From Nitrospirota bacterium (GTDB taxonomy: Bacteria > Nitrospirota > Leptospirillia > Leptospirillales > Leptospirillaceae): 64,000 bases of DNA. A program made the translations under genes and the position numbers. The stretch spans positions 1 through 64,000 of the forward strand of contig JAMCWM010000003.1 of NCBI GenBank assembly GCA_023481175.1, written 5' to 3'. The notes under the pieces are model-generated. The model was not told the origin of the DNA. It saw nothing but the letters and a program-made list of their open reading frames with translations, and did not search any database. The stretch's first letter is position 1. Each line of letters opens with the position of its first letter. This document shows positions 1-64,000 of this stretch, one piece after another.

Positions 1-2
1 CG

Positions 3-482
3 GCCCTCCGCTGGGCGATCACCGGAACCCTGATGGGCATTCCCCTCTTCTTCCAGGGCGGATTCCAGCAGACCCGGGCGATCAACTGGTACATCCACGG
101 GACCCACTGGATCGTGGCCCACGCCCATCTGGCCCTTCTGGGCTTCTCCTCCTTCGTGGAGATCGGCGCCATGTACTACGGTCTCGAACGGCTGTTAAAG
201 CGCAAGTTCAATCCGACGCTCGAGCTCTACCACTACTGGCTCATGACCATCGGGTTCATTATCTTCTGGACCTCGCTGACGGCGGCCGGCCTCATCCAGG
301 CGGCGGCCAAGGTCTACGAGATTCCCTACGTGGCGTCCGTCCAGGCCTCCCACCCCTACATGGTGGCCCGGTCCTGGGGCGGCTTCATGATCATCACGGG
401 GCAGTGGATCTTCCTCTACAACCTCTACCGCACCGCGACGTCTCCTGCGTCCAAGGCTGTTCCCTACGAAGTCAAGGCGTAA
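3..482 (+). CDS. ccoN: Heme-copper (cbb3-type) cytochrome oxidase subunit I, 3' part
   Basis: C-terminal 159 residues of a polytopic membrane protein; the reading frame is open to the left window edge, so the gene is 5'-truncated by the window. The segment WIVAHAHLALLGF followed by 'EIGAMYYGLERLL' matches the helix carrying the heme-ligand histidines of heme-copper oxidase subunit I, and at least three hydrophobic helices remain. The CcoN form fits best ('HAH...LG...GAMYYG'). It is the catalytic subunit, reducing O2 in the inner membrane. A strong hairpin terminator follows the stop codon, so this is probably the last gene of its operon. The subtype is less sure than the superfamily. Confidence 0.85.
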   Translation, partial: ALRWAITGTLMGIPLFFQGGFQQTRAINWYIHGTHWIVAHAHLALLGFSSFVEIGAMYYGLERLLKRKFNPTLELYHYWLMTIGFIIFWTSLTAAGLIQAAAKVYEIPYVASVQASHPYMVARSWGGFMIITGQWIFLYNLYRTATSPASKAVPYEVKA

Positions 483-525
483 GAGGTCTTTCGGTCGCTG
501 GCCGGGAGGCTTTCCCGTACGGAAG

Positions 526-556
526 GGGGGTGGCGAAATGCCACCCCTTTTTTTTT
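526..556 (+). terminator. Rho-independent terminator after the oxidase gene
   Basis: GGGGTGGC, a 5-nt loop and GCCACCCC form an 8-bp GC-rich stem directly followed by a run of T residues (548-556). It lies 44 bp downstream of the oxidase stop codon. Confidence 0.9.
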
Positions 557-573
557 GGAAAAGGAAAGTTTTC

Positions 574-603
574 TTGACACAAACCAGTCACGTTCCTGAT
601 GAT
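574..603 (+). promoter_or_regulatory. Putative sigma-70 promoter of the MoxR/VWA pair
   Basis: A perfect TTGACA lies at 574-579. With an 18-bp spacer the -10 candidate is GATGAT (4 of 6). It is 30 bp upstream of the ATG at 635 and follows the terminator, where a promoter is needed. The -10 is weak. Confidence 0.4.
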
Positions 604-634
604 GGGAAAGATCTGGAGAGGGGGAAGCAGCTAA

Positions 635-1975
635 ATGAGTAATGCGGCCGGTGTCGGGGCAGTCGTCAGTTATGTCGTCATCCTCATGCTGCTCATTCTG
701 GGAAGCCGTTCCTTTTCAGGAGCCTTTCGACGGATCAGTTATGGCATCTTCGTGTTCATTACGCTCTCGATCTTTCTTCTGATCGTCGGAGCCAATTTTC
801 ATTATTTCTCACCGGCGAGCGCCGTTCTCGGCATGTCCTACGGACTCTCGGTCGTCGCTGTATTCCTTGTTATCCTCTCCCTGTACTTCAGAAAACAAAA
901 GGCTGTTCGTCCCTCTTCAGATTTTTTCGGAGCCAGAAAGAAGGAGGCGACTCTCCAGGAAAAGGGGGGAAATGCGATGAAAATGGCGGACAAGCGAGTC
1001 GAGGAGGCCGCTCAGGAGCTTCTCGATCTGTCTCCCAAAGTGACCGGCGACGATCCTTTTTCGCTTCGGACCATCTTTGAAAAAGGTTTTTCCGTCCTTC
1101 TTTACGGCCCGACAGGATCCGGAAAAACCTTTTCCATTGTGATCGAACATCTGTCCTCCCTCAAAAAGGAAGGGAAGATCGACCAGATCGTCATGATCCC
1201 CTGTTCTGACGGAATGGAAGACTACGATCTTCTTTCGAAGCCTATCCCGATCGGACCGCAGGAAAAAATGCATACGATGATCTCCCTCTCCAAGGAATAT
1301 CCCGACATTCCCCTCTCGGTCATCGCCCAGACATTGGGCGACTGGACGCGGGTCGAGGGCCCCCTGAAACGGGTCTTCCGCCTCGCCCGCGAAGGCCAGA
1401 AAATCGCCGTCGTGTTCGACGAGCTGAACCGTGCCTCCCGCGCCGCCAGGAACCTGATCCTGAAGGCGATCGATCCGGTTCTCGAGCATTACGAGCTCCA
1501 CGACTTCATTACAGGAGACATCATCGCCGTGCCGCTCGACCGCATTCAGTTCTGTGCCACAAGCAACATCGGAGCCTCCTATTCCCAGACGCACGATCTC
1601 GATGAATCCCTTCTGGACCGCTTCCAGTCCATTGTTTTTGTCGACTACAACACCGATCTCGAGCGGGAGATCTTCCGGAAGCAGGGGCTCCCCCCGGAAA
1701 TCGCCGAAAGTATCATGCGGGTCGCGGAAACCCTGCGCGAGGCTTACAAGCAGGGGCACCTCTCGGCCCCGCTCTCAACCCGCCACCTCAAGAACTGGGG
1801 ACAGGCGATTCTCGAAGGGGCGGATCCCGTGGCCTCGGCGCGCGGACTTTGGCTCAATCGCCTGATTTCCCACGATCAGCATGGGTACCCCGACGAGGAA
1901 CAGCTTCAGGCGATCGAACAGGTTCTTTCGGGAGCCTTTGGTCTGGCCCGGGAAAGCCTTCGAAAGGGGGGATGA
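635..1975 (+). CDS. MoxR-family AAA+ ATPase with an N-terminal membrane domain
   Basis: 446 residues. Residues about 10-85 hold three hydrophobic helices. A charged linker follows, then an AAA+ module: Walker A GPTGSGKT (158-165), Walker B 'VVFDEL' with D262/E263, sensor Asn at about 311 ('CATSNIG') and the 'LLDRF' arginine at about 329. MoxR ATPases act as chaperones that insert cofactors or mature complexes together with a VWA partner; the next gene encodes such a partner. The N-terminal membrane anchor is unusual. An internal in-frame ATG at 977, preceded by AAAAGGGGGG, could also yield a soluble form. The client is unknown; the oxidase next door is a candidate only by position. Confidence 0.8.
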   Translation: MSNAAGVGAVVSYVVILMLLILGSRSFSGAFRRISYGIFVFITLSIFLLIVGANFHYFSPASAVLGMSYGLSVVAVFLVILSLYFRKQKAVRPSSDFFGARKKEATLQEKGGNAMKMADKRVEEAAQELLDLSPKVTGDDPFSLRTIFEKGFSVLLYGPTGSGKTFSIVIEHLSSLKKEGKIDQIVMIPCSDGMEDYDLLSKPIPIGPQEKMHTMISLSKEYPDIPLSVIAQTLGDWTRVEGPLKRVFRLAREGQKIAVVFDELNRASRAARNLILKAIDPVLEHYELHDFITGDIIAVPLDRIQFCATSNIGASYSQTHDLDESLLDRFQSIVFVDYNTDLEREIFRKQGLPPEIAESIMRVAETLREAYKQGHLSAPLSTRHLKNWGQAILEGADPVASARGLWLNRLISHDQHGYPDEEQLQAIEQVLSGAFGLARESLRKGG

Positions 1976-1978
1976 TCG

Positions 1979-3673
1979 ATGGCCGTTCGCGGGAACGATA
2001 TCCGCTCCCTGGAGAGACGGCTTTCCATTCTTTCGAGCCAGTATTCCGGAGGCCTCTCCGTCCGCATCACCGTCCGCCCCGACATCGACCGGATCCTCTG
2101 GGACGCCACCCGGCGCACCCTTGTCCTGGGGGTGCGCTCTCTTCTCGCCCGCCCTGACCTTCCCGAGCTTCTCCGGCTCCTGGTCCTGCACGAACTGGGA
2201 AAACTCCGCGGGGGATTTCCCGAGGCTTCGGCGGGGCTCACCACCATTCCCCCTCCCATTCTCACCCTCATGGAGGACTACCGGTCCGATGAGCTCCAGA
2301 AAGAGCGTCTGGGGCTTTCCGCCGAGGTCTTCGGACCCCTCTACGATGCGCTTCTTCCGCTTCGGGTCCGGAAAAAAAGGCTGGCCATCAACGATCTCCG
2401 GATGAGCGTCAATCCCTTTGTCCTGGGAGAGGTGGTTTTGAACCAGCAGATGGGCGGAGGCGCACGGCTTCCCCACGAACGCTTTCCCCTTCTCATGCGC
2501 CTGTTCGTCTTTCTGACCCGGTACCGTTTCTTCGGACGTTACCGGGAATTTGTCGCCGACTGGAGGGGAGTGATGGAGCTTGGCCGTTCGGCGCGCTCGG
2601 AGGACGAATTCCTGACGGTGGGCTGGGAATTTCATGAAAAGTGGAAGACCGTGTTCAACAAGGCCCGGGAAGGGGGCCGTGCTTCCGAAGGGATTTCACC
2701 CCGGTCTCCCGACTCCTCCTCGCCCGGGGTCGGGGGTTCCGGCCAGGGGGGAGGGGGGGGAGGGGGATTCAAGGGCCAGAGTGCGGAGAAAAACCGGGAC
2801 GAGCGTCCGCCCTGGGATTATCGTCCTCCCGAGACGACCCACGGGTACGGATCGGAGGGGGGCCAGGGCCGGAAATCCGGCGCCGGATCCGGAGGGACGG
2901 GCCTGGGAGCCCCGATGGAAACGGCAGACATTCTCCGTCTGCACGGGGAAATCCCTGTCTTTGTCCCGCCCGCCCGACCCCGGGAGATCTTTCCGTGGGA
3001 CCAGGCCCTGATCCGTTCCGAGACCAAGAGTCTTGCGCGCTTCCTCAAGATCGGTCTCGAGGATATGCCTCTGGCCGGAATGACGGGGCGGCTGATTTCC
3101 CAGAAGCTTGTCCAGCCCACACTCAAGGTCATGAACCGCCCTTCCCCTTATCGGGAAGGAGGGACTGAACTCCGGATCCTGGCCATCGTGGACTTCTCCT
3201 TTTCGATGGATGGATGGCCCCATTACTATGCGTCCCATCTCACGCAGGTCGTCCACCGTTCGGGCGTGGCCTCGACCCTCGACGTGATCGCCTGCTCGAG
3301 CCGTTTCCAGTTCCGCATGAATCCCGACTATCTGAACCTTCTCCAGCCCGACGAGATGGAGGGCTTCCAGAAACTCCTTCCCCTGATCGACCGGACCGGC
3401 CCCCTCTACGATGCCGCCATTGTCCTGACGGATTGCCAGATCAGCGACAAGAGCGCCGAAGCTTTGGGCCTTCTCAGAAAAAAGGTTCTGACCATCGGCT
3501 GCTATGTCGTGCCCGACGAAGTGGACCATGTCCGGGGGCGTCCGATCGAGCTGGTGATCGAAGACGGACGGGCGATGTTTCCCTCCACCTTTCTCTACTC
3601 CGATACCTTCCACGGCCTGGGACGCCGCCTTGCCCTGACCTTGAACCGGATGAAATACCACCCGAAATTCTGA
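1979..3673 (+). CDS. VWA-like (DUF2201/CoxE-like) partner of the MoxR ATPase
   Basis: 564 residues, starting 3 bp after the ATPase stop. The N-terminal half (about 1-240) has a degenerate metallopeptidase-like 'LHELGK' segment, as in the DUF2201 N-terminal domain. Residues about 245-310 are a glycine-rich disordered linker. The C-terminal half has a VWA fold with the MIDAS motif DFSFS at about 405-409 and 'IVLTDCQ' at about 480. MoxR/VWA pairs work together in activating or assembling metalloenzymes. Coupling to the ATPase is clear from spacing; the substrate is unknown. Confidence 0.75.
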   Translation: MAVRGNDIRSLERRLSILSSQYSGGLSVRITVRPDIDRILWDATRRTLVLGVRSLLARPDLPELLRLLVLHELGKLRGGFPEASAGLTTIPPPILTLMEDYRSDELQKERLGLSAEVFGPLYDALLPLRVRKKRLAINDLRMSVNPFVLGEVVLNQQMGGGARLPHERFPLLMRLFVFLTRYRFFGRYREFVADWRGVMELGRSARSEDEFLTVGWEFHEKWKTVFNKAREGGRASEGISPRSPDSSSPGVGGSGQGGGGGGGFKGQSAEKNRDERPPWDYRPPETTHGYGSEGGQGRKSGAGSGGTGLGAPMETADILRLHGEIPVFVPPARPREIFPWDQALIRSETKSLARFLKIGLEDMPLAGMTGRLISQKLVQPTLKVMNRPSPYREGGTELRILAIVDFSFSMDGWPHYYASHLTQVVHRSGVASTLDVIACSSRFQFRMNPDYLNLLQPDEMEGFQKLLPLIDRTGPLYDAAIVLTDCQISDKSAEALGLLRKKVLTIGCYVVPDEVDHVRGRPIELVIEDGRAMFPSTFLYSDTFHGLGRRLALTLNRMKYHPKF

Positions 3674-3686
3674 CGGAAGGTCCCTC

Positions 3687-4745
3687 TCAGGGGGAAGGTC
3701 CTCCGCCGGCCGGAAGGGTCGGAATGACAGGGGCGTTCTGGGAGGGGGGCGGCGCGTTTTTCAGGAGCGCGTCGATCTGGTAGAGGAGTCGGTTTCCCCC
3801 GACACGATAGGAGAGGGTCTGCGTCTGCATGCCGTTGACCGAGAGTACGGCCCGGAGCGCAAGCTTCGTATGTCCCGCGATCCCTACCGCATTGACGGAA
3901 AATATCTGGCTCGTCAGGGTCACGTCCCCCGAAATATTGGAAAAGATGGCCGGCCCCACCACGCTCTGGAAGCGCGAAAGTGCCAGGAAGGGCCTCTGGG
4001 CGATGATCTCCTGGGCCATGGCGGGCGTGATTCCGGGATCGAGGGCCTGGAGGACGAGGGTGGAGGCGGTGTTCACATTGATCTGGCCCGGGGTGTAGAC
4101 GGTGAGGTAGGGGGCCAGGGCCTGATAGGCGGCTTCGGTCATTCCGGCGATCTGGTGAAGCTCGGAGAGGACATCCATCGGGCCTCCCCGGTTCCGGTAG
4201 GACGGGACGAAGCCCGCGTAGGGTCCGGGGGGACCCATCATGTTTGGAGCCGGGGTGACCCACTGGGAGATGAGGGGAAGGATGGCGGGGTTGGCCCCCG
4301 CCAGGGTGAAGAGGCGGGTGAACTGCATCAGGCGGTGGGGATCGATGGCTCCCCCCGGGGTTCCTGTCAGCATGTTGATGTTGAACTTGGAGGCCTCGTC
4401 CTCGATCAGCCCCGAGACGTAACCGGCATCGGCCACGGGGTAGTTGATGATGGGGGTCGCCCAGGGCTGGTTCGTGGCAATGATGTTGAGGCCGTTCTGG
4501 GAGGCCATCTGGGAGCTTTCCACGAGGGCGACCTTGGCGATCGAGACCGCCGCGCGAGCCAGGTAGAGGGAGGAGACGGAATGGGAGTAGATCTCCGTCT
4601 GGCGCAGAAAGGACCGGGTTTTTAGGGTAAAGCGCGTGACGAGGAGGGTCAGGAGCAGGATCATGAAAAGGACCAGGACCAGGACGAATCCTTCGGGTTC
4701 CCGCCGGTTCCGGGAGGGCTCAGGTCGGCTGGACAGCTTCCACAT
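3687..4745 (-). CDS. gspK: Type II secretion minor pseudopilin GspK
   Basis: About 352 residues from the ATG at 4745 (a TTG at 4760 is also in frame). It has a short basic N-terminus, a prepilin-like hydrophobic helix after 'REPEG' and a large globular C-terminal region, as in GspK, which caps the pseudopilus tip. 'INVNTAS' in the C-terminal part matches the helix-hairpin-helix-like region of GspK. It is last in the leftward T2SS operon and overlaps gspM. The usual H, I and J partners are absent next to it. Confidence 0.8.
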   Translation of the reverse strand: MWKLSSRPEPSRNRREPEGFVLVLVLFMILLLTLLVTRFTLKTRSFLRQTEIYSHSVSSLYLARAAVSIAKVALVESSQMASQNGLNIIATNQPWATPIINYPVADAGYVSGLIEDEASKFNINMLTGTPGGAIDPHRLMQFTRLFTLAGANPAILPLISQWVTPAPNMMGPPGPYAGFVPSYRNRGGPMDVLSELHQIAGMTEAAYQALAPYLTVYTPGQINVNTASTLVLQALDPGITPAMAQEIIAQRPFLALSRFQSVVGPAIFSNISGDVTLTSQIFSVNAVGIAGHTKLALRAVLSVNGMQTQTLSYRVGGNRLLYQIDALLKNAPPPSQNAPVIPTLPAGGGPSP

Positions 4746-5316
4746 CGATCTGGAGGTCAAGCTTCGAATGGTCGTTGAACCGTCGCTTCATGGAGAGGCG
4801 GGTGATCCGGATGAAGTGGGGGGAGCGCTCGAGCCTGGCCAGGAAGAAGACGGCATGGGGAAGGTCCACCGAATCGATTTTCATCGAGACCATGCCGATC
4901 CGGTAGGCCCCTTCCGACGGTAGGTTGCGGGGGGTCATCCGGGAGACCTGCGAACGGATATGGGCATGATCGGCCTCTTCCTCGAGATAGGCGATCAGGG
5001 AAAACCCCCGCTCCTCCTGTCCGAGCTTTCGGGTCTGGGCATTGATCAGGGCGCGGGTGGACTGGATTTCCTGGGAGAGTCCCAGGACCTTGAGCATCTC
5101 CGATTTCAGCCCTTCGATCTCCTCCCTTTTGGCCAGGTAGGGATCCCAGAACAGGGCGGTGACCGCCGTCCAGAGGGCGAGTCCCGCCAGAAGGGTGGCG
5201 AGAAGATGGACAAGTCGCCGTTCCCTCTCTGTGAGTCTTTCCCATGCGAGGCGGAGGCGGTGGATCCAGGGATCGGCCTTTCGGGACAGGGCACGGAGGA
5301 GTCCGGATCTAGTCAT
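4720..5316 (-). CDS. gspM: Type II secretion inner-membrane protein GspM
   Basis: 198 residues. A basic cytoplasmic stretch is followed by one membrane helix (about 37-58, 'LVHLLATLLAGLALWTAV'), a coiled-coil segment and a ferredoxin-like periplasmic domain, the PilO/GspM layout. It partners GspL in the inner-membrane platform. The ATG at 5316 overlaps the gspL stop and the 3' end overlaps gspK, so translation is probably coupled. Confidence 0.75.
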   Translation of the reverse strand: MTRSGLLRALSRKADPWIHRLRLAWERLTERERRLVHLLATLLAGLALWTAVTALFWDPYLAKREEIEGLKSEMLKVLGLSQEIQSTRALINAQTRKLGQEERGFSLIAYLEEEADHAHIRSQVSRMTPRNLPSEGAYRIGMVSMKIDSVDLPHAVFFLARLERSPHFIRITRLSMKRRFNDHSKLDLQIDVEAVQPT

Positions 5317-6712
5317 GGCGTCCGCGCATTCTGAAGGTCACGGTCTTTCTGTCGATGTCGAGGCCGGCACTCTGGATTGTCAGATCCCGCATGTGGCCGG
5401 TGGCCTCGAAGGCTTTTTTAAGCTTGTCGACGCTCTTGAAGCTGTCGGTCTTGCCGGAGACCGTGAAGAAACGCCGGGTGACATTCAGCGAGACCATCTC
5501 GTAGGTGACTCCGGAAGGGGGCGCCGTTGTGAGATCGCGCATGATCCGGATGACGTCGGGGCCACGGGAGAGGAGCTCTTTTTGCCGGTCGAGGGCTGCG
5601 AGCTCCTGGGTCAGCTGGCCGACAGGCTCGACGATCCGGCGGCCCGGAAGAGCCCGGCTGGCGGCCTGGTCCAGGGCGCGACGCGCGGCCTCCAGACGAT
5701 GGTCGATCCGGGAAAGGTGGACGGAGGCGTCGGCCACCAGGGTGGCGATCAGAAGGAGAGAGAGAAGCCCCAGGACGCGGAGGCCTGCCCGTCGTTCGGC
5801 CTTGTCTCCCTGCCAGGCCAGGGGGCCCTTCAGAAAGGAGAATGCGGCGGAGTCTTCCCGGGAGCGGCCGGAAACAAGCCGCCAGCCGGCCAAAGCCGTC
5901 TCTTTCGGAAGATCTGGGAGGGGACCGGTGATTGCGGCGAGGCCGGGGGAGGGGGCGACTGCGGGATCCCGAAGGAACCGTTCGGGGAGGCGATGGCCTT
6001 CGGCAAGAAAGGAGAACAGAAGATCGAGGATCCGTCGGTCCCGGGCCTCCTTGGGGACGTCCGGCTCGGAAAAGGCCGCTTCCGCGGCGATGTGTCCGCC
6101 CCGGGAGAGAAGGCAAAGGATCCTGCCTCCGTCCGCTGCGATCATTCCGGAAGGCTTGTGGTCGGTCGCTCCTTGGCCTCTGTCAGGCGAATGCGGGAAA
6201 AAACGCTCCAGGACCAGAAGGGATTCGGGGAGAACCCAGCGTGGGGCCAGGCCGATCGCGCGAAGTTTTCCCAACCAGCCCTCGAGCGCCGTTCGCGAGA
6301 TGGCCCAGGCGTGAACTTCGGAGGAGTCTGCGGGATCGGTCTCCCAGGCAAGGAGGCTTTCTTCGATGGGCCAGGGAAGCCGGAGTTCGATCAGGGCCCC
6401 GATGGCCGCCTCCTTCTCGAGGGTGGTGACGGAGGGAGGAAGGCGCAGGGAGGCGGAGACAGTCTGCTCGGCGGGCCAGAAGAGGACCAGGGGGAGGTCT
6501 TTCCGCTCCTCCAATGAGAGGGGAAGGGAGGCGGGCCCCTCCCCTTCTCCGTCGAGGGAGAGGGGTTGTTCCGGCCAGAGAAGGACCTTTCTTGCCGGGG
6601 AGGCAGAGGAGAGGAGCAGCTGCCCGTTGCTGATGCGTCCGGTCAGAATTTGCGCGGGCGAAAAGGATCGCCGGAAACGCTCAAAGGGTTCAGTGAGGAA
6701 TCGGGATGCCAT
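5309..6712 (-). CDS. gspL: Type II secretion protein GspL (actin-like plus PilN-like)
   Basis: 467 residues. The N-terminal two thirds has the PilM/GspL actin-like fold pattern, with LPPSVTT, 'LIELRLPW' and 'ISRTALEGWL'. One membrane helix ('LRVLGLLSLLLIATLVADA', about 300-318) and a PilN-like periplasmic domain follow. GspL anchors the GspE ATPase to the membrane platform. It overlaps gspN upstream and gspM downstream. Confidence 0.75.
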   Translation of the reverse strand: MASRFLTEPFERFRRSFSPAQILTGRISNGQLLLSSASPARKVLLWPEQPLSLDGEGEGPASLPLSLEERKDLPLVLFWPAEQTVSASLRLPPSVTTLEKEAAIGALIELRLPWPIEESLLAWETDPADSSEVHAWAISRTALEGWLGKLRAIGLAPRWVLPESLLVLERFFPHSPDRGQGATDHKPSGMIAADGGRILCLLSRGGHIAAEAAFSEPDVPKEARDRRILDLLFSFLAEGHRLPERFLRDPAVAPSPGLAAITGPLPDLPKETALAGWRLVSGRSREDSAAFSFLKGPLAWQGDKAERRAGLRVLGLLSLLLIATLVADASVHLSRIDHRLEAARRALDQAASRALPGRRIVEPVGQLTQELAALDRQKELLSRGPDVIRIMRDLTTAPPSGVTYEMVSLNVTRRFFTVSGKTDSFKSVDKLKKAFEATGHMRDLTIQSAGLDIDRKTVTFRMRGRHD

Positions 6713-7658
6713 TCATCGCAATGTTCAGATTGGAGGCGGGACCGTCCAGCGTCACGGTCAGGGGCTTTTTCCCCTGGCCCGAAAACCCGGGCAGGGGAAG
6801 GGAGCCCAGGGGGCCCTTGAGTCGGACCAGGAGCCGGAGATGCAGGATGGAATTCGGGGGGGGCTGGGCCAGGATGAAGGTCCCGTCTCCGGTCACGTCG
6901 GCCAGGGGGCCGGTGGCCATGAGCTGTTCGAGCCGTCCCCGTCCTCCGGAGAGGAAGACGCGGCTCCGGACGGAGTCGAAGGCGACGGGGGGGAGGGGGA
7001 AGCCCCCGATGGTCAGGGATTTGAGGACAAGATTCGCAATGCTGGCCGAGAAGACTCCGTGGCCGTCCATCTCGGCTCCGGACTTCCATGTGTAGTCTGT
7101 TCTGAGGGTCATGGCCCCGGAAAGGTCCTGATGGAGGAGGGGGCGGGTCAGTCCAAGGTCGAGAGGCTTGGTGGTGGCGCCCCGGAGATGGTTCCGGCGT
7201 TCCGGAAGATGGCGCAGGAGACCGTCGAATTCTCCTCCGTAGGCCCGAAGGCGGAAATTGAAGCGGGGTTTTCTCTGGAGAAGGCTCGCCAGTTCGAGGT
7301 GAGCCGAGGCCCGGTCGATTCTGAGGGTGGTCGGACCTTCCGGCGTGGGAGCGAGCAGATCGAGATCGGCGTAGTCCACCCGGGCCGGAAAGTCGAACCG
7401 GGCATCGCGCGCCGCGAGGCCGACCCCTCCGGATTCCGAAAACTCCCTCAGGATAAATCGGGCCGTCTGGTGATGGGGAAAGCCCTGCCACAGGCTTGTG
7501 AGGAACACTCCCCCGCCTATGGTTCCAAGAAAAAGGATCCGCCCCATCGAAAGGGAGGAAGGGCGACCTTCTCCCGCCGCCGAATCTTCTGTTTTTTTGG
7601 TTCGAAGATTTGGAAGCCGGATTTTCATCATTCGAAGTCGGGTGACGAAGTTCTTCAC
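6690..7658 (-). CDS. gspN: Type II secretion protein GspN
   Basis: About 322 residues. A cytoplasmic N-terminus and one membrane helix ('MGRILFLGTIGGGVFLTSL') are followed by a beta-rich AsmA-like periplasmic domain, as in the GspN family. The start is uncertain: the GTG at 7658 has GGAG 9 nt upstream, ATG at 7631 is an alternative, and the longest frame begins with TTG at 7706. It overlaps gspL. Between this gene and gspG there are about 90 bp. Confidence 0.65.
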   Translation of the reverse strand: MKNFVTRLRMMKIRLPNLRTKKTEDSAAGEGRPSSLSMGRILFLGTIGGGVFLTSLWQGFPHHQTARFILREFSESGGVGLAARDARFDFPARVDYADLDLLAPTPEGPTTLRIDRASAHLELASLLQRKPRFNFRLRAYGGEFDGLLRHLPERRNHLRGATTKPLDLGLTRPLLHQDLSGAMTLRTDYTWKSGAEMDGHGVFSASIANLVLKSLTIGGFPLPPVAFDSVRSRVFLSGGRGRLEQLMATGPLADVTGDGTFILAQPPPNSILHLRLLVRLKGPLGSLPLPGFSGQGKKPLTVTLDGPASNLNIAMNGIPIPH

Positions 7659-7750
7659 GGGATCATGCTCCAGAATTCCTGGCCGGGTGCGCGGAAAGCT
7701 TGACAAAAAAATTTTACCATAAAACAGAAGAAATAGCGATAGGCGATTTG

Positions 7751-8224
7751 TTACTTTTCAAGATCCCAGGAGACGATATCCCGGTTGTTCCCCTTGCCCC
7801 CTCTGGCCCCGTCGGCGCCGTAGGACATGATGTCGAACTCTCCGTGGGTTCCCGGGGAGAGGTAGACGTAGGGGTGGCCCCAGGGATCCTTGGGAATCTT
7901 CGAGATGTATCCCCCCGCCTTGTAATTGTTTGGTTCCGGAGGGAGGGTCGGTTTCTTGACCAGCGCCTCGAGCCCCTGTTCGGTGGAGGGATAGGAGCCG
8001 TTGTCGAGATGGTAGAGGGACAAGGCGTTTTCGAATTCCCGGATCTGGGTCATGGCGGCGGTCTTTTTTGCCTCTTCGGTCCGACCGATGATCTTCGGAA
8101 CGACGAGGGCCGCCAAGAGGGCGATGATGAAGATGACGACCATGATCTCGATCAGGGTAAATCCCCTGTCCCGCCGGAAAGGGAGGGAACGCTTCGAAAA
8201 AAGACGGGCAAGACGAGAGGGCAT
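7751..8224 (-). CDS. gspG: Major pseudopilin GspG
   Basis: 157 residues. The prepilin peptidase site RG|FTLIEIMVV is at residues 20-30 with Glu at mature +5, and the hydrophobic helix follows. The C-terminal half has the conserved GspG pattern 'YPSTEQGLEALVKKP', 'PKDPWGHPYVYLSPG' and 'DIMSYGADG', including the calcium-binding loop. It builds the pseudopilus. The leader of about 21 residues is longer than the usual 6-10. Confidence 0.93.
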   Translation of the reverse strand: MPSRLARLFSKRSLPFRRDRGFTLIEIMVVIFIIALLAALVVPKIIGRTEEAKKTAAMTQIREFENALSLYHLDNGSYPSTEQGLEALVKKPTLPPEPNNYKAGGYISKIPKDPWGHPYVYLSPGTHGEFDIMSYGADGARGGKGNNRDIVSWDLEK

Positions 8225-8245
8225 TCGGACCTCCGTAAAGAAATG

Positions 8246-9457
8246 TTACTGGACCGTCTGGCTCATCTCGAAGATCGGGAGCAGCACGGACATGACCATG
8301 AAGAGGACGATTCCTCCGATAAACAGTATCATAACCGGTTCGATGAGGGATGTCAGCGTCCCGATGGTCTGGTCCACCTCCTGCTCGTAGCCTTCGGCAA
8401 GCCTTTGGAGGAGCTCCTCGAGCTTGCCGGAGCGCTCTCCCACCGCGATCATGTGGACGGCCAGAAGGGGAAAAACCTTCGACTCCCGCAGGCTTCGGGA
8501 GAGGGAGACCCCCTCGGCAAGGTCTCTCCGGGCGCGGGCGACCGCCTCCCGGACCGGGCCGCTGGTGACCACCGCCTCCGAGACCTCCATCGCTTTCTGG
8601 AGGGGGGTTCCGGAAGAGAGAAGGACCCCTAGAGTCCGGGAAAAGCGGGCCACCTGGGTGGCGAGGACCAGATCTCCGACCCGGGGGATCCGGAGCGCCC
8701 ACCGGTCGAGAGTGGCCCGGCGGGTCCGGACGAAGCGCAGAAGAAGAAAAACTCCTGCCAGCAAGGAAAGACCGGTGGAGAGAAGATGGCTTCTGAGCCA
8801 GGCCGAGCTTCCCATCAGGATGCGGGTCGGAAGGGGGAGTGTGGCCTTGAGCCCTTCGAAGATGGAGGTGATGCGGGGCATGACCACGATCAGGAGGAAG
8901 ACGACCATCAGGACGCCCACCCCCAGAAGCATGACCGGATAGAAGAGGGAGCCCATGACCTTTCGGCGGGTGTTGCTCTGCTTTTCCAGAAGATCGGCCA
9001 GTCGGTTCAGCATGATCTCGAGGGTTCCCGATTCCTCCCCCGCACGGACCATGTTGAGATAGATGGGGGAAAAGGTTCCGGGCTCGCTCCCCATGGCTAC
9101 CGAAAGCGACCGGCCTTCCTTGACCCTGTCACGGATCTGGGAGGCGATGCGGGCCGGGGCGGTCTCCCCTCCCTGGTCGAGAATGGCTCCCAGGGCTTCG
9201 ACGATGGGAACTCCGGCTCCCACAAGAATGGAGAGCTGGCGGGTGAAGGTGGAGAGGTCCCGTCCGGAAAGACGCCGTCTCCCCGAGGGGGTCCCCGGGA
9301 CCCGGGCCTCTTCCTCCCGGGAATGGGGCTCGAGCGAAACCGGGAGAATTCCCTCCTTCTTGAGTTTCTGGCGGGCGGACTGGAGGCTGTCGGCGTCGAT
9401 CAGACCCCGGGTCCGTTCGCCGCTTTGACGGATGCCGGAGTAGTTCCAGACAGGCAT
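8246..9457 (-). CDS. gspF: Type II secretion inner-membrane protein GspF
   Basis: 403 residues, the normal length. Two repeated GspF domains are present, each with the 'FTRQLSILVGAGVPI' or 'FSRTLGVLLSSGTPL' signature, separated by membrane helices, with a third helix near the C-terminus ('PVMILFIGGIVLFMVMSVL'). It is the polytopic core of the platform that contacts GspE. Confidence 0.92.
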   Translation of the reverse strand: MPVWNYSGIRQSGERTRGLIDADSLQSARQKLKKEGILPVSLEPHSREEEARVPGTPSGRRRLSGRDLSTFTRQLSILVGAGVPIVEALGAILDQGGETAPARIASQIRDRVKEGRSLSVAMGSEPGTFSPIYLNMVRAGEESGTLEIMLNRLADLLEKQSNTRRKVMGSLFYPVMLLGVGVLMVVFLLIVVMPRITSIFEGLKATLPLPTRILMGSSAWLRSHLLSTGLSLLAGVFLLLRFVRTRRATLDRWALRIPRVGDLVLATQVARFSRTLGVLLSSGTPLQKAMEVSEAVVTSGPVREAVARARRDLAEGVSLSRSLRESKVFPLLAVHMIAVGERSGKLEELLQRLAEGYEQEVDQTIGTLTSLIEPVMILFIGGIVLFMVMSVLLPIFEMSQTVQ

Positions 9458-9475
9458 GGGGGGGCTCTCCCTGGG

Positions 9476-11176
9476 TTAGTCGGAGGCGATCTCGCTCTGG
9501 GCCACCCGGAGAACCTCCTCGATGGTGGTGATGCCCTCCAGGACCTTGCGTCGTCCGTCATCGATCAGGGTCTTCATCCCCTTTTTCCGTCCCGCCTCCC
9601 GGATCGCGGCCGCGTCCTCCCGGATGTTGACGAGATGGGCGATCTCGTCGTCCAGGACGAAGAGCTCGTAGATCCCCTGGCGCCCCTTGTATCCCGTTTC
9701 GAGGCAGGCCGGGCATCCGGCCCCCCGGAACAGGGTGCCCTCGGGCAGGGAGTCCGGAGCGATCCCGAGCCGGGAGAGTTCGTCCGGGCTCGGCCGGTAG
9801 GGAGAACGGCAGGCCGGGCAGATCCGCCGGACGAGACGCTGGGCCAGGACCGCCCGGACCGAGGTGGAGATGAGAAAGGGCTCGACCCCCATGTCGAGAA
9901 GCCGGGTCATGGCCGAAGGGGCATCGTTGGTATGCAGGGTGGAGAAGACGAGATGGCCTGTCAGGGAGGCCTGGATGGCAATTTCCGCCGTCTCCGTGTC
10001 CCGGATTTCTCCGATCAGGATCACGTCCGGGTCCTGGCGAAGGATGGAGCGGAGTCCCGAGGCGAATGTGAGGGAAATCCTTGGATTGACCTGGATCTGC
10101 CCGATTCCCCGGAGCTGGTACTCGACCGGGTCCTCGATGGTGATGATGTTCTTGTCCGGGCTGTTGATGGTGTTCAGGATGGCATAGAGTGTCGTGGTCT
10201 TGCCGGCGCCCGTCGGTCCCGTGACAAGGATGATCCCGCTGGTGAGGGTGATGAGGCGGTTGACCTGGGAGAGGTCCTCCGGGGCGAACCCGATCTCCGA
10301 GAGGGGAAGGAGGAGGGTCCCCTGCTCCAGGATCCGGAGCACCACCCGTTCCCCATGGCGTACCGGGATGGAGGAGACCCGGATGTCCACGTCGCGGCCC
10401 GCCGCCCGGATACGGATGCGCCCGTCCTGGGGGAGGCGTTTTTCGGCGATGTTCAGGTTGGCCATCAGCTTGAAGCGGGAGATGATCCCCGCCTTGAGCT
10501 TCTGGGGAATGGAGAGGACATTGTAGAGAACCCCGTCGAGGCGGTAGCGGACCTTGACCTCCTCCTCGAAGGGCTCGAGATGGATGTCGGAGGCCTTCTG
10601 GCGAACCGCCTGGGAAAGGATCGAATTGGCGAGACGGATAATGGGAGCGTCGTCACGGGCGTCGAGAAGGTCCACCGTTTCCTGGATGGAGAGGAGATCC
10701 GGGAAGGTGTCCGCCTCCTCCTCGGCCGAGTCGAGAATCTGTCCCGTCTCCACTTGTCCGAAGCGCTCGTAGGCGGTGTTGATGAGGGTGTAGAGGGCGT
10801 TCTGGGGGAGAAGGATCGGGCGCAGGACGGGCGGATCTCCTCCGGGTTGCAGCAGGTGCCGGAGGGTTTCCAGGGCCTGGAAGGCGGCGGGAGCGCCGCA
10901 GAGAACGGACAGGATCCGACCCTCGGGCCCCTCCGAAAGGGAGTGGGGAAGCAGAAGGTGGGCCTTGCAGAAGGAAATCGGGATCCGGGGAATCAGGGTC
11001 GGGTCGAGTTCGTCGGGGGGGACCGATGTCCGGTAGCCGTACCCCTGGGACGTGGCCCATTCCTTCCAGAGGGTCTCGGGCGTGAGACCGGCCATGGCGA
11101 CGGCCTCCTCGAAGTCGGCCTTCGTATCGCGGGCCGCCTTAAGTGTTCCGAGGATCGAGACGGCGTCGGTGGACAT
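9476..11176 (-). CDS. gspE: Type II secretion ATPase GspE
   Basis: 566 residues. The N-terminal MshEN-like domain is followed by the secretion ATPase core: Walker A GPTGAGKT at about 320, the aspartate box 'IITIEDPVEYQL', 'LRQDPDVILIGEIRD' and the histidine box 'GHLVFSTLHTNDA'. A four-cysteine zinc site (CPAC...CPAC) near residues 455-495 is typical of GspE. It powers pseudopilus assembly in the cytoplasm. Confidence 0.95.
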   Translation of the reverse strand: MSTDAVSILGTLKAARDTKADFEEAVAMAGLTPETLWKEWATSQGYGYRTSVPPDELDPTLIPRIPISFCKAHLLLPHSLSEGPEGRILSVLCGAPAAFQALETLRHLLQPGGDPPVLRPILLPQNALYTLINTAYERFGQVETGQILDSAEEEADTFPDLLSIQETVDLLDARDDAPIIRLANSILSQAVRQKASDIHLEPFEEEVKVRYRLDGVLYNVLSIPQKLKAGIISRFKLMANLNIAEKRLPQDGRIRIRAAGRDVDIRVSSIPVRHGERVVLRILEQGTLLLPLSEIGFAPEDLSQVNRLITLTSGIILVTGPTGAGKTTTLYAILNTINSPDKNIITIEDPVEYQLRGIGQIQVNPRISLTFASGLRSILRQDPDVILIGEIRDTETAEIAIQASLTGHLVFSTLHTNDAPSAMTRLLDMGVEPFLISTSVRAVLAQRLVRRICPACRSPYRPSPDELSRLGIAPDSLPEGTLFRGAGCPACLETGYKGRQGIYELFVLDDEIAHLVNIREDAAAIREAGRKKGMKTLIDDGRRKVLEGITTIEEVLRVAQSEIASD

Positions 11177-11184
11177 GGAGGGGC

Positions 11185-12915
11185 CTATTCCGGAGCCCCC
11201 GGTTCTCCGGGGACATCGACCGTGCGAAGGAACTGGTCGCTCGAAAAGGAGGTGGTTTTCCGGTCGAGGATCAGGTTCTGGACGAGATGGTTTTTTCGGG
11301 CGAATTTCTTCAGGAGGTTCGGGGCATCGTGCTTGACCACGGCCAGGTCCTCCGAGCTCCGGATGACGTAGGGGGTGAGGAAGATCAGGAGATCGTCCCG
11401 TTTCTTTTCGTGGTTCGTGTTGGAAAAGAGATAGCCGAGGAGGGGAATGTCGGAAAGGAAGGGGATGCCCTGGTCGTTGATGCTCGTTTCCTTGGAGATG
11501 AGTCCGCCGATCACCACCGTCTGTCCCGAGGAGACGGTCAGGTTGGTCTTGGCCGCCCGCTTGGTCGTGGTCGGTCCCACGGCGATCGTCCCGATGACCT
11601 GGGAGGCGTTGGTGAGGGCGGAGACCTCCTGCCTCACGTCAAGGCGGACACGCCGGTGAGAGAGGATGTGCGGGGTGATCTCGAGGGTGATCCCGACGTT
11701 CTGGCGCTGGATCATGGTCATGACGTTGCCGCCGACCGTCTGGCTCTGGCCGGTGATGAAGGGCACGTCCTCGCCGATGGTGATCTTGGCCTTGACCCCG
11801 TCGGTTGCGAGAATCTCGGGCGTGGAGAGGGTCCGGACGTCGGAAAAGGTTTCGAGGGCGTTTAACAGGGCCCCCACATTGGGATAGTTGACGCCGTTGT
11901 ATTTGAATGTTCCTCCGGTCAGGACCCCGGCCACGAGGCCGTTGAGGCCCGAGAGGGACTGGGCCGCCCCGGCGGCCCCCGAAATGACGCCCAGGGATCC
12001 GGCCGATCCCATGGCGCCTGTGGTGCCGCCGCTTAGCGAGGTGGCACCGGTGGCGCCGTTGATGAGTCCGCCCAGCATGCCGTAGTCGGTGAGTCCCAGC
12101 AGTCCCGCGTTGTTGGCCCCGAGGACGCCGCTCAGGATGTTGACCTGGATGCTGTTCAGCTTGTCCGTCGATATTTCGATCAGGGAGGCCTTGACGTAGA
12201 CCTCCCCCGGCTGGGAGTCGAGGGAGTGGATGATGGGTTTCAGGAGATCGTAGTCATGGGCGGTGGCCGAGACGATGAGGCTGTTCGATCCCTTGTCGGA
12301 GACGATCTGGATCGGCCCCTCGAATCCCCCTTCCCGGACTCCGCCTGCCGGCTTGGGGGCAAAGCCCTTGGAGAGGATGGCGTTGACTGTCTTGGCGATC
12401 GACTTGGCCGAGGTGTTCTCGAGGGTGTAGAGGAACATCTCCCGGTTGGGAGGGGCCTGGGTTTCGGGCACGATATAGATCATCCCCTTCTTGGAGACCG
12501 TCTCGAATCCCTTCATGCGCAGGGCATCGGAGAAGATCCGGAAGGCGTCGGGAACGGAGACCTCGGCGGGGGAGAGGATGGTCAGCTTGCCCTTGACCCG
12601 TTCGTCCATCACGATGTTCTTGTTTAAAAGCTCGCTCATGAAGCGGACCAGGACGGAGACGTCGACGTTCCGGAAGTTCATGGAGACCTTCTGGGCCGGA
12701 GCCGGAACTGCCAGCGGAGAGGGAGCGGGAGCGGCTCCCCTGGCCGGAGAGAAGGAAAGGGAAAGTCCCAGAGCAAGGAAAAAAGACATCAGGGAACGCA
12801 GGGCATATCCCCTGGATGATGCTTTCTTGCGGACCAGATGTCGGGAATGACTGTTCAAGCCAAGAATCCTGTTCCGGGGGGCCAGTTGGCCCCACCAATC
12901 ATGAGGGTCATTCAC
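11185..12915 (-). CDS. gspD: Type II secretion outer-membrane secretin GspD
   Basis: Up to 576 residues; the GTG at 12915 overlaps gspC, but the signal peptide 'LMSFFLALGLSLSFSPARG' lies at about residues 42-60, so the start may be downstream. An N0 domain ('VSMNFRNVDVSVLVRFMSELL'), N-domains and a secretin C-terminal domain follow, with 'VPFITGQSQTVG' and 'GLISKE...IPFLSDIPLLGYLF'. A Gly/Ala-rich insertion (about 280-340) lies in the variable loop before the secretin core. It forms the outer-membrane channel. Confidence 0.93.
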   Translation of the reverse strand: MNDPHDWWGQLAPRNRILGLNSHSRHLVRKKASSRGYALRSLMSFFLALGLSLSFSPARGAAPAPSPLAVPAPAQKVSMNFRNVDVSVLVRFMSELLNKNIVMDERVKGKLTILSPAEVSVPDAFRIFSDALRMKGFETVSKKGMIYIVPETQAPPNREMFLYTLENTSAKSIAKTVNAILSKGFAPKPAGGVREGGFEGPIQIVSDKGSNSLIVSATAHDYDLLKPIIHSLDSQPGEVYVKASLIEISTDKLNSIQVNILSGVLGANNAGLLGLTDYGMLGGLINGATGATSLSGGTTGAMGSAGSLGVISGAAGAAQSLSGLNGLVAGVLTGGTFKYNGVNYPNVGALLNALETFSDVRTLSTPEILATDGVKAKITIGEDVPFITGQSQTVGGNVMTMIQRQNVGITLEITPHILSHRRVRLDVRQEVSALTNASQVIGTIAVGPTTTKRAAKTNLTVSSGQTVVIGGLISKETSINDQGIPFLSDIPLLGYLFSNTNHEKKRDDLLIFLTPYVIRSSEDLAVVKHDAPNLLKKFARKNHLVQNLILDRKTTSFSSDQFLRTVDVPGEPGAPE

Positions 12916-13877
12916 TGGACCTGGTAGCTGAAGGTCTGGGGAGCGCCGTTTCGTACGAGATCGATGCTGACCTCATTGGCGGTTCCCAAAGTTGACAGGG
13001 CCTTCATGAAGTTTTGTGGGTCGCTCATCGACATGCCGTTGATCGATTCGATCACGTCGCCCGGCAGAAGGCCCACTTCCTGGTAGAGACTCCCGGGCTG
13101 GATCTCGACGATCCGGAAGCCGTCCGGCTTTCCTCCCACCATGTTGGGGACGGCCCGGGCCTGCATCATGAGCTGGTTCAGGTTCCGGACGGCCGCATGG
13201 ACGGCCCGGGCCTCGACGAGCCAGTGGTTGGCATCGAGCTGCCGGATGCCGTGGGGAGAGGCGTTCCCGGCGGCCGACACGGCCTGCCCTCCGTCATCCT
13301 CGGCCGTGAAGCGTGCCTTCAGGATCCCGAAGGAATCCCCCACTTTAAGGATGACCGACGTTTTCTGGACATGGGCCAGACTGACCCGTCCGGGAATCAC
13401 CGTATCGTTGACATGGTAAAATTTCTGGGTCTTTTTGGCCGTATCCTCGAGAACGGCCCCCGACAGAGTTCCCGACCCCATGAGGGTTCCGACCAGCCTC
13501 AGTTTCAGCGAGTCGGAACGGAGGACCGGGAGATTTTTCTGGTTCTTCCAGCTCCCGACCGCCACCACGGATCCCGGGCTGTTGCGAGAGCCGGAAGAAG
13601 GTCCGGCTCCCAGGTCGAGATCCCCCGGAAAAGAGACCCTCCCTCCCCTTCGGGAGGGATCGAAGAGATTGCCCCTTGCGATCGAGGCGATGTCTTCGGG
13701 AGTGGGCAGGGAGGTCCGGGGGCGGACCATCATGCCATGAACCTCCGGGATCGTATAGCCTCCCGAAATCCGGTCCCGGATCGTCTCGTCCACGGCGTCC
13801 GCGGCCATATAGGAAGTGGCAGACACCAAGGCGATCTGACCCAGAAGAAAATAACGTTGGATGCGTGTGTCGATCAT
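12912..13877 (-). CDS. gspC: Type II secretion protein GspC with PDZ domain
   Basis: About 321 residues from the ATG at 13877; a longer frame begins with TTG at 13955. One N-terminal membrane helix (YFLLGQIALVSATSYMAA), the GspC homology region ('LVGTLMGSGTLSGAVLEDT...') and a C-terminal PDZ domain ('GSLYQEVGLLPGDVIESING') are visible. GspC links the inner-membrane platform to GspD. First gene of the leftward operon; its promoter must lie in the AT-rich gap shared with thiS (13878-13985). Confidence 0.88.
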   Translation of the reverse strand: MIDTRIQRYFLLGQIALVSATSYMAADAVDETIRDRISGGYTIPEVHGMMVRPRTSLPTPEDIASIARGNLFDPSRRGGRVSFPGDLDLGAGPSSGSRNSPGSVVAVGSWKNQKNLPVLRSDSLKLRLVGTLMGSGTLSGAVLEDTAKKTQKFYHVNDTVIPGRVSLAHVQKTSVILKVGDSFGILKARFTAEDDGGQAVSAAGNASPHGIRQLDANHWLVEARAVHAAVRNLNQLMMQARAVPNMVGGKPDGFRIVEIQPGSLYQEVGLLPGDVIESINGMSMSDPQNFMKALSTLGTANEVSIDLVRNGAPQTFSYQVQ

Positions 13878-13985
13878 GGCCTGTCCGTAACCCCGAAGTG
13901 CCTTTCCTTTAAACTGGATAATTCTGCCGAACAATTTTACAGTATAATACAGCAAAAAGAAAATAATGGAGGATGGGAGGATCCG

Positions 13986-14219
13986 ATGCCGTCGATCACT
14001 GTGAACGGGGAAAGAAAGCCGATCGAGGAGGGCACGACGCTTCAGGCTCTTGTGGGAGAGATGGGGTTTCTCGATCGTGCGGTGGTGTGCGAGGTCAACA
14101 TGACGATCCTTTCGAAAAAGGACTGGGAGAAGGTTCTCCTCCGGGAGGGGGACGCCGTCGAGATCATCGGTTTTGTGGGCGGGGGATCTCTTCTTCCGGT
14201 TTTCTCAAAGGGGGATTGA
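13986..14219 (+). CDS. thiS: Sulfur carrier protein ThiS
   Basis: 77 residues. A strong GGAGG (13976-13980) precedes the ATG, and TATAAT lies at 13943-13948. It has the ubiquitin-like beta-grasp pattern of ThiS: 'ITVNGERKPIEEGTTLQALV', 'VVCEVN' and 'VLLREGDAVEIIGFVGGG'. ThiS donates sulfur for the thiazole of thiamine as a C-terminal thiocarboxylate. Here the Gly-Gly is followed by ten further residues (SLLPVFSKGD), whereas the functional form must end in Gly-Gly. No thiG is next to it. Confidence 0.8.
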   Translation: MPSITVNGERKPIEEGTTLQALVGEMGFLDRAVVCEVNMTILSKKDWEKVLLREGDAVEIIGFVGGGSLLPVFSKGD

Positions 14220-14263
14220 GACAGGAACAGTTCTGTGATATATATTCCCTGTACACCCTTCGG

Positions 14264-14338
14264 GCGGGATTAACTCAGCGGTAGAGTGTCAGCTTCCCAA
14301 GCTGAAGGTCGTGGGTTCGAATCCCATATCCCGCTCCA
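14264..14338 (+). tRNA. tRNA-Gly (anticodon CCC), CCA encoded
   Basis: The acceptor arm GCGGGAT/ATCCCGC, the anticodon stem TCAGC/GCTGA with loop TTCCCAA (anticodon CCC), and the T-arm with GTTCGAATC are all present. CCA is encoded at 14336-14338. It is the integration target of the element that follows. Confidence 0.95.
14300..14338 (+). other. Inferred attL (3' half of tRNA-Gly)
   Basis: Tyrosine recombinases placed next to a tRNA normally recombine within the tRNA 3' half. The integrase stop lies 24 bp from the tRNA end and its gene points toward it. The exact core cannot be set because no second copy (attR) of the tRNA 3' end is visible to 64000. Confidence 0.45.
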
Positions 14339-14361
14339 ATTTCCATCAGCACTTGCGACGT

Positions 14362-15378
14362 TTATTTCATCAGCCTCAAATCCTGCTGTGCCGTGTTTGT
14401 GCCGAACCCGACCCTGTCGGCATAAGGGGCCAGATGGTCCGGAGACAAATGTGCGTACCGGCGGACCATTTCGAAACTTTCCCACCCTCCGAGTTCCTGA
14501 AGCACGTGGATCGGAGTTCCCGCCTGAATGTGCCACGAGGCCCACGTGTGCCGAAGATCGTGCCACCTGAAGTCCTTGATTCCCGCTTTTTTCAGTGCCG
14601 TATGCCACGCTTTCGTATTGACCTGCCGGACCGGGTGACCCTTGAATGTGAAAACGCGCCGGTCGTGCTTCCCGATCTGCCGACGAACGATCTCGATCGC
14701 GGCTTCCGAAAGCGGCACTCCGATCGCTTTACCCGACTTTGCCTGGTCGGCGTGAATCCAGACCGCCCTGCGGATCAGGTCGACCTGGGGCCATTCGAGC
14801 TCGAGCACGTTCCTTTGACGGAGTCCCGTCAGAAGGGCGAATTCCGCGATCGCCGCCTGGTGAGGTGGCAACAGCGACAGAAGCCGGCTCGCCTCGGACT
14901 TCGTGATCCACCGGATCCGGCGGGAATTTTCCTTGTACGTCCGGACGACCGGCGCCTGTTCAAGCCAATTCCACGTTACCGCACAGCGCAACATTTTTCG
15001 GATGAGCTCCAGATAGCGATTCGTCCGAGCTTCCGAAACGTCCTTCTTCCGTTCCTTGGCAATGGTCTCGATGAAATCCCGGTCGATCTCGTCCAGGAAC
15101 CGTCCCCTCATATACGGCTGCAGCCAGCGCAACATCGACATGACATCCGGGATGCTCGCCAGACCTGATTTTTCGTCAAGCCATCTTACTGCGGCCTCGT
15201 CCCAGGTGTATCTCGGTCGCTCCCGAAGTCTGGAGGTCCTCCATGCCTCGTTCTTCAGTTTGTCGTGGAGCTCCTGGGCTTCCTCTCTTTTTTCCGTTTG
15301 AGCCGAGCATCTAATACGCTTTCCGCGCGGCGTTGTGAAATCAATCCACCACGTACTTCCTCTTTTGAAGATTGACAC
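14362..15378 (-). CDS. Tyrosine recombinase (integrase)
   Basis: 338 residues from a GTG with GGAGGTG just upstream. It has an N-terminal arm-binding part, a SAM-like core-binding domain and the catalytic domain with 'LTGLRQRNVLELEW' (catalytic Arg), 'HDLRHTWASWH' (HxxR), 'LGGWESFEMVRRYAHL' (His/Trp and nucleophile Tyr). It integrates and excises the element at the tRNA-Gly. Confidence 0.95.
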   Translation of the reverse strand: MSIFKRGSTWWIDFTTPRGKRIRCSAQTEKREEAQELHDKLKNEAWRTSRLRERPRYTWDEAAVRWLDEKSGLASIPDVMSMLRWLQPYMRGRFLDEIDRDFIETIAKERKKDVSEARTNRYLELIRKMLRCAVTWNWLEQAPVVRTYKENSRRIRWITKSEASRLLSLLPPHQAAIAEFALLTGLRQRNVLELEWPQVDLIRRAVWIHADQAKSGKAIGVPLSEAAIEIVRRQIGKHDRRVFTFKGHPVRQVNTKAWHTALKKAGIKDFRWHDLRHTWASWHIQAGTPIHVLQELGGWESFEMVRRYAHLSPDHLAPYADRVGFGTNTAQQDLRLMK

Positions 15379-15575
15379 GATGACACCTCCACAAGTGGTG
15401 CCTGCCGGGATTCAGGATATCCCGACCGGATAAATACGACAAGATCCTCTTCCACGAACCGCCATTCCCTTCCGATCTTCCGTCCCGGAATCCGTCCCGC
15501 TTTCGCTTCCTGGCGGACCCAGTTGGGATGGAACTGCAGAAACTCGGCCGCCTGTGTGAGCGTGAGTGGCTTCAT
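15255..15575 (-). CDS. Excisionase-like MerR/HTH_17 DNA-binding protein
   Basis: 106 residues. The first 55 form a winged helix of the excisionase family ('LTQAAEFLQFHPNWVRQEAKAG', 'RKIGREWRFVEEDLVVFI'). The C-terminal tail is basic and overlaps the start of the integrase gene by 124 bp in another frame. It probably sets the direction of recombination. Confidence 0.75.
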   Translation of the reverse strand: MKPLTLTQAAEFLQFHPNWVRQEAKAGRIPGRKIGREWRFVEEDLVVFIRSGYPESRQAPLVEVSSCQSSKEEVRGGLISQRRAESVLDARLKRKKERKPRSSTTN

Positions 15576-15792
15576 GGAACGGATTCTCCTTGAAAAACGA
15601 CTTCGTTATTCCACAGGACCTCGGAACAACTCTCCGGAAAAGCTGTTGAATCAGGATCTATCTGCATGTCGTTCCAAAATTTCGTCCGTCTTGACCGGAA
15701 ATTGACCATTGATTTCACGAGTCACGTAGGTCTTGACTCTTGTGATAAAGTGGCCCTGACGAATTATTTCCACTCCATCAAGGACGCCCTTC

Positions 15793-16011
15793 GTGCAGGA
15801 TGAATCCGTTACGGTGATTTGCCCGCAGTGTCGATCAGATCGTTTCAATATCGAGAAGAACGGGAAGGAGGTGCGACGGATCACCTGCGCCCGTTGCGGA
15901 TTCGAAGCCACCGGGGCCGATCTGGAATTTCTCGTGAACAAGACCATCGTCAGGGAATTGTTCCGGCCCCGCCTCCGAAAGGCGTTCTCTTTTCTGAAAC
16001 GTCTGAAGTAG
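15793..16011 (+). CDS. Small zinc-ribbon protein
   Basis: 72 residues from GTG, with AAGGA about 10 nt upstream. CPQC (residues 10-13) and CARC (32-35) form one four-cysteine zinc ribbon; the C-terminus is basic. No family recognised; a DNA- or RNA-binding accessory role is only a guess. Confidence 0.6.
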   Translation: MQDESVTVICPQCRSDRFNIEKNGKEVRRITCARCGFEATGADLEFLVNKTIVRELFRPRLRKAFSFLKRLK

Positions 16012-16041
16012 TTCACCGCCTCCCCCCAATAGCCGAATAGG

Positions 16042-16398
16042 TCATCGGCCGGGTGCTCCCATAGCGAAGTAAGGGGTTTTGTCGGCCAGGCGACTGAAAC
16101 CCGAGCCTTCCGAAAGCAGTGTGGCGGCGTAAAGGAATACGGCCTGGAGATCTTCTTCCGAAAGATCCAGAAGATTTCTGACCTCGGTCTCCGGATGGCC
16201 TCTTCCCAGGAGATGCAAGACGAGCTCGACCGGAACCTCCTGCTCCCGGAGCGTCGGGATCCCGCCGTAAACTCCGGGGCTCATGACGATCCTGGACAGA
16301 ATCCTTTCTTCTTTGACCGGGTCGGGCGTTCCGAGATTTTTCATCACCATTTCCACCCGATACTTTTTTGCTTTACGGTCATCGTCCTGCTTTCTCAT
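16042..16398 (-). CDS. DUF433-domain protein
   Basis: 118 residues from the ATG at 16398 with GGAGGGCCAG directly before it. 'SPGVYGGIPTLREQEVPVELVLHLLGRG' and 'LDLSEEDLQAVFLYAA' match DUF433, a small winged-helix family often found as an antitoxin-like partner of DUF5615 toxins. No DUF5615 gene is next to it. It overlaps the preceding small gene and closes the five-gene chain. Confidence 0.75.
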   Translation of the reverse strand: MRKQDDDRKAKKYRVEMVMKNLGTPDPVKEERILSRIVMSPGVYGGIPTLREQEVPVELVLHLLGRGHPETEVRNLLDLSEEDLQAVFLYAATLLSEGSGFSRLADKTPYFAMGAPGR

Positions 16399-16573
16399 CT
16401 GGCCCTCCAATTTTGAGAAGTTCGAATCCCCGGATCCGGTTGTCCGGTTTCTGAAGACACCCTTTGCTTTTCTGGAAGCAGTCGGGCAAGGGACACACCA
16501 GGCACAGACGGTCGAGAGCAGTCAGTGAACCGTTTTTCTTCCGACTTTGGGGTGTTGTCTCTTCCCGCGGCAT
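16379..16573 (-). CDS. Small cysteine-containing hypothetical protein (64 aa)
   Basis: The ATG at 16573 overlaps the stop of the upstream gene (ATGA). Residues about 26-44 carry four cysteines (CLVCPLPDC...GC). The 3' end overlaps the DUF433 gene start by 20 bp. Supported by the overlap chain; the family is not recognised. Confidence 0.55.
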   Translation of the reverse strand: MPREETTPQSRKKNGSLTALDRLCLVCPLPDCFQKSKGCLQKPDNRIRGFELLKIGGPDEKAGR

Positions 16574-16812
16574 CACTCCTCCGTCTCTTTTGGCAGGTGC
16601 CTGTTGCAGAAGGCTCCTTCTTCCCTGATGCTCCCCTCGTCGGCTTCGACGCTGAAAGGCTTTCCGCACATGTCGCAAAGACAGACATCGGAGGGGAAGG
16701 CCAGCATGATCGCTTCCAGAAGCACCGCCGAGACCTTCTTTCTCGATTCGGCCGCTTGCCGGGATACGAGATCGAATGTCGTGTCGTCGAGAGAGAGCGA
16801 GAGCCGCTTCAT
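16573..16812 (-). CDS. RHH-like protein with a C-terminal zinc knuckle
   Basis: 79 residues; the ATG at 16812 has AAGGA about 8 nt upstream. The N-terminus 'MKRLSLSLDDTTFDLVSRQA' fits a ribbon-helix-helix strand and helices. The C-terminus has CDMC...CNRH, a plausible zinc site. It overlaps both neighbours by 1-4 bp. Probably a small DNA-binding regulator. Confidence 0.6.
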   Translation of the reverse strand: MKRLSLSLDDTTFDLVSRQAAESRKKVSAVLLEAIMLAFPSDVCLCDMCGKPFSVEADEGSIREEGAFCNRHLPKETEE

Positions 16813-17009
16813 TCCAAGTCCTTCCTGTTTCTCCCTTCCCACACCTGCTCCGCCTCATCGAAGCAGGCCGGGCAGACCCACAGGGCCCCGAGGGCCATCA
16901 CTGGTTCGACCGGATGGTCGCCAAGTTCGCAGCGGATCGGTTCGAGAAGACGCGTATAGGTCGGGACGATCTTTCCTTCCTCGATCTCGCAGAACTCCAT
17001 CAGGCTCAT
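16809..17009 (-). CDS. Small hypothetical protein with CPAC motif (66 aa)
   Basis: The ATG at 17009 overlaps the TGA of the upstream gene. The body is acidic, with 'WVCPACF' at about 45-51. No family recognised. It belongs to the translationally coupled chain at 16.0-17.2 kb. Confidence 0.55.
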   Translation of the reverse strand: MSLMEFCEIEEGKIVPTYTRLLEPIRCELGDHPVEPVMALGALWVCPACFDEAEQVWEGRNRKDLE

Positions 17010-17152
17010 TGCTTTTCCTCCTGTTTTGAAAACAGGGAACGGATCTCCCGCTCCTGTTCGGGCGTCACCCAGAGGGTGAGTTTCTTCTTTCCCTGGGATC
17101 TCATCTTCTCCGCATACCGGGCCTGCCTGATGGCGTCACCGTTACCGGTCAT
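17006..17152 (-). CDS. Small basic protein, possible ribbon-helix-helix (48 aa)
   Basis: First gene of the chain. It is a basic 48-residue product whose centre 'KKLTLWVTPEQEREIRSL' has the strand-helix pattern of RHH proteins. Its TGA overlaps the next ATG. It is supported by the overlap architecture rather than by homology. Confidence 0.5.
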   Translation of the reverse strand: MTGNGDAIRQARYAEKMRSQGKKKLTLWVTPEQEREIRSLFSKQEEKQ

Positions 17153-17223
17153 GATTTTTCGTTGCCTATTTGGTAGGGTGGGCATGGTTTTATTCCTTCA
17201 TCCCTTCAAAAAAGGAGACGCTT

Positions 17224-17481
17224 ATGGGAAAGAAAGTTTGGTTTGTCCTCTGCCTGGTTATGCTCAGCACTTTTACATCCATCACTTCTGTTTTGTCCTG
17301 TGATGACTGGGTTCTTTGGAGAGTGGACGAATCCAGTCATCAGCGCGCCCTTCGAAAAGATGCGTTCGAAACAAAGGCGAAATGCCGTATCGGAAAAGAG
17401 ATGCAAGAAGCTTCCGATGCCGAACTTTCTCCTACAGAACGATATTCTTATGTCTGTTTGCCCTCTTCCATGAAACCGTGA
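17224..17481 (+). CDS. Small exported 'WxLW...CLP' protein, copy A
   Basis: 85 residues from the ATG at 17224 with AAAGGAG upstream. A signal peptide (MGKKVWFVLCLVMLSTF...) ends near 'SVLSC'. The mature part has 'DDWVLWRV', then 'AFETKAKC' and near the C-terminus 'YSYVCLP'. The same three motifs occur at 33341-33664 and 36834-37217, always tail-to-tail with a VirB9-N-like gene; here the stops are 2 bp apart. The two conserved Cys probably form a disulfide. Function unknown. Confidence 0.65.
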   Translation: MGKKVWFVLCLVMLSTFTSITSVLSCDDWVLWRVDESSHQRALRKDAFETKAKCRIGKEMQEASDAELSPTERYSYVCLPSSMKP

Positions 17482-17483
17482 AG

Positions 17484-18095
17484 CTAGTGTTCACTCACAA
17501 AGACCAGCGTATTGAACGGTTCCGGATGGGAGGGGGACGCTTCTTTCAGCGTGAAGGAATACATACGCTCCCCACTTGCATCAATAAGGATCATGTTTGT
17601 GGAGTGACTCACTCCTTGTTTTCTCGGAGAACGAACGACGAGGTGCCGAATGTTTTTCCTTCTGAATTCGAGGCCTCTGCCGGTCCGTACCCTCCAGGAA
17701 GAGTCCCCGACAATGATATTTCTGAATTGAAAATTCACTTCGATATCCGTCGCGAATCCCGGTCGAACGACAATGACGGGAGGTCGACCTCCGGCCAGAT
17801 GAATCCGGAGCGCCTTTTCTTTCCAGACGCTCTTCCGATAAGGGGGTAATAAAGTCGGGGGGGCCTCCGCCGGAAAGGGAGACCCACCATTTTCCGCCTG
17901 TTCGATTCGCTCCTTGTTCAGGAGGTCGATCTTTTGTCGATACTCCGGATTGTCCGAGACGCCCGCTTTCGGGTCCGGGAGGGGCGTCGCGGAAGAAGCG
18001 GGGGACCGATCAGGGGAGCACCCCATGAGTGCAACGCCGGCAAGCAGAACAATTCCCAAATAACCTGCGATCATCGAATTTCTGAATGCCGACAT
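17484..18095 (-). CDS. Lipoprotein with VirB9-N-like domain, copy A
   Basis: 203 residues from the ATG at 18095 (GGAGAGAAGC upstream). The lipobox LMGC gives a lipidated Cys at about residue 26. Next comes '[19 protein letters not shown]', identical to a stretch of the DotG-like protein at 38951. The C-terminal domain ('PPVIVVRPGFATDIEV...NIIVGDSSW...') has the beta pattern of the N-terminal domain of VirB9/TrbG. It looks like a chimera of a DotG linker and a VirB9-like domain, probably exposed in the periplasm. Role unproven. Confidence 0.6.
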   Translation of the reverse strand: MSAFRNSMIAGYLGIVLLAGVALMGCSPDRSPASSATPLPDPKAGVSDNPEYRQKIDLLNKERIEQAENGGSPFPAEAPPTLLPPYRKSVWKEKALRIHLAGGRPPVIVVRPGFATDIEVNFQFRNIIVGDSSWRVRTGRGLEFRRKNIRHLVVRSPRKQGVSHSTNMILIDASGERMYSFTLKEASPSHPEPFNTLVFVSEH

Positions 18096-18121
18096 GCTTC
18101 TCTCCATCTCATGATTGATAA

Positions 18122-18304
18122 TCACTTAAGTCTCCAAAGCGCGAGGAGAATTCCTCCTCCCAGCACGATCCCGGAAATCAGGATCGTCAGAACCATCGGG
18201 ATGCCAGGAAGATCCTCCCTGGGATCTGTGCAAGGTCCACAGACGGGTTCCCGACTGGGGAACCCACATTTGTTGCAAGGGCCGATTTCAGGGGTGTCTT
18301 TCAT
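18122..18304 (-). CDS. Small zinc-binding single-pass membrane protein (60 aa)
   Basis: The ATG at 18304 overlaps the 3' end of the Lar-like gene by 17 bp. CNKC...CGPC in the first 26 residues is a zinc ribbon, followed by one membrane helix 'MVLTILISGIVLGGGILLAL' to the C-terminus. Function unknown. Confidence 0.55.
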   Translation of the reverse strand: MKDTPEIGPCNKCGFPSREPVCGPCTDPREDLPGIPMVLTILISGIVLGGGILLALWRLK

Positions 18305-18476
18305 TCCATGCCTTCGCCGCACCTTCCGTTGTCCGGAAAGAATTCGTCGTCGCAAGACAGGCATCACACTGGACATAGAACGGGTTTTCCGGATACTTTG
18401 TGCTTTTGACAATATCGGCCGCATCTTCCCCGCAAAAGGGACATTCCTTGAGTTCGGCTGTTTTCGGGATGTTCAA
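18288..18476 (-). CDS. Lar-like (restriction alleviation) zinc-finger protein
   Basis: 62 residues from a TTG with GAGAGGAG 6 nt upstream. 'ECPFCGEDA', 'VQCDACLA' and the final 'AAKAWNER' match the Lar family of small phage and plasmid proteins, some of which alleviate type I restriction. A longer frame would run into the CRISPR array and is unlikely. Function by family only. Confidence 0.65.
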   Translation of the reverse strand: MNIPKTAELKECPFCGEDAADIVKSTKYPENPFYVQCDACLATTNSFRTTEGAAKAWNERHP

Positions 18477-18522
18477 CGTGTTCTCCTCTCTAGCTGAACC
18501 GCTTGGGCTACCGGGTCCACTT

Positions 18523-19044
18523 GTCTCAGTCACCAAGCCACTGAGCTGGCGTTGAAAACCTGCCCCAGGAAAATTGTCACCAGTGACGGACAGTCTCAGT
18601 CACTAGGCCACTGAGCGGGCTTTGAAAACTCGATCCGGGCACTTTTCGGGGCTGAGTATTTTGCAGTCTCAGTAACCAGGCCACCGAGCTGGCTTTGAAA
18701 ACCATGAGGGTGTGTACTCAAGTCTCAGTAACGAAGCCACTGAGCAGGCTTTGAAAACCTGGATGGCGTTGAAATACGGGGGGTGGATCAAATGTCTCAA
18801 TAACCAAGCCACTGAGCAGGCTTTGAAAACTAGGCACGAGCAGGCGAACGAAAGGATGGACACATGTCTCAATAACCAAGCCACTGAGCAGGCTTTGAAA
18901 ACCCGTTACCGCCTGGACACTCCCTTGTGGATTGACGTCTCAATAACCAAGCCACTGAGCAGGCTTTGAAAACCCGTTACCGCCTGGACACTCCCTTGTG
19001 GATTGACGTCTCAATAACCAAGCCACTGAGCAGGCTTTGAAAAC
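18523..19044 (-). CRISPR. CRISPR array: 8 repeats of 37 bp, 7 spacers
   Basis: Repeats start at 18523, 18593, 18666, 18722, 18794, 18866, 18937 and 19008. Spacers are 33, 36, 19, 35, 35, 34 and 34 bp. On the minus strand each repeat begins GTTTTCAAAGCC and contains the stem AAGCC/GGCTT. Repeats 5-8 are identical, while 1-3 carry substitutions, so the young (leader) end faces the effector gene and transcription is probably leftward. Spacers 6 and 7 are identical. No cas1 or cas2 is seen in the window. Confidence 0.95.
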
Positions 19045-19190
19045 CCTCTTCTTCTTTCTTCTTGCCGGGAAAGGCTTTTTTCCAAATATTTCGCGAACCC
19101 CTTCTTCGCCCTCGTCTCTTCCCGTTCCGATTCCCTCTTTCCGGGCTCGGACGCTCATGTTTTTGAACCTTTCGCGAACCTTCCGGTTTT
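19045..19190 (-). promoter_or_regulatory. Probable CRISPR leader
   Basis: 146 bp between the effector stop and the youngest repeat, without an ORF of its own. It holds two copies of TTTCGCGAACC (19089-19099 and 19170-19180), 81 bp apart. Leader status is inferred from repeat degeneration at the opposite end of the array. No clear -10/-35 was identified. Confidence 0.5.
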
Positions 19191-20972
19191 TTACGCTTGC
19201 TTTCCCTTCGCGGATTCTGCCGCCATCTGGATGTTTCTGGCCGCGTTTTCGTCCTGGTCCCAGACGGTCCCGCATCCGTCGCAGGTCCAGACCAGATCCT
19301 CCGGCCGACCGGAATTTATGTGAAGACACTGCCGGCAGGCTCTCGTGGTGTCCGCGGCCGGGATCCGGACGATTTCCGTTCCCGTTTTGGCCGCCTGGAT
19401 CCTGATCCAGTTCCGGAGATCCGAAACGGAGGCCCGCACCCGGTTCGCCCGGGCCGGGGCCGGCTGGTCCGTCTTCTCTCCCTCCGGAGTTTCGATTTTC
19501 ACGACCTCCCGAAGGTCGAAGTCCTCGATGCCGACGAGCGAATAGTCCTGGACGATCCTCCCGGCCTCGTTCCGATAGAAATCGGTCCTCTGCGCCGAAA
19601 GCTTCTCCCGCAGATTGTCCATCTCCTGCGTCATGCGCTTGTTGTTCTTCCTCCAGGTTTCGAGGGCCGCAAGGAGGTCCGGACGGAAATCCCCGTGCCC
19701 GTCCCGCCAGGCGAGCACCGAGCCGGCGAGCTTCCGGGAGGAGACCATCGGAGACTTGAGATGGTTTGCGAACCTCTCCCGGATTCCTTCCGGGAAGGAT
19801 CCGGAAATTTCCGGCCAGCGGGCCCGGAACCAGGTCATCAACCGACCCTGCTCCTGATCGATCCGGCTTTTCAGATCCTCGACATGATCCATCCGACGGA
19901 GCATTTTTTCCGGGAGAACGATGTGCCGCACGCTCTCGGCGTCGGCAACGCTTGCCACCCGGAGGCCTCCGGGAACGAGCCGCCATCCGAGATCGATGCC
20001 GCAGATTCCGGGTTTGCCGGGAACGATCCGGGGAGATCCGGATCTCGTCCCCGTCAGGGTCGCGGTCCAGCGGAACTCCGTGCCGACCCGCTTCCGGGAG
20101 ACGACCAGCTGCTTGATCAGGACATCGGAAGGAATTTCCCGATGCAAAATCATGGGAAACGTGAGCATCCTCCGAACGTATTTTCCGTTTGCGTCCTTCG
20201 TTGTGGTGACCGTGATCCGGAGCTTCGTTCGGGATGCTTTTCGTCTCTCTCCCCGGGAAGGATGATGGAATGCGTCCAGGGAAACGGGGTCGGCCGACAC
20301 GATCGCCTGCGGATCTCCCGAGAAAAAATCGGATACCGTCATCCCTCCCTGGATCTGGCAGGTAAACCGTCCGGTTCCGTCGAAGGAATGGAACCTGAGT
20401 TCGGCTCCGGTTTTAAGCGCCCTTATCCGCGCCGTCTCGTAGGAGGCACAGACTGCGTTGTAGTTTCCCCACCAGAGCCCCGATGCGTTCCGAGCGCACT
20501 TGACGGCTTCCCGACGCTTTTGTTCGAGCGCATCCAGTTCGGGCTTCATCCGTTCCCGGGTCTCCTTCCGTTTCTCCTTCGCCAGAACGGCTAGGCGCCG
20601 TATTTCCGGCCTTATTTCGGCGATCCGGAGGTCCTGGGCGGAGGTATCGACCCCGGCCTTTTTCCGGGCCGCCTGACGGAGGAATTTCTTTTCGGCGATC
20701 AGAGACTCCTTTTCGGCCATCAGAGCCGAAAGGGCTTCTTCGATTCCCCGGAGTTCCGGATCCGAGCTGGTCAAGCGGAAGTAGGCTTCCCGATGTTTTT
20801 TTTCGATCTCGACAAGCGTATTCCAGAGCCTGTTCTGGAGCCACAGGTGTTCCTGACAGTCCTGATCCCAGTCAAGAGGAGCCAGAAGCCCGTATTGCCG
20901 GACGAGGACATGTTTTTCTTCCGGTTCTTCCGTTGCATCCGTTTCGGACGTCGCACCAAGTTTTTCAGGCAT
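19191..20972 (-). CDS. Miniature type V CRISPR effector (TnpB/Cas12-like)
   Basis: 593 residues from the ATG at 20972, which has GGAAAGGA 7 nt upstream; a longer frame starts with TTG at 21017 inside repeat-derived DNA (numbers below count from there). RuvC-I 'GICGIDLGWR' (D342), RuvC-II 'LVGIEDFDL' (E498), a four-Cys zinc finger (C561, C564, C579, C582) and RuvC-III 'DQDENAARNI' (D589) are all intact. It is larger than TnpB (about 400) and in the size range of Cas12m/type V-U effectors, with a charged helical N-terminal half. It lies next to the array and in the same orientation, without adaptation genes. The subtype cannot be fixed by eye. Confidence 0.85.
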   Translation of the reverse strand: MPEKLGATSETDATEEPEEKHVLVRQYGLLAPLDWDQDCQEHLWLQNRLWNTLVEIEKKHREAYFRLTSSDPELRGIEEALSALMAEKESLIAEKKFLRQAARKKAGVDTSAQDLRIAEIRPEIRRLAVLAKEKRKETRERMKPELDALEQKRREAVKCARNASGLWWGNYNAVCASYETARIRALKTGAELRFHSFDGTGRFTCQIQGGMTVSDFFSGDPQAIVSADPVSLDAFHHPSRGERRKASRTKLRITVTTTKDANGKYVRRMLTFPMILHREIPSDVLIKQLVVSRKRVGTEFRWTATLTGTRSGSPRIVPGKPGICGIDLGWRLVPGGLRVASVADAESVRHIVLPEKMLRRMDHVEDLKSRIDQEQGRLMTWFRARWPEISGSFPEGIRERFANHLKSPMVSSRKLAGSVLAWRDGHGDFRPDLLAALETWRKNNKRMTQEMDNLREKLSAQRTDFYRNEAGRIVQDYSLVGIEDFDLREVVKIETPEGEKTDQPAPARANRVRASVSDLRNWIRIQAAKTGTEIVRIPAADTTRACRQCLHINSGRPEDLVWTCDGCGTVWDQDENAARNIQMAAESAKGKQA

Positions 20973-20997
20973 TCCCGCATCCTTTCCTTCATTCAGG

Positions 20998-21086
20998 CTG
21001 AGCAGGTTTAAAAACAATTGGATGTTGGAGGGTTGCCGGGAGTGGCAACGTCTCAGTCACCAAGCCACTGAGCTGGCGTTGAAAAC
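20998..21086 (-). CRISPR. Mini-array in the effector 5' leader: repeat, 33-bp spacer, half repeat
   Basis: A full repeat (21050-21086) is identical to the terminal array repeat at 18523-18559. It is followed leftward by a 33-bp spacer-like segment (21017-21049) with the hairpin GTTGCC/GGCAAC. Then comes GTTTTTAAACCTGCTCAG (20999-21016), matching the first half of a repeat with one gap and one mismatch. The unit ends 26 bp before the effector ATG. Confidence 0.8.
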
Positions 21087-21093
21087 CATTCTT

Positions 21094-21267
21094 CTACCTC
21101 ATTCCGGCCAACAGCGTTCCGGGATGCCCGTGAAGGGCCATTCCGACCCCCATCAGGACCAGTCCCGCCGCGGCCCAGAACCCGGCAAGTACGATCCCCG
21201 GGGAGGCCTGGCCGGCCCGCTCATGGACCGCTTCCGCATGGACGACCGTCTCGTCTTGGGCGTTCAC
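21094..21267 (-). CDS. Small single-pass membrane protein (57 aa)
   Basis: GTG start with GGAGG 4 nt upstream; it overlaps the stop of the HTH gene (GTGA). A 27-residue polar N-terminus is followed by one helix 'GIVLAGFWAAAGLVLMGVGM'. It ends 8 bp from the solitary CRISPR repeat, so read-through transcription could reach the mini-array and effector. Function unknown. Confidence 0.5.
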   Translation of the reverse strand: MNAQDETVVHAEAVHERAGQASPGIVLAGFWAAAGLVLMGVGMALHGHPGTLLAGMR

Positions 21268-22064
21268 CGGGCCTCCGCCAGGACGACGGAGATCACGTCG
21301 ATCCGGAGAACCCTGGGATTTTTCGCGAGCGCCTCGAGGATTTCGTCGGCCTTCCCGGATCCGGAAATTTCTCCCCCGGCCTCGGAAAGCCCGGGAACGG
21401 GAGGAACCGCCGGCGGATCCCCGATCTTGCAGACATAGAGTTTTTTCGGATCCTCCCTCCGGGACCTATCGGGCGGCCGTTCTGTTTGACCCGGGGAAGG
21501 CGGCGTGACCGGAGGGTTCACGGACGCCGGCAGATCCGCCGGCCCGTCCCCGTCCATCCATCCTTCCGGAAGGCCCGCCGCCCGTTCGATTTTCCGGGCC
21601 TGGGGGTCTCCCATCGAGAATTTTCCCCGGAGAACGTTCCCCATCGTGGCGGGAGAGAGCTCCGGAAACTTCTTTGCGGTCCGGTACGGTCCTCCGAACC
21701 GGTCCGTCAGGATCTTCAGGCGTTCGCGGCGGATTGCCGCGAGATCCGTCGGAGTTGTTTTTCGGCTCACGGGGACCTCCCTATTCTTCGGGTTTTGTCT
21801 GCGCTCCTTTTGGTAGGGCGGCGCCTCTTCGTCGTTTCCGAAATCCCCGATCCGTTCTTCCTCCAGGGGGTAGTCCGTTGCCTTCCGGCCTCCAAGGCCT
21901 CCGAGGACCGCATGGAGCCGGTTCCTGACCTTTCCGATCTCTCCGTTTTCGTCCCGGCGAGGCGGATCGTTCGGAGACCGTCCGCAGTTCAGGCATTTGC
22001 CGGGGGAGCTATCGGGAAGGTCCCTGTCCCTGACCACCAGCCCTCCGCAGGCCGGACAGGTCAT
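21264..22064 (-). CDS. Zinc-ribbon plus lambda-repressor-like HTH protein
   Basis: 266 residues from an ATG with GGGGAAGGAAA. N-terminus: CPAC...CLNC zinc ribbon (3-33). Residues about 105-170 carry a Cro/CI-type HTH ('LTDRFGGPYRTAKKFPELSPATMGNVLRGKFSMG'-like, given here as key parts RTAKKF and MGNVLRGKF). The C-terminus is Pro-rich. A GTG at 21770 with GGGAGGT just upstream is in frame, so the HTH part may also be made as a separate 168-residue protein. Probably a local regulator of the CRISPR-side operon. Confidence 0.6.
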   Translation of the reverse strand: MTCPACGGLVVRDRDLPDSSPGKCLNCGRSPNDPPRRDENGEIGKVRNRLHAVLGGLGGRKATDYPLEEERIGDFGNDEEAPPYQKERRQNPKNREVPVSRKTTPTDLAAIRRERLKILTDRFGGPYRTAKKFPELSPATMGNVLRGKFSMGDPQARKIERAAGLPEGWMDGDGPADLPASVNPPVTPPSPGQTERPPDRSRREDPKKLYVCKIGDPPAVPPVPGLSEAGGEISGSGKADEILEALAKNPRVLRIDVISVVLAEAR

Positions 22065-22528
22065 TTTCCTTCCCCTTTTCCCGGGTTTTTTCCGGCCTTT
22101 CCGGACGAGTTCCCGATTTCCTGTCCCTTTTTCCTTCTCCCGACGGCCCGCTCGACCGGCCCCCTGGGCGGAGACCCCGGCTTTCGCGGGGGAAGGGAGT
22201 GAAGAAGGCGGGAGGAGTGAACGAATAAGCGGTGGAGAGGCGTTCCCGGCCGTCCGAACCGGACCAGGACCTCGACCATGCCGGAGGGACCGGTCCCGAC
22301 CACGGAGCAGGGGACGAGCCGCCCCGGAAGACGGATTGCGGCCGGACGATCCGACCCCTTTCTGAAAGAAACCATTCCGGATCCTTTCGTTGTCTCCCCC
22401 TCGCAGGGGCCGTCCGCATGCAAGGGACTTCCGACGTCCCCGAACGGCCCCCGGAAGGGGGAGAGCCTTTTCGATTCCTGTACGACCCGCCTTCCGTTCC
22501 TCTCCCTGCCGGTCCATTTATCCGGCAC
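22061..22528 (-). CDS. Hypothetical basic protein (155 aa)
   Basis: Its TGA overlaps the ATG of the zinc-ribbon/HTH gene, the same coupling seen elsewhere in this operon. The GTG start at 22528 has no good ribosome site, so the start is uncertain. Rich in Arg, Gly and Pro; no family seen. Other frames over this GC-rich stretch are also open, hence the low confidence. Confidence 0.35.
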   Translation of the reverse strand: MPDKWTGRERNGRRVVQESKRLSPFRGPFGDVGSPLHADGPCEGETTKGSGMVSFRKGSDRPAAIRLPGRLVPCSVVGTGPSGMVEVLVRFGRPGTPLHRLFVHSSRLLHSLPPRKPGSPPRGPVERAVGRRKKGQEIGNSSGKAGKNPGKGEGK

Positions 22529-22579
22529 TTGCTGGACGACCCGATGGTGGGGGGCGCGGTGTAGCGTGAAAAAATACTA

Positions 22580-22618
22580 CAACATTATGTTTAATAAGTC
22601 AACAAAATGTTTTTGTTG
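22580..22618. promoter_or_regulatory. Candidate repressor operators upstream of the leftward CRISPR-side operon
   Basis: CAACATTATGTT (22580-22591) and CAACAAAATGTT (22600-22611) lie in an AT-rich gap; the second also forms the 8-bp inverted repeat CAACAAAA/TTTTGTTG (22600-22618). The second 12-mer recurs exactly, in reverse, at 30392-30403 in the CI/cro gap. Confidence 0.6.
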
Positions 22619-22755
22619 GAATCCAGACACAAAAAATCCCCTGGGAGGGGGAAGAAGGGGAGGTGGGAAGCGAGTATTTAGAAATCCGGCTCCTATAATA
22701 AATATGGCAGGGATTTAACTTCCAATTAAAAATAGAAGAAGAAGGAGGAATCCAG

Positions 22756-22998
22756 ATGGAATACACAAGAAACGAGTGTGAACAGATCGGGAAGGAATAC
22801 TATTTTCAAAATCAGACTGGAAATATATCGGAAATAAAGTGCCCTGCCCCGGGATGCAAGGATGGCATGGTTGTCTTTGGGATCCAGGAAGAGGGGGAGA
22901 CATTCTATGGGCTACATGAGGATACTTTGATCGAAGGCTTGGAGATCATTCACTTCCGATGCGATCGTTGCGGGAGGACAGAAAAGTATCCCGATTGA
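22756..22998 (+). CDS. Small zinc-ribbon protein (80 aa)
   Basis: ATG with GGAGG 8 nt upstream. 'IKCPAPGCKDG' and 'FRCDRCGR' supply four cysteines for a zinc ribbon. A hairpin follows the stop. Single-gene unit of unknown function, divergent from the leftward operon. Confidence 0.65.
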   Translation: MEYTRNECEQIGKEYYFQNQTGNISEIKCPAPGCKDGMVVFGIQEEGETFYGLHEDTLIEGLEIIHFRCDRCGRTEKYPD

Positions 22999-23005
22999 AA
23001 ACATT

Positions 23006-23034
23006 GGGGTGCCGGGGAATCTTTCAGGTACCCC
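23006..23034 (+). terminator. Hairpin after the 80-aa zinc-ribbon gene
   Basis: GGGGTGCC and GGTACCCC pair with one mismatch, followed by ATTTTA. A weak terminator. The rest of 23035-23172 is AT-rich with no gene seen; it has ACCAT-N5-ATGGT near 23059. Confidence 0.5.
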
Positions 23035-23172
23035 ATTTTAGGAAGGAGTTTCCAATATACCATTTGGGATGGTGGAAGAAAACGGGTCAAAATCGTTAAA
23101 TTGATGGGTCAGCACCATGATATCCGACATAAATAATCAAAATATTCAGAGAATTTCTGTTTTTATAGGAAT

Positions 23173-23814
23173 TCATCCTGCTTTTTTGTTTTTCTCATAA
23201 CGATTTTTTGTTTTTTCTAATATATCCTTTATTTTCTTGGATAACGAATAACGATGAATTTCATAGATTTGAAAAGGAAGGATGATAATCCTCATGGAAG
23301 CAGTAAAAAGTAAAGAAAAAGCCAATCGATCACCGTAAGGTAAGAGTTTTTCTGGAGAGAATTTTAATCTTGTTCCTAATGTGATAACTGTTTCATGATA
23401 AATAAAATAAATTATCAATGAAAAAATAATAATAAAAAAAGTGATTAGCTGATTGGCCAAATAATAATGAATCTTCTTAGAGACCTCTTTTGCTTCTTCA
23501 AGAGAGTCATTTTCACCGAATTCAATTTTTCCAGTAAAAGTCATCAAAGTAATAATAAAGCCTAGAGCTACTAGTAAGTATTTGATAACATATTTTTTAA
23601 AGTCAGGGCTTGATATTTGAGCTTGAAAAAATTCGCCTATAATCCATCCTAGAATAAGAAATATTATTAATCCAGAAAAAACCCTTCTTTTCCCATTATA
23701 AGTGCTTGATATAACAGACAATATGTTTTTTGAAACCTCAAGAATATTTCCCCATTCATCAGGAAAGAGATGTGTGGTGGCGACGATCTTTATTTTTTCC
23801 GAAATCTTTATCAT
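23173..23814 (-). CDS. Four-helix membrane protein of an AT-rich two-gene cassette
   Basis: 213 residues with four membrane helices (about 44-62, 78-95, 125-145 and 168-185) and a basic C-terminal tail. It is markedly AT-rich compared with its GC-rich surroundings, as is the gene 12 bp upstream, so the two were probably acquired together. A soluble protein next to a multi-pass membrane protein is a common layout in phage-defence systems, with the membrane protein as effector. No family motif recognised. Confidence 0.6.
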   Translation of the reverse strand: MIKISEKIKIVATTHLFPDEWGNILEVSKNILSVISSTYNGKRRVFSGLIIFLILGWIIGEFFQAQISSPDFKKYVIKYLLVALGFIITLMTFTGKIEFGENDSLEEAKEVSKKIHYYLANQLITFFIIIFSLIIYFIYHETVITLGTRLKFSPEKLLPYGDRLAFSLLFTASMRIIILPFQIYEIHRYSLSKKIKDILEKTKNRYEKNKKAG

Positions 23815-23826
23815 GGGAATCTCGAT

Positions 23827-24795
23827 TTATTCTAAAGGAGTGAGTTTTCCCTCATCAGTCAATACCCTCTTCCCTTCATTCCCTTGAGGTTTTCTTAATT
23901 GATTTAAATATTCTTCGATTGTCTTTTGGAAAGAATCAAATTTAGGATGGCCATTTTCTTCGTCGATAATAAGAGATGTTCTTATTTTATAATTTTCTAG
24001 ATCAAAGACGCTTCCGTTATTCAAAGTAAGCTTGATTATAACATTTCCCTCGTCATTTTCCTCTTCCGATAATTCTGAAATTTCAGAATAGGCCTCTACT
24101 GCATCAGATGTTGAAAGTTGGCCTTTTCCATTTTTCCATGAAATTGTAAGATCTTGAGTTCCACCGATTTTTGATTTTGTTTCACCCAATAAAGTCTGGA
24201 ATCTTCTTCCTGCTGATAAATCGAGGCCATGTGTCAATCCCATTTTTACTTCACGAATTCCTCCTCCTTTTTTTACTTCTAAAACAATATCCTTGCTGAT
24301 TATGTCTTTAAGTCTTAATTTTGGATAAGGATAAGGATAGGGACTTTTATAATACTTAAGAATCATTTCATTTAAATATCTTTCAATTATTCGAGGGCCT
24401 AACCCTGATTCGATGATAAGAATTTCCCCGAAGCCACAAACATGATGGGTTTTTGTAAGTATCCGAGGATGATTCGATGTATCAAATAGAGGGGAAGTAT
24501 CTATATTTACTGAAGGATTTGGAAAATGGTCTAAATCAATATGAGAAGGGGTGATTCCTGGATTGAATCCACAAAATTCAAAAAAAACAAAATCTTTTGT
24601 ATCATTTTTATTGATGAATCTATGTTGATTTGTGGAAGAGGGTGAAGCGGATGGACTCAATGGAGGTGACAATCTGTCTGAAACAAGAGGAGCATTCTTA
24701 AGTATTGAGGAAATAACATACTGAATCGGATTCGGAATGAACCCTGGAGGAGGGTTTTCATATTTAATGACTTTTAGCGAAACTGTTCTATTCAA
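23827..24795 (-). CDS. Soluble partner protein of the AT-rich cassette (322 aa)
   Basis: No signal peptide or membrane helix. The middle part has 'CGFGEILIIESGLGPRIIERYL' and the later part alternating strands and acidic loops ('ELSEEENDEGNVIIKLTL'). I do not recognise a family. First gene of the pair; the gap to the S24 gene is 43 bp. Codon use is strongly AT-biased, so a foreign origin is likely. A sensor or regulator role is inferred from layout only. Confidence 0.6.
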   Translation of the reverse strand: MNRTVSLKVIKYENPPPGFIPNPIQYVISSILKNAPLVSDRLSPPLSPSASPSSTNQHRFINKNDTKDFVFFEFCGFNPGITPSHIDLDHFPNPSVNIDTSPLFDTSNHPRILTKTHHVCGFGEILIIESGLGPRIIERYLNEMILKYYKSPYPYPYPKLRLKDIISKDIVLEVKKGGGIREVKMGLTHGLDLSAGRRFQTLLGETKSKIGGTQDLTISWKNGKGQLSTSDAVEAYSEISELSEEENDEGNVIIKLTLNNGSVFDLENYKIRTSLIIDEENGHPKFDSFQKTIEEYLNQLRKPQGNEGKRVLTDEGKLTPLE

Positions 24796-24838
24796 TTTTC
24801 CCCCCTTTATTTTCTACCCTAATTCTGGTGAATCCTCT

Positions 24839-25198
24839 CTAAACCCTCCCCCCTCTGTGGACCACCCTTCCGATAATGTTGAGATGGCTCGAGTCCTCTG
24901 GGGAATAGAATTCGTCCGGATATTTGGCCTTGTCCGGATTGTCGGAGGAGACTCGAAGGCGTCCGTCGGCCATCCAGTGAAGCCTTTTGGCCCGGATGCC
25001 CTCGGCCGGAAATCCCAGGACATAGACTTCCCCGGACTGGATCTCCTTTTCCCCCCTGTTCACAAGGAGAACGTCCCCGTCGGAGATCCGGGGCTCCATC
25101 GATTGGCCAGAGGCCTCGATCACGCAGAGATCTTCGGACTTCCATCCGTTCTTCCGGATCCAGTCCCATCGGTAGGCATGGGTCTTGGAGACTTCCAC
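24839..25198 (-). CDS. S24 (LexA/CI-type) peptidase domain lacking an HTH
   Basis: 119 residues from a GTG without a good ribosome site; the frame is closed by TAG 13 codons upstream. 'SGQSMEPRISDGDVLLVN' carries the catalytic Ser and 'IRAKRLHW' the Lys, so the self-cleavage domain looks intact. The DNA-binding half that such repressors need is missing. It may be a repressor remnant or a stand-alone domain that pairs with a full-length repressor. Confidence 0.6.
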   Translation of the reverse strand: MEVSKTHAYRWDWIRKNGWKSEDLCVIEASGQSMEPRISDGDVLLVNRGEKEIQSGEVYVLGFPAEGIRAKRLHWMADGRLRVSSDNPDKAKYPDEFYSPEDSSHLNIIGRVVHRGGRV

Positions 25199-25245
25199 AT
25201 GATCGCCGTTGTGATATCCCGCGCCGGTGTGCTCCTACCGAGAAA

Positions 25246-25271
25246 AGGAGGGGATCTATTTATCCCCTCCT
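25246..25271 (-). terminator. Terminator of the 25.3-kb lipoprotein gene
   Basis: Perfect 10-bp stem AGGAGGGGAT/ATCCCCTCCT with a 6-nt loop, followed on the minus strand by TTTTCTC. It lies 19 bp after the lipoprotein stop. Confidence 0.85.
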
Positions 25272-25290
25272 GACTAGGAAGCGGGAAGAA

Positions 25291-26058
25291 TCAAAGTGAT
25301 CCGGGAGCCGGGAAAGTATGTACCCCTTCTTTCCCGTTAAAGATGTAGTATACAAACCGGACCGTATGGGTTTCTTTGACGAATTTCGGTTTCGGAGGGG
25401 CTCCGAAGAACATACCGACCGGTTCGTGCTCCATCACACCGCTGACCTTAGCGGTACATTGGTAGTTGAAGATGGTTGGAGTACATGCGATATTCTCCGC
25501 TCTTTTCATCGTAAAGATCTGACGTTCCCCCATTATCCGCATGTATTGAAACTTGCCGGATTCGATCAGAAGTTTCGCCATGTTTTGACTAAGCGGATAA
25601 CTTACATGACATGCCGAAACGCCAGAACAGGTCTCTCCACTGATGACAAGTTTTTTTGGAGTTGCATAAAATATTTTCCAGGATCCGTCCTTTTCCCGGT
25701 AAAATCTGGCGGTCGCCACCATTTGTGCATCTGTGGCGGACGGCTTGTTGAACCCGTCATATTTTCCCACAAGTTGTCCATTGATGGTAAAGTCGCAAAC
25801 GTTTCCAGGCTGGTTCTTGGCCGGAACACAATGGGACAATGCCGTCAATTTTTTGGGATTAAAGTCGAACGATTTGGCCAAAGGGTCCTTGAGCACGAGG
25901 TCCATTGGTGAGGTTTGACTGGATAGGTAAATCCGAGAGAATGCTCTTGATGCCTCTCCCACCGTTGGGGGCTTCTGATTGTGGTTGCAGGCTCCGAGGA
26001 GCAAAAGGCTGAAAAGTCCGATGAAACCGAAGAATTTTGTACTAGTGTTTCGGAACAT
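25291..26058 (-). CDS. Lipoprotein of unknown function
   Basis: 255 residues. Signal peptide with lipobox LLGAC (Cys at about 24). Six further cysteines (in 'SHCVPAK', 'NVCDF', 'TCSGVSAC', 'IACTP' and 'YQCTAK') are spaced as pairs, suggesting disulfides in the periplasm or at the cell surface. It is a single gene with its own terminator. No family recognised; surface exclusion is one possible role for a lipoprotein on a conjugative element. Confidence 0.65.
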   Translation of the reverse strand: MFRNTSTKFFGFIGLFSLLLLGACNHNQKPPTVGEASRAFSRIYLSSQTSPMDLVLKDPLAKSFDFNPKKLTALSHCVPAKNQPGNVCDFTINGQLVGKYDGFNKPSATDAQMVATARFYREKDGSWKIFYATPKKLVISGETCSGVSACHVSYPLSQNMAKLLIESGKFQYMRIMGERQIFTMKRAENIACTPTIFNYQCTAKVSGVMEHEPVGMFFGAPPKPKFVKETHTVRFVYYIFNGKEGVHTFPAPGSL

Positions 26059-26139
26059 AAAAACTCCTTTATTTGGGGGTGAATATCAGGGAGATCCGAA
26101 AATTCAACGGTTCTCCGGCGAAAATTACAAGAACCCTTT

Positions 26140-29100
26140 TCAGACCAATTTAGACACTCTCGGCATACGGATTAGTCTGGTATCGAGTAGTTTTAACTCG
26201 GCATCGATCTCGTCCTTCACCTTTGTGTTCCGATACATGACAGACGTATCCATCCGAGCCGAATCTTGATGACGGGAGGCGCTTAACCAGTTAAAAGATC
26301 CGATGCACATCAGCTCGGAATCCTTGATCAAAAGCTTGCTGTGGACCCTGTCTACAACTTTTACTGAAATATTCATCGACTCCAGCTTTGTCAGTGAAAC
26401 CACAAAATCGTCTCGGTCCTTTCTGCCTTCACCCTCGTTGAAATTTTTATCGGTATAGACTGTCACGGACAGACCTCTCTTGATCGCCTCTTTTAAGGAG
26501 CTTTCGAGAAATGAAATAGCCTTTGCCTTGATCCAAGGAGACACAATAATCACCTCCTTGTTTGCCGTTTTCAGAATATTTTCTAAAGCTTCGTTGTGGG
26601 ACTCCAGCGTTTTAAGGATTTTAAAATCCTCTCCCGGAGAAATCAGATCATCCCTTGAAGGCTGGACGATCGACAATTCATTGTCTGAGTTCTCGAAAAG
26701 AAACTCTGCCATAATTCCTGAAGGGCTTTTCGACTTCTCGTTGAAAATATTCATGTTCCCAAAAACGAGAAAACTGTCTTGGGCTCTCGATACGGCGACA
26801 TTCAGCATGTTCTCGTTCCTGTCAAAAAATAAGGATTGTCCGAAATCTCCTCCCGAATAGACGGAAGAGAAGATGACGATCCTCCTCTCCGCCCCTTGGA
26901 GAGCGTGGACGGTCCCGACAGTGATCTTGTGGTCGGGGCCGAGTTCACCGGAAATCATCGAAGAAACAAGTCGGCTCTGCGAAGCAAACGGCGTCACGAC
27001 CCCAACGATCTCGTGGATCGGGACATCATAATGACTTTCGAGTTTTCCTTTGTTTTCGGAGATCCATGAGGCGATGGCCCTTGCTTCCGAGGGATTGGAC
27101 CGGCTTCCTCCGCTTTTTTCAGACTTTCCGACAATGTGGGCATATCCCCAATAAGGAAGAATCCGGTCTTCGATTTCTCCCTGCCTGGGAACGAGTTTCC
27201 CGCCGTAACATAATCGGTTGCAGTACTGGATGATGGGGTCTGCGCATCTGCGATGCTCGTAGAGGTACATCCCTTTTTCGAGTTTCCTGTCGTAATGGAA
27301 TGGACTCGCCGCATGGGCCATCCGCATGACGGATCCCATCGATGCGGAGCGGCCGTTCCCCTTCATCCGCTCGAACTCGTCCTCGGATGGTCCGTCGACG
27401 ATTCCCGACTTGAGCATGTTCCCCCTGTCGACGATCTCCCGAATCGACCAGACGGGCTCGATCTGCTTGACATCGCCCACCACCAGAGCTTTTTTCGCGA
27501 GGGAAAAAGAAGCTCCGGCAACCTCCGGCGAGACCTGTCCCGCCTCGTCGACGACAAGCAGATCAATGAAGTCGTACAGGTATTTCTTATCTCCCTCCCA
27601 TGCAGAGAAAGCGTCTGGGAACTTGTGAAAGGTCGATACGGTGCAGGGAAATATTTTTGCCCATCTCCGCCATTTCCTTTGAGTCTTTTTGACTCCCTTC
27701 GTGTCTTTCAATTGATCGTTTCCGGAGTGGATCGTCGTCTTGCACTCCTTGATCCAGGCCCCTTCCCAATAATGGGTCGCCAGCCGAAACATCCTGTACC
27801 GGAGGGTTGTATCCATCTTCCTGTCCGCATCGAGGAACGATTCGACCTTTTCGCCGAGAACCTTTCGACAATAATTCTCCCAGTCCGAAGCGGCCAACTC
27901 GAATTCCGAGATCAGGACTTTCGCCTTCTCGACAGTTTCCGAAGCGCGAATCGTTTCCTGCTCTTTTTTTGAACAAAGGATTTTCAGGGAATACTCGATC
28001 GCATCGATGTCCATCTTCGGCAGAACATCAAGGGGAATTCCTTTCGACTCAATGAACGCCTGTATCCGGTATCGCCGTTTCTTCCGGACGGGCGGCAAAA
28101 AGGAAAGAAGTCCGTACCAGAACGGTTCATCGGCGAGATAGCCGATCCATGATCGCAGCCATTCCCTGGCGATCTTCAGGCTGTCGGAAACGTCTGAAAG
28201 TTCTTCAGTTTTCTCTCGGAGAAATTTTTCATGATCGTTCCCGGCAACTTTTTCGAGTGTCGTCCGCTTTTTTGCGCGGATCACCCACAGGGAACGCAAC
28301 GTCTCCATTGCTGAGCGAGCCTCCCGGATTTCCTTGCGGATCAAGGAAAGGGCATCCTCGACAGTCGAATCCTCCTTGGCGGAGAAGGTAGCCATAAACC
28401 GTTCAAGGAAGACTCTTTCTGCCTCCAGAACCCTCTCGGACTTTTCCATTTCTTCGATGGCCCCGACAAGGTTGTATCCCTTCAGGAGAGCATCGTTCTT
28501 TTTCGCCTCCGAAGAAAAATAAAGCCCGTAGCTCCCGTTGAAGGACTTCGGCAACCAGCGGCCCTTGAGCGGGTCCGATTCGGCAACTCGGACTGCTCCG
28601 AAACTCTCGATCACATTCGTCACGGCTTGGTTGTTGGTGGAGGCCACCGCGATCACGGGCGGGGAGGGAGCATCGTCATCGCTCAGAAGGGGCTTGACCC
28701 AGAGAGTTGCGACGATTCCCTGGATGAGTTTCGTTTTTCCGGTACCCGGAGGACCGTTGACCGGGAGGATCCCCCTGTCACCGAGCGAGAGAAAATGGGC
28801 CAGCGCGTCCCTTTGGGCATCGGCCAGAGAATGATCCGGATCCATGTGGCCAACGTGCGAGAGTGAGAAATCTTCCGAGGCAATTGCCGGCAGGATGATC
28901 CGATCTTCATCGGAAAGCGTTTCATCGAGAAGCGGCGTGTCGGGATCTTTCGATTTCAGATCGTCATAGAGAGCAATGATCGATTTGGCTTCGGAACTTG
29001 ACTCCCGGACGGTGACCAATACCTTGTCGTCGAGCTTCTTGAACCTGGTGGAATCGAGTCCTGTGCAAACAGCTTTTTCCATCTCTTCAATGTAAAGAAG

Positions 29101-29619
29101 AAGACGTTTCCATTTTTCCGGGTTCGATTTGGATGCCAATTCGAGATCAAATGGATTTTTCGTCAGAAAATCGTCGAGGGTTTGGATTTCTCCGACAACG
29201 ATTCCCTTGTCCGGATAGACGGGATCCAGAATGTCCCGGGGAACGAGCGGAGAATCTCCGACAAAGAGATTCCCTTTTCGGTCCATCGAAACGTTGACGG
29301 AAATGGTAGAAAACCGTTGGACGCTTCCGCCTGGCCCAACGGTGTGCTCGGTCGTTGTCTGATAGAGGTTCGGATAGACGAGCAATGGAGCAAATTCCTG
29401 GTCGGAGGGAATTTTCGCTTTGGCAAAAAGAGAATGCACAGCGGTCTTGTCGCGTAAACGACCGTCAATCCACTCCGCTTTCGTCAACGTCAGATACTTC
29501 TCCTCTTTTCCCTCGATCGGCTTTCCTCCCTCTTTATCGGGAAGGATCCCGCTCGCCAGAGTCCCATCGACAAGGGAATTTCTCCAGTAGTGGATATACC
29601 GAAGTGTCAATTTTTGCAT
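26140..29619 (-). CDS. SF1 helicase-PLD nuclease protein (Mokosh type II-like defence protein)
   Basis: 1159 residues. After a 280-residue N-terminal domain comes a split superfamily 1 helicase: Walker A 'NGPPGTGKTKL' (about 288-298), coiled-coil insertion, Walker B 'LLVVDEAGQ' (about 686-694), 'TVGTVHALQGAERRI' and 'NVAVSRAQD'. The C-terminal domain is a phospholipase D-like nuclease with one HxK motif ('VHSKLLIKD', about 1090) and 'GSFNWLS'. A COG1112-type helicase fused to PLD is the layout of MkoC, the single-gene type II Mokosh anti-phage system. It stands alone next to the repressor; assignment is by architecture only. Confidence 0.75.
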   Translation of the reverse strand: MQKLTLRYIHYWRNSLVDGTLASGILPDKEGGKPIEGKEEKYLTLTKAEWIDGRLRDKTAVHSLFAKAKIPSDQEFAPLLVYPNLYQTTTEHTVGPGGSVQRFSTISVNVSMDRKGNLFVGDSPLVPRDILDPVYPDKGIVVGEIQTLDDFLTKNPFDLELASKSNPEKWKRLLLYIEEMEKAVCTGLDSTRFKKLDDKVLVTVRESSSEAKSIIALYDDLKSKDPDTPLLDETLSDEDRIILPAIASEDFSLSHVGHMDPDHSLADAQRDALAHFLSLGDRGILPVNGPPGTGKTKLIQGIVATLWVKPLLSDDDAPSPPVIAVASTNNQAVTNVIESFGAVRVAESDPLKGRWLPKSFNGSYGLYFSSEAKKNDALLKGYNLVGAIEEMEKSERVLEAERVFLERFMATFSAKEDSTVEDALSLIRKEIREARSAMETLRSLWVIRAKKRTTLEKVAGNDHEKFLREKTEELSDVSDSLKIAREWLRSWIGYLADEPFWYGLLSFLPPVRKKRRYRIQAFIESKGIPLDVLPKMDIDAIEYSLKILCSKKEQETIRASETVEKAKVLISEFELAASDWENYCRKVLGEKVESFLDADRKMDTTLRYRMFRLATHYWEGAWIKECKTTIHSGNDQLKDTKGVKKTQRKWRRWAKIFPCTVSTFHKFPDAFSAWEGDKKYLYDFIDLLVVDEAGQVSPEVAGASFSLAKKALVVGDVKQIEPVWSIREIVDRGNMLKSGIVDGPSEDEFERMKGNGRSASMGSVMRMAHAASPFHYDRKLEKGMYLYEHRRCADPIIQYCNRLCYGGKLVPRQGEIEDRILPYWGYAHIVGKSEKSGGSRSNPSEARAIASWISENKGKLESHYDVPIHEIVGVVTPFASQSRLVSSMISGELGPDHKITVGTVHALQGAERRIVIFSSVYSGGDFGQSLFFDRNENMLNVAVSRAQDSFLVFGNMNIFNEKSKSPSGIMAEFLFENSDNELSIVQPSRDDLISPGEDFKILKTLESHNEALENILKTANKEVIIVSPWIKAKAISFLESSLKEAIKRGLSVTVYTDKNFNEGEGRKDRDDFVVSLTKLESMNISVKVVDRVHSKLLIKDSELMCIGSFNWLSASRHQDSARMDTSVMYRNTKVKDEIDAELKLLDTRLIRMPRVSKLV

Positions 29620-29656
29620 GTCGCCTCATAAATTTGTCGTAAGCATTCGTTTAAAC

Positions 29657-30418
29657 TCAAACCCTTTTTTTTATTTTCCTCCGCAAAAGGATCCCGCTGA
29701 TCGAATGCATAAAGACGATATCGGCCTTTGGGACCGTTCTTAGCGTAAATCCATGATTGTGGCTCTCAAGCGCTACTTCTTCCCCGTAGTCGGCCCGAAA
29801 ATATTTCAGCATGACTTCCCCGGACTGGAGGCGTGTCACGACGATATCCCCCGGCTGTGCCAGTGTGGATGGTTCCACGAGCACATAGTCCCCTTCATTG
29901 ATCCTTGGACTCATGCTGTCCCCTTCCACCCGCAAGATATAAGCATGCGGATCGTCGCATTCGATGACGGCGTATTCTGTCCCCCATCCGGGCGGGAACC
30001 CAAGGTCTTCCCAATGACGATCGGGGCCTCCCTGGGTTGTGCCGACTACGGGGATTGTCTTGAGAAAACTTTTATCATGGACAACTGTCGATGCAATAGT
30101 CGAATCTTTTTGTGCAGGTCCTGAAAATTCCACGGAAGATCCAAATTCGAGCCATTCCGGCGTGACCTTGAGTTCTTCGGCCAGCTTTTTAATCTTATCT
30201 CGTGATGGTTTATTTCTCCCAATAAGCCAGTGTTGGATGGTGGTAGTACTCACCTCCATCTTATTTGATAAGGCTTTCTGTTTAATTCCAGCCTTTTCCA
30301 TTGCCTCACGAAGTCTGTCTTTAAATTCCATAATCGGCATTTTACAACCAAAGGTTGAACCGAACAATTCAACACATTGTTGACTTGAATTAACATTTTG
30401 TTGTATGTTCTCATCCAT
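29657..30418 (-). CDS. CI-like repressor (HTH plus S24 peptidase)
   Basis: 253 residues. HTH at about 33-90 ('LREAMEKAGIKQKALSNKMEVSTTTIQHWLIGRNKP'-type; key part TTTIQHWL). The C-terminal S24 domain has 'VEGDSMSPRINEGD' (Ser) and 'VMLKYFR' (Lys), so it should self-cleave after RecA activation. The ATG at 30418 has AGGGAGG upstream but lies inside the divergent gene; ATG at 30340 or 30328 would leave the operator gap free. Master switch of the element by analogy with lambda. Confidence 0.88.
   Translation of the reverse strand: MDENIQQNVNSSQQCVELFGSTFGCKMPIMEFKDRLREAMEKAGIKQKALSNKMEVSTTTIQHWLIGRNKPSRDKIKKLAEELKVTPEWLEFGSSVEFSGPAQKDSTIASTVVHDKSFLKTIPVVGTTQGGPDRHWEDLGFPPGWGTEYAVIECDDPHAYILRVEGDSMSPRINEGDYVLVEPSTLAQPGDIVVTRLQSGEVMLKYFRADYGEEVALESHNHGFTLRTVPKADIVFMHSISGILLRRKIKKRV
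30353..30403. promoter_or_regulatory. Operator region between the CI-like and Cro-like genes
   Basis: CAACACATTGTTG (30370-30382) is a palindrome with arms CAACA/TGTTG. AACATTTTGTTG (30392-30403) is the reverse complement of the 22600-22611 site. GTTGAA-N8-TTCAAC (30354-30373) overlaps. The arrangement resembles the multiple operators of lambdoid switches. Confidence 0.65.
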
Positions 30419-30644
30419 GAAAAACCTCCCTTCTGTCCAAGAAATTATTTCCTATTTTGGGAACCAATCAGAGATGGCCCGGATCCTTTCCATCAGTCCG
30501 CAGGCTATTCAGCGATGGGTTTCCACCAATCACCTTCCAATCCGGCGCGCGATCCAGATCGAACGCCTGACCGATGGAAAGATCCGTCTCGAGGACATGC
30601 TTCCTCTGACGGGCGTGCAAAAATCCGAGGATGTGGCCTCATGA
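30405..30644 (+). CDS. Cro/YdaS-like HTH protein
   Basis: 79 residues from the ATG at 30405 (ATG at 30417 possible; neither has a good ribosome site, so the message may be nearly leaderless). 'SEMARILSISPQAIQRWVSTNHLP' with 'RRAIQIERLTDGKI' is the YdaS/Cro pattern. It diverges from the CI-like gene and starts the replication operon. Confidence 0.8.
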   Translation: MFSSMKNLPSVQEIISYFGNQSEMARILSISPQAIQRWVSTNHLPIRRAIQIERLTDGKIRLEDMLPLTGVQKSEDVAS

Positions 30645-30799
30645 AGAGTTTTTTGAGGGCGGACGCATCCGCAATGGCGATTCCCCGAATGCTCGAACGC
30701 GATCTCCGTTCTCTGCATCCCGAGGTTTTTCCCTCCATTCTTCCCGATCCTGAGCAAAAACGCCAGAAAAACACGCTTTTTCACAGGCAGGGAGTGTGA
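30641..30799 (+). CDS. Small hypothetical protein (52 aa)
   Basis: ATG overlapping the TGA of the Cro-like gene (ATGA), ending just before the initiator gene. Basic, no motif. Supported by tight operon packing only. Confidence 0.5.
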   Translation: MKSFLRADASAMAIPRMLERDLRSLHPEVFPSILPDPEQKRQKNTLFHRQGV

Positions 30800-30800
30800 C

Positions 30801-31736
30801 ATGAGCCTTCAGGCAATGGACTGGGCCCTTCGGAAAGTCCGGGGGCTTTCTCCAACACAAAAACTGATTTTGATCTGTCTGGGCAATCATGCCGGCCCCG
30901 ATGGGACCTGCTGGCCTTCCCAATCCGTGATTTCGGAATATACGGAACTCTCGCGGGAAACGATTTACAGAAACCTGTCAGACCTGGAAAAGCGGGGTCT
31001 CATCCGGTCCATCCATCGCCGGGACCAATCCGGGCGGGATCTGTCTAAGAGCTACGTCCTGAATCTTCCAAAAGAAGAGGGCTCCCGTACGGAAAAATCC
31101 CCCGGTGAGACGGAAAGTCTCAGGGGTGAGACGCAGGATCTCACCGGGGGGGCAAAAATGACAAGGGGGAGAGACGGAAAGTCTCACCCAGTAAAATCAA
31201 GGTTTTCTGAACATCGGGGTGAGACGCAGGATCTCACCGGTGAGACGGAAAGTCTCAGGGAGGGAGACGCAGAATCTCAGGGGGGTGAGACGCAGAGTCT
31301 CACCTCTAAAGAGAACCAGTCAAGAAAAGAATCAGTCATTAGAACCAAAAGAATAGAAACAAAGACTCATGTCGAAATCGCAAAATCAGCGATTGTCGAC
31401 CCGCCTCCGCTTCCGGATCTTCCGATTCTCTGGAAAACCCATTGCCCATCGCTTCCGCAGATCCGGGAAACAACACAGAAACGGCGAGACAAAATTCAAA
31501 TCCGACTCAAGGAACATCCCGATCCATCCTGGTGGGTGGAGGTGATGACCGCGATAGAAAAATCCGCATTCTGCCGGGGAGAGAATCGGTCCGGATGGAG
31601 GGCGACGTTCGACTGGCTCATCGAAAATCAGGACAACGCGATCAAGGTTCTGGAGGGCAAATATTCCGGAGCCAACAGATCTTCTTCGAGAGGAAACTTC
31701 GACTTCGATGTCGAAAAATGGGCGAGGGAAGGATGA
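30801..31736 (+). CDS. Replication initiator (lambda O-like, HTH_36)
   Basis: 311 residues with GGGAG upstream. The N-terminal winged helix ('LSPTQKLILICLGNHAGPDGTCWPS', 'ISEYTELSRETIYRNLSDLEKRGLI'; each a separate segment) is that of phage O-type initiators and HTH_36 proteins. The middle is a low-complexity linker rich in 'GET' repeats because the DNA there is an iteron array. The C-terminal domain ('WWVEVMTAIEKSAF...WRATFDWLI') is common in phage replication proteins. It probably binds its own iterons and recruits the loader encoded next. Confidence 0.8.
   Translation: MSLQAMDWALRKVRGLSPTQKLILICLGNHAGPDGTCWPSQSVISEYTELSRETIYRNLSDLEKRGLIRSIHRRDQSGRDLSKSYVLNLPKEEGSRTEKSPGETESLRGETQDLTGGAKMTRGRDGKSHPVKSRFSEHRGETQDLTGETESLREGDAESQGGETQSLTSKENQSRKESVIRTKRIETKTHVEIAKSAIVDPPPLPDLPILWKTHCPSLPQIRETTQKRRDKIQIRLKEHPDPSWWVEVMTAIEKSAFCRGENRSGWRATFDWLIENQDNAIKVLEGKYSGANRSSSRGNFDFDVEKWAREG
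31104..31304 (+). repeat. Seven 21-bp iterons inside the initiator gene: putative replication origin
   Basis: Units start at 31104, 31125, 31168, 31218, 31239, 31262 (20 bp) and 31284. Each is a partial palindrome with arms GGTGAGAC and GTCTCACC or close variants. Units 1-2 and 4-5 abut exactly. Placement of iterons within the initiator coding sequence is the lambda O arrangement. Confidence 0.85.
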
Positions 31737-32191
31737 ACAAGTATGAATTTGCACAGCTGCTTGATCCGCTTCTGACGGCCTTTGAAAAAACCATGGCCGA
31801 AAAGCTCATGAATCTCTGGTTTGAGGAATGCAAGGATTTTCAAGGATGCGAGATCAAATCCGCTGTCCGGCACTTTCTCGATTCTCCCTCCCAGAAGTCT
31901 TTTCCCAGGGTCGGAGAATTCAAGGCCTTTCTTGGATCCTCGGGTCGATCTTCCGAAGCGGCTCCTTCAGGCAAGTTGCATTCCTGTTCCCGATGCTCGC
32001 ACGGGTTCTGTTCGGTGACGAGATGGGTTGGACAATCCCCGGTTCCGGTCCGCTATACATTCCGCTGTTCCTGTCCTTCGGGCAGTCATTTTCCCGGGCT
32101 TCCGCCGGTGTCTCCCTTCGAGCAGACGGAGAAAGAGGCTCGTGCATCGGGACGTGAGAACTGGGAGAAAAGGGAAAAGCTGATTTCTTAA
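31733..32191 (+). CDS. Putative helicase loader / replication accessory protein
   Basis: 152 residues; the ATG overlaps the initiator stop. The N-terminal 80 residues are helical ('YEFAQLLDPLLTAFEKTMAEK', 'AVRHFLDSPSQKSFPRVGEFKA' in parts), like phage loaders that follow initiator genes. A cluster CSRCSHGFC and later cysteines may bind zinc. The role is inferred from position (lambda P analogue). Confidence 0.5.
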   Translation: MNKYEFAQLLDPLLTAFEKTMAEKLMNLWFEECKDFQGCEIKSAVRHFLDSPSQKSFPRVGEFKAFLGSSGRSSEAAPSGKLHSCSRCSHGFCSVTRWVGQSPVPVRYTFRCSCPSGSHFPGLPPVSPFEQTEKEARASGRENWEKREKLIS

Positions 32192-32200
32192 AAACTAGAG

Positions 32201-32220
32201 ATGGTATTTGAAAATACCAA
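32201..32220. promoter_or_regulatory. Operator-like palindrome, copy 1
   Basis: ATGGTAT-N6-ATACCAA, one base short of the perfect palindromes at 41594 and 58636. It sits 20 bp upstream of the ATG at 32241. Confidence 0.6.
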
Positions 32221-32240
32221 CTAAGGTCAGGAGAAACATC

Positions 32241-32432
32241 ATGCGCATCAAACGATACTGCGGTCACGAGGAGGTCATCAAAGATCCTGAAACAATAGAC
32301 AAGTTTCTGATGGAGCGCGGCCGGAAGTGCGAAAAATGCCGGACCATCGGAACTCCGAAATCCCGGAAGGCGATCGGGGAAGAACAGCTTCCCCGGCCCA
32401 TGGCGGTGACTATGGACATCTACCGGGAGTGA
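32241..32432 (+). CDS. Small basic protein (63 aa)
   Basis: ATG with AGGAG 7 nt upstream. 'RYCGHEE' and 'CEKCRTIG' could bind zinc. First gene after the operator-like palindrome, ahead of the secretion genes. No family recognised. Confidence 0.55.
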   Translation: MRIKRYCGHEEVIKDPETIDKFLMERGRKCEKCRTIGTPKSRKAIGEEQLPRPMAVTMDIYRE

Positions 32433-32500
32433 GAGGGGGAGGCGAAGAGTTCGCCTCCCTGAATGCGGGTAATCCGCACAATCGAAAAAGGAGGTTTGAC

Positions 32501-32797
32501 ATGGGTGGACAGACATTCGGATCGATGGCAAATGGCATCACGACCGGGACTCAGGGGATCGGCGCCCTGATCATGTATGTGTTCGCGCTTGTGGGGGTCA
32601 TTCTGACCGGTATGGGGATCCATGGGTTCTATGCCCATTCCAAGAACGAGGGCCGCCCGGGCGGAATAAAGATTGCGGCCGTGCAGACGATCGTCGGGAT
32701 CATTCTGGCCGGAGGCCTGATGTATTTCATCAACTCCGGCTCGATGACGATGGGAGCGGGCACGTCGACCACGCTTCAAAATGTGGTCAACCCGTAA
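32501..32797 (+). CDS. Small two-helix T4SS membrane protein (VirB2/IcmD-like)
   Basis: 98 residues with two hydrophobic helices (about 22-44 and 63-83) around a short basic loop 'AHSKNEGRPGG'. Size, topology and the Gly/Ala-rich tail fit VirB2-type pilins or the IcmC/IcmD/DotV group of Dot/Icm systems. AAAGGAGG precedes the start. Exact orthology not resolved. Confidence 0.55.
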   Translation: MGGQTFGSMANGITTGTQGIGALIMYVFALVGVILTGMGIHGFYAHSKNEGRPGGIKIAAVQTIVGIILAGGLMYFINSGSMTMGAGTSTTLQNVVNP

Positions 32798-32867
32798 TGG
32801 CGGGCCAAGAAGTCCTTCCCGGAGAGGGGCTTTTCATCGGGGCAGAAATGGAAGAAGGGAGAAAGAC

Positions 32868-33356
32868 ATGAAGGGATTTTTTTTGAAGGCGGGAAAGGGA
32901 TTGGTCTTTGGCGGAATGCTGTCGTGTCTGGTCTCCGGACCGGCGATCGCGGGAGAGACACCTTCTCTCCCGCCAGGGTTCTCGGCGGCTCCGCCGATTC
33001 CAGGTATAGGGGGCCGTTATCTCGGAACCGAACAGATTCTCCAGGTCGATAGGAAAAGCACGCCTGTCATTCGGTGCAAAAGCGGCTACGACTCGGTTCT
33101 GCTTTTCCCCGGAAGAAAGGTTCGAAAGATTTTTCTGGGCGGGAACTGGTGGGTGGGAGCGGTCACGAGAGCGGGGGGTGAGGGGGTTGTGGTCATCGAT
33201 CCTCCTGTTTCGCCTCAGGTGGATTCCAATCTTGTCGTGTTGTTCGACCAGGGAGTGATGATCTTCCGGCTGAAAACCGTATCTCCGGACAAGCCGTTTA
33301 TGGCGCGCACGATCGTCCGGATGGTGGCGAACGGTGGAGATCAGCGTCCGAAGTAA
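32868..33356 (+). CDS. Exported VirB9-N-like protein, copy B
   Basis: 162 residues with a signal peptide ending at 'GPAIAG'. The domain 'TPVIRCKSGYDSVLLFPGRKV', 'IFLGGNWWVGAV' and 'SNLVVLFDQGVMIFRLKTVSP' has the strand pattern of the VirB9/TrbG N-terminal domain but lacks the C-terminal domain. It aligns along its length with copy C at 36509. Its 3' end overlaps by 16 bp the convergent 'WxLW...CLP' gene. Probably periplasmic. Confidence 0.65.
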   Translation: MKGFFLKAGKGLVFGGMLSCLVSGPAIAGETPSLPPGFSAAPPIPGIGGRYLGTEQILQVDRKSTPVIRCKSGYDSVLLFPGRKVRKIFLGGNWWVGAVTRAGGEGVVVIDPPVSPQVDSNLVVLFDQGVMIFRLKTVSPDKPFMARTIVRMVANGGDQRPK

Positions 33357-33664
33357 AAAGGCCGGACTCGGGCCGGTAGGCAGACGTAGTAAAAAGGCCA
33401 TCCCTTTGAATAATTCGGCCGGTCCATCGCCATGTTGGATAGTTTCTTCTCGCAGTGATTTCTCGAAGAGAAAGCAGAAACGGCCAATGCTTCGTCGAAC
33501 GGAAGAGGGGTGGATGGACTTTGGGGATTTGGGTACTGGATAGCGTTGTAATTGAGGACTTCCTGCCAGAGAACCCAAGAGTGGGAATCGTCGGCGGAAG
33601 CGAGAAGAGGGGAAGCGAAAAACATGCCAAGAACGAAGATCGGAACGGAAAGTTTTTTCGACAT
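33341..33664 (-). CDS. Small exported 'WxLW...CLP' protein, copy B
   Basis: 107 residues; ATG with GGAG. Signal peptide ending near 'PLLASA'. The mature part has 'HSWVLWQEV', 'AFSSRNHCEKKL' and 'YYVCLP'. Convergent with, and overlapping, the VirB9-N-like copy B. Paralogue of 17224-17481 and 36834-37217. Confidence 0.7.
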   Translation of the reverse strand: MSKKLSVPIFVLGMFFASPLLASADDSHSWVLWQEVLNYNAIQYPNPQSPSTPLPFDEALAVSAFSSRNHCEKKLSNMAMDRPNYSKGWPFYYVCLPARVRPFYFGR

Positions 33665-33754
33665 GGAATCTCCTCTGGTTGGATCGTGCGCGCCGGCCCG
33701 ATTTTACCGGGCGGCGGACGACCTGTCCAGAAAACCGCGGAAAGGAAAACGATC

Positions 33755-34735
33755 ATGAAACTCTTTTCATCCTGGAGAACGCGTTCTTCGGGAACGCTGT
33801 TTCGACCGGCGGCCAGATCATTGGCCGCCGTCCTGGGGCTGGCTCTCCTCTCGACTCTCTCCGCCTGCCACAAAGCCGCGCAGTTGCCTCCGGCGGCAAA
33901 GAACGCCGGTCTCATGAAAAGCGCGAGCCTCCTGATCGGCGCGCTGTCGAACCACACCGCCTCCGTGGTTCGGCTTTACCCGGGACTGGACGGCCTGGTG
34001 GGCGTGATCTTCAAGAATTCGTCCGGTTCCATGCGGATCGTGTGGATGACGCCTCATGGCGCGGCGATTATTCCGGGGCCCGTGATCACGGCGGCAGGCC
34101 AGGACCTGACCGGGCTCGCCCAACAGGCGATCGACGCCGTGTCGAAAACGCTTCAAACCAAGCCGTCCGGCTTTCCCGGTGGAATCGGGGGAGCCACAGG
34201 GGAGCGGGGGCAGAATCCCGCGATCCAACCCGCCCCGGCGGCCCAGGGAAAGAAAATGTCCGCTGACGATTTTCTCCTGATGTCGCGGCATCTCAAGTCC
34301 ATCGCCCTGGGAACCGGAAAGCGTGAGGTCTGGATCTACTTCGACCCGAACTGCATCTTCTGCAACCGCCTGTGGGAGGAGATGAAACCGTATGGCAGGG
34401 AAATCACCGCACACTGGATCCCGGTGGGATTTCTCAAAAAAGACGACTCGCTCAAGAAAGCGACGGGGATCCTCCAGGCGAAAGATCCCGTCCGGGCGCT
34501 CGAGGAAAACGAGGACCGGTTCGCCCGGGAAACGGAGGAAGGCGCATATCCGATTCCGGCGTCGATCGATGTCGCCTCGGAACGGGCCGTGGCGACGTCC
34601 ACGATCGGCCTCGGACAGGCGACGGGGGAGCTGGCCACGCCGACGATCGTGTTTCGGGGGACGGACGGCAAGGCCCACAGCGTGATGGGAATGCCGGAGG
34701 ACCTCCGGACTTTTCTGGCGGGGGTGAAAAACTGA
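33755..34735 (+). CDS. DsbC/TrbB-like thioredoxin-fold lipoprotein
   Basis: 326 residues. Lipobox LSAC (Cys at about 28). The C-terminal thioredoxin fold has 'YFDPNCIFCNRLWEEM' with a CIFC active site and the cis-Pro segment 'ATPTIVF'. IncI plasmids carry TrbB, a DsbC-type protein, in their transfer region. It probably shuffles disulfides in T4SS components, such as the Cys-containing exported proteins next to it. Confidence 0.8.
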   Translation: MKLFSSWRTRSSGTLFRPAARSLAAVLGLALLSTLSACHKAAQLPPAAKNAGLMKSASLLIGALSNHTASVVRLYPGLDGLVGVIFKNSSGSMRIVWMTPHGAAIIPGPVITAAGQDLTGLAQQAIDAVSKTLQTKPSGFPGGIGGATGERGQNPAIQPAPAAQGKKMSADDFLLMSRHLKSIALGTGKREVWIYFDPNCIFCNRLWEEMKPYGREITAHWIPVGFLKKDDSLKKATGILQAKDPVRALEENEDRFARETEEGAYPIPASIDVASERAVATSTIGLGQATGELATPTIVFRGTDGKAHSVMGMPEDLRTFLAGVKN

Positions 34736-34762
34736 GAAATGGAAACAGTGGGGGAGAAAAAA

Positions 34763-34933
34763 ATGGAGAGTGGCGCTTCGGAGACCAGCCGGAGCGAAAA
34801 GGAAAAAATGAGGCTCGTAGCTCTCGAATGCGAGATCTGCAACAGAAGGGTCTGGCGGATCACGGACCACTCCGGCGTCACCATCTGCGCCGAGTGCCAC
34901 CGGGACATCGTGTCCCCTCATATTCACGATTGA
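34763..34933 (+). CDS. Small zinc-binding protein (56 aa)
   Basis: The ATG at 34763 has GGGGGAG upstream; ATG at 34739 is also in frame. CEIC...CAEC with His residues at the C-terminus forms a zinc-ribbon-like site. Located between trbB-like and ssb. Function unknown. Confidence 0.55.
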   Translation: MESGASETSRSEKEKMRLVALECEICNRRVWRITDHSGVTICAECHRDIVSPHIHD

Positions 34934-34952
34934 CGCTCGAAAGGAGAACACC

Positions 34953-35330
34953 ATGTCATCGTTCAACAAAGTCATTCTCATGGGCCATCTCGTCCGGGAT
35001 CCGGAACTGCGAGTCACGGGCGGAGGCACGAACATCGGGACCTTTACGCTTGCCATCAATAATCGGGTCAAGGACGACAAGGAGAGCGTCAGCTACATCG
35101 ACTGCGTGGCCTTCGGAAAACAGGCCGATTTTGCAAAGGAGTATCTGACGAAAGGGATGCCGATCCTCATTGAGGGGCGTCTCAACCAGCAGAGGTGGGA
35201 ACAGGAGGGGCAGAAGCGCTCGAAGGTCGAGGTGATCGTCCAGACGGTCACTTTTGTCGGGCCGAAGAAAAACGGCGACAACGCTCCGGAAACGAGCGAG
35301 CCTCCCGACGGGGACATCATCGAGTACTGA
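34953..35330 (+). CDS. ssb: Single-stranded DNA-binding protein
   Basis: 125 residues with the OB-fold signature 'NKVILMGHLVRDPELRVT', 'FTLAINNR', 'YIDCVAFGKQADFAKEYL' and 'ILIEGRLNQQRW', and the acidic tail 'DGDIIEY'. GGAG upstream. Plasmid-type SSBs protect the transferred strand and support replication. Confidence 0.95.
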   Translation: MSSFNKVILMGHLVRDPELRVTGGGTNIGTFTLAINNRVKDDKESVSYIDCVAFGKQADFAKEYLTKGMPILIEGRLNQQRWEQEGQKRSKVEVIVQTVTFVGPKKNGDNAPETSEPPDGDIIEY

Positions 35331-35409
35331 TATCGAAAGTCGGTAAGGCACCATCGATCTCGCCTGTCCGAAAGAGGGGCGGGCGAGGACCATTCGGAGG
35401 AGGGGAATC

Positions 35410-35736
35410 ATGGCGGTGAGGGAATCGAGGTTTGAATTGGAGACGGGGAACACCGCTTCCGCGGAGAAAAGAACGAGGTTGGAAAATTTTATCACGGTTG
35501 GCCTCCGCGATCTCGGAATCCATCCCCGCGACATTCTGGTCGAAGGCCAGACGGTCCGGATCTTTGAGGAGTTTCTCGCGGGGAGAGAATTCCGCGTCCC
35601 GGCGGACGTCCTGTCGTCCGGAATTTCCGTGCTCCTGCAGGAGGCAGGAAAGAGAAAACGTATGGCCGACTGGTCGTTTTTCCGACAGATCGGCTATCTC
35701 GCCTGGCATGGAAGACGGGAGGGGAGAAAAGGATGA
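35410..35736 (+). CDS. Hypothetical protein (108 aa)
   Basis: GGAGGAGGGG upstream. Mixed charged soluble protein without recognised motif; its stop overlaps the next start (ATGATGG). Probably co-transcribed with the HTH gene that follows. Confidence 0.55.
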   Translation: MAVRESRFELETGNTASAEKRTRLENFITVGLRDLGIHPRDILVEGQTVRIFEEFLAGREFRVPADVLSSGISVLLQEAGKRKRMADWSFFRQIGYLAWHGRREGRKG

Positions 35737-36425
35737 TGGATAGACGAACGCTTGTGAAGGATTTGATTGCTTTGACGGGAAGATCGGCATCCTCCCTGGC
35801 GACAGAAATCGGAATAAACAGAAGCGGTGTCACTCATTGGTTAAAGCACGGAGGAACTTCGACAGGAATCGAAAAACAGAATGAACTTCTGGAAAAATTA
35901 GGGGTTTTTCGAGGATCCTTGGATCCGGATCGCGTTCACTTCTGGACATTGAAATCAGGCGGCCTCTCTTCCCTTGTCCGTATTCTTTCATGGACCGGTG
36001 GTCCGTATGAAATGTTCTTGTTCTATCTGGACGATTACGCCTTCATTTCCGACGACCGTCTCATGGCCCTTTGCGATTCCGGAAGAAAAATCCAGATTGT
36101 TTTGAGGCGGAAACTCGATCCTCTGGATCCGACGGGAGTGGGAGAGGTTCTGGATGTTCTTGTCCGCGAGGGGCTGGTTCAGTCTCCGGTTTTTCAGGCG
36201 ATTTGTCTCGGCTCCGAAACATCCGGTAGATGGATTTCAGGAAACGTTTCGGTGGAGGAATTTGACCGGATATTGGGACTGGGGGAAGGGACAACTTCGG
36301 AAGAAAAGAGTCCCTGGAGGGCCTCCATGACCTGGGAAGACTTCAACCGGGAAATGGAACGAAGGGGGCTCCGGCCGGAAGAGGCTCTGGATCTGATCGA
36401 TCGCGGAAAAGAGAGGAGCCAATGA
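35733..36425 (+). CDS. HTH regulator with a novel C-terminal domain, paralogue 1
   Basis: 230 residues. The N-terminal HTH ('SASSLATEIGINRSGVTHWLKHGG') is lambda-repressor-like. The rest contains 'LDPDRVHFW', 'MALCDSGRKIQIVLRRK' and a C-terminal 'WEDFNREMERRGLRPEEALDLI'. The gene at 57101-57811 has the same order of elements ('LDPSRIHVW', 'MALLRSGNLRVILVRK', 'WKDVEALAKKSGLTAREVLEMI'). A candidate reader of the ATGGTAT-N6-ATACCAT sites; not proven. Confidence 0.65.
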   Translation: MMDRRTLVKDLIALTGRSASSLATEIGINRSGVTHWLKHGGTSTGIEKQNELLEKLGVFRGSLDPDRVHFWTLKSGGLSSLVRILSWTGGPYEMFLFYLDDYAFISDDRLMALCDSGRKIQIVLRRKLDPLDPTGVGEVLDVLVREGLVQSPVFQAICLGSETSGRWISGNVSVEEFDRILGLGEGTTSEEKSPWRASMTWEDFNREMERRGLRPEEALDLIDRGKERSQ

Positions 36426-36508
36426 GACCGGACATCATTTTAAAAAAGATCCTGGCCGATGCCTGTCTCGACCGATTGTCGACAAAGAGAAAAAGGGAGG
36501 TCTGTCTG

Positions 36509-36934
36509 ATGGGATTTTTTCCTGGGAAAAGTTTTTTTTGGTTTTTGTTTATTGCATCTGTGGTTGTCGTATCGTTTTTTAAAACGGGGAGTAAAACTTT
36601 TGCCGGCGACGGCATGAATTTCGCCGTGAATTCCTTTGCTCCGGAAAATCCGGGAAAGATCCCATGTCGATTCAATCATCTGACCGATATCGTGGTTTTC
36701 GAAAAGGTAAAACGTGTCGTTTTGAGCGATCCCGCCGATTTCAAAATCGAGATCGTCAAGGGAAAATCCCGTTTGCACCTGGTCGTCATGCCCCTAAAAG
36801 AATCGGCATCGTCGGATCTGTTCATTTTTGGAGTCAATCGTGCTCATTATTTGAGGATGAAGACGGTGCCACCGGGACAACGTTATGTGACCCGTGTCGA
36901 GATTGGGGCGAGTCGATCGGCTCCACGCCCATAG
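36509..36934 (+). CDS. Exported VirB9-N-like protein, copy C
   Basis: 141 residues from the ATG at 36509 (GGAGG upstream), starting with a signal-anchor; an upstream ATG at 36422 overlapping the HTH stop is also possible. The domain 'KIPCRFNHLTDIVVFEKVKRV', 'VVMPLKESASSDLFIFGVNR' and 'RMKTVPPG' matches copy B strand by strand. The 3' end overlaps the convergent 'WxLW...CLP' gene by 101 bp. Confidence 0.6.
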   Translation: MGFFPGKSFFWFLFIASVVVVSFFKTGSKTFAGDGMNFAVNSFAPENPGKIPCRFNHLTDIVVFEKVKRVVLSDPADFKIEIVKGKSRLHLVVMPLKESASSDLFIFGVNRAHYLRMKTVPPGQRYVTRVEIGASRSAPRP

Positions 36935-37217
36935 GAAGGCAATGATAGCCATGTTTTTTAGACCCTTGCCCGTAAATGGTTGGTGGATGTCTGGGAATGT
37001 GTGACAGGCACGATTTTTTCGACCGGAAAGCATCCATGGCATATGCGACAGGGTTTTGCGGATCTTGTCTGATTTTCCAGAGAATCCAATGGTGTTTCGG
37101 CTTTGAAATAGCTTCCGGTCGCAGGGTCTGGTCTTCGGCCCGGGCGAGATCAAAGGCCGGCATCTGGAAAACGAAGGCCAGAACAACAAAGGAAAAGATT
37201 CGTGACGGTCGTTTCAC
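36834..37217 (-). CDS. Small exported 'WxLW...CLP' protein, copy C
   Basis: 127 residues from a GTG with GAGG upstream. Signal peptide ending near 'LARAED'. 'HHWILWKI', 'AFRSKKSCLSHI' and 'YHCLP' are the family motifs; a tail of about 32 residues after CLP is unique to this copy and lies in the overlap with copy C of the VirB9-N-like gene. Confidence 0.6.
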   Translation of the reverse strand: MKRPSRIFSFVVLAFVFQMPAFDLARAEDQTLRPEAISKPKHHWILWKIRQDPQNPVAYAMDAFRSKKSCLSHIPRHPPTIYGQGSKKHGYHCLPMGVEPIDSPQSRHGSHNVVPVAPSSSSNNEHD

Positions 37218-37361
37218 GAGAACCTCATCGTTAGAGGGAAGATCACTTATGTTTGACGGACAGGTTTTGCTTTGTTTTTTCGGAAACGGGATTGCTTTGG
37301 ATGGGTTGAATGATATCAACGATAGGCTTTTGGGGCAATCGGCGATTTCCGGGAGAACTTC

Positions 37362-37793
37362 ATGATGGATCTTCCTCCTCTTCCGGTCCCCGTTGCGTGT
37401 GTTCGTGCGGCCTCCGGGTACTACCGTCTTCCTCCGCTGGCGCTTGTCGGCATTCTGGAGGCCGAGGGCGGAAAGCCCGGAGTGGCGAGCCGGAACAGGG
37501 ACGGCTCGGAGGACCTCGGTCCCATGCAGATCAACAGCCGGTGGCTTCCCATGCTGACGCGGTACGGACTGACCCGGGAGAAACTCCTCAAGGATCCGTG
37601 CGCGAACGTCTGGGCGGGGGCGTGGATCCTCGCCCGGTCCTATGCCCGGGACGGGGATGTGTGGACAGCGATCGGGCACTACCACTCGTGGAAAAAGGGC
37701 GAAAGCCGGAAATATCGGCGGCGTGTTGCCCGGATTCTGAGAAGGAATTATGGATCCTGGTTGCTTGCGGAGGAGGGGCCGGATGGGCGATAG
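37362..37793 (+). CDS. Lytic transglycosylase (VirB1-like)
   Basis: 143 residues. 'ALVGILEAEGG' (catalytic Glu), 'DLGPMQIN', and 'WAGAWILARSYARDGDVWTAIGHYHS' in parts are the SLT motifs. No clear signal peptide. It opens peptidoglycan for the transfer apparatus. Its 3' end overlaps dotH by 11 bp. The 144 bp upstream (37218-37361) hold no gene and may carry the promoter. Confidence 0.88.
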   Translation: MMDLPPLPVPVACVRAASGYYRLPPLALVGILEAEGGKPGVASRNRDGSEDLGPMQINSRWLPMLTRYGLTREKLLKDPCANVWAGAWILARSYARDGDVWTAIGHYHSWKKGESRKYRRRVARILRRNYGSWLLAEEGPDGR

Positions 37794-38967
37794 AAAACGA
37801 AAACCGGCTTTGGGAGGCGGGCTGGACAGCCTGTTCGGCCCGGATGATCTTTCAGAGGGACACGGAAGTAGAGATCAGGAGAATCCGGGGCCTTCCCAGG
37901 CGGCGGAAGGCGGAGCAGGGAAGCCCGGCGCCCGGGCGATCGTTCTTGTTCTGGTGGCGTTCGTTCTCGGGGCGGCTCTGGAGTTTGTCCTGTCGGAGAT
38001 CAAGACCCGGATCGCTCCCGGGCTTCCCGCGGCCACCGCGGACGAGCGGATGCCTCTTTCCCCCGCTCCCCCGGTTCCCTTCGGGCAGATCGCGCCTTCC
38101 TCTGGCTCCGGAGGTCCCCCGAACCCGGGAGCGGGGAATCTCCCCGACACTTCCGATTTCTCTCCGCCGCCTCCTCCCGAAGCGTTCCACGATGCGGCGC
38201 TCAGGGAGAAGATCCATCGCCATTTTCCTCTGACCCCCGGAGATATCCGTCTCATGAAAAAAGCGGTCGAGGAGACCCAGAAGGCGGTTCACGGTCCCGT
38301 GCCCGAGGGGCGGGCCGTGTCTGTCCGGGTGTCGCTGGATCCGGGGGCGGTCTTCCCCGAGATCCATCTCGTTCCGGGGATCGCCACCACGATTACGGTA
38401 GTGGACGCCACGGGAGCCCCCTGGCCGATCGAGGACCTGATCGTCGGAAACGAAAAATCGTTTCCGGTCAGGCGCCTCTCGACCCCCAACGGGGTGGTGA
38501 TCGAGCCGAAAAACAACGTCGGATGGACCTCCCTTTCCCTCATTCTTGCGGGGAGGGGAACGCCCGCCGTCCTGAAGCTCGTCGATTCGGACCGCCTGTC
38601 CGATACGCGCGTGACCGCCCGGATCGAAGGGATGGGACCCAACGCGGTCGCCCCTCTTTTCCGGGAACCCAAACCGGTCGTCACGAGCCGGATCCTGGCG
38701 TACCTCGATGGCATTCCCCCGGCCCAGGCGCGGTCGCTGATCGTCCGCGGAACGAAGGACATGGAAGCCTGGCGGGAGGGAACCCGGCTGTTCGTGAGAA
38801 CCCACCTCGATGTCCTGGCTCCCGCCTGGCTTGAGACGGTGTCGGGGCCGAACGGGATGAAGCTGTACGTGTTTCCGCCGGTTTCGGTCATCACCGCGGC
38901 GGGAGAGGACGGAGAGATGCTGACCGTCGAACTGGGGGAAGGAGACGACGATGCCGGAAAAGGATGA
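37783..38967 (+). CDS. dotH: T4SS core protein DotH/IcmK/TraN
   Basis: 394 residues from an ATG with GGAGGGG. The C-terminal half has the DotH pattern: 'IHLVPGIATTITVVDATGAPWP', 'IEDLIVGNEKSF', 'VIEPKNNVGWTSLSLIL' and 'PAVLKLV' (separate stretches). DotH forms the outer-membrane ring. Instead of a plain signal peptide, a polar 50-residue N-terminus precedes one helix (AIVLVLVAFVLGAALEFVL), so this version looks inner-membrane anchored. Confidence 0.85.
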   Translation: MGDRKRKPALGGGLDSLFGPDDLSEGHGSRDQENPGPSQAAEGGAGKPGARAIVLVLVAFVLGAALEFVLSEIKTRIAPGLPAATADERMPLSPAPPVPFGQIAPSSGSGGPPNPGAGNLPDTSDFSPPPPPEAFHDAALREKIHRHFPLTPGDIRLMKKAVEETQKAVHGPVPEGRAVSVRVSLDPGAVFPEIHLVPGIATTITVVDATGAPWPIEDLIVGNEKSFPVRRLSTPNGVVIEPKNNVGWTSLSLILAGRGTPAVLKLVDSDRLSDTRVTARIEGMGPNAVAPLFREPKPVVTSRILAYLDGIPPAQARSLIVRGTKDMEAWREGTRLFVRTHLDVLAPAWLETVSGPNGMKLYVFPPVSVITAAGEDGEMLTVELGEGDDDAGKG

Positions 38968-40327
38968 CGTGGAGGTTCTGGGGTCGGTCAGCGCGCCGCC
39001 AGCGCTCCGAAGAAAACGCTTTTCCCTGTCGCGGGTGCCGAAAGGAGTATGGTTCGGCGTTTTGGTCTTCGCGGTCGTTATCGGATTCCAGGTCTATCAC
39101 AAAAAAACGGCGAGCGTTCCGAACGTCACGTCCGTTGTTTCCGCGCCGCCCCTGCCGGACCCGAAGGCCGGGGTCTCGGACAATCCGGAGTATCGACAAA
39201 AGATCGACCTCATGAACAAGGAGCGGATCGACCAGGCGGAAAAAACCGGACAAAGCGCCGTTCCTTCGGCGGGAGGAGGCGGTCCGACGGGATTTCCGAA
39301 AAAAGAGGCGCCGTCCGTCCCTCCGCCTGCTCCGGCAACTTCGTCGGCGGAGATTTCGGACCTCAGAAAGAAACTGGCGGAAGAGGACAGAAAGGCAATC
39401 GAGGCCTCCCGGGAGAGCGAACGGGCCGCGGTCGGCAAGGAGTTCGACGGGATCCTGGCGACCTGGTCGTCCCAGGGGGACGGCCTGGCCGTTCTTGCCG
39501 GTCCGAAGAAGGCGGCTCCCTCGCTTGCCGCCTCCAATGGGACGGCCGTGAAGCCTTCCGGAAAAGCCGGAACCGGAAAATCCGCGGGCAAGGGGATTCC
39601 GATCATTCCGGCCGGAAAGATCCTCTACGGAAGAATCGTGAACGAACTGAACTCGGACCGTCCGGGCCCCGTCCTGGCCCAAGCGGTCGGCGGGAAGTTC
39701 GACGGCGTGAAGTTCCTGGGGAGTTTTCAGCGGGATCACGGGGCGCTGGTGATCAAGTTCGACCGGGTGATCTATCCGGACGGGGAAACGGATTCGATCG
39801 GGGCCTATGCCGTCTCTCCGGGAGCGAAGCTCCGTTCGGGACTGGAAACGGACGTGAACAACCATTATCTCTACCGGTACGGGTCGCTTCTCGCCTCCGC
39901 GTTCATGCAGGGCTTCGGACAGTCGGCGATGTACGCGAATTCGACCTCCTACCCCTCGGCAATGGGAACTCCGGTCATCGGATTCAATGGAATGACCCTC
40001 ATGCAGCAGACGGAGATGGGGCTCGGTCAGGCGGGGATGATGCTGGGAGGGCAAGCCATGAACGCCTTCAACACCCCGCCGACGGTGAAGGTCGCCGCCA
40101 ACACGCCTGTCGGTCTCATGATCGTGGCGGAAACCGGTCAGAAGCTGCCGAAGTCTTCCACGTCCTCTTCCGGAGCGGCCCCGGCAAAACCTGGACTTGT
40201 GAACGCCCCGGTTCCGTCGATGGTTCCCCAGCCGGGATATCCCCAGCCGATGATGGGGGGAGGCTATCCCGGGTATCCGGGGTATGGAGGCGGATACGGC
40301 ATGCCCATGATGCCGATGATGCCGTAG
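38951..40327 (+). CDS. dotG: T4SS protein DotG/IcmE/TraO (VirB10-like)
   Basis: 458 residues. Cytoplasmic N-terminus, one membrane helix (about 33-50), a linker with '[19 protein letters not shown]', an Ala/Pro/Lys-rich coil and the VirB10-type C-terminal domain: '[20 protein letters not shown]', 'KFLGSFQRD', '[13 protein letters not shown]', 'TPVGLMIV'. It spans the envelope. It overlaps dotH by 17 bp and ends in a Gly/Pro/Met-rich tail. Confidence 0.88.
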
Positions 40328-40364
40328 GGAAGGAACAATTTCTGAAACGATTCCGGAGGAAACG

Positions 40365-40565
40365 ATGCTCTCTTCGAAAAAGAAGTCTTCCAGTGGCGCA
40401 ACTCTTGAAGCCGTTCTCTGGCAAGCGGCCGAGAAGCTCCGTAACAGCCTGGACCCGATGGAAACCATGCATGTGGTCCTCGGACTGATTTTTCTCAAAT
40501 ACATTTCAGACCAGGAAAACGGGATGACCATAAAGGCTCGGGAGGGACGATCGTGCGCGTATTGA
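40365..40565 (+). CDS. Stand-alone N-terminal fragment of a type I methyltransferase (HsdM)
   Basis: 66 residues behind an excellent GGAGG. '[19 protein letters not shown]' and '[14 protein letters not shown]' match the N-terminal helical domain of HsdM; the methyltransferase body is absent and the frame closes after 66 codons, overlapping the next start. It is either a remnant or a retained domain that could bind HsdM/HsdS of a host and blunt restriction. The intact ribosome site argues that it is translated. Confidence 0.7.
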
Positions 40566-40864
40566 ACCGTCATGTGGTCTATCGGAATTGTGAACCACAG
40601 ACCCTTTCAGACTCCATCGCCCTGGACCAGTTTCTTCTGGCGCTCGAGCGGAACCTTCTCCTTCATATCGCGACGGGACTCAACATGACCGTGGTGGGGC
40701 TGGCGATGTTCCGCTTCTTCAGCCGACACCGGAACGACCTGTACGCGGGGATCGGACTGGCGGCCTTTTTCGTTGCGATCCTGATCGCCGCAAAGGGGAT
40801 CCTTGATTATCTCCGGATGCGGAAAGTGTTTCTTCCGACAAAAGGGCCGGAGGGACGGACATGA
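40553..40864 (+). CDS. DUF202-like membrane protein
   Basis: 103 residues from GTG. '[25 protein letters not shown]' in parts resembles the 'A.ERTLLAWIRT.L' signature of DUF202; two helices follow. Overlaps both neighbours. Function unknown. Confidence 0.55.
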
Positions 40865-41586
40865 CCACTCTTCCGGAGCGGGTTCGGGACATGCCTCCCC
40901 ATTGGGCACAAGAGACAATCCGTCCGTTCGACGAGGACCGGTATCGGGAGACCCTCCCTTTTGTCCACCGGCGCTACTGGTGCGATTCCGGATCGATCAA
41001 CGTGTTCCGGATCGTCGGGACCCGTCTTCCGGACTACAAAAACATGAGCTGGCGGTGGCTGATCGAGAACGGAAAGCGGATGCCGGAAAATCTGGAGCTC
41101 CACAGGACCAATCCCGGCTATTACCTCGAAACGGTCCGGAAGATTCCGGAAATGACCTTCATCACCATGGACGGTCTCGACTTTTACGTGTCGACCGACG
41201 GAAACCACCGGAGCGCGATCGCCCGGTTCGATTTCCACTATCGGGGCGGGACCATGCTTCACGGAGTGTCGATCGAAGATGTCCGGGTCGACATGGAGAT
41301 GTTCCGTCTTTACAGGAACATCCGCCGGATCCAGGAGGAGCGTTTTCTTCCCTGGATCGTCGATACGGAGTCCGAAACACTCTCCCGGGAGGATACGGCC
41401 GGGTGGATGCTGGAGACGTACCGGATCCGGATCCGCGTGAAAACGCCGGAAGAGGAACGGACGTTCGAGACCCCGGAGGAAGGGGATGAGTGGGTTCGAA
41501 AACAGACGCCGTCCCCTCCGGAAAAAAGACGGTGGTGGGGGGAGAGGCCGATAAATCAAGGGAGAGTTCATTTTCTCTCTTTTTAA
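40861..41586 (+). CDS. ParB/sulfiredoxin-like protein
   Basis: 241 residues. 'VSTDGNHRSAIARF' resembles the 'DG.HR..A' motif of ParB/Srx-like domains. No HTH of ParB is evident. The last residues run into the AT-rich region before the operator at 41594. Role unknown. Confidence 0.5.
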   Translation: MTTLPERVRDMPPHWAQETIRPFDEDRYRETLPFVHRRYWCDSGSINVFRIVGTRLPDYKNMSWRWLIENGKRMPENLELHRTNPGYYLETVRKIPEMTFITMDGLDFYVSTDGNHRSAIARFDFHYRGGTMLHGVSIEDVRVDMEMFRLYRNIRRIQEERFLPWIVDTESETLSREDTAGWMLETYRIRIRVKTPEEERTFETPEEGDEWVRKQTPSPPEKRRWWGERPINQGRVHFLSF

Positions 41587-41593
41587 AAGTATA

Positions 41594-41613
41594 ATGGTAT
41601 CAATAAATACCAT
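41594..41613. promoter_or_regulatory. Operator-like palindrome, copy 2
   Basis: Perfect ATGGTAT-N6-ATACCAT in an AT-rich gap, 30 bp upstream of the HD-domain gene start at 41644. Confidence 0.65.
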
Positions 41614-41643
41614 AATAATAAAGAATATCCGAAGGAGGAAAAA

Positions 41644-42210
41644 GTGCCCGAAGTTCCGACAGTTCCAGTCACAAAAGACGAATGGATCCTGACCATAAGC
41701 GGCCGGCACGTGGAACTCGCGGACCCGTCTCCGGACGCGATCGACATCCACGACATCGCGGTGGGCCTTTCCCGCGAATGCCGGTTTTCCGGTCAGTGCC
41801 GAACGTTCTACAGCGTCGCGCAGCATTCGGTCCTGGCGAGCCTGATCGTCCCTCTGGAATACGCCCTGGAAGCTCTCCTGCACGACGCGACCGAGGCCTT
41901 CATCAAGGATCTCCCCTCTCCCCTGAAGGGAATGTTACCGGAGTACAAGCGGATCGAGCGGATCCTCGATCGGACGATCCGGCGAAAATTCGATCTTCCG
42001 GACAAGATGAGCGCTCCTGTGCGCGAAGCGGACCGCATGCTTCTCGCGACGGAAAAGCGGGACCTGATGCCGCACGATCCAAGGCCGTGGGTCCTCCTCG
42101 AGGGGACCCTGCCCCTTCCGTCACCGATCGTTCCCTGGTCTTCGGGAGTGGCGATGGAACGGTTCCTCCACCGGTTCGACGAACTGATCGAGGCGACCGA
42201 TGCGGCTTGA
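41644..42210 (+). CDS. HD-domain phosphohydrolase (YfbR-like)
   Basis: 188 residues from GTG with AAGGAGG. 'SVAQHSVLAS', 'ALLHDATEAFIKDLPSPLK' and a later 'READRML' are the metal-binding His/HD/Asp residues of YfbR-type 5'-nucleotidases and related phage proteins. It may salvage or clean nucleotides. Confidence 0.8.
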   Translation: MPEVPTVPVTKDEWILTISGRHVELADPSPDAIDIHDIAVGLSRECRFSGQCRTFYSVAQHSVLASLIVPLEYALEALLHDATEAFIKDLPSPLKGMLPEYKRIERILDRTIRRKFDLPDKMSAPVREADRMLLATEKRDLMPHDPRPWVLLEGTLPLPSPIVPWSSGVAMERFLHRFDELIEATDAA

Positions 42211-42418
42211 CGGCCCGGACACCTGGGGAAACAAGGCGCGGGAGATCCGGGCGCTCGTGATCCAGCGATGGAAGGAGTGTCTCGCCCTCCGGGTCGATGG
42301 TCTTCCCTCGTGGTCGGAAATCTCGGCCCGTCCGGATCTCGCGGTGCTGCGCGAACTCGAAAAACGGCTGGTTCTGGCTACCGGAAAGAGATCCCGGAAA
42401 GGAAAGGAGGCAAAGTGA
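42200..42418 (+). CDS. Hypothetical protein (72 aa)
   Basis: Starts within the 3' end of the HD gene and its TGA overlaps the GTG of the PLD gene. Basic, helical; no motif. Confidence 0.5.
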   Translation: MRLDGPDTWGNKAREIRALVIQRWKECLALRVDGLPSWSEISARPDLAVLRELEKRLVLATGKRSRKGKEAK

Positions 42419-43104
42419 AAAACTGTCGGATATCCGAAATTGCCGCCGGATTCTTCTGTCTGGCGATCCCCGGAATACTTCTGGTGGGAACGGCCAATGC
42501 TGTCGCCTGGTCCAATACCTTCGGAGACCGTCTCTCTTCATGTTCGAGGGGTCTTTCGGCCGATCCCGAATCTCTTCTCGGAGAGCACTATTCTCCGGAA
42601 GAGAACCTCGAGGCGATCGACGTGGACCTGATCGATCACGCCCGGCAAAGCATCGAGATCGCCATGTACGCCTTCACGGATCGCCCGATCGCCGATGCGA
42701 TCGTTCGGGCCGCATCGCGGGGCGTCGGGATCTTCATCTACCGGGACGGGATCCAGATCCGGGACCGGGGCGACAAGTCGAGGAGGATTCTGTCCGCCGT
42801 CGCTCGCCGCGGAGGCATCTTGATCGCGGTCAAGCGAAATTCGTCCCGGAACATCATGCACCTGAAGGCCTACGAGATCGACGGCAAATGGCTCCGGACC
42901 GGGTCGGCCAACTGGTCTCCTCCCGGGGAAGGAGCCTGGTGCTCCCGGGGAGAAAGGCTCCACCGGGACCAGCAGGACAACAACCTGTTCGTCACGGACG
43001 ATCCCCGCGAGGTCCGGAAATTCGAATCCACGTTCCTGAGACTCTGGAAGCGGAGATCGAACCGGCCCTGGAACGAATCCATGGCCAGGAAAAGTGACCG
43101 GTGA
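42415..43104 (+). CDS. Exported phospholipase D-family nuclease
   Basis: 229 residues from GTG (GGAGG upstream). Signal peptide, then one PLD domain: 'IEIAMYAFTDRPIADAIVRA' in parts and 'HLKAYEIDGKWLRTGSANWS' with the HxK-x4-D-x6-GSxN motif. Single-HKD nucleases of this type (Nuc) occur in plasmid transfer regions and act as periplasmic dimers on DNA. Confidence 0.88.
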   Translation: MKNCRISEIAAGFFCLAIPGILLVGTANAVAWSNTFGDRLSSCSRGLSADPESLLGEHYSPEENLEAIDVDLIDHARQSIEIAMYAFTDRPIADAIVRAASRGVGIFIYRDGIQIRDRGDKSRRILSAVARRGGILIAVKRNSSRNIMHLKAYEIDGKWLRTGSANWSPPGEGAWCSRGERLHRDQQDNNLFVTDDPREVRKFESTFLRLWKRRSNRPWNESMARKSDR

Positions 43105-43634
43105 GCGGACTGACCTCCACGGCGACCAGTCTGATGCAGATGATGGCGAACGACCTTCCTGCATTCTGGAATCTCCTGACCACCTTCGCGACCCTGACGG
43201 GACTGGTGCTTTGCGGGACCGCCCTCTACCGGGCCGTCCAGGACCAGAAACGGGGCGAGTCCATGATGGGGGCGGGGATTCTCTTCATGCTCGGGGTCGG
43301 GCTCGTGAACTTCGTCTGGTTCGTAGATTCCGCCACACTGACCGTCGGGTTTTCGACGGGGAATCTCTCCACCTTCTCCTACACGCCGGGAAGCGGATCC
43401 GGAGGCGCTCCCGGGTCCTCCGTTCCCTCCTTCGCGTTCGTGATCCTGAAGTTCTTCGGCTGGCTCGCCGCCTTCCGGGCCTTCATCCTCTGGTCCGAAT
43501 CCGCCAGGTCGGGATCCCCGCCGGGAACGGTCTGGCGGGGGACGACGCATTTCGTGGCGGGAATCTTCCTGATCAACATCAACCAGTTCCTGGGAATGAT
43601 GGGAGGCTATATGGGGGGAGGAGCGGGAGGATGA
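43101..43634 (+). CDS. T4SS membrane protein IcmC/DotE-like
   Basis: 177 residues with four membrane helices and a Ser/Gly loop. 'FWNLLTTFATLTGLVLCGTAL', then later 'FVAGIFLININQFLGMMGGYMGG' (separate parts) fit the IcmC/DotE/TraQ pattern of N-P-terminal and C-terminal helices. GTG start overlapping the nuclease stop. Confidence 0.65.
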   Translation: MSGLTSTATSLMQMMANDLPAFWNLLTTFATLTGLVLCGTALYRAVQDQKRGESMMGAGILFMLGVGLVNFVWFVDSATLTVGFSTGNLSTFSYTPGSGSGGAPGSSVPSFAFVILKFFGWLAAFRAFILWSESARSGSPPGTVWRGTTHFVAGIFLININQFLGMMGGYMGGGAGG

Positions 43635-43822
43635 AGATTCGTCTTGTATTGGAGTTCGGTCCCGAAGACGGCACCGTCGGATCGTTCCACGAGGCGGCCA
43701 GAAGGATGGAATCCGTGGCGCGGGCTCTGCGGAGAGAGGCGGACCGGCAGTGGGCCGCCGAAAAGGAAAGGACCGATCGGATCGGAACCATCACGATAAA
43801 GGAGGAGGAATGGAAGAGGTGA
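43631..43822 (+). CDS. Small coiled-coil protein (63 aa)
   Basis: The ATG overlaps the previous TGA. 'GTVGSFHEAARRMESVARAL' leads into a charged helix. A 23-bp piece of this gene recurs near 56604 in a broken context. Function unknown. Confidence 0.5.
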   Translation: MKIRLVLEFGPEDGTVGSFHEAARRMESVARALRREADRQWAAEKERTDRIGTITIKEEEWKR

Positions 43823-44388
43823 AGGAAGAAGCCGGGAGAATTTCAGGCGGAAAAACGAATCCGGGACGAAGAATTCCAGGAAAGGTCCTGTTTCGGATTT
43901 TTCTGCGGAAAATCCGCCGAAAGACCCGGGCGGAAGAACCCTGGGCCCGGATCCGGGTCCGGAGAGGAATCAAAACCCTCGAGTGGGGGATGGGGGACGG
44001 AAAGACGTTCGGGTTTGTCCCGATGGGGACGGAGGGTCTCTTTTCCGTCGATGCGGAAGGGGTGAAGCTCAATACCGGAAACGGCGACCGCGATCCGGTC
44101 CTGATCGGGTCGCCGGGAAACGAACCGGGAAACGCGCTCCTGGCCCGGAAAATCGAAAAGATTTTCCGGAACCCGGGGATTCCCTCCTGGATCTTCTGGA
44201 TCGTGTGGGGATCCGGTTCGGTCGTGTTGCTGGCGGGAATCGTCGCAGTGGTCGGGAGCGGGGTTTCGGGCCTCTCCCATCTCGCCTCTCTGTCGCCGGA
44301 TCTTTCCGGGTCCGGCGGAGGAAGCCTTCCCGCCATGTCCGACATTCCCTCCTCGATGAGCTCGGGGCTGACGTGCCGCACGCACTGA
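43810..44388 (+). CDS. Single-pass membrane protein of the T4SS cluster
   Basis: 192 residues with GGAGGAGG upstream. Basic cytoplasmic N-terminal part, one helix (PSWIFWIVWGSGSVVLLAGI, about 137-156) and a Ser/Gly-rich C-terminus. Position after the IcmC-like gene suggests an IcmG/DotF-type accessory protein, but no motif confirms it. Confidence 0.5.
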   Translation: MEEVKEEAGRISGGKTNPGRRIPGKVLFRIFLRKIRRKTRAEEPWARIRVRRGIKTLEWGMGDGKTFGFVPMGTEGLFSVDAEGVKLNTGNGDRDPVLIGSPGNEPGNALLARKIEKIFRNPGIPSWIFWIVWGSGSVVLLAGIVAVVGSGVSGLSHLASLSPDLSGSGGGSLPAMSDIPSSMSSGLTCRTH

Positions 44389-44401
44389 CCCCGGGGCCAA
44401 T

Positions 44402-44508
44402 CCGCCGCCCTGCTCCGCTTGCCGCCTTCCGCTTGCGACACCGAGACTTTTGGGGTCTCTGTGCGCCTCGCTGGTCCTCCGGACCCGGCGGCCAGCTCCG
44501 GACGGGCG
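44402..44508. repeat. Outer inverted repeat, left copy (about 105 bp)
   Basis: Reverse complement of 56955-57062 with scattered mismatches; shared stretches include CCCTGCTCCGCTTGCCGCC and TTCCGCTTGCGACACCG. Non-coding gap between two genes. Confidence 0.75.
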
Positions 44509-44539
44509 GCCAACAGAAACCAACAGAAAAGGAGAAAAA

Positions 44540-44773
44540 ATGGAAAACGTTACGAGCCAGGAACAGGGGTTCATCCGTCACGCGGACGCTCTTCTGAGCG
44601 TCTTGCCCTCCGGACGGGAGAAGGAAATTCTTGAGGGAGGTCCGGAGGGATTCAGGCCTTACCTGACCGGAACTCCCATGGAGGCCCTTCTTGCTCCAGG
44701 GAACGACCGTTTTTTCGGGTCGGTGATCGGAGTGGCGATGAGCCGGATAAAGGAGAAAAAAGAGAGGGGGTGA
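44540..44773 (+). CDS. Small protein containing a coupling-protein fragment (77 aa)
   Basis: AAAGGAG upstream. The second half 'YLTGTPMEALLAPGNDRFFGS' in parts matches 'YLTGSESIGFLAPGNDRFFGS' in parts of the coupling protein at 46155, including 20 identical bases. No ATPase motifs. It looks like a residue of a partial duplication, possibly still translated. Confidence 0.5.
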   Translation: MENVTSQEQGFIRHADALLSVLPSGREKEILEGGPEGFRPYLTGTPMEALLAPGNDRFFGSVIGVAMSRIKEKKERG

Positions 44774-44815
44774 AGGAGGGGAAGGGGACGTCTCTTTCCG
44801 GGTCGAAACAGGGTC

Positions 44816-45076
44816 CCGGAAAGAGCCCTCGGGGGTGCCCCCCGAACCCCCCTTTCAGGATCTAACACAGCACGCACCCTGCGGGGTGGGCCGAAAATCC
44901 AGCGTGCGTGCCGATGCGGGGAGGAGTACTCCGCATATGCTCCCCGTTCTCAGATGCTCCTTCCGGGGAGCACGAGGCATTCCGGAGCGAGGAGCACCCA
45001 AGGAGCATGCTCCTCGAAAAATCGCCTCCGGGCGAGAAGATAGGACAGGGACGGAGCACAAGAAAAAGGAGAAGAA
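44816..45076 (+). repeat. Inner inverted repeat, left copy; oriT candidate
   Basis: About 260 bp, near-identical to the reverse complement of 55162-55421. It contains the palindrome AGGAGCATGCTCCT (45001-45014), several GGAGCA elements and the hairpin-prone CACCCTGCGGGGTG. It lies just upstream of the ribbon-helix-helix and relaxase operon, the usual place of oriT. Confidence 0.7.
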
Positions 45077-45253
45077 ATGAGTCTCGAAAGGCTAGAGGTG
45101 AATCTACCGGAATCGATCAAATCGGCCCTCGCAAAACAGGCCTCAAATGCTCCCCGGTTTCAGATGCTCCTTCCGGGGAGCACGGGGCGTTCCGGAGCGA
45201 GGAGCATCCAAGGAGCATGCTCCTCAAAAAATCAGCCCCGGTCCGGAAGATAG
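45077..45253 (+). pseudogene. Truncated copy of the ribbon-helix-helix gene
   Basis: The first 23 codons ('VNLPESIKSALAKQA') match the start of the gene at 45287, then the frame enters a second copy of the upstream repeat and stops at 45253. The same ribosome site and leader precede both copies, so it arose by tandem duplication. Confidence 0.75.
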
Positions 45254-45286
45254 GACAGGGAGGGAGCACAAGAAAAAGGAGAAGAA
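45148..45286 (+). repeat. Second, tandem copy of the oriT-like repeat
   Basis: About 139 bp, direct repeat of 44938-45076 with few changes, including AGGAGCATGCTCCT at 45211-45224. It ends at the start codon of the RHH gene. Confidence 0.75.
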
Positions 45287-45748
45287 ATGAAAAGACAACA
45301 GGTGAATCTGCCGGATTCGATCAAATCGGCCCTCGTAAAGCGGGCCGCTTCGGAAGGGAAATCGGCTTCGGAACTTGCGCGGGAATGGATCGAAGAGCGA
45401 ATCAATAGTCCGTCGGGAACCGTTCCGGGATCCGATCCGGTGGAGGCCTTCAAGAAAGCGGTCCGGGAGCTGAAGAAAGAAGGGGAAGGCGAGGAGGATT
45501 ACCGGGTGATCCTGGCCGACCTAGGTTTGGAATCGCTCAAGACAACGCCCGGGCCGGATGGACTTTCGCCTTCCATTGTCCGCTATCTGGTCGAAACGCA
45601 GGCCCGGATCGATTTTCTCCTCCGGAAGGTGGTGGACTTCGGGGATATGCCCGGGGTCACTCCGGGAGAGCGTCAGGACTGGGTGAAGGTTTCCGAACTG
45701 AACGCCCGGGAGGCTCTCAAAAATCTCAAACTCGGAGGGGTGAAATGA
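45287..45748 (+). CDS. Ribbon-helix-helix relaxosome protein (NikA/TraY-like)
   Basis: 153 residues. 'MKRQQVNLPDSIKSALVKRAASE' in parts and 'SASELAREWIEERI' form an RHH domain. The remainder is helical. It is directly upstream of the coupling protein and relaxase and downstream of the palindromic repeats; such proteins bind oriT and recruit the relaxase. Confidence 0.75.
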   Translation: MKRQQVNLPDSIKSALVKRAASEGKSASELAREWIEERINSPSGTVPGSDPVEAFKKAVRELKKEGEGEEDYRVILADLGLESLKTTPGPDGLSPSIVRYLVETQARIDFLLRKVVDFGDMPGVTPGERQDWVKVSELNAREALKNLKLGGVK

Positions 45749-46143
45749 ACGATTTTCGCGGATTCGACGACAGGAAGAACGGAGCGGGCTTTATGGGCTC
45801 CCTGGCCGGAATCCTGACCGGAACCGGAACGCTTCTGATTTCGATCCGGGAATGGTGGGCGTGGGGGTGGGGACCGGGCAACTGGAGCCGGGCGGATATC
45901 CTCCATGCCTACTGGCTGGCCTTCTTTGGACATCTGAACCCTTCCTACGAAGGCGACCTGAAGACGACATGGCCGGCGTTCGGGTTTTGGCTTCGAAGCC
46001 ATCGCCAGTATGACGCGTTCGTCGCCTCGTTCTGGATTCCGTTCATCGTTTCCGGAATCGTGGGATTTGTGGTCGGTCTTCTGGTTTTCCGGGCGATCGA
46101 CAAAAAAGGACCCACCCCCGTTCGCGGGGCGCGGATCGACTGA
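45745..46143 (+). CDS. Separate membrane domain of the coupling protein
   Basis: 132 residues with membrane helices at about 16-34 and 92-115 and a short periplasmic loop between them. This is the topology of the N-terminal part of VirD4/TraD coupling proteins, which is missing from the ATPase encoded 12 bp downstream. The two probably assemble into one coupling protein. Confidence 0.6.
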   Translation: MNDFRGFDDRKNGAGFMGSLAGILTGTGTLLISIREWWAWGWGPGNWSRADILHAYWLAFFGHLNPSYEGDLKTTWPAFGFWLRSHRQYDAFVASFWIPFIVSGIVGFVVGLLVFRAIDKKGPTPVRGARID

Positions 46144-46154
46144 AGGAGGACCCG

Positions 46155-47438
46155 ATGTTCGGATTTGGAAAAAAAGAAGAGAAGCGATCTCCCCTCTCCG
46201 GGCCGGGACTGAAATTCCCTCCGGGGACGGAACTCGAGCACATCCTCATTCCGGCCACGACCGGATCGGGAAAGACCCAGTTGATCCACATACTCCTGGA
46301 CAGCATCCTCCCGGGGGTCGACGGGGTGCCCGGCAAAGAAAAAGCCCTGATCACCGACAGCGGCGGAATTCTCGCCTCCACCCGGGGCCATCGTACGGAT
46401 CGGATATTGAATCCCTTCGACGAGCGGTCGAAGCGCTGGAATCCCTTTTGCGAGATCGAAAACGACTGGGACTACGCCTTTGTCGCACAAAGCTGCATCC
46501 CCACGGACGGGGCCTCCCCGGCGGATGTCGATTTCAGACGGCACGGGCAGGCTCTTCTGGCCGATATCATGCGGGGACTCAAAAAAGCCGGGAACCCGAA
46601 TCCCCGGGAAGTCCAGCGTCTTTTGTCCAGTCTCAATCCCGAGGCGCTGGAGCCTTATCTGACGGGATCGGAGTCCATCGGATTCCTGGCTCCCGGGAAC
46701 GACCGTTTTTTCGGGAGTGTGGCCCAGATCAGCTCCGAAGCGCTTCGTTCCTGGGCCGTTCTGGACCCGGCCGGGGATTTCAGTATCAGAAAATGGATCC
46801 GGGAGGGGAAGGGATGTCTCTTCATGACCTATCAGGACGCCCAGCTGGCCATGATCCGCCCGCTCGTCGGGGCGTGGTTGTCACTTGCGATCCGGGAGGT
46901 TCTCTCCCTCTCCCCCGACGACTCGCGGAGAGTGTGGATGGTCATGGACGAACTGGATTCGCTCGGGACCGTGAGCGGCCTCTCCGACGCGCTCACCCGG
47001 GGGCGCAAGTACGGTCTGTCGACGATCGCGGCGATCCAGAGCATCGCCCAACTCCGCCAACGATACGGAAAGGACGGATCGGAGGTCCTGGACGCCTGTT
47101 TCGTGAACAAACTCATTATGCGTCAGGGGTCGTTCGAGGACGCCAAGCACTGGAGCGATTATCTCGGTCAGCAGGAGGTCGAGCGGATCGTGAGAAACGA
47201 AGGGGGCACAAAAGGGGGAACCGGGGCCGGGAGCGAATCGTTCGGAAGACACGCGCAGCGGGAAACCCGTCAGCTTGTTCTTCCTTCCGAGTTGCAGGAA
47301 ATCCCGAAGTTCTGCGGATACGCCCGGATTTCCGGCTTGTCCGGAATCCGGCCCTTCCGATTCGAATGGCGCGATTATCCGAAAGTCGCGGAGCCCTTCG
47401 TTCCGAAACGGACTCCGGATCCGGCCGAGGCGGATTGA
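46155..47438 (+). CDS. Type IV coupling protein ATPase (VirD4/TraD-like), soluble
   Basis: 427 residues without the usual N-terminal membrane helices. Walker A 'IPATTGSGKTQL' (about 33-43), Walker B 'WMVMDELDSL' (about 258-267), 'ALTRGRKYGLSTIAAIQS' and 'NKLIMRQ' are the VirD4/TraG motifs. It brings the relaxase-DNA complex to the secretion channel. GGAGGA upstream. Confidence 0.88.
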   Translation: MFGFGKKEEKRSPLSGPGLKFPPGTELEHILIPATTGSGKTQLIHILLDSILPGVDGVPGKEKALITDSGGILASTRGHRTDRILNPFDERSKRWNPFCEIENDWDYAFVAQSCIPTDGASPADVDFRRHGQALLADIMRGLKKAGNPNPREVQRLLSSLNPEALEPYLTGSESIGFLAPGNDRFFGSVAQISSEALRSWAVLDPAGDFSIRKWIREGKGCLFMTYQDAQLAMIRPLVGAWLSLAIREVLSLSPDDSRRVWMVMDELDSLGTVSGLSDALTRGRKYGLSTIAAIQSIAQLRQRYGKDGSEVLDACFVNKLIMRQGSFEDAKHWSDYLGQQEVERIVRNEGGTKGGTGAGSESFGRHAQRETRQLVLPSELQEIPKFCGYARISGLSGIRPFRFEWRDYPKVAEPFVPKRTPDPAEAD

Positions 47439-47439
47439 C

Positions 47440-50412
47440 ATGGCGCTCGGACGGAACATCACGGCGGCCCAGGGGGAGACCTACTACCGGAAGGACGACT
47501 ACTACCTGGAGAGGGAAGGAGGGGACGAGCACAAGCTGGAATGGACCGGGGCCCTGGCCTCCGAACTGGGGCTTTCGGGAAAAGCCTCCGCGGAGGACTG
47601 GAAGAACGCGCTTCACGGGCATTTCCCGGGAGGAATCGAAATTCAGGGCGGGAGCTTCAAGGATCCCGAGACCGGCGAACTCCAGAAGCGGGCCGGAACG
47701 GATTTCGAATTTTCGGCCCCGAAGTCTTTTTCCATCCAAGCCCTTGTCCATGGGGACGACCGGCTGATCGAAGTCCACCGGAAGGCGGTGGACGCGGCTA
47801 TGGGCTACCTGGAAGAGCAGGTGGGGGCCCGGAGGGGACATGCCGGAAAGAATTGGGAGACGACCGGAAAGGCACTGATCGGGCGCGTCACGCACATGAC
47901 CAGCCGCGCCGGAGATCCCCAGCTTCACGATCACGGGGTGTTCCTGAACATCACGAAAAATTCCGACGGCGGGTACCAGGCGATGACCAACGACCGGATG
48001 ATGAACTACCAGCGGCCGGCGCAGGAGGTCTATTTCGCGGAGCTCGCCCGGGGATGCGAAGAAATCGGATACGTCCTGGAAAAAGGGCAATACGGGGAGC
48101 CGGAGCTTTCGGGCTACACCCGGGAGCAGATCGAGCATTTTTCGAAAAGACTGTCCGACGTCGACAAATATCTGGAAGAGCATTTCGGGGTCACGCGGGA
48201 AACGGCGACCCCGGCCCAGAAGCGTCTGGCCGCGGAACATTCGCGCGAAGCGAAAAAGGCGCGGGAACTTGAAGGGCTTCAAAAAGAATGGGAGGCCCGG
48301 GCCAGGGAGATCGGGGCGGAAAAGATCGTCCCGGGGAAGACGAGACGCCTTTCCCGGGAAAAGCGCCTGGAGATCGCGCGGGAATCGCTCTCGTTCGCCG
48401 TGGAACACCACACGGAACGGGAATCGGCCGTCCCGGAAGGGGAACTGTTGCGGACGGCGCTTGCCGCCGGGCGGGGAAAAATCGCGATGGAAGACATGAA
48501 AAAGGCCGTCGATGAGGCGAAGGCCTCCGGGGATCTGATCCGGCAGGCGGGGGCGGGATCGAAACAGAATCTGATGACCAGTCGGGAAGCTCTGGAGAGG
48601 GAGAAGCGGATCCTCTCCTTCGAAAAAGCCGGGCGAAAAAAGGTGGAACCCGTCATGAACCCTCTCCGGGCGGAAGCCGCCCTGAAAGCGATCCAGGAGA
48701 AAGAGGGGCTTCGGCTGAACGCCGAGCAGGCTGCTGCGGCCCGGATGATCCTGACCACGGACAACCGCTATTCCGGCATCAACGGCTATGCCGGCGTCGG
48801 AAAGACGACGATGCTGAAACCGGCGATCGAATCTCTCCAGAACGGCGCGGCGTTCTCCGCCCTGACGAACGCCGGGTACAAGGTCATCGGCCTTGGGCCG
48901 CAGCACAGCGCCGTCCATGCCCTGAAAGACGCCGGTATCATCGAGGCCCGGACGCTCCAGTCGTGGCTTGCGGATCGGACGGCGGGAAAGAGTCTGGACG
49001 TCCGAACGGTTGTCGTGATCGACGAGGCCGGACTGACCAATGCCCGCGACATGGAATCTGCCATGCGCCGGATCGAGAAGGCGGGCGCGAGAGCGGTCCT
49101 GGTGGGCGACATCAAGCAGTACGAAAGCGTGGCCGCCGGCCCGGCCTTTGCCCTCCTCCAGAAGGCGGGAATGGAAACGGTCTATGTGACCGAGATGCAA
49201 CGGCAGAACAAGGCGCCGGAGAACGTGAAAGAGGCGGCCCGGCTTTCCGTCGAGTCTCCGGAAAAGGCCCTGGAGAAGCTGGAAGTCCGGGAGATCCGGA
49301 ATCCGGGCGAGCGGTACAGGGCCATGGCGGACGAATACCTGAAGTCGAAGAATCCCCGGGAAACGCTTTGCCTCACCGGGACCCACGAGGCCCGGAAATC
49401 GGTCAACGAGAACGTCCGGGAAGCCCTGGGGCTTTCCGGAAAGGGGCACGGGTTCACCCGCTACGAGGCCGGAGATTTTACCGAAGCGCAGAAGAAACGG
49501 ATCGACAGCTACGAAGAAGGCCAGGATATCCGGTTCGGGAAGGACTACCGGAGCCTCGGGGTCAAGGCCGGGGAGATCGGGACGGTCCGGGCCGTGGACC
49601 GCGAGAACGGAACCGTCTGCCTCAGGATGCAGGACGGACGGGATATGACGATGACTCCCCGGGAAATGAGCGGGAAGAGCCACGAGATCGGGAAGACCCT
49701 GGCAATCGAGTTGACTGCCGGAGACCGGATCCGGATCACCGGAAACGAGCGGAAAAAGGAGGGGATCACCAACGGAATGCGCGGGGAGGTGATCGCATCG
49801 GATCATGGGTCCCTCAGTGTCCGTCTGGACAACGGGAAGAGCTTCGAAATGAAACCGGGAGGCCGGCCCCTCGAGATCGACCACGGATACGCCCAGACGG
49901 GACACAGCGCCCAGGGACTGGGGGCCGAGACCGTGATTCTGGATCTTCCGTCGAACTCCCGGACCCTGAACCGGCGGAGCTTCTACACCAACCTGACCCG
50001 GACGAAAGGGGCCGTTACGGCCTTCACCGACGACCGGGAAAGGCTTACCGGGGCCGTCACCCGGGAGTCGAACAAGACCATGGCCCTGGACGTGGAAAAG
50101 GAAGTCCGGGAAAAAGCGCGGGAGCGAAAAACGAGGGATCTTTCCGCCGAGCAGCGGTTCGGGGAGACGCCCGAACAAACGAAAGCCCGCTTCGAGAGGG
50201 GGGCGATCGAAAAGAAGATTCCGGAAGAAGGGAAAGAGCGGGATCAAAAGAAGGAGGAGAGGAAAGAGGAAAAGGGGAAGGGGCAGGAACACACCCAGGA
50301 GAAAGACCGCTCCGTGGAGCAAGGAGAACGACGAGTGGATCCGGTTCGGGAGGAAAAGAAGGAGGCTCCCCGGCGGGAACGGGAAAGAGGCCGGGACGGG
50401 ATGGGATACTAA
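47440..50412 (+). CDS. MOBF (TrwC-type) relaxase-helicase
   Basis: 990 residues from the ATG at 47440. The N-terminal relaxase has 'GETYYRKDDYYLE' (candidate catalytic tyrosines 15/16 and 21/22), 'FSAPKSFSIQALV' and the metal triad 'DPQLHDHGVFLN'. The C-terminal SF1 (RecD-type) helicase has Walker A 'GYAGVGKTTM', Walker B 'VVIDEAGL' and 'GYAQTGHSAQGL'. It nicks at oriT and unwinds the strand. The tail is highly charged and ends KKEAPRRERERGRDGMGY, a sequence shared with the MNT-HEPN protein. Confidence 0.95.
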   Translation: MALGRNITAAQGETYYRKDDYYLEREGGDEHKLEWTGALASELGLSGKASAEDWKNALHGHFPGGIEIQGGSFKDPETGELQKRAGTDFEFSAPKSFSIQALVHGDDRLIEVHRKAVDAAMGYLEEQVGARRGHAGKNWETTGKALIGRVTHMTSRAGDPQLHDHGVFLNITKNSDGGYQAMTNDRMMNYQRPAQEVYFAELARGCEEIGYVLEKGQYGEPELSGYTREQIEHFSKRLSDVDKYLEEHFGVTRETATPAQKRLAAEHSREAKKARELEGLQKEWEARAREIGAEKIVPGKTRRLSREKRLEIARESLSFAVEHHTERESAVPEGELLRTALAAGRGKIAMEDMKKAVDEAKASGDLIRQAGAGSKQNLMTSREALEREKRILSFEKAGRKKVEPVMNPLRAEAALKAIQEKEGLRLNAEQAAAARMILTTDNRYSGINGYAGVGKTTMLKPAIESLQNGAAFSALTNAGYKVIGLGPQHSAVHALKDAGIIEARTLQSWLADRTAGKSLDVRTVVVIDEAGLTNARDMESAMRRIEKAGARAVLVGDIKQYESVAAGPAFALLQKAGMETVYVTEMQRQNKAPENVKEAARLSVESPEKALEKLEVREIRNPGERYRAMADEYLKSKNPRETLCLTGTHEARKSVNENVREALGLSGKGHGFTRYEAGDFTEAQKKRIDSYEEGQDIRFGKDYRSLGVKAGEIGTVRAVDRENGTVCLRMQDGRDMTMTPREMSGKSHEIGKTLAIELTAGDRIRITGNERKKEGITNGMRGEVIASDHGSLSVRLDNGKSFEMKPGGRPLEIDHGYAQTGHSAQGLGAETVILDLPSNSRTLNRRSFYTNLTRTKGAVTAFTDDRERLTGAVTRESNKTMALDVEKEVREKARERKTRDLSAEQRFGETPEQTKARFERGAIEKKIPEEGKERDQKKEERKEEKGKGQEHTQEKDRSVEQGERRVDPVREEKKEAPRRERERGRDGMGY

Positions 50413-50429
50413 AACTCAGGAGGACAGAA

Positions 50430-50612
50430 ATGATCGACGCATCGATGCTGCTTCACATGATCTCGGCCCTGGACACGCTGGAGAAGCTTCTTCCGGCGGA
50501 GGAGTCCGGCGAATATGCGGTCAAAAAAATGGAATGGGAAGCTCTCAAAAAAGCCTGCTGGGCCGAATACCGGGCCAAAGAGAAGAGCCTGGACAGGGGG
50601 ATGGGGATGTGA
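50430..50612 (+). CDS. Small hypothetical protein after the relaxase (60 aa)
   Basis: AGGAGG upstream of the ATG. Helical, '[18 protein letters not shown]'. Last gene of the mobilisation operon. No family. Confidence 0.55.
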
Positions 50613-50624
50613 AACCTCTTGTTA

Positions 50625-50759
50625 CCTAAGGTCCAAAAAATGTTTTGGGGACCTAGGGCCGTTGAGACAAGCTCAGGAAGCGGCCAGAGAGAAGAGGCAT
50701 GAGTCCTTTCAAAATAATAAACGAATTGACAAAGGGACGGTATGGGGTCATAATGTCCC
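50625..50759 (+). promoter_or_regulatory. Promoter and operator of the EcoRII-like operon
   Basis: TTGACA (50726-50731), 17 bp and CATAAT (50749-50754) form a near-consensus promoter. GGGAC/GTCCC arms (50735-50739 and 50755-50759) flank the -10. An inverted repeat CCTAAGGTCC/GGACCTAGG lies at 50625-50657 and may terminate or regulate. Confidence 0.7.
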
Positions 50760-50781
50760 AAAAATTTCCCAGAGGAGGGCT

Positions 50782-52041
50782 ATGAGTACCGACGATGAGA
50801 AAGGGCAGGCACTCAGTCTCTTGAAAGAAGCGAGGTCCCGTTTTACCAGGCAGGATCTCGCGACAAGGCTTGGTGTTTCTCCGAAAACAATCACCCGATG
50901 GGAGATGGCGGGCGTGCATCGTCCAGCGATCGTCGGGGCGGCTCTCCGCGAAATACTCGCCGCGCCAATTCAGTCAAAAAACTCTGGAAAATCCTTCACC
51001 TTCGTTGATCTTTTCGCCGGTATTGGCGGGATTCGGCTCGGATTTGAATCCGCCGGAGGTGAATGCGTCTTCACGAGTGAATGGAACGATTGGTCGAAAA
51101 AAACATATCTCGAAAATTTCGGGGATGGTCATCCTTTTGTCGGTGATATTACGAAGGTCGACGGAACTGACATCCCTGATCATGATATCCTTTTGGCAGG
51201 TTTTCCCTGCCAACCATTCAGCATCGCTGGTGTCTCGAAAAAGAACGCCCTAGGTCGACCGCACGGTTTCGAGTGTACAACTCAAGGGACGCTGTTTTTC
51301 GATGTCGCCCGAATTATCGCCGAGAAAAGGCCGCATGCCTTCCTTCTCGAAAATGTCAAAAACCTCCTGTCTCATGATAAAGGAAACACCTTTAAGATCA
51401 TCGTCCAGACCCTCAAGACAGAACTTGGATATGAAGTTCATCCGAAGGTGATCGACGCCAAATCATGGGTGCCACAGCATCGGGAAAGGATCCTTCTCGT
51501 CGGTTATCGGGAAAAGTCTCTGTTTTCATGGGATGACCTTCGGATTCCGGAGAGAGGACCTGTTCTTGAGTCCATCCTTCATCCGGAGGACGGGAGGGAA
51601 AAGCCGGAAGACCCATTCACTGTAGGACCTGATGGGAAGGTCCACTCAAAGTATGTTTTGACGGATCGGCTGTGGGCTTATCTTCAGGCTTACGCCGAGA
51701 AGCACCGGGCCGCCGGAAACGGGTTCGGTTTTGGACTCGTTTCCGGAAAGGATGTCGCCAGAACTCTTTCGGCGAGGTATTACAAAGACGGGAGCGAGAT
51801 TCTGGTTTCCAGGGGGACTTCAAAAAATCCGAGACGCCTTACCCCAAGGGAGTGTGCCCGCTTGATGGGCTTCCCCGACAGTTTCCGGATCCCGGTTTCA
51901 GACACGCAGGCGTATCGGCAATTTGGAAACTCCGTCGTTGTTCCGGTTATATCCGAAGTGGCCAAAATCATGGTTCCTCATGTCATTTCTGCCAAAAACT
52001 CTGAGAGAGCCGGAATTCTTGAAAGAATCCTTTCCGCATAG
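50782..52041 (+). CDS. dcm: DNA cytosine-5 methyltransferase (M.EcoRII/Dcm-like)
   Basis: 419 residues, GGAGG upstream. The N-terminal HTH ('[20 protein letters not shown]') is as in M.EcoRII/Dcm, which can autoregulate. C5 motifs follow: I '[16 protein letters not shown]', IV '[10 protein letters not shown]' with the catalytic Cys, VI 'FLLENVK', VIII 'VPQHRERI' and X 'YRQFGNSV'. Together with Vsr and an EcoRII-type nuclease, CCWGG is the expected site. Confidence 0.92.
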
Positions 52042-52047
52042 TGTCCT

Positions 52048-52500
52048 GTGGTAGATATCGTCGACAAAGCCACCAGAAGCCGCATGATGCGGGGCATCAG
52101 GTCCGGAAACACAAAGCCGGAAATTTTTATCAGGAAAGGTCTTCACCGAGAGGGATTCCGCTACCGGCTTCACGACCCGAAAGTCACCGGTCATCCGGAC
52201 CTTGTTTTTCCCAAATATCATGCGGTCCTTTTCATACACGGGTGTTTCTGGCACGGCCATGACTGTTCCCTCTTCCGTTATCCGGAAACCCGGAAGGAAT
52301 TCTGGGAGGAAAAGATTCGTAGGAACAGGAAACGGGACGCCGATGTCCAGAAAATTCTGACCGACGCCGGATGGAGGATCGGTCTCGTTTGGGAATGCGC
52401 TATGCGGGGTTGGAGGAAAATGGAAACAGCAGACTTAATCGAAACGCTTACCGATTGGTTGACGGGTGAGGAAAACAGAATCGAGGTTCCGAAAATATGA
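52048..52500 (+). CDS. vsr: Very short patch repair endonuclease Vsr
   Basis: 150 residues. 'DKATRSRMMRGIRSGNTKPE' (given as its parts), 'GFRYRLHDPKVTGHPDLVF', 'VLFIHGCFWHGHDC' and 'FWEEKIRRNRKRD' are the Vsr signatures including the zinc site. It repairs T:G mismatches from deamination of the methylated cytosine. Confidence 0.95.
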   Translation: MVDIVDKATRSRMMRGIRSGNTKPEIFIRKGLHREGFRYRLHDPKVTGHPDLVFPKYHAVLFIHGCFWHGHDCSLFRYPETRKEFWEEKIRRNRKRDADVQKILTDAGWRIGLVWECAMRGWRKMETADLIETLTDWLTGEENRIEVPKI

Positions 52501-53717
52501 AGGCAGGATATCTTTCGGAGTATTTCACCGGAGTTGCGGCGAAAAGGTTGAGCGCCGTTGAAGCAAGCCGGTTCGTAAGCCGTCAGCATGAGTTCAACGG
52601 AGTGGAATCCCTTAAGCGGATATTCGGACTGGCGACAGGAAAACAACGATACAAAGCAATATTTGTTTATCTGAACGATCATGACGAAGAAGCGGTGATC
52701 GATGAAGGGTTACTGACATGGTATGATGCCCGAGAGTCTCACGAAACACGTTCAGAGCATCGCCTTTATTTTCCGACGACCACTGTTTCCGAATGCGCGG
52801 ACGAAGGTGATCTTCTTGTCATTGGAAAACGCCCGGATGGATCCGTTCTTGTAGTTGTTGCACAAGGAGGATCTACCATAGCGAATCAAATACTATGGCT
52901 TTTCGGCTTGTCAAATTTGACTCATCCTGGATTTTCTATTCGTGAAGAACTTGGAACGGAACAGGACCGCATCGAATTTGCGGCCAGGACAATTCTGGAG
53001 CAAATAGGAGTTGAAACCGTCGAACCGGAAGAAACGCGTCTCGATGAAATGTTGAGACGATTCGGCGGAGTGTTTCCGGCAACGAGGGAATTTTCGGAAT
53101 ATGCGCGGTCGACACTGGACGATGTTTCTGCAATGGATGATCCGGACGTCGCGATCATGGCATGGATGGAGCGGGAAGAAATCCTTTTCCGAACACTAGA
53201 AAAACACGTCGTTGCCGACAGGTTGACCAAGGGTTTTTCAGGGGATGTCGACGGGTTCTTTTCTTTTTCCCTCTCGGTCCAAAATCGAAGAAAAAGCCGG
53301 GTTGGATATGCCCTCGAAAACCATCTTGAAGAGGTATTCACAGTACATGGTGTCCGGTTTGTTCGTTCGGCAATAACTGAAGGCCGGTCGAAGCCGGATT
53401 TCCTTTTTCCCGGATCCGTCGAATATCATGACAAAAAATTCAAGCCTTCTCTCTTGTCGATGCTTGGAGTTAAGAGTTCATGCAAGGATAGATGGAGACA
53501 GGTTCTTGCTGAAGCTGACCGAATCCAGGAGAAACATCTTCTAACACTTGAAACGTCAATCAGTGAGAATCAGACGGACGAAATGCAGGTAAAACGTCTA
53601 AAGCTTGTGGTCCCCAAAAAACTTCACGAAACTTTTTCTTCAAGGCAACAGTCATGGTTAATGGACTTGCAAAGTTTTGTCCTTGAAATCCTGAGGAAAC
53701 AAATCCCCCTGAAATAA
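52497..53717 (+). CDS. EcoRII-like restriction endonuclease
   Basis: 406 residues, close to EcoRII. N-terminal effector-site domain (about 1-170: 'GYLSEYFTGVAAKRLSAVE', 'KRIFGLATGKQRYKAIF') and the C-terminal nuclease with 'GYALENHLEEVF', 'SKPDFLFPG' and 'GVKSSCKDRWRQVL'. EcoRII-type enzymes need two CCWGG sites. The start overlaps vsr by 4 bp, so M, Vsr and R form one operon. Confidence 0.92.
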   Translation: MKAGYLSEYFTGVAAKRLSAVEASRFVSRQHEFNGVESLKRIFGLATGKQRYKAIFVYLNDHDEEAVIDEGLLTWYDARESHETRSEHRLYFPTTTVSECADEGDLLVIGKRPDGSVLVVVAQGGSTIANQILWLFGLSNLTHPGFSIREELGTEQDRIEFAARTILEQIGVETVEPEETRLDEMLRRFGGVFPATREFSEYARSTLDDVSAMDDPDVAIMAWMEREEILFRTLEKHVVADRLTKGFSGDVDGFFSFSLSVQNRRKSRVGYALENHLEEVFTVHGVRFVRSAITEGRSKPDFLFPGSVEYHDKKFKPSLLSMLGVKSSCKDRWRQVLAEADRIQEKHLLTLETSISENQTDEMQVKRLKLVVPKKLHETFSSRQQSWLMDLQSFVLEILRKQIPLK

Positions 53718-53731
53718 GTATGGTCAGCTTT

Positions 53732-53986
53732 CTAAATTCCGTGTGGGTGAAGTCTGGAATGAATCTCAAATTCGATTGATTTGTACAAAGGTTCAATTTC
53801 TTTCTGGAGTTTTTCAAATGCTTTAATTTGCATTTGGTGATCATTCGCCTTGTGACCGACTTCTTTTCCAATCAATACAGACCAAAAAATTTTAGATAAA
53901 TTTTCAAAATTTTCTTTAAGAATTGGGGTTAAAAAAATACCATTTCTGGCAACATATTTTTGAAATTTACCAATTGTTAATTTCAC
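53732..53986 (-). pseudogene. AT-rich gene remnant
   Basis: 84 codons from GTG, but the same frame stays open upstream to about 54040 without any start, where the MNT-HEPN gene begins. The AT-rich composition contrasts with neighbours. It looks like the 3' part of a larger gene cut by insertion of the MNT-HEPN segment. Confidence 0.5.
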
Positions 53987-54069
53987 ATCATTTAACTCGT
54001 TCCAAAATATAATTTCAGAATATTCTTCTAGTTTGTTTGATGATATGATTGTGCAATGAGGAGGGGACT

Positions 54070-54924
54070 TTGGCCGTTTCGAGCATAGTCGACAAGAGCA
54101 TAGTCGACAAGAAAATCGTTTCTTCCGACGCCGGGCAACAGGTGGCGAGACGGGTCTTTTGCGTTCTTTCCCGACACCGATCAGCCCTCTTTGACCGGTT
54201 CGGGCTCGATCGCCTGGCGGTCTTCGGATCCACGGTACGGGGAGAACATCGAAGAGGGAGCGACATCGACATCCTGGTGCGCTTCGTCCCGGAAAAGGAG
54301 AAGGACTTCGCCTCGGAATCCTCCGATTATTACGGAGTTCTTTTCGAAATCAAGGAGGCTCTGTCCGCTATTCTGAACCGCAAGCGGATTGACGTGAGCG
54401 ACGAACGACATCTCTGCCCCCAGTACAGGGAATCCATCCTGAAAGAGGCGGTGGATGTTCCCGCCTCCAGCGAGCCATTTGTTTTCGAGAAAAGGGGTCC
54501 CATGGAGAAAACGGTAAAAAAGTATTTCGAGGATATTAAAGACGCGAGTGATTATGTCAAAGAAAAGATCCAGCATAAATCACTTGAAGACTATCTCAAT
54601 GACAGGGATCTTCGTTCCATTATAGAACGACAACTGGAAATTATCGGCGAAGCCGTGGGCAAAGCCTCGAAGATCGACCCGTCCGTCAGAGAGAACCTGC
54701 CGGAAGCCGGAAAGCTGATCGGGCTCAGAAACCAACTTATCCACGGATACGACTCCATCATCCATCCCAAGATATATCGGAATGTGAAGGAACTTCTTCC
54801 CGACCTCGAACGGAAAGTCGACGAGCGGCTGAATATTCTGTCGAATCAGGAAAAGGAAGGGGAGGAAAAGAAGGAGGCTCCCGAACGATCCCGCCAGAGA
54901 GGACGGGACGGGATGGGATATTGA
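54070..54924 (+). CDS. Fused MNT nucleotidyltransferase and HEPN protein (MntA-HepT in one chain)
   Basis: 284 residues from a TTG with GGAGGGG. N-terminal MNT: 'VFGSTVRGEHRRGSDIDIL' contains the GS-x10-DxD motif. C-terminal HEPN: 'LRSIIERQLEIIGEAVGKAS' in parts and 'GLRNQLIHGYDSI' with the R-x4-HxY RNase motif. MntA normally inactivates HepT by AMPylating it and is encoded separately; here both are one chain, though an internal ATG at 54502 could give free HEPN. The last 20 residues equal the relaxase tail (KKEAP...RGRDGMGY). Confidence 0.85.
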   Translation: MAVSSIVDKSIVDKKIVSSDAGQQVARRVFCVLSRHRSALFDRFGLDRLAVFGSTVRGEHRRGSDIDILVRFVPEKEKDFASESSDYYGVLFEIKEALSAILNRKRIDVSDERHLCPQYRESILKEAVDVPASSEPFVFEKRGPMEKTVKKYFEDIKDASDYVKEKIQHKSLEDYLNDRDLRSIIERQLEIIGEAVGKASKIDPSVRENLPEAGKLIGLRNQLIHGYDSIIHPKIYRNVKELLPDLERKVDERLNILSNQEKEGEEKKEAPERSRQRGRDGMGY

Positions 54925-54945
54925 ATCTCTCGCCCTACCTCCATT

Positions 54946-55062
54946 TTTCTCCTTTTCCTTGTGCTCCATCCCTGTCCTATCTTCCGTTCCGGAGCCGCTT
55001 TTTCGAGGAGCATGCTCCTTGGATGCTCCTCGCTCCGGAAGGCTTCGTGCTCCTCGGAGGAG
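54946..55062 (-). repeat. oriT-like repeat, partial inverted copy
   Basis: About 117 bp in inverse orientation to the 45-kb repeats, with AGGAGCATGCTCCT at 55006-55019. It follows the MNT-HEPN stop. A short unique stretch (55063-55161) separates it from the fuller copy; no gene is seen there. Confidence 0.75.
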
Positions 55063-55161
55063 CGCCCCTTCGCGAGTCCGATAATCTCTCCTTTTTTCCC
55101 CCTTCTTTCCTCAGAAAATGCCTATTTTTCTGCCGAGCACCGGAACCATTTCAGGCTTCCG

Positions 55162-55421
55162 GTCTTATTCATTTCACCATGCTCCGTCCTTGTCCTATCT
55201 TCCGTTCCGGAGCCGCTTTTTCGAGGAGCATGCTCCTTGGATGCTCCTCGCTCCGGAATGCCTCGTGCTCCCCGGAAGGAGCATCTGAGACCGGGGAGCA
55301 TATGCGGAGTACTCCTCCCCGCATCGGCACGCACGCTGGATTTTTGGCCCACCCCGCAGGGTGCGTGCTGTGTTAGATCCTGTAAAGGGGGTTCGGGGGG
55401 AACCCCCGAGGGCTCTTTCCG
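55162..55421 (-). repeat. Inner inverted repeat, right copy; second oriT candidate
   Basis: About 260 bp, reverse complement of 44816-45076 with few differences; AGGAGCATGCTCCT at 55224-55237. From 55422 to 55661 the DNA becomes AT-rich and holds no convincing gene. Confidence 0.75.
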
Positions 55422-55666
55422 GGGGCGTTCTTTCCTCCCGGAAAAGGGAGGCCGGAAATCACGGATCCTTTCCTCCCAAGGATCCTCTCCACTTCCCATC
55501 AGTCGGGAAGCTCCCGACAGGTCTTGTCTTTTCTATTTTCTGATTTATAATCCTTGTATAAGATCAATTCAGATAAGCTATCTGTAAATAATGGAAATTT
55601 TAAGCATTATTATCGCATTATTCTTAGAATTTGACCGTCTTTATAAGACAATGGAGGTGAAATGGT

Positions 55667-55690
55667 AACCAACCAACCAACCAACCAACC
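55667..55690 (+). repeat. Tetranucleotide repeat (AACC)6 in a translation start region
   Basis: Six perfect AACC units directly after ATG GTA at 55662, which has GGAGG 4 nt upstream. Loss of one unit or gain of two would join this ATG in frame to the HD-GYP gene; at six units the frame stops at TGA (55698-55700). Confidence 0.85.
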
Positions 55691-55716
55691 ATTTCGCTGA
55701 TTTAGCGCCTCATTTT

Positions 55717-56400
55717 TTGACCCCTGACCATGTCTCAATCCTCACCCGGGACTTTTACCGGACAATGATTTCAGTGGTCGACGAGTTGATGGCGATGCTC
55801 GATCGATGGACCTTCGAAACCCGGACCCATTCCTGCCGTGTCACCCTACTGTCATTGCAAATCGGGGAATCGTTGGGCCTTGCCCCTAAAGAGCTTTTCC
55901 GGTTGGGAGCCGGATCCCTTCTGCATGACATCGGAAAGATCCGGATTCCCCAGGAGATCCTGATGAAACCGGGCCCTCTTTCTCCGGAGGAATGGAGGGT
56001 GATGAAAATGCATCCTCAGTTGGGGTGTGAGATTCTTGAACGTTTTCCTCCTCTTCGGGTCGCCGGTGATCTGGTCGTCCAGCACCAGGAGCGATGGGAT
56101 GGGAGCGGTTACCCGAACGGCCTCAAAAAGGAGGATATTTGCCTGAATGCCAGGATCTTCGCCGTGGCCGACAGTTTCGACGCAATGACGAACCAGCGGT
56201 CCTACAATACTGTCCGTCAGATCGACGATGCGATCCTGGAACTGCTCCATGAGTCCGGATCTTTGTACGATCCGCATGTGGTCAGAAGTTTCATTTCGTT
56301 TGCACATCCTCCCGACGACAATGAGATAATGGACAACATGGAGAGATTTCTGGAAGAAGTGTTCCCTCCAGAGCGCTTCATCCAGACCTTCCTGTCCTGA
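55717..56400 (+). CDS. HD-GYP domain c-di-GMP phosphodiesterase
   Basis: 227 residues if the TTG at 55717 is used; ATG at 55765 or, after slippage, ATG at 55662 are alternatives. 'THSCRVTLLSLQIGE', 'LLHDIGKIRIP', 'MKMHPQLGCEIL', 'VQHQERWDGSGYPNGL' and 'ARIFAVADSFDAM' are the complete HD-GYP set. No sensor domain, so it is a stand-alone hydrolase. A microsatellite in front of it suggests phase-variable expression. Confidence 0.9.
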   Translation: MTPDHVSILTRDFYRTMISVVDELMAMLDRWTFETRTHSCRVTLLSLQIGESLGLAPKELFRLGAGSLLHDIGKIRIPQEILMKPGPLSPEEWRVMKMHPQLGCEILERFPPLRVAGDLVVQHQERWDGSGYPNGLKKEDICLNARIFAVADSFDAMTNQRSYNTVRQIDDAILELLHESGSLYDPHVVRSFISFAHPPDDNEIMDNMERFLEEVFPPERFIQTFLS

Positions 56401-56451
56401 CATTTCATGGACTTTTTGAAGAGATCCGCTATCCCGTCAGGGAGGTCCAAG

Positions 56452-56589
56452 ATGTCTTTTCATCGTCCGGAAATCCGGAGGGGCGCCGTTCTCCTTCTCA
56501 TCTTGACTTGCTTCGCCATTGCCGGTTGCCATGGCAATAGTTCACAGAATACCTTCAAGAAACAGATCGACAGGGCGATAAATCGATAG
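56452..56589 (+). CDS. Very small lipoprotein (45 aa), entericidin/VirB7-like
   Basis: ATG with GGGAGG. Signal peptide with lipobox IAGC, then a mature part of 19 residues 'CHGNSSQNTFKKQIDRAIN'. Size and form resemble entericidin- or VirB7-type lipoproteins. Not assigned further. Confidence 0.6.
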   Translation: MSFHRPEIRRGAVLLLILTCFAIAGCHGNSSQNTFKKQIDRAINR

Positions 56590-56599
56590 GTCGTCAATG

Positions 56600-56660
56600 C
56601 GAAAGGCACCGTCGGATCGTTCCACGATGCGGGACGGGGCGTCCCGGTCATTCCGGCCCG
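56600..56660 (+). pseudogene. Fragment of the 43.6-kb small coiled-coil gene
   Basis: The 23 bp beginning GGCACCGTCGGATCG at 56606 match 43669 exactly and encode 'GTVGSFH'; similarity fades after 30 bp and the frame has no start. Confidence 0.5.
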
Positions 56661-56923
56661 GGAGAGTTCTCTTCGTCTTTTCGGGGACCGGAATTCCAGC
56701 AATTTTCCCGTTTCGCAATCCTTTCCAGACGTTCGAGCAGAAGCTCTTCAAAGGCGGCGTGATCTCTCATGAGTCTTTCGTACGCAAACCGGGCATAGCC
56801 CATATCCCCTTCCTCGAAAAGAGTCTGGAACTTCCGGTGATGCTTTTTGACGAGAATGTCCAGGGCTTGGCCGAATTCTTCGTCCGGTAGCGATTTTAAC
56901 GCTTCGAAATCGGGATTATTCAT
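56648..56923 (-). CDS. Hypothetical helical protein (91 aa)
   Basis: ATG with AGGATCCG upstream. Charged, entirely helical ('DEEFGQALDILVKKHHRKFQ'). No family. Followed upstream by the outer inverted repeat. Confidence 0.5.
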   Translation of the reverse strand: MNNPDFEALKSLPDEEFGQALDILVKKHHRKFQTLFEEGDMGYARFAYERLMRDHAAFEELLLERLERIAKRENCWNSGPRKDEENSPGPE

Positions 56924-56954
56924 TCATCGGATCCTGTATTGAAGGAAGAACTGT

Positions 56955-57062
56955 CCGTTCGGAGCTGGCCTCCGGGTCCGAAGGACCAGCGATGCGCACG
57001 GGGACCCCAGGAGTCCCGGTGTCGCAAGCGGAAGGCGGCAAGCGGAGCAGGGCAGGGGAGGA
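56955..57062. repeat. Outer inverted repeat, right copy (about 105 bp)
   Basis: Reverse complement of 44402-44508 at roughly 85 percent by eye. Together with the inner copies it forms a nested palindrome-like arrangement around the mobilisation and R-M block. Confidence 0.75.
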
Positions 57063-57100
57063 GTCAGAACGACGAGCGGAAGCCAAATGACGGTTCAGAT

Positions 57101-57811
57101 CTAACGGGAGATCCGGGTCCGGATCATCTCCAGGACCTCCCGGGCCGTCAATCCGGATTTTTTGGCCAGCGCCTCGACGTCTTTCCAGTCCCCGGGCTGC
57201 GCCTGGTCAAAAACCCTGTCGAACAGTTCTGGGGTGACATGTCCGTTCGTGAAGTCCATCATGACGGGCCCGGACAGAAGAATGGGGGGGGCGTCCTCGG
57301 TCGGCAATATTTCCGGGGCTTTCCACCGGGCCCCCGGAATCAGGGAAGGACGGATCCACGGCGTTCCGGGTCGCTTCGAGACATGGTTCTCCGACATCTT
57401 CGTGGTGAAAAACTTTCTCACGAGAATGACCCGAAGATTGCCCGACCGGAGGAGCGCCATCTGTGGCCCTTGCGAGAGCGTTGCCGGGCCCTCCGGATCC
57501 GGAGAGACCAGGGCCATCTCGATCTCCGATCCGAGAAACGCCTCCGCGGCTTCCGTAAGTGTTTCCGGTTCGTGGATCGCCACAAACCAGACGTGGATCC
57601 GGGAGGGGTCGAGCGAAAGCCGGTCGGGGTCGATCGACAGCGCGGAAAGCAGAAGGGAGATGTTCTTTTCGGAAAGAGAGATTTCCCGGCCGCGGAGCCA
57701 GTTCGAAAGGTTTGCGGGCTCGAACCCGCAGGAACTGGCCCAATGGGTGTTCGGCCGGTCGGAAAGATCGATGAGAATCCTTGCAAGCCTTGAAGTCTCC
57801 GATGATGCCAC
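57101..57811 (-). CDS. HTH regulator with a novel C-terminal domain, paralogue 2
   Basis: 236 residues. HTH at about 8-45 ('HWASSCGFEPANLSNWLRGRE'-type; key part NLSNWLRGR). 'LDPSRIHVW' and 'MALLRSGNLRVILVRKFF' correspond to segments of the protein at 35733. The C-terminal 'DWKDVEALAKKSGLTAREVLEMI' is also shared in pattern. Transcribed away from the EAL gene gap. Confidence 0.6.
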   Translation of the reverse strand: MASSETSRLARILIDLSDRPNTHWASSCGFEPANLSNWLRGREISLSEKNISLLLSALSIDPDRLSLDPSRIHVWFVAIHEPETLTEAAEAFLGSEIEMALVSPDPEGPATLSQGPQMALLRSGNLRVILVRKFFTTKMSENHVSKRPGTPWIRPSLIPGARWKAPEILPTEDAPPILLSGPVMMDFTNGHVTPELFDRVFDQAQPGDWKDVEALAKKSGLTAREVLEMIRTRISR

Positions 57812-57891
57812 GCCGCTTCCTCTCCCTGTCGGTAATCCGTAATACCATTGATCCGGTTTTTAGGGTACGTTACCGGAACGAGCGTTTTTTT

Positions 57892-58608
57892 TCAATTTCT
57901 CCGACGAAGGACTCGGGACAATTCTCCGATCGGAACGGGCTTTCCGTAATGCCAGCCCTGCCCGGAAACGCATCCGATCTGTCCGGCGAACCGGGCCTGG
58001 GCCTCGGTTTCGATGCCTTCTCCCAGAATCCTGACCGCCGTCCTTCCGATCGCCCGCACGACGCCCTCGACAAGATCCCTGTCGTTTTTTCTCGTTGTCT
58101 GAACGAGGGTCCGGTCGACCTTCACGAAGTCGACCGGCAGGTCCAGGAGCCGGGAAATATTCGAATGCCCGGTTCCGAAATCGTCGACCGCGAGCCGGAA
58201 TCCCCAACGCTTCGTTTCGAGAAGAACCGACGTTTGCTCCGGGCCGAGCTCTTCCTCCAGAACTTCGATGACCGGGAGGACCCGGCTGGGAAAACGGTCC
58301 CGCCAGGAAAAAAGAAACGAAGAAACGCATTGGTGGGGCGAGAGATTCAGGAAGGCGAAAAAGGAATCCGGAAGAGCCGGCAGAGTCGAAAGATCGGAGA
58401 GCGCCCGCTCCATTGTCCACCGCGTGAAACCTTCCCATTCGTTCTCCCGTGCGATCCGGGCCAACATCTCGTCCGGAGGACCGTGCGGAGGCCGGAGGAG
58501 AGCTTCGGCACCTTCGATTCGCCCGCTCGCGAGATCGACGACGGGTTGCCAGTGCAGACTGGCCCCCGACAGAAAATCGGGTTGGGCTCTTTCCGGGGCA
58601 AGAGGCAT
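57892..58608 (-). CDS. EAL domain c-di-GMP phosphodiesterase
   Basis: 238 residues from the ATG at 58608 (GAAGGA upstream). Stand-alone EAL with 'GAEALLRP' (EAL motif), 'NLSPHQ', 'IEVLEEE', 'VDDFGTGHSN', 'VKVDR', 'EGIETE' and 'QGWHYG': all metal and catalytic residues present. Its upstream region carries the palindrome at 58636. Confidence 0.92.
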   Translation of the reverse strand: MPLAPERAQPDFLSGASLHWQPVVDLASGRIEGAEALLRPPHGPPDEMLARIARENEWEGFTRWTMERALSDLSTLPALPDSFFAFLNLSPHQCVSSFLFSWRDRFPSRVLPVIEVLEEELGPEQTSVLLETKRWGFRLAVDDFGTGHSNISRLLDLPVDFVKVDRTLVQTTRKNDRDLVEGVVRAIGRTAVRILGEGIETEAQARFAGQIGCVSGQGWHYGKPVPIGELSRVLRRRN

Positions 58609-58635
58609 TTTTCCTTCTTTCAATTTTTAAATATT

Positions 58636-58671
58636 ATGGTATTGACTTATACCATTATTAATGATTATATG
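58636..58671 (+). promoter_or_regulatory. Promoter with operator-like palindrome, copy 3
   Basis: ATGGTAT-N6-ATACCAT (58636-58655) overlaps a rightward TTGACT (58642-58647) with TATATG at an 18-bp spacing (58666-58671). It lies between the EAL gene and the dotD operon and can control both. Confidence 0.65.
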
Positions 58672-58743
58672 ATCCGGAGAGGACAATCAAGCGGGGCCGT
58701 CTCAGTCCCCGGAAGGCGTGATCGATGCCTTCCAAGGCAAAGA

Positions 58744-58827
58744 AATGACATCCAGGGATCTCTGATGACGTTGGAGGCTTCAAGAATGACGCATGGGGCA
58801 TCTTTGATGACGCGGAGGGCACGCTTT
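58744..58827 (+). repeat. Four 21-bp direct repeats upstream of dotD
   Basis: ATGACA/ATGACG hexamers begin at 58744, 58765, 58786 and 58807, exactly 21 bp apart, each followed by a GGGC/GAGGC-like element. Possible protein-binding iterons in the leader. A hairpin GGAAGGC-N9-GCCTTCC lies just before (58711-58733). Confidence 0.65.
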
Positions 58828-58847
58828 GGGTACGGGCGGAAGGAGTG

Positions 58848-59405
58848 ATGACCTGGAAGGATCGAATCCGGTGTTGTTTATGGATGGGAGTGATGGGAAT
58901 GAGTATGACGCTCCCAGGATGCGTCTCGTCGGGCGTCTCTTTCCACCAAAAAGACAGATCGATCCTTCAGGACGATTCCGCATCGAAGATCCTGTCGATC
59001 GCCGCCTTGCGCGTCTCCCGGGACTGGGACAGTCTCCTGGCCTACCAGAGCCATCTCCCTCCCTCGGCCCTCGGAATCTCCCGGATTCAGAAAACGGGCA
59101 CCATGGGGCGCCGGTTCTCGCTCAAATATGTCGGGCCGGTGGAACCCTTCCTCCGGCGTCTTGGACAAACCGTCCGCTGGAGCATCAAGGTGATCGGAAA
59201 AAGACCGGCATCCCGACCCATGATCGAAATCCGGGCAAAAAAAGAGCCTCTTTACGACATCCTCCGGGATGCCGGCGTGCAGGTGACGCCTGCCGCCTGG
59301 ATCGTTCTTCGGCCCGAGGGCCGGGAGATCGACCTCGTTTACCCGCCACCTCTCCCAACCACTCCAAAGAGTCAGTCGAAAGAAGGGCTTGCGAATGAAA
59401 AATAG
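58848..59405 (+). CDS. dotD: T4SS outer-membrane lipoprotein DotD/TraH
   Basis: 185 residues, AAGGAG upstream. Lipobox LPGC (Cys at about 25). 'IEIRAKKEPLYDILRDAGVQ' is the DotD C-terminal domain pattern. It stabilises DotH in the outer membrane. First of the dotDC-sigma-dotB-icmT operon. Confidence 0.85.
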   Translation: MTWKDRIRCCLWMGVMGMSMTLPGCVSSGVSFHQKDRSILQDDSASKILSIAALRVSRDWDSLLAYQSHLPPSALGISRIQKTGTMGRRFSLKYVGPVEPFLRRLGQTVRWSIKVIGKRPASRPMIEIRAKKEPLYDILRDAGVQVTPAAWIVLRPEGREIDLVYPPPLPTTPKSQSKEGLANEK

Positions 59406-60222
59406 GCTTGCCCTGACGATCTTCGCTCTTTTCCTTTGCCTCTCGTCCGAAATCGCATTCGCGGCCGGGTTGTCTCCCGCTTCGAATTCCCGCCAGACGC
59501 TCCCGACCCTCGGGCAGGCCGAACATCCCAAAAAACCGGATGACAGGGTCCGAAAGAGGGCGTTGCGCGAAGCCGCCCAGAAAAAGGCGGCCCTCTCCTG
59601 GGGCGCCCAGACCGGCTATGCGAAAAAAACGGAACTTCGGAACCGGTGGCTCATCGCCCATGCCCAGGATCTCGACCGGATCTTCAGCTTCCGTCCGTTC
59701 CTGGCGGAAAACGAGCATGTGCTCCTGCCGTCGGTGGATTCCGGCCGACGGGCCTTCAAACTCGAAACCGCGACGACCTCGGCGGGGACTCTTGTCTCCT
59801 ACCGGATTCGCGAACCGGCCCGGCTCGTTTCCATCCCGCCCACCTTTCGGGACTATCTGGTCCTTTCGCCCGGGGTTCCGAAAAAGGTCGCCGCCCTTCT
59901 TCTTCCCAGGAACGCGAAAGAGAAAAAACGCTGGAAAGAGTGGACGGATCGGGGATGGAAAGCGGGGGAGAAACTTTCCGAACGGGCCTTCCGGATCGGA
60001 AGCCGCCGTCTTGTCCGCGCGATCGAGGGCCGGATCCGGTTTTATGAACTCTCCCTTGCCGGCCAGATCGACCGGCCCGACTGGGCCAGGTCCCCGGCCA
60101 CGGATCTCCGGACGGGAGAAGTCCTCGAGATCGGGGATACCGTTCTTCGAATTACGCGGCCCGCACGCTTTACGTCGTCCGACAAGTGGAAGCCGCTCGA
60201 GGTGAGGGAGGAGTCTCCTTGA
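59395..60222 (+). CDS. dotC: T4SS protein DotC/TraI
   Basis: 275 residues. Signal peptide ending 'IAFAAG'. 'ALSWGAQTGYAKKTELRNRWL' in parts, 'LDRIFSFRPFL', 'LVSIPPTFRDYLV' and 'LTRIT'-like end match DotC. It overlaps dotD by 11 bp. Together with DotD it places DotH. Confidence 0.88.
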   Translation: MKNRLALTIFALFLCLSSEIAFAAGLSPASNSRQTLPTLGQAEHPKKPDDRVRKRALREAAQKKAALSWGAQTGYAKKTELRNRWLIAHAQDLDRIFSFRPFLAENEHVLLPSVDSGRRAFKLETATTSAGTLVSYRIREPARLVSIPPTFRDYLVLSPGVPKKVAALLLPRNAKEKKRWKEWTDRGWKAGEKLSERAFRIGSRRLVRAIEGRIRFYELSLAGQIDRPDWARSPATDLRTGEVLEIGDTVLRITRPARFTSSDKWKPLEVREESP

Positions 60223-60530
60223 TCCGACGACATCGTGGAGAAAGAAAGATCGAATTTCTGAAGGAAATCGGGCTCGGAGAACCGGACATTTCCCGTACGG
60301 AATGGGAGATTGACCGGATCCTCCGGCATCTTCCGGAACGATCCCGAAGAATCGTGCGGCTTCGATACGGCATTGGAACGGGAATTTCCTGGACATTGAA
60401 GGAAATCGCCCAGGAGTTCGGGATATCCCGCCAACGGGTATGGGAAATCAAGCGAAGCGCGATCCGGACGCTTCGGGACAAAGGCGCTTCCGAATCGGGC
60501 GGAGACAGAGCGGGGAGGATCGACCCGTGA
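60219..60530 (+). CDS. Sigma-70 region 4-like protein
   Basis: 103 residues from a TTG overlapping the dotC stop, with GGGAGGAG upstream. 'ILRHLPERSRRIVRLRYGI' and 'TLKEIAQEFGISRQRVWEI' followed by 'RSAIRTLRD' is the -35-binding HTH of sigma-70 factors; regions 2 and 3 are missing. Possibly a transcription regulator of the transfer genes. Confidence 0.8.
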   Translation: MIRRHRGERKIEFLKEIGLGEPDISRTEWEIDRILRHLPERSRRIVRLRYGIGTGISWTLKEIAQEFGISRQRVWEIKRSAIRTLRDKGASESGGDRAGRIDP

Positions 60531-61825
60531 CCCTTCCCGAAATCCGCGATCCGGTCCGCTACGACCAGGGGAGTCTGGACGAGCTTCTGAAAACCCTTGT
60601 CCAGGCTGGGGCCTCGGATATCCTCCTCATTTCGGAGTCTCCCGTCCGGGCCTATCTTCGCGGACGATGGGAAACGGTGGGGATGCGGGCGCTCAAGACC
60701 TATGAGCTCGCCGATCTCCTGAATGCGATCGACCAGACGAATTCCTCCTCCCGGGTCGCCTCGGGAGAGTCCCGAAACTTCGCCTACGAAGTCTCGCTCG
60801 GATCCCGGACATCGCGATCCCGCTTTCGGATCAACGCCTCCGGGGTCCGGCGGTCCGGCGACCGGGACCTGAAGATCGTTCTTCGGACCATTCCCGACAC
60901 GCCGCCCCCCCTCGATTCGATGGGGCTTCCTCCGGAGCTTCTGGAGGCCCTGTTTCCCCTGGACGGGCTGGTCGGCGTGGCCGGAGCGACAGGATCCGGA
61001 AAATCCACGTTGTTGGCCGGAGTCCTTCGGGAAAAGCTCGAACGCGGGGGCTGCCATATCGCCACCGCCGAGGCGCCCATCGAGTTCGTCTACGACAAGG
61101 TGGAAACGCGGAACACGGGCGTCATCGCGCAAGGAGAAGTTCCGACGCATCATCCCTCGTTCGGAAAGGCCGTCGAAGAGATGCTCCGGCAGAAGCCCGA
61201 CGTGATCCTGGTCGGGGAATCCCGGGACAAGGAGACGATCGAGAACACGATCCTGGCCTGCCAGACGGGGCATGCCGCCTACACCACGGTCCACACCAAC
61301 GGCGTCGGAGAGACGATCGGACGAATGGCCGAGGCCTTTCCCGGGTCCGAGCGAGACGCGGCGGCCAACAAGCTCCTGGCGGCCACACGGGTCATGATCC
61401 ACCAGAGGCTTCTCAGAAAAGCCGACGGGTCCGGGAGGGTGCCGATCAGGGAGTGGCTTGTCTTCGACGACGACGTCAAGGGGGCTCTGTTCTCCGAGCC
61501 TTTTTCCCGCTGGCCCTTCCTGATCGGGGACATTCTCCGGGAAAAAAGGCAGAGCGCCGCGCAGGACGCCGAACGCGCCTTCGGGGCCGGGCTGATTTCG
61601 CGGTCGGACTTCCTTGCCGTCGGGGGAAGATCCAACGCTCGAGAAGTTTTTGGACAAAAAGGGGCACAGACCCAAAGGGCACTGCCGGCGGAGAACGACG
61701 CGAATGCGCTTTGGGAGATCGTCAGGCTGTTCTCGGGGGCGATCGACCCCCTGATCGCGTGGCTCATGTCCGTTCGAAAGATTCTCGCCAGGTTTTTGGC
61801 GAATCGAACGTCGGGGGGAGCGTAG
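60527..61825 (+). CDS. dotB: T4SS ATPase DotB/TraJ
   Basis: 432 residues from GTG (GGGAGGAT). PilT/DotB ATPase: Walker A 'GVAGATGSGKSTLL' (about 150-160), 'TAEAPIEFVYD' (Asp box), 'LRQKPDVILVGESRDKETI' and 'GHAAYTTVHTNGV' (His box). It energises the Dot/Icm-type apparatus in the cytoplasm. Confidence 0.93.
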   Translation: MTLPEIRDPVRYDQGSLDELLKTLVQAGASDILLISESPVRAYLRGRWETVGMRALKTYELADLLNAIDQTNSSSRVASGESRNFAYEVSLGSRTSRSRFRINASGVRRSGDRDLKIVLRTIPDTPPPLDSMGLPPELLEALFPLDGLVGVAGATGSGKSTLLAGVLREKLERGGCHIATAEAPIEFVYDKVETRNTGVIAQGEVPTHHPSFGKAVEEMLRQKPDVILVGESRDKETIENTILACQTGHAAYTTVHTNGVGETIGRMAEAFPGSERDAAANKLLAATRVMIHQRLLRKADGSGRVPIREWLVFDDDVKGALFSEPFSRWPFLIGDILREKRQSAAQDAERAFGAGLISRSDFLAVGGRSNAREVFGQKGAQTQRALPAENDANALWEIVRLFSGAIDPLIAWLMSVRKILARFLANRTSGGA

Positions 61826-62086
61826 ATGTGGCGGTGGGCCTCCGCCGTCCCCCGGCTTGGCCCGGTGGACGCCCGGGCCGGAATCGCTCTCCTGATATTC
61901 CTTTTCCACTGGCGGCTCTGGACTCTGGGAGTCGCCGTCCTCGGAGTGGTTCTGTTCGGCGTTCTGGAGCGGTTCGGCCTGACGCTTCCGGTCGCCTGGC
62001 GCGTTCTGCTGCGCTGGATTTCCGGGCCGGTCGTCTGGCCGGAGAATCCGATGAAACCCGTGTACCGGTTCTACCGGGAATATTGA
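61826..62086 (+). CDS. icmT: T4SS protein IcmT/TraK
   Basis: 86 residues, the same length as Legionella IcmT, starting directly after the dotB stop. One or two helices ('GIALLIFLFHWRLWTLGVAVLGVVLFGVL' in parts) and the end 'NPMKPVYRFYREY'. Order dotD-dotC-dotB-icmT follows IncI traH-I-J-K. Confidence 0.8.
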   Translation: MWRWASAVPRLGPVDARAGIALLIFLFHWRLWTLGVAVLGVVLFGVLERFGLTLPVAWRVLLRWISGPVVWPENPMKPVYRFYREY

Positions 62087-62099
62087 AAGGAAGGATCTC

Positions 62100-63104
62100 A
62101 TGACGGAAAAATCCGAACTGCCTGTTATCGATGTGGGACTCGACGACGGATACGCCGCCGTCAAGGTCGCCTGGTACGGAGAGGACGGAACGATCCGGAC
62201 CTTGTCTGTTCCGTCCCGTGCCCGCCAGGGATCATACGGCATCGGTTCATTCGACAGCGACGGGACGCTCGGAGGATATGAAACTGATGGACTTCGTTTC
62301 ACGGTCGATCCGGGCGTGGTCGGCGACACCACGCGTTTTTCGGATTACAACCTGTCTCCTTTGGCGCGGATCCTCGCCCACCACGCATTGATTTCGGCCG
62401 GATTTTCGGGATCGTCTGTCCGGATCGTGTCCGGGCTTCCTCTCAACCGGTATTTCAGAGACGAAAAGAAGAACACGGACCTGACAGCCCGAAAAATCGA
62501 GAGTTTTGGCAAACCGGTCAAACGGCTGGATGGAGGCACTCCTCCCCGGATCGTTTTTCACGAGGTCTTCGCTCAGGGACTTGCCGCGGTGGTGGACTGG
62601 CTTTCCGATGGCAGAACGATCAGATCCCAGGACGGACCCGTCGGAGTTGTCGACATCGGCGGTCAGACCACCGACATCTCCGTGATTCTTCCCCCTCGCC
62701 GGGTCGACCACGAGCACATGGCGACCCGGGATACGGGGGCGCTGGATGTCCGGGCTCTTCTCAAACGGCGAATTCTGCTTTCAAACGATGTCGACGAAAT
62801 CTCCGACCGGACGCTTGACAGCGCTCTCGAAAACGGTCGGATCCGACTATACGGAAAGGATGTCTCCGTTGAGAAAGAGAGGGAGGACGCGGTCAGGGAG
62901 ATCGAGTTCCGGCTTTTAAACCAGATCCGGTCCGTGTTCGGAGACATGCTCCCGAGCCTCGATGCCATCCTGTTCGTCGGCGGTGGAAGCCTCTTGTTCC
63001 CGAGGCTTGCGAAGTCCTTTCCGAACGCAGTGATTCCGGACCATCCCGAGTTCGCAAATGCCCGGGGAATGTTGAAGGCCTTGTCTCTGTCAGGAGAAAG
63101 ATGA
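62100..63104 (+). CDS. parM: Actin-like partition ATPase ParM/StbA
   Basis: 334 residues. 'PVIDVGLDDGYAAVKVAW' (phosphate 1), 'VSGLPLNRYF', 'VGVVDIGGQTTDISVI' (phosphate 2) and 'AILFVGGGSLLFP' (adenosine) are the actin-family motifs in the ParM/StbA form. It polymerises to separate element copies. AAGGAAGG upstream. Confidence 0.92.
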   Translation: MTEKSELPVIDVGLDDGYAAVKVAWYGEDGTIRTLSVPSRARQGSYGIGSFDSDGTLGGYETDGLRFTVDPGVVGDTTRFSDYNLSPLARILAHHALISAGFSGSSVRIVSGLPLNRYFRDEKKNTDLTARKIESFGKPVKRLDGGTPPRIVFHEVFAQGLAAVVDWLSDGRTIRSQDGPVGVVDIGGQTTDISVILPPRRVDHEHMATRDTGALDVRALLKRRILLSNDVDEISDRTLDSALENGRIRLYGKDVSVEKEREDAVREIEFRLLNQIRSVFGDMLPSLDAILFVGGGSLLFPRLAKSFPNAVIPDHPEFANARGMLKALSLSGER

Positions 63105-63571
63105 TGGCGACGCCTCGGACGCCCACCGGGATGCCGAAAAGAATTCGGATCAAACTGGTGTGTTATACGGGGATCGATCCCATCCGCCGGTTTTTGGAAT
63201 TCTATTGGATGCTCAGAAAGACGCTCCGCCCGGAATATCTTCGACGATGCCTGATCGCAGGAACAAGATTTGGCTCCTCCACCGAGTCTGTTCTTTCAGA
63301 ACCGGGTTCTTCTGGAACGGTCCGAACGATTCTGATTGAGATTCTGGACGATGATCCGGACCTCAAGGTTTTTCTGGAGAAGCACAATTCTATGGGAGCG
63401 AAAGATCTCCGGAGCCTATGGGTGAGGGAGACAGTGCTATCCGGGCACGAGATTCTGTCCAGGACCGTCCCGGAAAGGATCGAAAAAAAGGGACGAGCGG
63501 AGGGGGCGGAAGCAAGAAATGTCCCCGAAAAAATCCAATCGGAAGACATTTTTGGAGGACTGTTCAATTGA
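63101..63571 (+). CDS. ParR/StbB-like partner of ParM
   Basis: 156 residues; the ATG overlaps the parM stop. Basic N-terminal half, acidic C-terminal end 'SEDIFGGLFN'. In ParM systems the next gene encodes the centromere-binding adaptor; the assignment rests on position. A C-terminal hydrophobic/acidic peptide is what ParR uses to touch ParM. Confidence 0.6.
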   Translation: MMATPRTPTGMPKRIRIKLVCYTGIDPIRRFLEFYWMLRKTLRPEYLRRCLIAGTRFGSSTESVLSEPGSSGTVRTILIEILDDDPDLKVFLEKHNSMGAKDLRSLWVRETVLSGHEILSRTVPERIEKKGRAEGAEARNVPEKIQSEDIFGGLFN

Positions 63572-63993
63572 AACGATCAAGATGGGTTGCCGGCATGACG
63601 GCATTCGTTCTCGTTCTGTCAATTGCGACTCCGTCTGGAGCCTACTTCTGCGGGGACCCCCTGGCGGACAACTGCTCGGTTCCGAAGGAGGCCCCGACTC
63701 CCGGAAAACGGGAATCTCCCGTGAACGTCAATCCCCATCCGACGGAAACGTTCGTCCTGATACCCGGAAAGTCCTTCAAGGAGAATCTCGATGCCTGGGG
63801 AAAGGCCTCCGGATGGACGGTCCTCTGGCATTCGGAATACAACTTTCCGGTCAAGGCCCGCTTTACGGCCGGGAGAAGCTTTCTCGGAGCGGTCCGCCGG
63901 AGCGTCCGGATCTTCAACGCCGGATCCGGAGGATGGCTCAAGGCGCGGGCCTATCTCTCGAACCATGTGCTGACGATCGAGGACGGCCGATGA
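63568..63993 (+). CDS. Exported TcpQ/PilL C-terminal domain protein
   Basis: 141 residues from a TTG overlapping the previous stop (GGAGG upstream). Signal peptide ending 'PSGAYF'. 'SFKENLDAWGKASGWTVLWHS' in parts, 'ARFTAGRSFLGAVRRSVRIF' and 'LSNHVLTIED' match the TcpQ domain found in IncI PilL. A further ATG at 63990 starts the next gene, cut by the window. A type IV pilus cluster probably follows. Confidence 0.75.
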   Translation: MKRSRWVAGMTAFVLVLSIATPSGAYFCGDPLADNCSVPKEAPTPGKRESPVNVNPHPTETFVLIPGKSFKENLDAWGKASGWTVLWHSEYNFPVKARFTAGRSFLGAVRRSVRIFNAGSGGWLKARAYLSNHVLTIEDGR

Positions 63994-64000
63994 AACGATG

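Follow-up and report, generated by a model that had tools for sequence, protein, structure and literature searches.

Three tail-to-tail gene pairs lie at 17.2 to 18.1, 32.9 to 33.7, and 36.5 to 37.2 kb of the window (the whole 64,000-nucleotide stretch analyzed), inside an 87-kb integrative conjugative element in a Leptospirillum-family genome. Each pair couples a predicted stand-alone periplasmic-ring domain with a small exported protein, and the pairs are probably accessories that the transfer channel can do without, likely to modulate or exclude transfer. We propose, with a probability of a little under 40%, that every pair forms an accessory module of the IncI/Dot-Icm-type channel of the element, in which the small protein antagonizes the ring or channel and the free ring domain serves as a docking site or decoy.

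The original prediction placed all copies in one element, and this was borne out by a 50-bp tRNA-Gly direct repeat at both ends: attL (positions 14289 to 14338, + strand), the 3' part of tRNA-Gly, recurs at positions 101589 to 101638 of the contig (C28) as attR, beyond the window. The phage-type integrase (14362 to 15378, − strand) shares 64% identity with its counterpart in a related element of genome G004. The expected type IV secretion system (T4SS) setting was found in the form of Dot-type transfer genes, all on the + strand. These are a lytic transglycosylase (SLT; 37362 to 37793), located among the transfer genes; DotH/IcmK (37750 to 38967), the element's full-length ring protein (PF12293 match, E = 3.4e-81); DotG/IcmE of the VirB10/TrbI type (38951 to 40327); a TrwB-type coupling protein (46155 to 47438); a TrwC-type relaxase (47275 to 50412); DotD (58845 to 59405); DotC/TraI (59389 to 60222); and a DotB-like ATPase (60440 to 61825), which matched T2SSE and was named DotB from its position. 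DotC, DotD, DotH, DotG, DotB, the coupling protein, the relaxase, the integrase, and the att repeats together characterize the element as IncI/T4B (MPF_I). DotA and DotO were not identified in the element by Pfam. CRISPR spacers gave only self and short chance matches to the element and other loci, and no convincing shufflon repeats were seen behind PilV.

The convergent geometry was as described earlier in all three copies. In copy A, the small exported protein (WVLW...C...YVCLP; 17224 to 17481, + strand) faces a ring-domain lipoprotein (17484 to 18095, − strand; longest ORF to 18125) with the lipobox LMGC, and the two stops are 2 bp apart. A 105-bp segment of the copy A lipoprotein gene (17890 to 17994, − strand) is 92% identical to positions 39139 to 39243 of the DotG gene. 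In copy B, the exported stand-alone VirB9-N/DotH-like ring-domain protein (32868 to 33356, + strand) overlaps the small exported protein gene (33341 to 33664, − strand) by 16 bp. The overlap is 101 bp in copy C, between the exported stand-alone VirB9-N-like ring-domain protein (36509 to 36934, + strand; longest ORF from 36422) and a small exported protein with a GTG start (36834 to 37217, − strand). Each of the six starts has a plausible ribosome site ahead of it, and the pair proteins carry the anticipated signal peptides or lipobox, both judged by eye. The ring genes of copies B and C are co-oriented with the transfer genes and lie near the DsbG-like, SLT, DotH, and DotG genes. The DsbC-like lipoprotein gene noted after copy B (33755 to 34735, + strand, directly following) was confirmed by a match to DsbG/DsbC-like thioredoxin-fold proteins and a lipobox seen by eye. 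The copies are mutually only 22 to 37% identical, and blastn detected no DNA similarity among the three pair regions, indicating that the pairs are not recent duplicates.

A fold model of the copy B ring protein, the only one built for this family and computed with copies A and C in the alignment, reached a pLDDT of 76 and a pTM of 0.70. All 10 of its Foldseek matches in the PDB at E ≤ 0.001 were T4SS core-complex chains (TrwF/VirB9, Xanthomonas citri VirB9, DotH, CagX, and F-type; E = 5.5e-8 to 3.3e-5). In VIA comparisons of the same model, T4SS chains scored Z 10.8 to 12.7 over 100 to 110 residues; the row below them scored 7.1. VirB9, TrwF, and CagX, whose N-terminal domain forms the I-layer or periplasmic ring, were alike over about 100 residues (Z 11.9 to 12.7), as was the ring part of DotH/IcmK of T4B systems (Z 12.3 to 12.4). 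By this model, the copy B protein has the fold of the VirB9 N-terminal/DotH periplasmic-ring domain, in agreement with the VirB9-N-like domain of the original prediction. Unlike VirB9, TrwF, and CagX, the element's proteins have no C-terminal outer-membrane domain, are exported alone (once as a lipoprotein), and fall below the Pfam cutoff. The absence of this cap domain, also predicted, follows from their lengths of 141, 162, and 213 aa, since the proteins stop after the ring domain. The three differ from DotH in giving no match to PF12293 at E ≤ 1, and a full-length DotH is present besides in the element.

Profile evidence for the ring domain was less clear. Only copy C matched Pfam CagX (PF03524), with E values of 1e-4 and 2.9e-5 and 22.6 and 24.4 bits against a curated cutoff of 34.2; copies A and B had no CagX match in Pfam. 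Held-out HMM searches were not significant (C at rank 5, E = 1.1; A at rank 5, E = 1.3; B at rank 14, E = 3.6), and that ring homology is not significant by HMM alone counts against the channel-module reading, as does the dependence of the one fold model on copy B with A and C aligned to it. Profile comparisons of copy B's pair were weak (E = 0.0046 versus C, 0.017 versus A, and 0.33 versus DotH), and searches of the ring-domain proteins against PDB sequences returned nothing sensible. Full-length MAFFT alignments placed the copy B ring domain wrongly, so trimmed domains were aligned instead. With hhalign, three DotH proteins ranked 3, 9, and 10 of 408. A VirB9-like gene of the relative G001 matched the ring-domain model at E = 0.009; its top hhalign rank is circular, as the gene was found with the model itself, whereas the DotH ranks are not. 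The homology of the ring-domain copies is suggested by the copy C CagX match, the G001 gene, the DotH ranks, and the fold model taken together.

The small proteins are, to judge from their sequences, homologous. In held-out HMM tests against 1,679 six-frame segments, small protein A was recovered from B plus C at rank 4 (E = 3.3e-4) and B from A plus C at rank 5 (E = 6.2e-4); C was the weakest, reaching only rank 8 (E = 0.05) from A plus B. The ranks above them were held by the model's own members and mostly Nitrospirota homologues, which match the small-protein model better than some of the element copies do. Two Cys residues per protein, as originally described, are conserved in all seven homologues, among nine invariant columns. 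The small proteins matched no Pfam or NCBIfam model at E ≤ 1 and gave only two chance-level matches in PHROGs (E = 0.14 and 0.25). The fold model of the small protein (pLDDT 65, pTM 0.50) had no PDB match at E ≤ 0.001; the best Foldseek row was at E = 0.39 and the best VIA Z was 4.0.

The predicted co-occurrence of the two families was supported in one direction. Among 21 family genomes, all four stand-alone ring-domain genes found had a convergent small gene. The G004 element carries copy B only, with its synteny and 16-bp overlap preserved; copies A and C had no orthologue in the relatives searched. In the other direction, the co-occurrence was not seen: for the three small homologues found outside the element, two in genome G205 and one in G136, no ring-domain neighbor was detected within stretches of 12 to 14 kb, where the weak ring model could miss a diverged one. 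These Nitrospirota proteins (WVLW...C...C(I/V/L)P) share with the element's copies a signal peptide (by eye), W-V-L-W, DAF, the two Cys, and C-x-P, and they differ in lacking a detected ring-domain neighbor; none of the libraries searched gives them a family name. On this sequence comparison, the small family is wider than the pair and the element, and it probably also serves a function independent of the ring domain, since none of the three loci has a recognized ring partner. The small protein may be a general Nitrospirota envelope protein kept beside an accessory ring gene by chance, with no joint function. In keeping with this, the convergent neighbors of the G205 and G136 genes match other families or none, the element's proteins have no matches in those stretches apart from the integrase and the small protein, and small copy A is closer to the Nitrospirota homologues (E = 8.6e-5) than to copy B (0.056). 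However, the partner and the convergent order are constant in the three element copies and in G004 despite the low identity among copies, and the chance of three such adjacencies is roughly 1e-6 (simple shuffle, 95 genes assumed), leaving chance retention unlikely. That three independent copies imply a functional pair, as originally argued, is suggested by this repetition and tempered by the missing orthologues of A and C.

Wider searches added little. In a phylum search for the small protein, 12 of 16 matching genomes had matches only at E = 0.008 to 0.1; the G006 match proved to lie outside the small family when its locus was read, and the eleven others were treated as noise with their loci unread. 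The phylum searches are non-exhaustive, because the first, with a narrower model, recovered just one of the three Nitrospirota small proteins. The 398 genomes of the G416 phylum gave a single weak, partial match to the small protein, with an internal stop (G667, E = 0.0037). Plasmids contained no match for small proteins A or B or ring proteins A or C, and IMG/VR viral contigs contained none for the small proteins, ring protein B, or DotH. Searching genome contigs for DotH identified three loci, the third of which (L039) has relatives of DotH and DotG only.

Base composition sets the pair genes apart from the transfer genes: they are richer in AT, with GC3 values of 0.45 to 0.64 versus 0.70 to 0.77 in 11 of the 12 other element genes measured. 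Neither pair protein was found in G013, which bears a third related element. The lower GC3 and this absence indicate that the pair is accessory rather than core. Both copy B genes look selected relative to G004 (pN/pS 0.55 and 0.37), the ring gene having the highest pN/pS of eight genes compared. The pairs might be structural accessories, in which free ring domains are extra ring subunits that change its stoichiometry or stability, while the small protein stabilizes the channel as a further associated component, without antagonism. The modeled fold is identical in kind to that of ring proteins, and copies B and C lie among co-oriented transfer genes. Expanded systems possess additional subunits of unknown function (PMC12857230), and one additional subunit, Dis2, is small and disulfide-rich (PMC8486379; PMC12857230). 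Dis1 to Dis3 of Dot/Icm, species-specific cap proteins accessory to an expanded T4B system (PMC8486379), have the kind of accessory role proposed for the pair proteins but do not come as three copies of a convergent pair. A purely structural role nevertheless appears somewhat unlikely, given that the small gene is on the strand opposite its partner in every copy, the codon ends are AT-rich unlike those of core genes, ring gene B has so high a pN/pS, and G013 carries a related element without a detected pair.

Antagonism of the channel, the reading we prefer, would work as follows. In structural terms, DotH is homologous to VirB9-N, and it contacts DotG within the ring (PMC8486379). An exported periplasmic-ring domain that is free and lacks the outer-membrane domain would meet the DotH/DotG ring and be unable to complete the cap. 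Its periplasmic partner would be the small exported protein, which probably has one disulfide and would most likely antagonize assembly of the ring or opening of the channel while there is no transfer (silencing) or when a related donor is met (exclusion), with the free ring domain as its cognate docking site or decoy. In favor of this reading are the modeled ring fold, the position of ring genes B and C among the transfer genes, the consistent pairing, the apparent selection on both copy B genes, the accessory character of the pair, and the DotG-like segment in copy A. The B and C small genes are antisense among transfer genes, and reading of the presumed operon should oppose their expression, so that the small protein would be made mainly in nontransferring carriers. 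We infer that the two proteins bind each other and act on the channel, as well as the direction of the effect. Copy A, located outside the transfer-gene run, counts against a channel module, as does the lack of a match to any known exclusion protein in Pfam, NCBIfam, or PHROGs. Promoter-like sites were seen upstream of small genes B (33729 to 33701) and C (37338 to 37310), near chance level (3 found versus 1.6 expected); upstream of small gene A, no such site was found. Only in a few systems is it understood how conjugative elements shut the channel or turn relatives away. If the proposal is true, free-standing ring domains, each with its own dedicated small partner, would offer concrete, small, testable proteins in environmental bacteria and would suggest that the VirB9/DotH ring domain is usable apart from the cap domain.

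Entry and surface exclusion proteins, ExcA and Eex among them, diverge fast. TraS and TraT (PMC12624023), located in the membrane or exported, act on the transfer of related elements. In classical exclusion, the small protein alone would block incoming related elements in the recipient, and the ring domain would be a bystander. The small protein is small, exported (by eye), and variable among copies, several of which could cover several incoming element types, and conjugative plasmids commonly encode exclusion (PMC12624023). In contrast to known exclusion proteins, however, it has no family match, its B and C genes are antisense to transfer genes, and it belongs to a putative two-protein module; its homologues also occur in stretches without a match to the element's transfer proteins. 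We consider this role improbable. Another suggested role was that of an exported toxin and its immunity protein, with delivery or guarding in the periplasm like that of T4 systems that kill bacteria. This would fit a small secreted protein with a neighbor repeated three times, and one T4B system is known to deliver an effector for which there is cognate immunity (PMC9519443). The toxin-immunity reading is disfavored and highly improbable, because small-protein homologues occur without a recognizable partner in Nitrospirota genomes, diverged members possibly escaping the ring model. The putative partner has a modeled channel-ring fold, and PADLOC, run on the ring protein of copy A and the small protein of copy B, matched neither.

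A more elaborate version, which we regard as quite unlikely, treats the pair as an exchangeable conjugation-control cassette that combines a free ring domain with a small disulfide plug. Because the two genes are tail to tail, transfer-gene transcription would repress the plug in donors and release it in resting carriers. The element would collect such cassettes (three here, one in a relative), and copy A would have become a lipoprotein decoy of the channel by taking up a piece of the element's DotG gene.

The contig that carries the window as its bases 1 to 64,000 is 103,060 bp long and comes from a draft genome of 2.3 Mb. The last 50 bp at the 3' end of a tRNA-Gly gene (attL, 14289-14338) recur as a direct repeat at contig positions 101589-101638, and an integrase gene lies next to the tRNA-Gly gene. 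Because the repeat lies at both ends with an integrase beside the tRNA gene, this is a single integrated element of about 87.3 kb, of which 37.6 kb lies beyond the window. It encodes DotD, DotC/TraI, a DotB-like ATPase, DotH, DotG/TrbI, a TrwB-type coupling protein, a TrwC-type relaxase and a lytic transglycosylase. The part beyond the window adds a secretin, another T2SSE-type ATPase (PilQ-like by position) and a PilV-like protein that has the shufflon constant region. On the basis of this gene set, the element is assigned to the IncI/T4B kind. The PilV-like protein (contig positions 73255-74457, or 9255-10457 of locus L040, the contig beyond the window) has the shufflon N-terminal region (Pfam 2e-22), and no convincing shufflon repeats were found behind its gene. 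An almost complete Dot/Icm set is reported for Leptospirillum ferriphilum Sp-Cl (PMC5880901).

The original prediction described three convergent pairs of a ring-domain gene and a small exported-protein gene, copies A (17.2-18.1 kb), B (32.9-33.7 kb) and C (36.5-37.2 kb), and their positions, gaps and overlaps were all confirmed. Plausible ribosome sites, judged by eye, precede all six starts. The pairs are a real, repeated accessory module of this T4B-type element and belong to the known class of T4SS accessory genes. That they encode an exported toxin and its immunity protein, as was also suggested, we consider very improbable.

Identity to B within the ring domain is 25% for copy A and 19% for copy C, and held-out HMMs failed for all three copies (C at rank 5, E 1.1; A at rank 5, E 1.3; B at rank 14, E 3.6). 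The predicted fold identity is carried instead by four other comparisons. Copy C matched Pfam CagX below the curated cut-off, with E values of 1e-4 (whole) and 2.9e-5 (domain). In the 21 genomes compared from the Leptospirillum family, a three-domain model found at E <= 0.1 only its own members, the orthologue in the related genome G004 and one gene of G001 (E 0.009), which encodes a longer VirB9-like protein behind a VirB8-like gene (CagX E 1.4e-7, just under the cut-off). For the copy B domain, an AlphaFold2 model built on an alignment including A and C rather than on B alone had a pLDDT of 76 and a pTM of 0.70. With this model Foldseek gave 10 rows with E <= 0.001, each of them a T4SS core-complex protein, and T4SS matches by VIA had Z scores of 10.8 to 12.7, compared to 7.1 for the first unrelated row, which supports the VirB9-N-type domain originally proposed. 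Finally, in an hhalign comparison with 400 six-frame segments plus 8 named proteins, the three DotH proteins ranked 3, 9 and 10 of 408.

The small proteins, an unnamed family, share 22 to 37% identity. Held-out HMMs searched against 1,679 segments recovered A at rank 4 (E 3.3e-4), B at rank 5 (E 6.2e-4) and C at rank 8 (E only 0.05), with the higher ranks occupied mostly by the model's own members and Nitrospirota homologues. Among the 21 family genomes, the small protein was detected in the source genome (three) and G004 (one), and the stand-alone ring domain in the same two. The G004 locus keeps the copy B order (pilin-like, ring, small with the 16-bp overlap, DsbG-like), its pair proteins being 62% and 61% identical to those of B; copies A and C were not found in G004. 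A related element in G013, a genome of the same genus, has relatives of DotH, DotG, the DsbG-like protein, SLT, DotC, DotD and DotB, but searches of this genome, which is 86% complete, found neither of the pair proteins. The 4.2-kb fragment from G003 is uninformative on the presence of pairs.

A wider small-protein model applied to 395 phylum genomes gave three further convincing proteins, of which G205 encodes two and G136 one. All three retain W-V-L-W, DAF, both Cys and C-x-P; a 48-genome search of their family returned the same three. The co-occurrence anticipated for the two families thus held from one side only: a small gene is convergent with all four stand-alone ring domains found, and the weak ring-domain model had no match in the 12 to 14 kb around the three Nitrospirota small genes (20 hits at E <= 20 in 12 sources lay elsewhere). 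The ring copies do not recover one another in HMM searches, so a diverged ring gene at these loci could have escaped detection. Where scanned, the ORFs convergent with or near these small genes belong to other families or to none. With no recognised ring neighbor at these loci, the small family extends beyond the pair. Classical exclusion, exerted by just the small protein, appears doubtful, more so than hitchhiking, considered below. Among element ORFs of at least 100 aa, matches in the G205 and G136 stretches were limited to the small protein and the integrase. Fragments of an integrase, with at most 31% identity to that of the element, occupy 2821-6457 of L017, a locus on G205 contig C35, beside a small-protein gene. 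Because an integrase match adjoins it, this one of the two G205 small genes may sit on an island.

The third-position GC content of the six pair genes is 0.45 to 0.64, compared to 0.70 to 0.77 in 11 of 12 other element genes; the exception is a regulator-like gene adjoining copy C (0.53). No DNA similarity was found among the three pair regions. The 24 codons ahead of the copy C ring gene (36428-36499) are similar to the opening codons of a small gene that lies downstream of DotG in G004 (L010, 12722-12793; 67% identity, E about 1e-5; conserved start PDII.KIL.DACLD). This stretch may represent the border of an inserted cassette, and may be a remnant or a leader. Hitchhiking, in which the small protein would have no working relation to the ring-domain protein encoded beside it, is unlikely. 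Against G004, pN/pS across eight genes was highest for ring B (0.55), with small B at 0.37 and the other six at 0.22 to 0.39. Within the copy A lipoprotein gene, a 105-bp segment is 92% identical to DotG, a gene 21 kb away, from which it differs by five silent and three replacement changes; the lipoprotein gene is judged a chimera that acquired this segment fairly recently. The segment comes directly after the DotG membrane anchor and would be periplasmic by topology.

DotH and VirB9-N are structural homologues, and DotH is arranged with DotG in the periplasmic ring much as VirB9 is with VirB10 (PMC8486379). VirB9-N domains dominate this layer, and further subunits whose function is unknown occur in expanded systems (PMC12857230). 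A free exported ring domain can therefore plausibly meet the channel ring. A purely structural role, with the pair serving as channel parts, is possible and ranks second in our estimate. In B and C, the ring gene is codirectional with the transfer genes and the small gene opposes them. Promoter-like sites in this stretch are near chance (three found, 1.6 expected), two of them upstream of the copy B and C small genes; no such site was found for the small gene of copy A. These observations suggest that the ring domain and small protein would be periplasmic partners, with the small protein favored while the transfer genes are silent. Channel silencing or exclusion acting through the pair is the most likely role, at a probability of roughly 0.38. 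Titles and opening abstracts of the literature searched contained no description of a VirB9-N protein that stands alone or of a pair like this one, which leaves absence unproven.

The element also carries defense and restriction genes. A compact type V effector adjoins copy A (19191-21017, minus strand; PADLOC Cas12u1 3e-104, Cas12f 8e-104); on one side it has a CRISPR array (18523-19044) whose eight repeats of 37 bp show up to 7 mismatches, and on the other a single repeat (21050). The spacers gave self matches and short chance matches only among the sequences compared. A large helicase-like protein (26140-29619, minus strand) matches MkoC of Mokosh, a defense system (PADLOC, 1,153 bits). Behind the relaxase gene (50515-53717, plus strand) are a type II methyltransferase, a Vsr endonuclease and a type II restriction enzyme-like protein. 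The restriction alleviation protein Lar (18288-18536, minus strand; Pfam 6e-11) is encoded upstream of the copy A lipoprotein gene on the same strand.

Follow-up and report, generated by a model that had tools for sequence, protein, structure and literature searches.

The HD-GYP locus and its integrative conjugative element

The locus lies in a 64,000-nucleotide stretch of DNA (hereafter the window) from the draft genome of a Nitrospirota bacterium, an iron-oxidiser-like organism, and consists of an open frame for a predicted c-di-GMP phosphodiesterase of the HD-GYP type with a perfect tetranucleotide repeat at its 5' end. The features of the locus and of the mobile element around it are as follows, with coordinates referring to the window except in the last entry:

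14289-14338, plus strand: attL-like 50-bp direct repeat, equal to the 3' part of tRNA-Gly(ccc)
14362-15378, minus strand: tyrosine integrase of the element (PF00589, E=4e-33)
46155-50412, plus strand: TrwB-type coupling protein and MobF/TrwC relaxase
55524-55551, plus strand: candidate sigma-70-like promoter, TTGTCT-N16-TATAAT (consensus match only), in an AT-rich leader of 35% GC
55653-55657, plus strand: Shine-Dalgarno sequence GGAGG, read from the sequence, 4 nt 5' of ATG 55662
55662-55664, plus strand: ATG, inferred native start of the HD-GYP gene (from the sequence, the ribosome site and homologue N-terminal lengths), out of frame at six units
55667-55691, plus strand: (AACC)6 + A tetranucleotide tract, proposed slippage switch, with six full units at 55667-55690
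55669-56400, plus strand: HD-GYP open frame, predicted c-di-GMP phosphodiesterase, 243 codons plus stop
55698-55700, plus strand: TGA that closes the off-frame peptide of 12 codons read at six units, from in-silico translation of the sequence
55717-55719, plus strand: TTG, the only in-frame start of the HD-GYP frame before the internal ATG 55765, without a ribosome site
57892-58623, minus strand: second c-di-GMP phosphodiesterase, EAL type (PF00563, E=6e-39)
58845-61825, plus strand: DotD, DotC/TraI and a DotB-like ATPase of an I-type conjugation system
contig 101589-101638 (C28; L114:17589-17638), past the window end: second 50-bp att copy

The tRNA-Gly(ccc) gene itself occupies 14264-14338, with the tyrosine integrase next to it, and the two 50-bp repeats enclose 87.3 kb. 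Integrase, att direct repeats, relaxase, coupling protein and T4SS are all found in this one segment, which further encodes DotH, a TrbI-like protein, a ParM-like protein, PilS and a shufflon-type PilV. Carriage on a mobile element had been part of the original prediction, and the att repeats, the integrase and the transfer genes now delimit that element as an integrative conjugative element (ICE) in tRNA-Gly, on which the HD-GYP gene rides; its excision and transfer are predicted from these genes. A syntenic element (DotC 78% and relaxase 74% identical) was identified in the complete genome of another genus, G015. The EAL phosphodiesterase has a counterpart at the corresponding place of the G015 element (68% identical) and is therefore a backbone gene, whereas the HD-GYP gene of that element (47%) is found at a different place and the HD-GYP gene is thus variable cargo.

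With regard to the enzyme, the HD-GYP identity proposed at the outset was borne out by family, sequence and fold. The product of 55669-56400 matched PF13487 (HD_5, E=1.4e-37) as well as PF01966 (HD) in a Pfam search and matched the trinuclear HD-GYP structure 4mcw by sequence at E=7.8e-32, and a Foldseek search with its predicted fold retrieved 4mcw, 4r8z and 9rbz with a probability of 1.00 each. It is thus a bona fide HD-GYP protein. The frame is intact over 243 codons, with no further stop or frameshift, and nearly all of the metal residues are kept; the conserved HD-GYP residues include Glu50, His54, His86-Asp87, His115, His139, Asp168 and the GYP at 147-149. Gln replaces the second His of the HHE motif, both here and in the closest homologues, which are 57% (G017) and 58% (G016) identical and come from two other genera of the family; because of this substitution, the metal centre is possibly different from the trinuclear centre of 4mcw. 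The enzyme is predicted to hydrolyse c-di-GMP; it should be noted that 3'3'-cGAMP is an alternative substrate for some HD-GYP members (5z7c, among the matches). The host genome contains 24 GGDEF matches, and therefore c-di-GMP would be present for the enzyme to act on.

The repeat tract and the inferred native start of the HD-GYP gene

The tract consists of 6.2 copies of AACC with a 100% match in the tandem-repeat measure and lies inside the first 10 codons of the HD-GYP gene. A TAA at 55666, immediately before the repeat, limits the open HD-GYP frame to 55669 onwards. At the assembled six units, the frame of ATG 55662 reads MVTNQPTNQPFR, 12 codons, and then stops. The unit length is no multiple of three, so that the number of units decides whether the HD-GYP gene is in frame with this ATG: in silico, five units gave MVTNQPTNHFADLAPHF... 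and the full-length protein, seven gave the short peptide MVTNQPTNQPTISLI, and eight restored full length. We calculated anti-Shine-Dalgarno energies for the candidate starts, and that of GGAGG at ATG 55662 was the best (-10.6 kcal/mol, within the top 4% among all ATGs in the window), compared with -4.0 kcal/mol for ATG 55765 and +0.6 kcal/mol for TTG 55717. Thus, the original prediction had described the site accurately: GGAGG and the ATG lead into (AACC)6, translation stops after 12 codons at six units and is restored at five or eight, and both the TTG and the internal ATG have poor ribosome sites. An in-silico scan of the HD-GYP frame revealed no non-ATG start codon between the repeat and TTG 55717. 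In the leader, an Rfam search returned no family above the gathering score, and RNA folding with varied unit number showed no structure dependent on unit count. A programmed +1 frameshift where the leader peptide ends (CGC-TGA) was also considered and set aside by inspection, this site being without a stimulatory Shine-Dalgarno sequence or slippery context.

Comparison with the homologues from G016 and G017 speaks for ATG 55662 being the native start. Between the repeat and TTG 55717, positions 55690-55716 encode the segment HFADLAPHF, which aligns without gaps to SFERLSDRA and SFEELTLRN of the G017 and G016 proteins, respectively, and MAFFT gave the same register. Upstream of the TTG, the gene frame scored +4 with both homologues, whereas the other two frames scored -14 to -21 and contained stops. 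This nine-residue homology is short, with shuffle p values of 0.04 and 0.02 that are not independent. When the first well-placed ATG of each homologue was taken as its start, the conserved Phe was residue 10 in both the five-unit product and the G016 protein and residue 14 in both the eight-unit product and the G017 protein; the N-terminus of the G015 homologue does not align with that of the HD-GYP protein. The strength of the ribosome site and the AlphaFold model (mean pLDDT 89.9) point to the same start. In the model, residues 9-16, between the repeat and the TTG, form a helix, and a start at ATG 55765 would fall in the middle of helix 19-47. The repeat-coded residues appear as a poorly ordered, low-confidence tail (about 61); since the repeat would encode only such a floppy N-terminal tail, changes in its length should be harmless.

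We also examined whether the tract exceeds chance. Markov models of the window (order 1-3) gave an expectation of 8e-7 to 3e-6 perfect six-unit tetranucleotide tracts in 64 kb, and the tract is accordingly a short tandem repeat (SSR) that is perfect, longer than chance and situated within or just before a frame. Across the approximately 503 kb examined (the window plus 439 kb from other stretches of the same genome), no second tract had four or more copies of a unit of 4 bp or longer, and (AACC)4 or longer was found nowhere else in the 2.32-Mb genome and in none of 60 other Nitrospirota genomes. Because the sampled part of the genome has no other such tracts, the host shows no evident habit of SSR switching. 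Taken together, the Markov models, the scans of the genome and its relatives, and the homologues support the view that the tract is non-random, that it lies between the real start and conserved coding sequence and that the gene is off at six units, in agreement with its proposed role as a potential switch.

Probable slippage switching and other explanations

We consider it fairly likely that the AACC tract is a translational phase-variation switch of the HD-GYP phosphodiesterase. Slipped-strand mispairing during replication would add or remove AACC units between ATG 55662 and the conserved coding sequence. With unit numbers equal to 2 modulo 3 (5, 8 and so on), the full enzyme would be made from the strong ribosome site, and with 6 or 7 units translation would end within about 15 codons and the enzyme would be off; the assembled six-unit allele would represent the off state. 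In the on state, c-di-GMP would be hydrolysed, and the cell and the recipients of the element would move to a low-c-di-GMP (motile, less adherent) state, such that slippage between on and off could produce a mixed population. In this model, unit-number variation at useful rates, enzyme activity and the phenotypic outcome are the inferred parts. One assembled copy, with six units, represents the locus, and no variation was seen there; a search for a second copy among the genome contigs, 60 relatives, viral contigs and plasmids yielded none close enough (best relative 57%). The slippage rate may be low, because six units are short compared with the well-studied tracts of Haemophilus influenzae, and a tract of this length is expected to mutate more slowly than longer ones. 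A rate of about 1e-4 changes per generation for tetranucleotide SSRs is cited for H. influenzae in one study (PMC2651432), which placed the SSR threshold at three to four units, with tracts of the six-unit size above expectation.

Several other explanations have to be weighed against this one. It is conceivable, although unlikely, that the gene is fixed and recently inactivated, a slip to six units having broken a frame that is now decaying with no ongoing switching. The single allele is off, the sampled genome has no other SSR switches, and the HD-GYP gene is variable cargo in this element family, placed differently in G015, all of which would fit. However, 243 codons without another stop or frameshift and with the catalytic residues kept speak against decay, and a six-unit tetranucleotide tract is itself improbable. 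Since such a tract is revertible by the same slip, an inactivated gene and a switch would differ in rate and selection.

Less probable still is that the repeat is irrelevant, with translation beginning at TTG 55717 or re-initiating once the 12-codon leader has ended at 55698, and with the ATG and the repeat being a leader peptide or chance. The main helix begins at residue 19, so that a protein started at the TTG would retain the HD-GYP domain in full, and re-initiation across about 19 nt is possible in principle. But the TTG, being without a Shine-Dalgarno sequence, is far weaker than the ATG in anti-Shine-Dalgarno energy (+0.6 vs -10.6 kcal/mol), coding homology extends 5' of it, and it would be an unexplained coincidence that the unique tract sits at this very position. 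The draft state of the genome (55 contigs, 89% completeness, 6% contamination) leaves some room for an assembly or consensus error, in which case the true count would be 5 (or 8) and fixed and the gene simply on; we regard this as very improbable, as the 25 bp are within easy span of ordinary reads, in which tetranucleotide miscounts are rare. A slippage-switched HD-GYP enzyme is thus probably what the locus encodes, a reading that is strongly predicted if unproven.

Relationship to known systems and further features of the element

Phase variation by SSRs has mostly been described for surface and restriction genes of host-adapted bacteria, and the original prediction, which named surface and restriction genes as its known targets, was accurate as far as we found. 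Mechanisms other than slippage have, however, already been published for phase-variable c-di-GMP phosphodiesterases (PMC9286219; review PMC11868660). As in the tetranucleotide SSR switching of H. influenzae (LOS genes, modA; PMC2651432, PMC3938747), the tract is located in the 5' end of the frame, out-of-frame lengths stop translation early and changes of one or two units reverse the state. In contrast with those genes, the target here is a c-di-GMP phosphodiesterase rather than a surface or restriction-modification gene, the host is a member of the Nitrospirota with no other such tracts in its sampled part, the gene is carried by an ICE, and switching is predicted. Stochastic on/off control of a c-di-GMP phosphodiesterase is shared with pdcB/pdcC of Clostridioides difficile (PMC9286219), in which an invertible promoter acts on transcription, and, as summarized in a review (PMC11868660), with the phosphodiesterase of the sfa operon of Escherichia coli, in which the control of transcription is epigenetic; here, slippage would shift the frame in translation. 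c-di-GMP enzymes that can reset the level of the host are also carried by other conjugative elements, namely SXT/R391 ICEs, plasmids and acidophile ICEs (PMC10333796, PMC10672970), but the examples in these papers are mostly diguanylate cyclases, whereas this element carries an HD-GYP and an EAL protein, the former behind a repeat tract. For leptospirillum-type biofilm-forming acidophiles, published work already treats mobile elements as a sink of c-di-GMP genes (PMC10333796).

In the open-access literature, whose coverage is incomplete, we found no published c-di-GMP enzyme switched by SSR slippage and no such switch on a conjugative element. The locus would represent a familiar type of switch acting on an unusual target; the predicted combination of slippage, c-di-GMP enzyme and conjugative element appears to be new, its parts being separately known. 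Chances seem about even that the ICE delivers a randomly set on/off lifestyle switch with each transfer, which would be the first c-di-GMP enzyme under SSR control and would place an SSR switch in the Nitrospirota, a phylum of free-living bacteria. If true, a mobile element would force its hosts to hedge their bets between an attached and a motile state.

The conjugation genes place the ICE close to R64-like I-type conjugative plasmids (thin pilus, PilV shufflon), with which it shares Dot-like transfer genes, PilS and a PilV-like protein with the shufflon N-terminus. It differs from these plasmids in that it is integrative and sits in tRNA-Gly, has a MobF relaxase and resides in a Nitrospirota host. 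Thin pilus genes and a MobF relaxase are combined on the ICE, and the PilV-like protein with a shufflon N-terminal domain (L113:9255-10454) could represent a second, inversion-based variation system on the same element.

Some other features of the element were also observed. An imperfect repeat of about 360 bp is present in inverted orientation at 44938-45289 (minus strand) and 54940-55300 (plus strand), with an internal palindrome (CGAGGAGCATGCTCC); the two copies flank a 9.65-kb block containing the coupling protein, relaxase, restriction-modification genes and an MNT-HEPN gene, and could serve as a recombination or transfer site. Within this block, a C5 methylase, a Vsr endonuclease and an EcoRII-C-type restriction enzyme stand in a row at 50515-53717, apparently an EcoRII-like system carrying its own mismatch repair gene. 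At 54049-54924, one frame has matches to a nucleotidyltransferase (NTP_transf_2) as well as to a HepT-like (HEPN) RNase domain, an apparent fusion of both halves of an MNT-HEPN toxin-antitoxin pair. Elsewhere, a 71-bp tandem repeat at 18722-19046 (4.5 copies, 2.5 of them identical) overlaps the end of the minus-strand frame 18940-19986, and four imperfect copies of an iteron-like 22-bp repeat (GGGGTGAGACGCAGAATCTCAGG) at 31216-31302 lie inside the frame 30801-31736, which has a helix-turn-helix match and is possibly a replication initiator.
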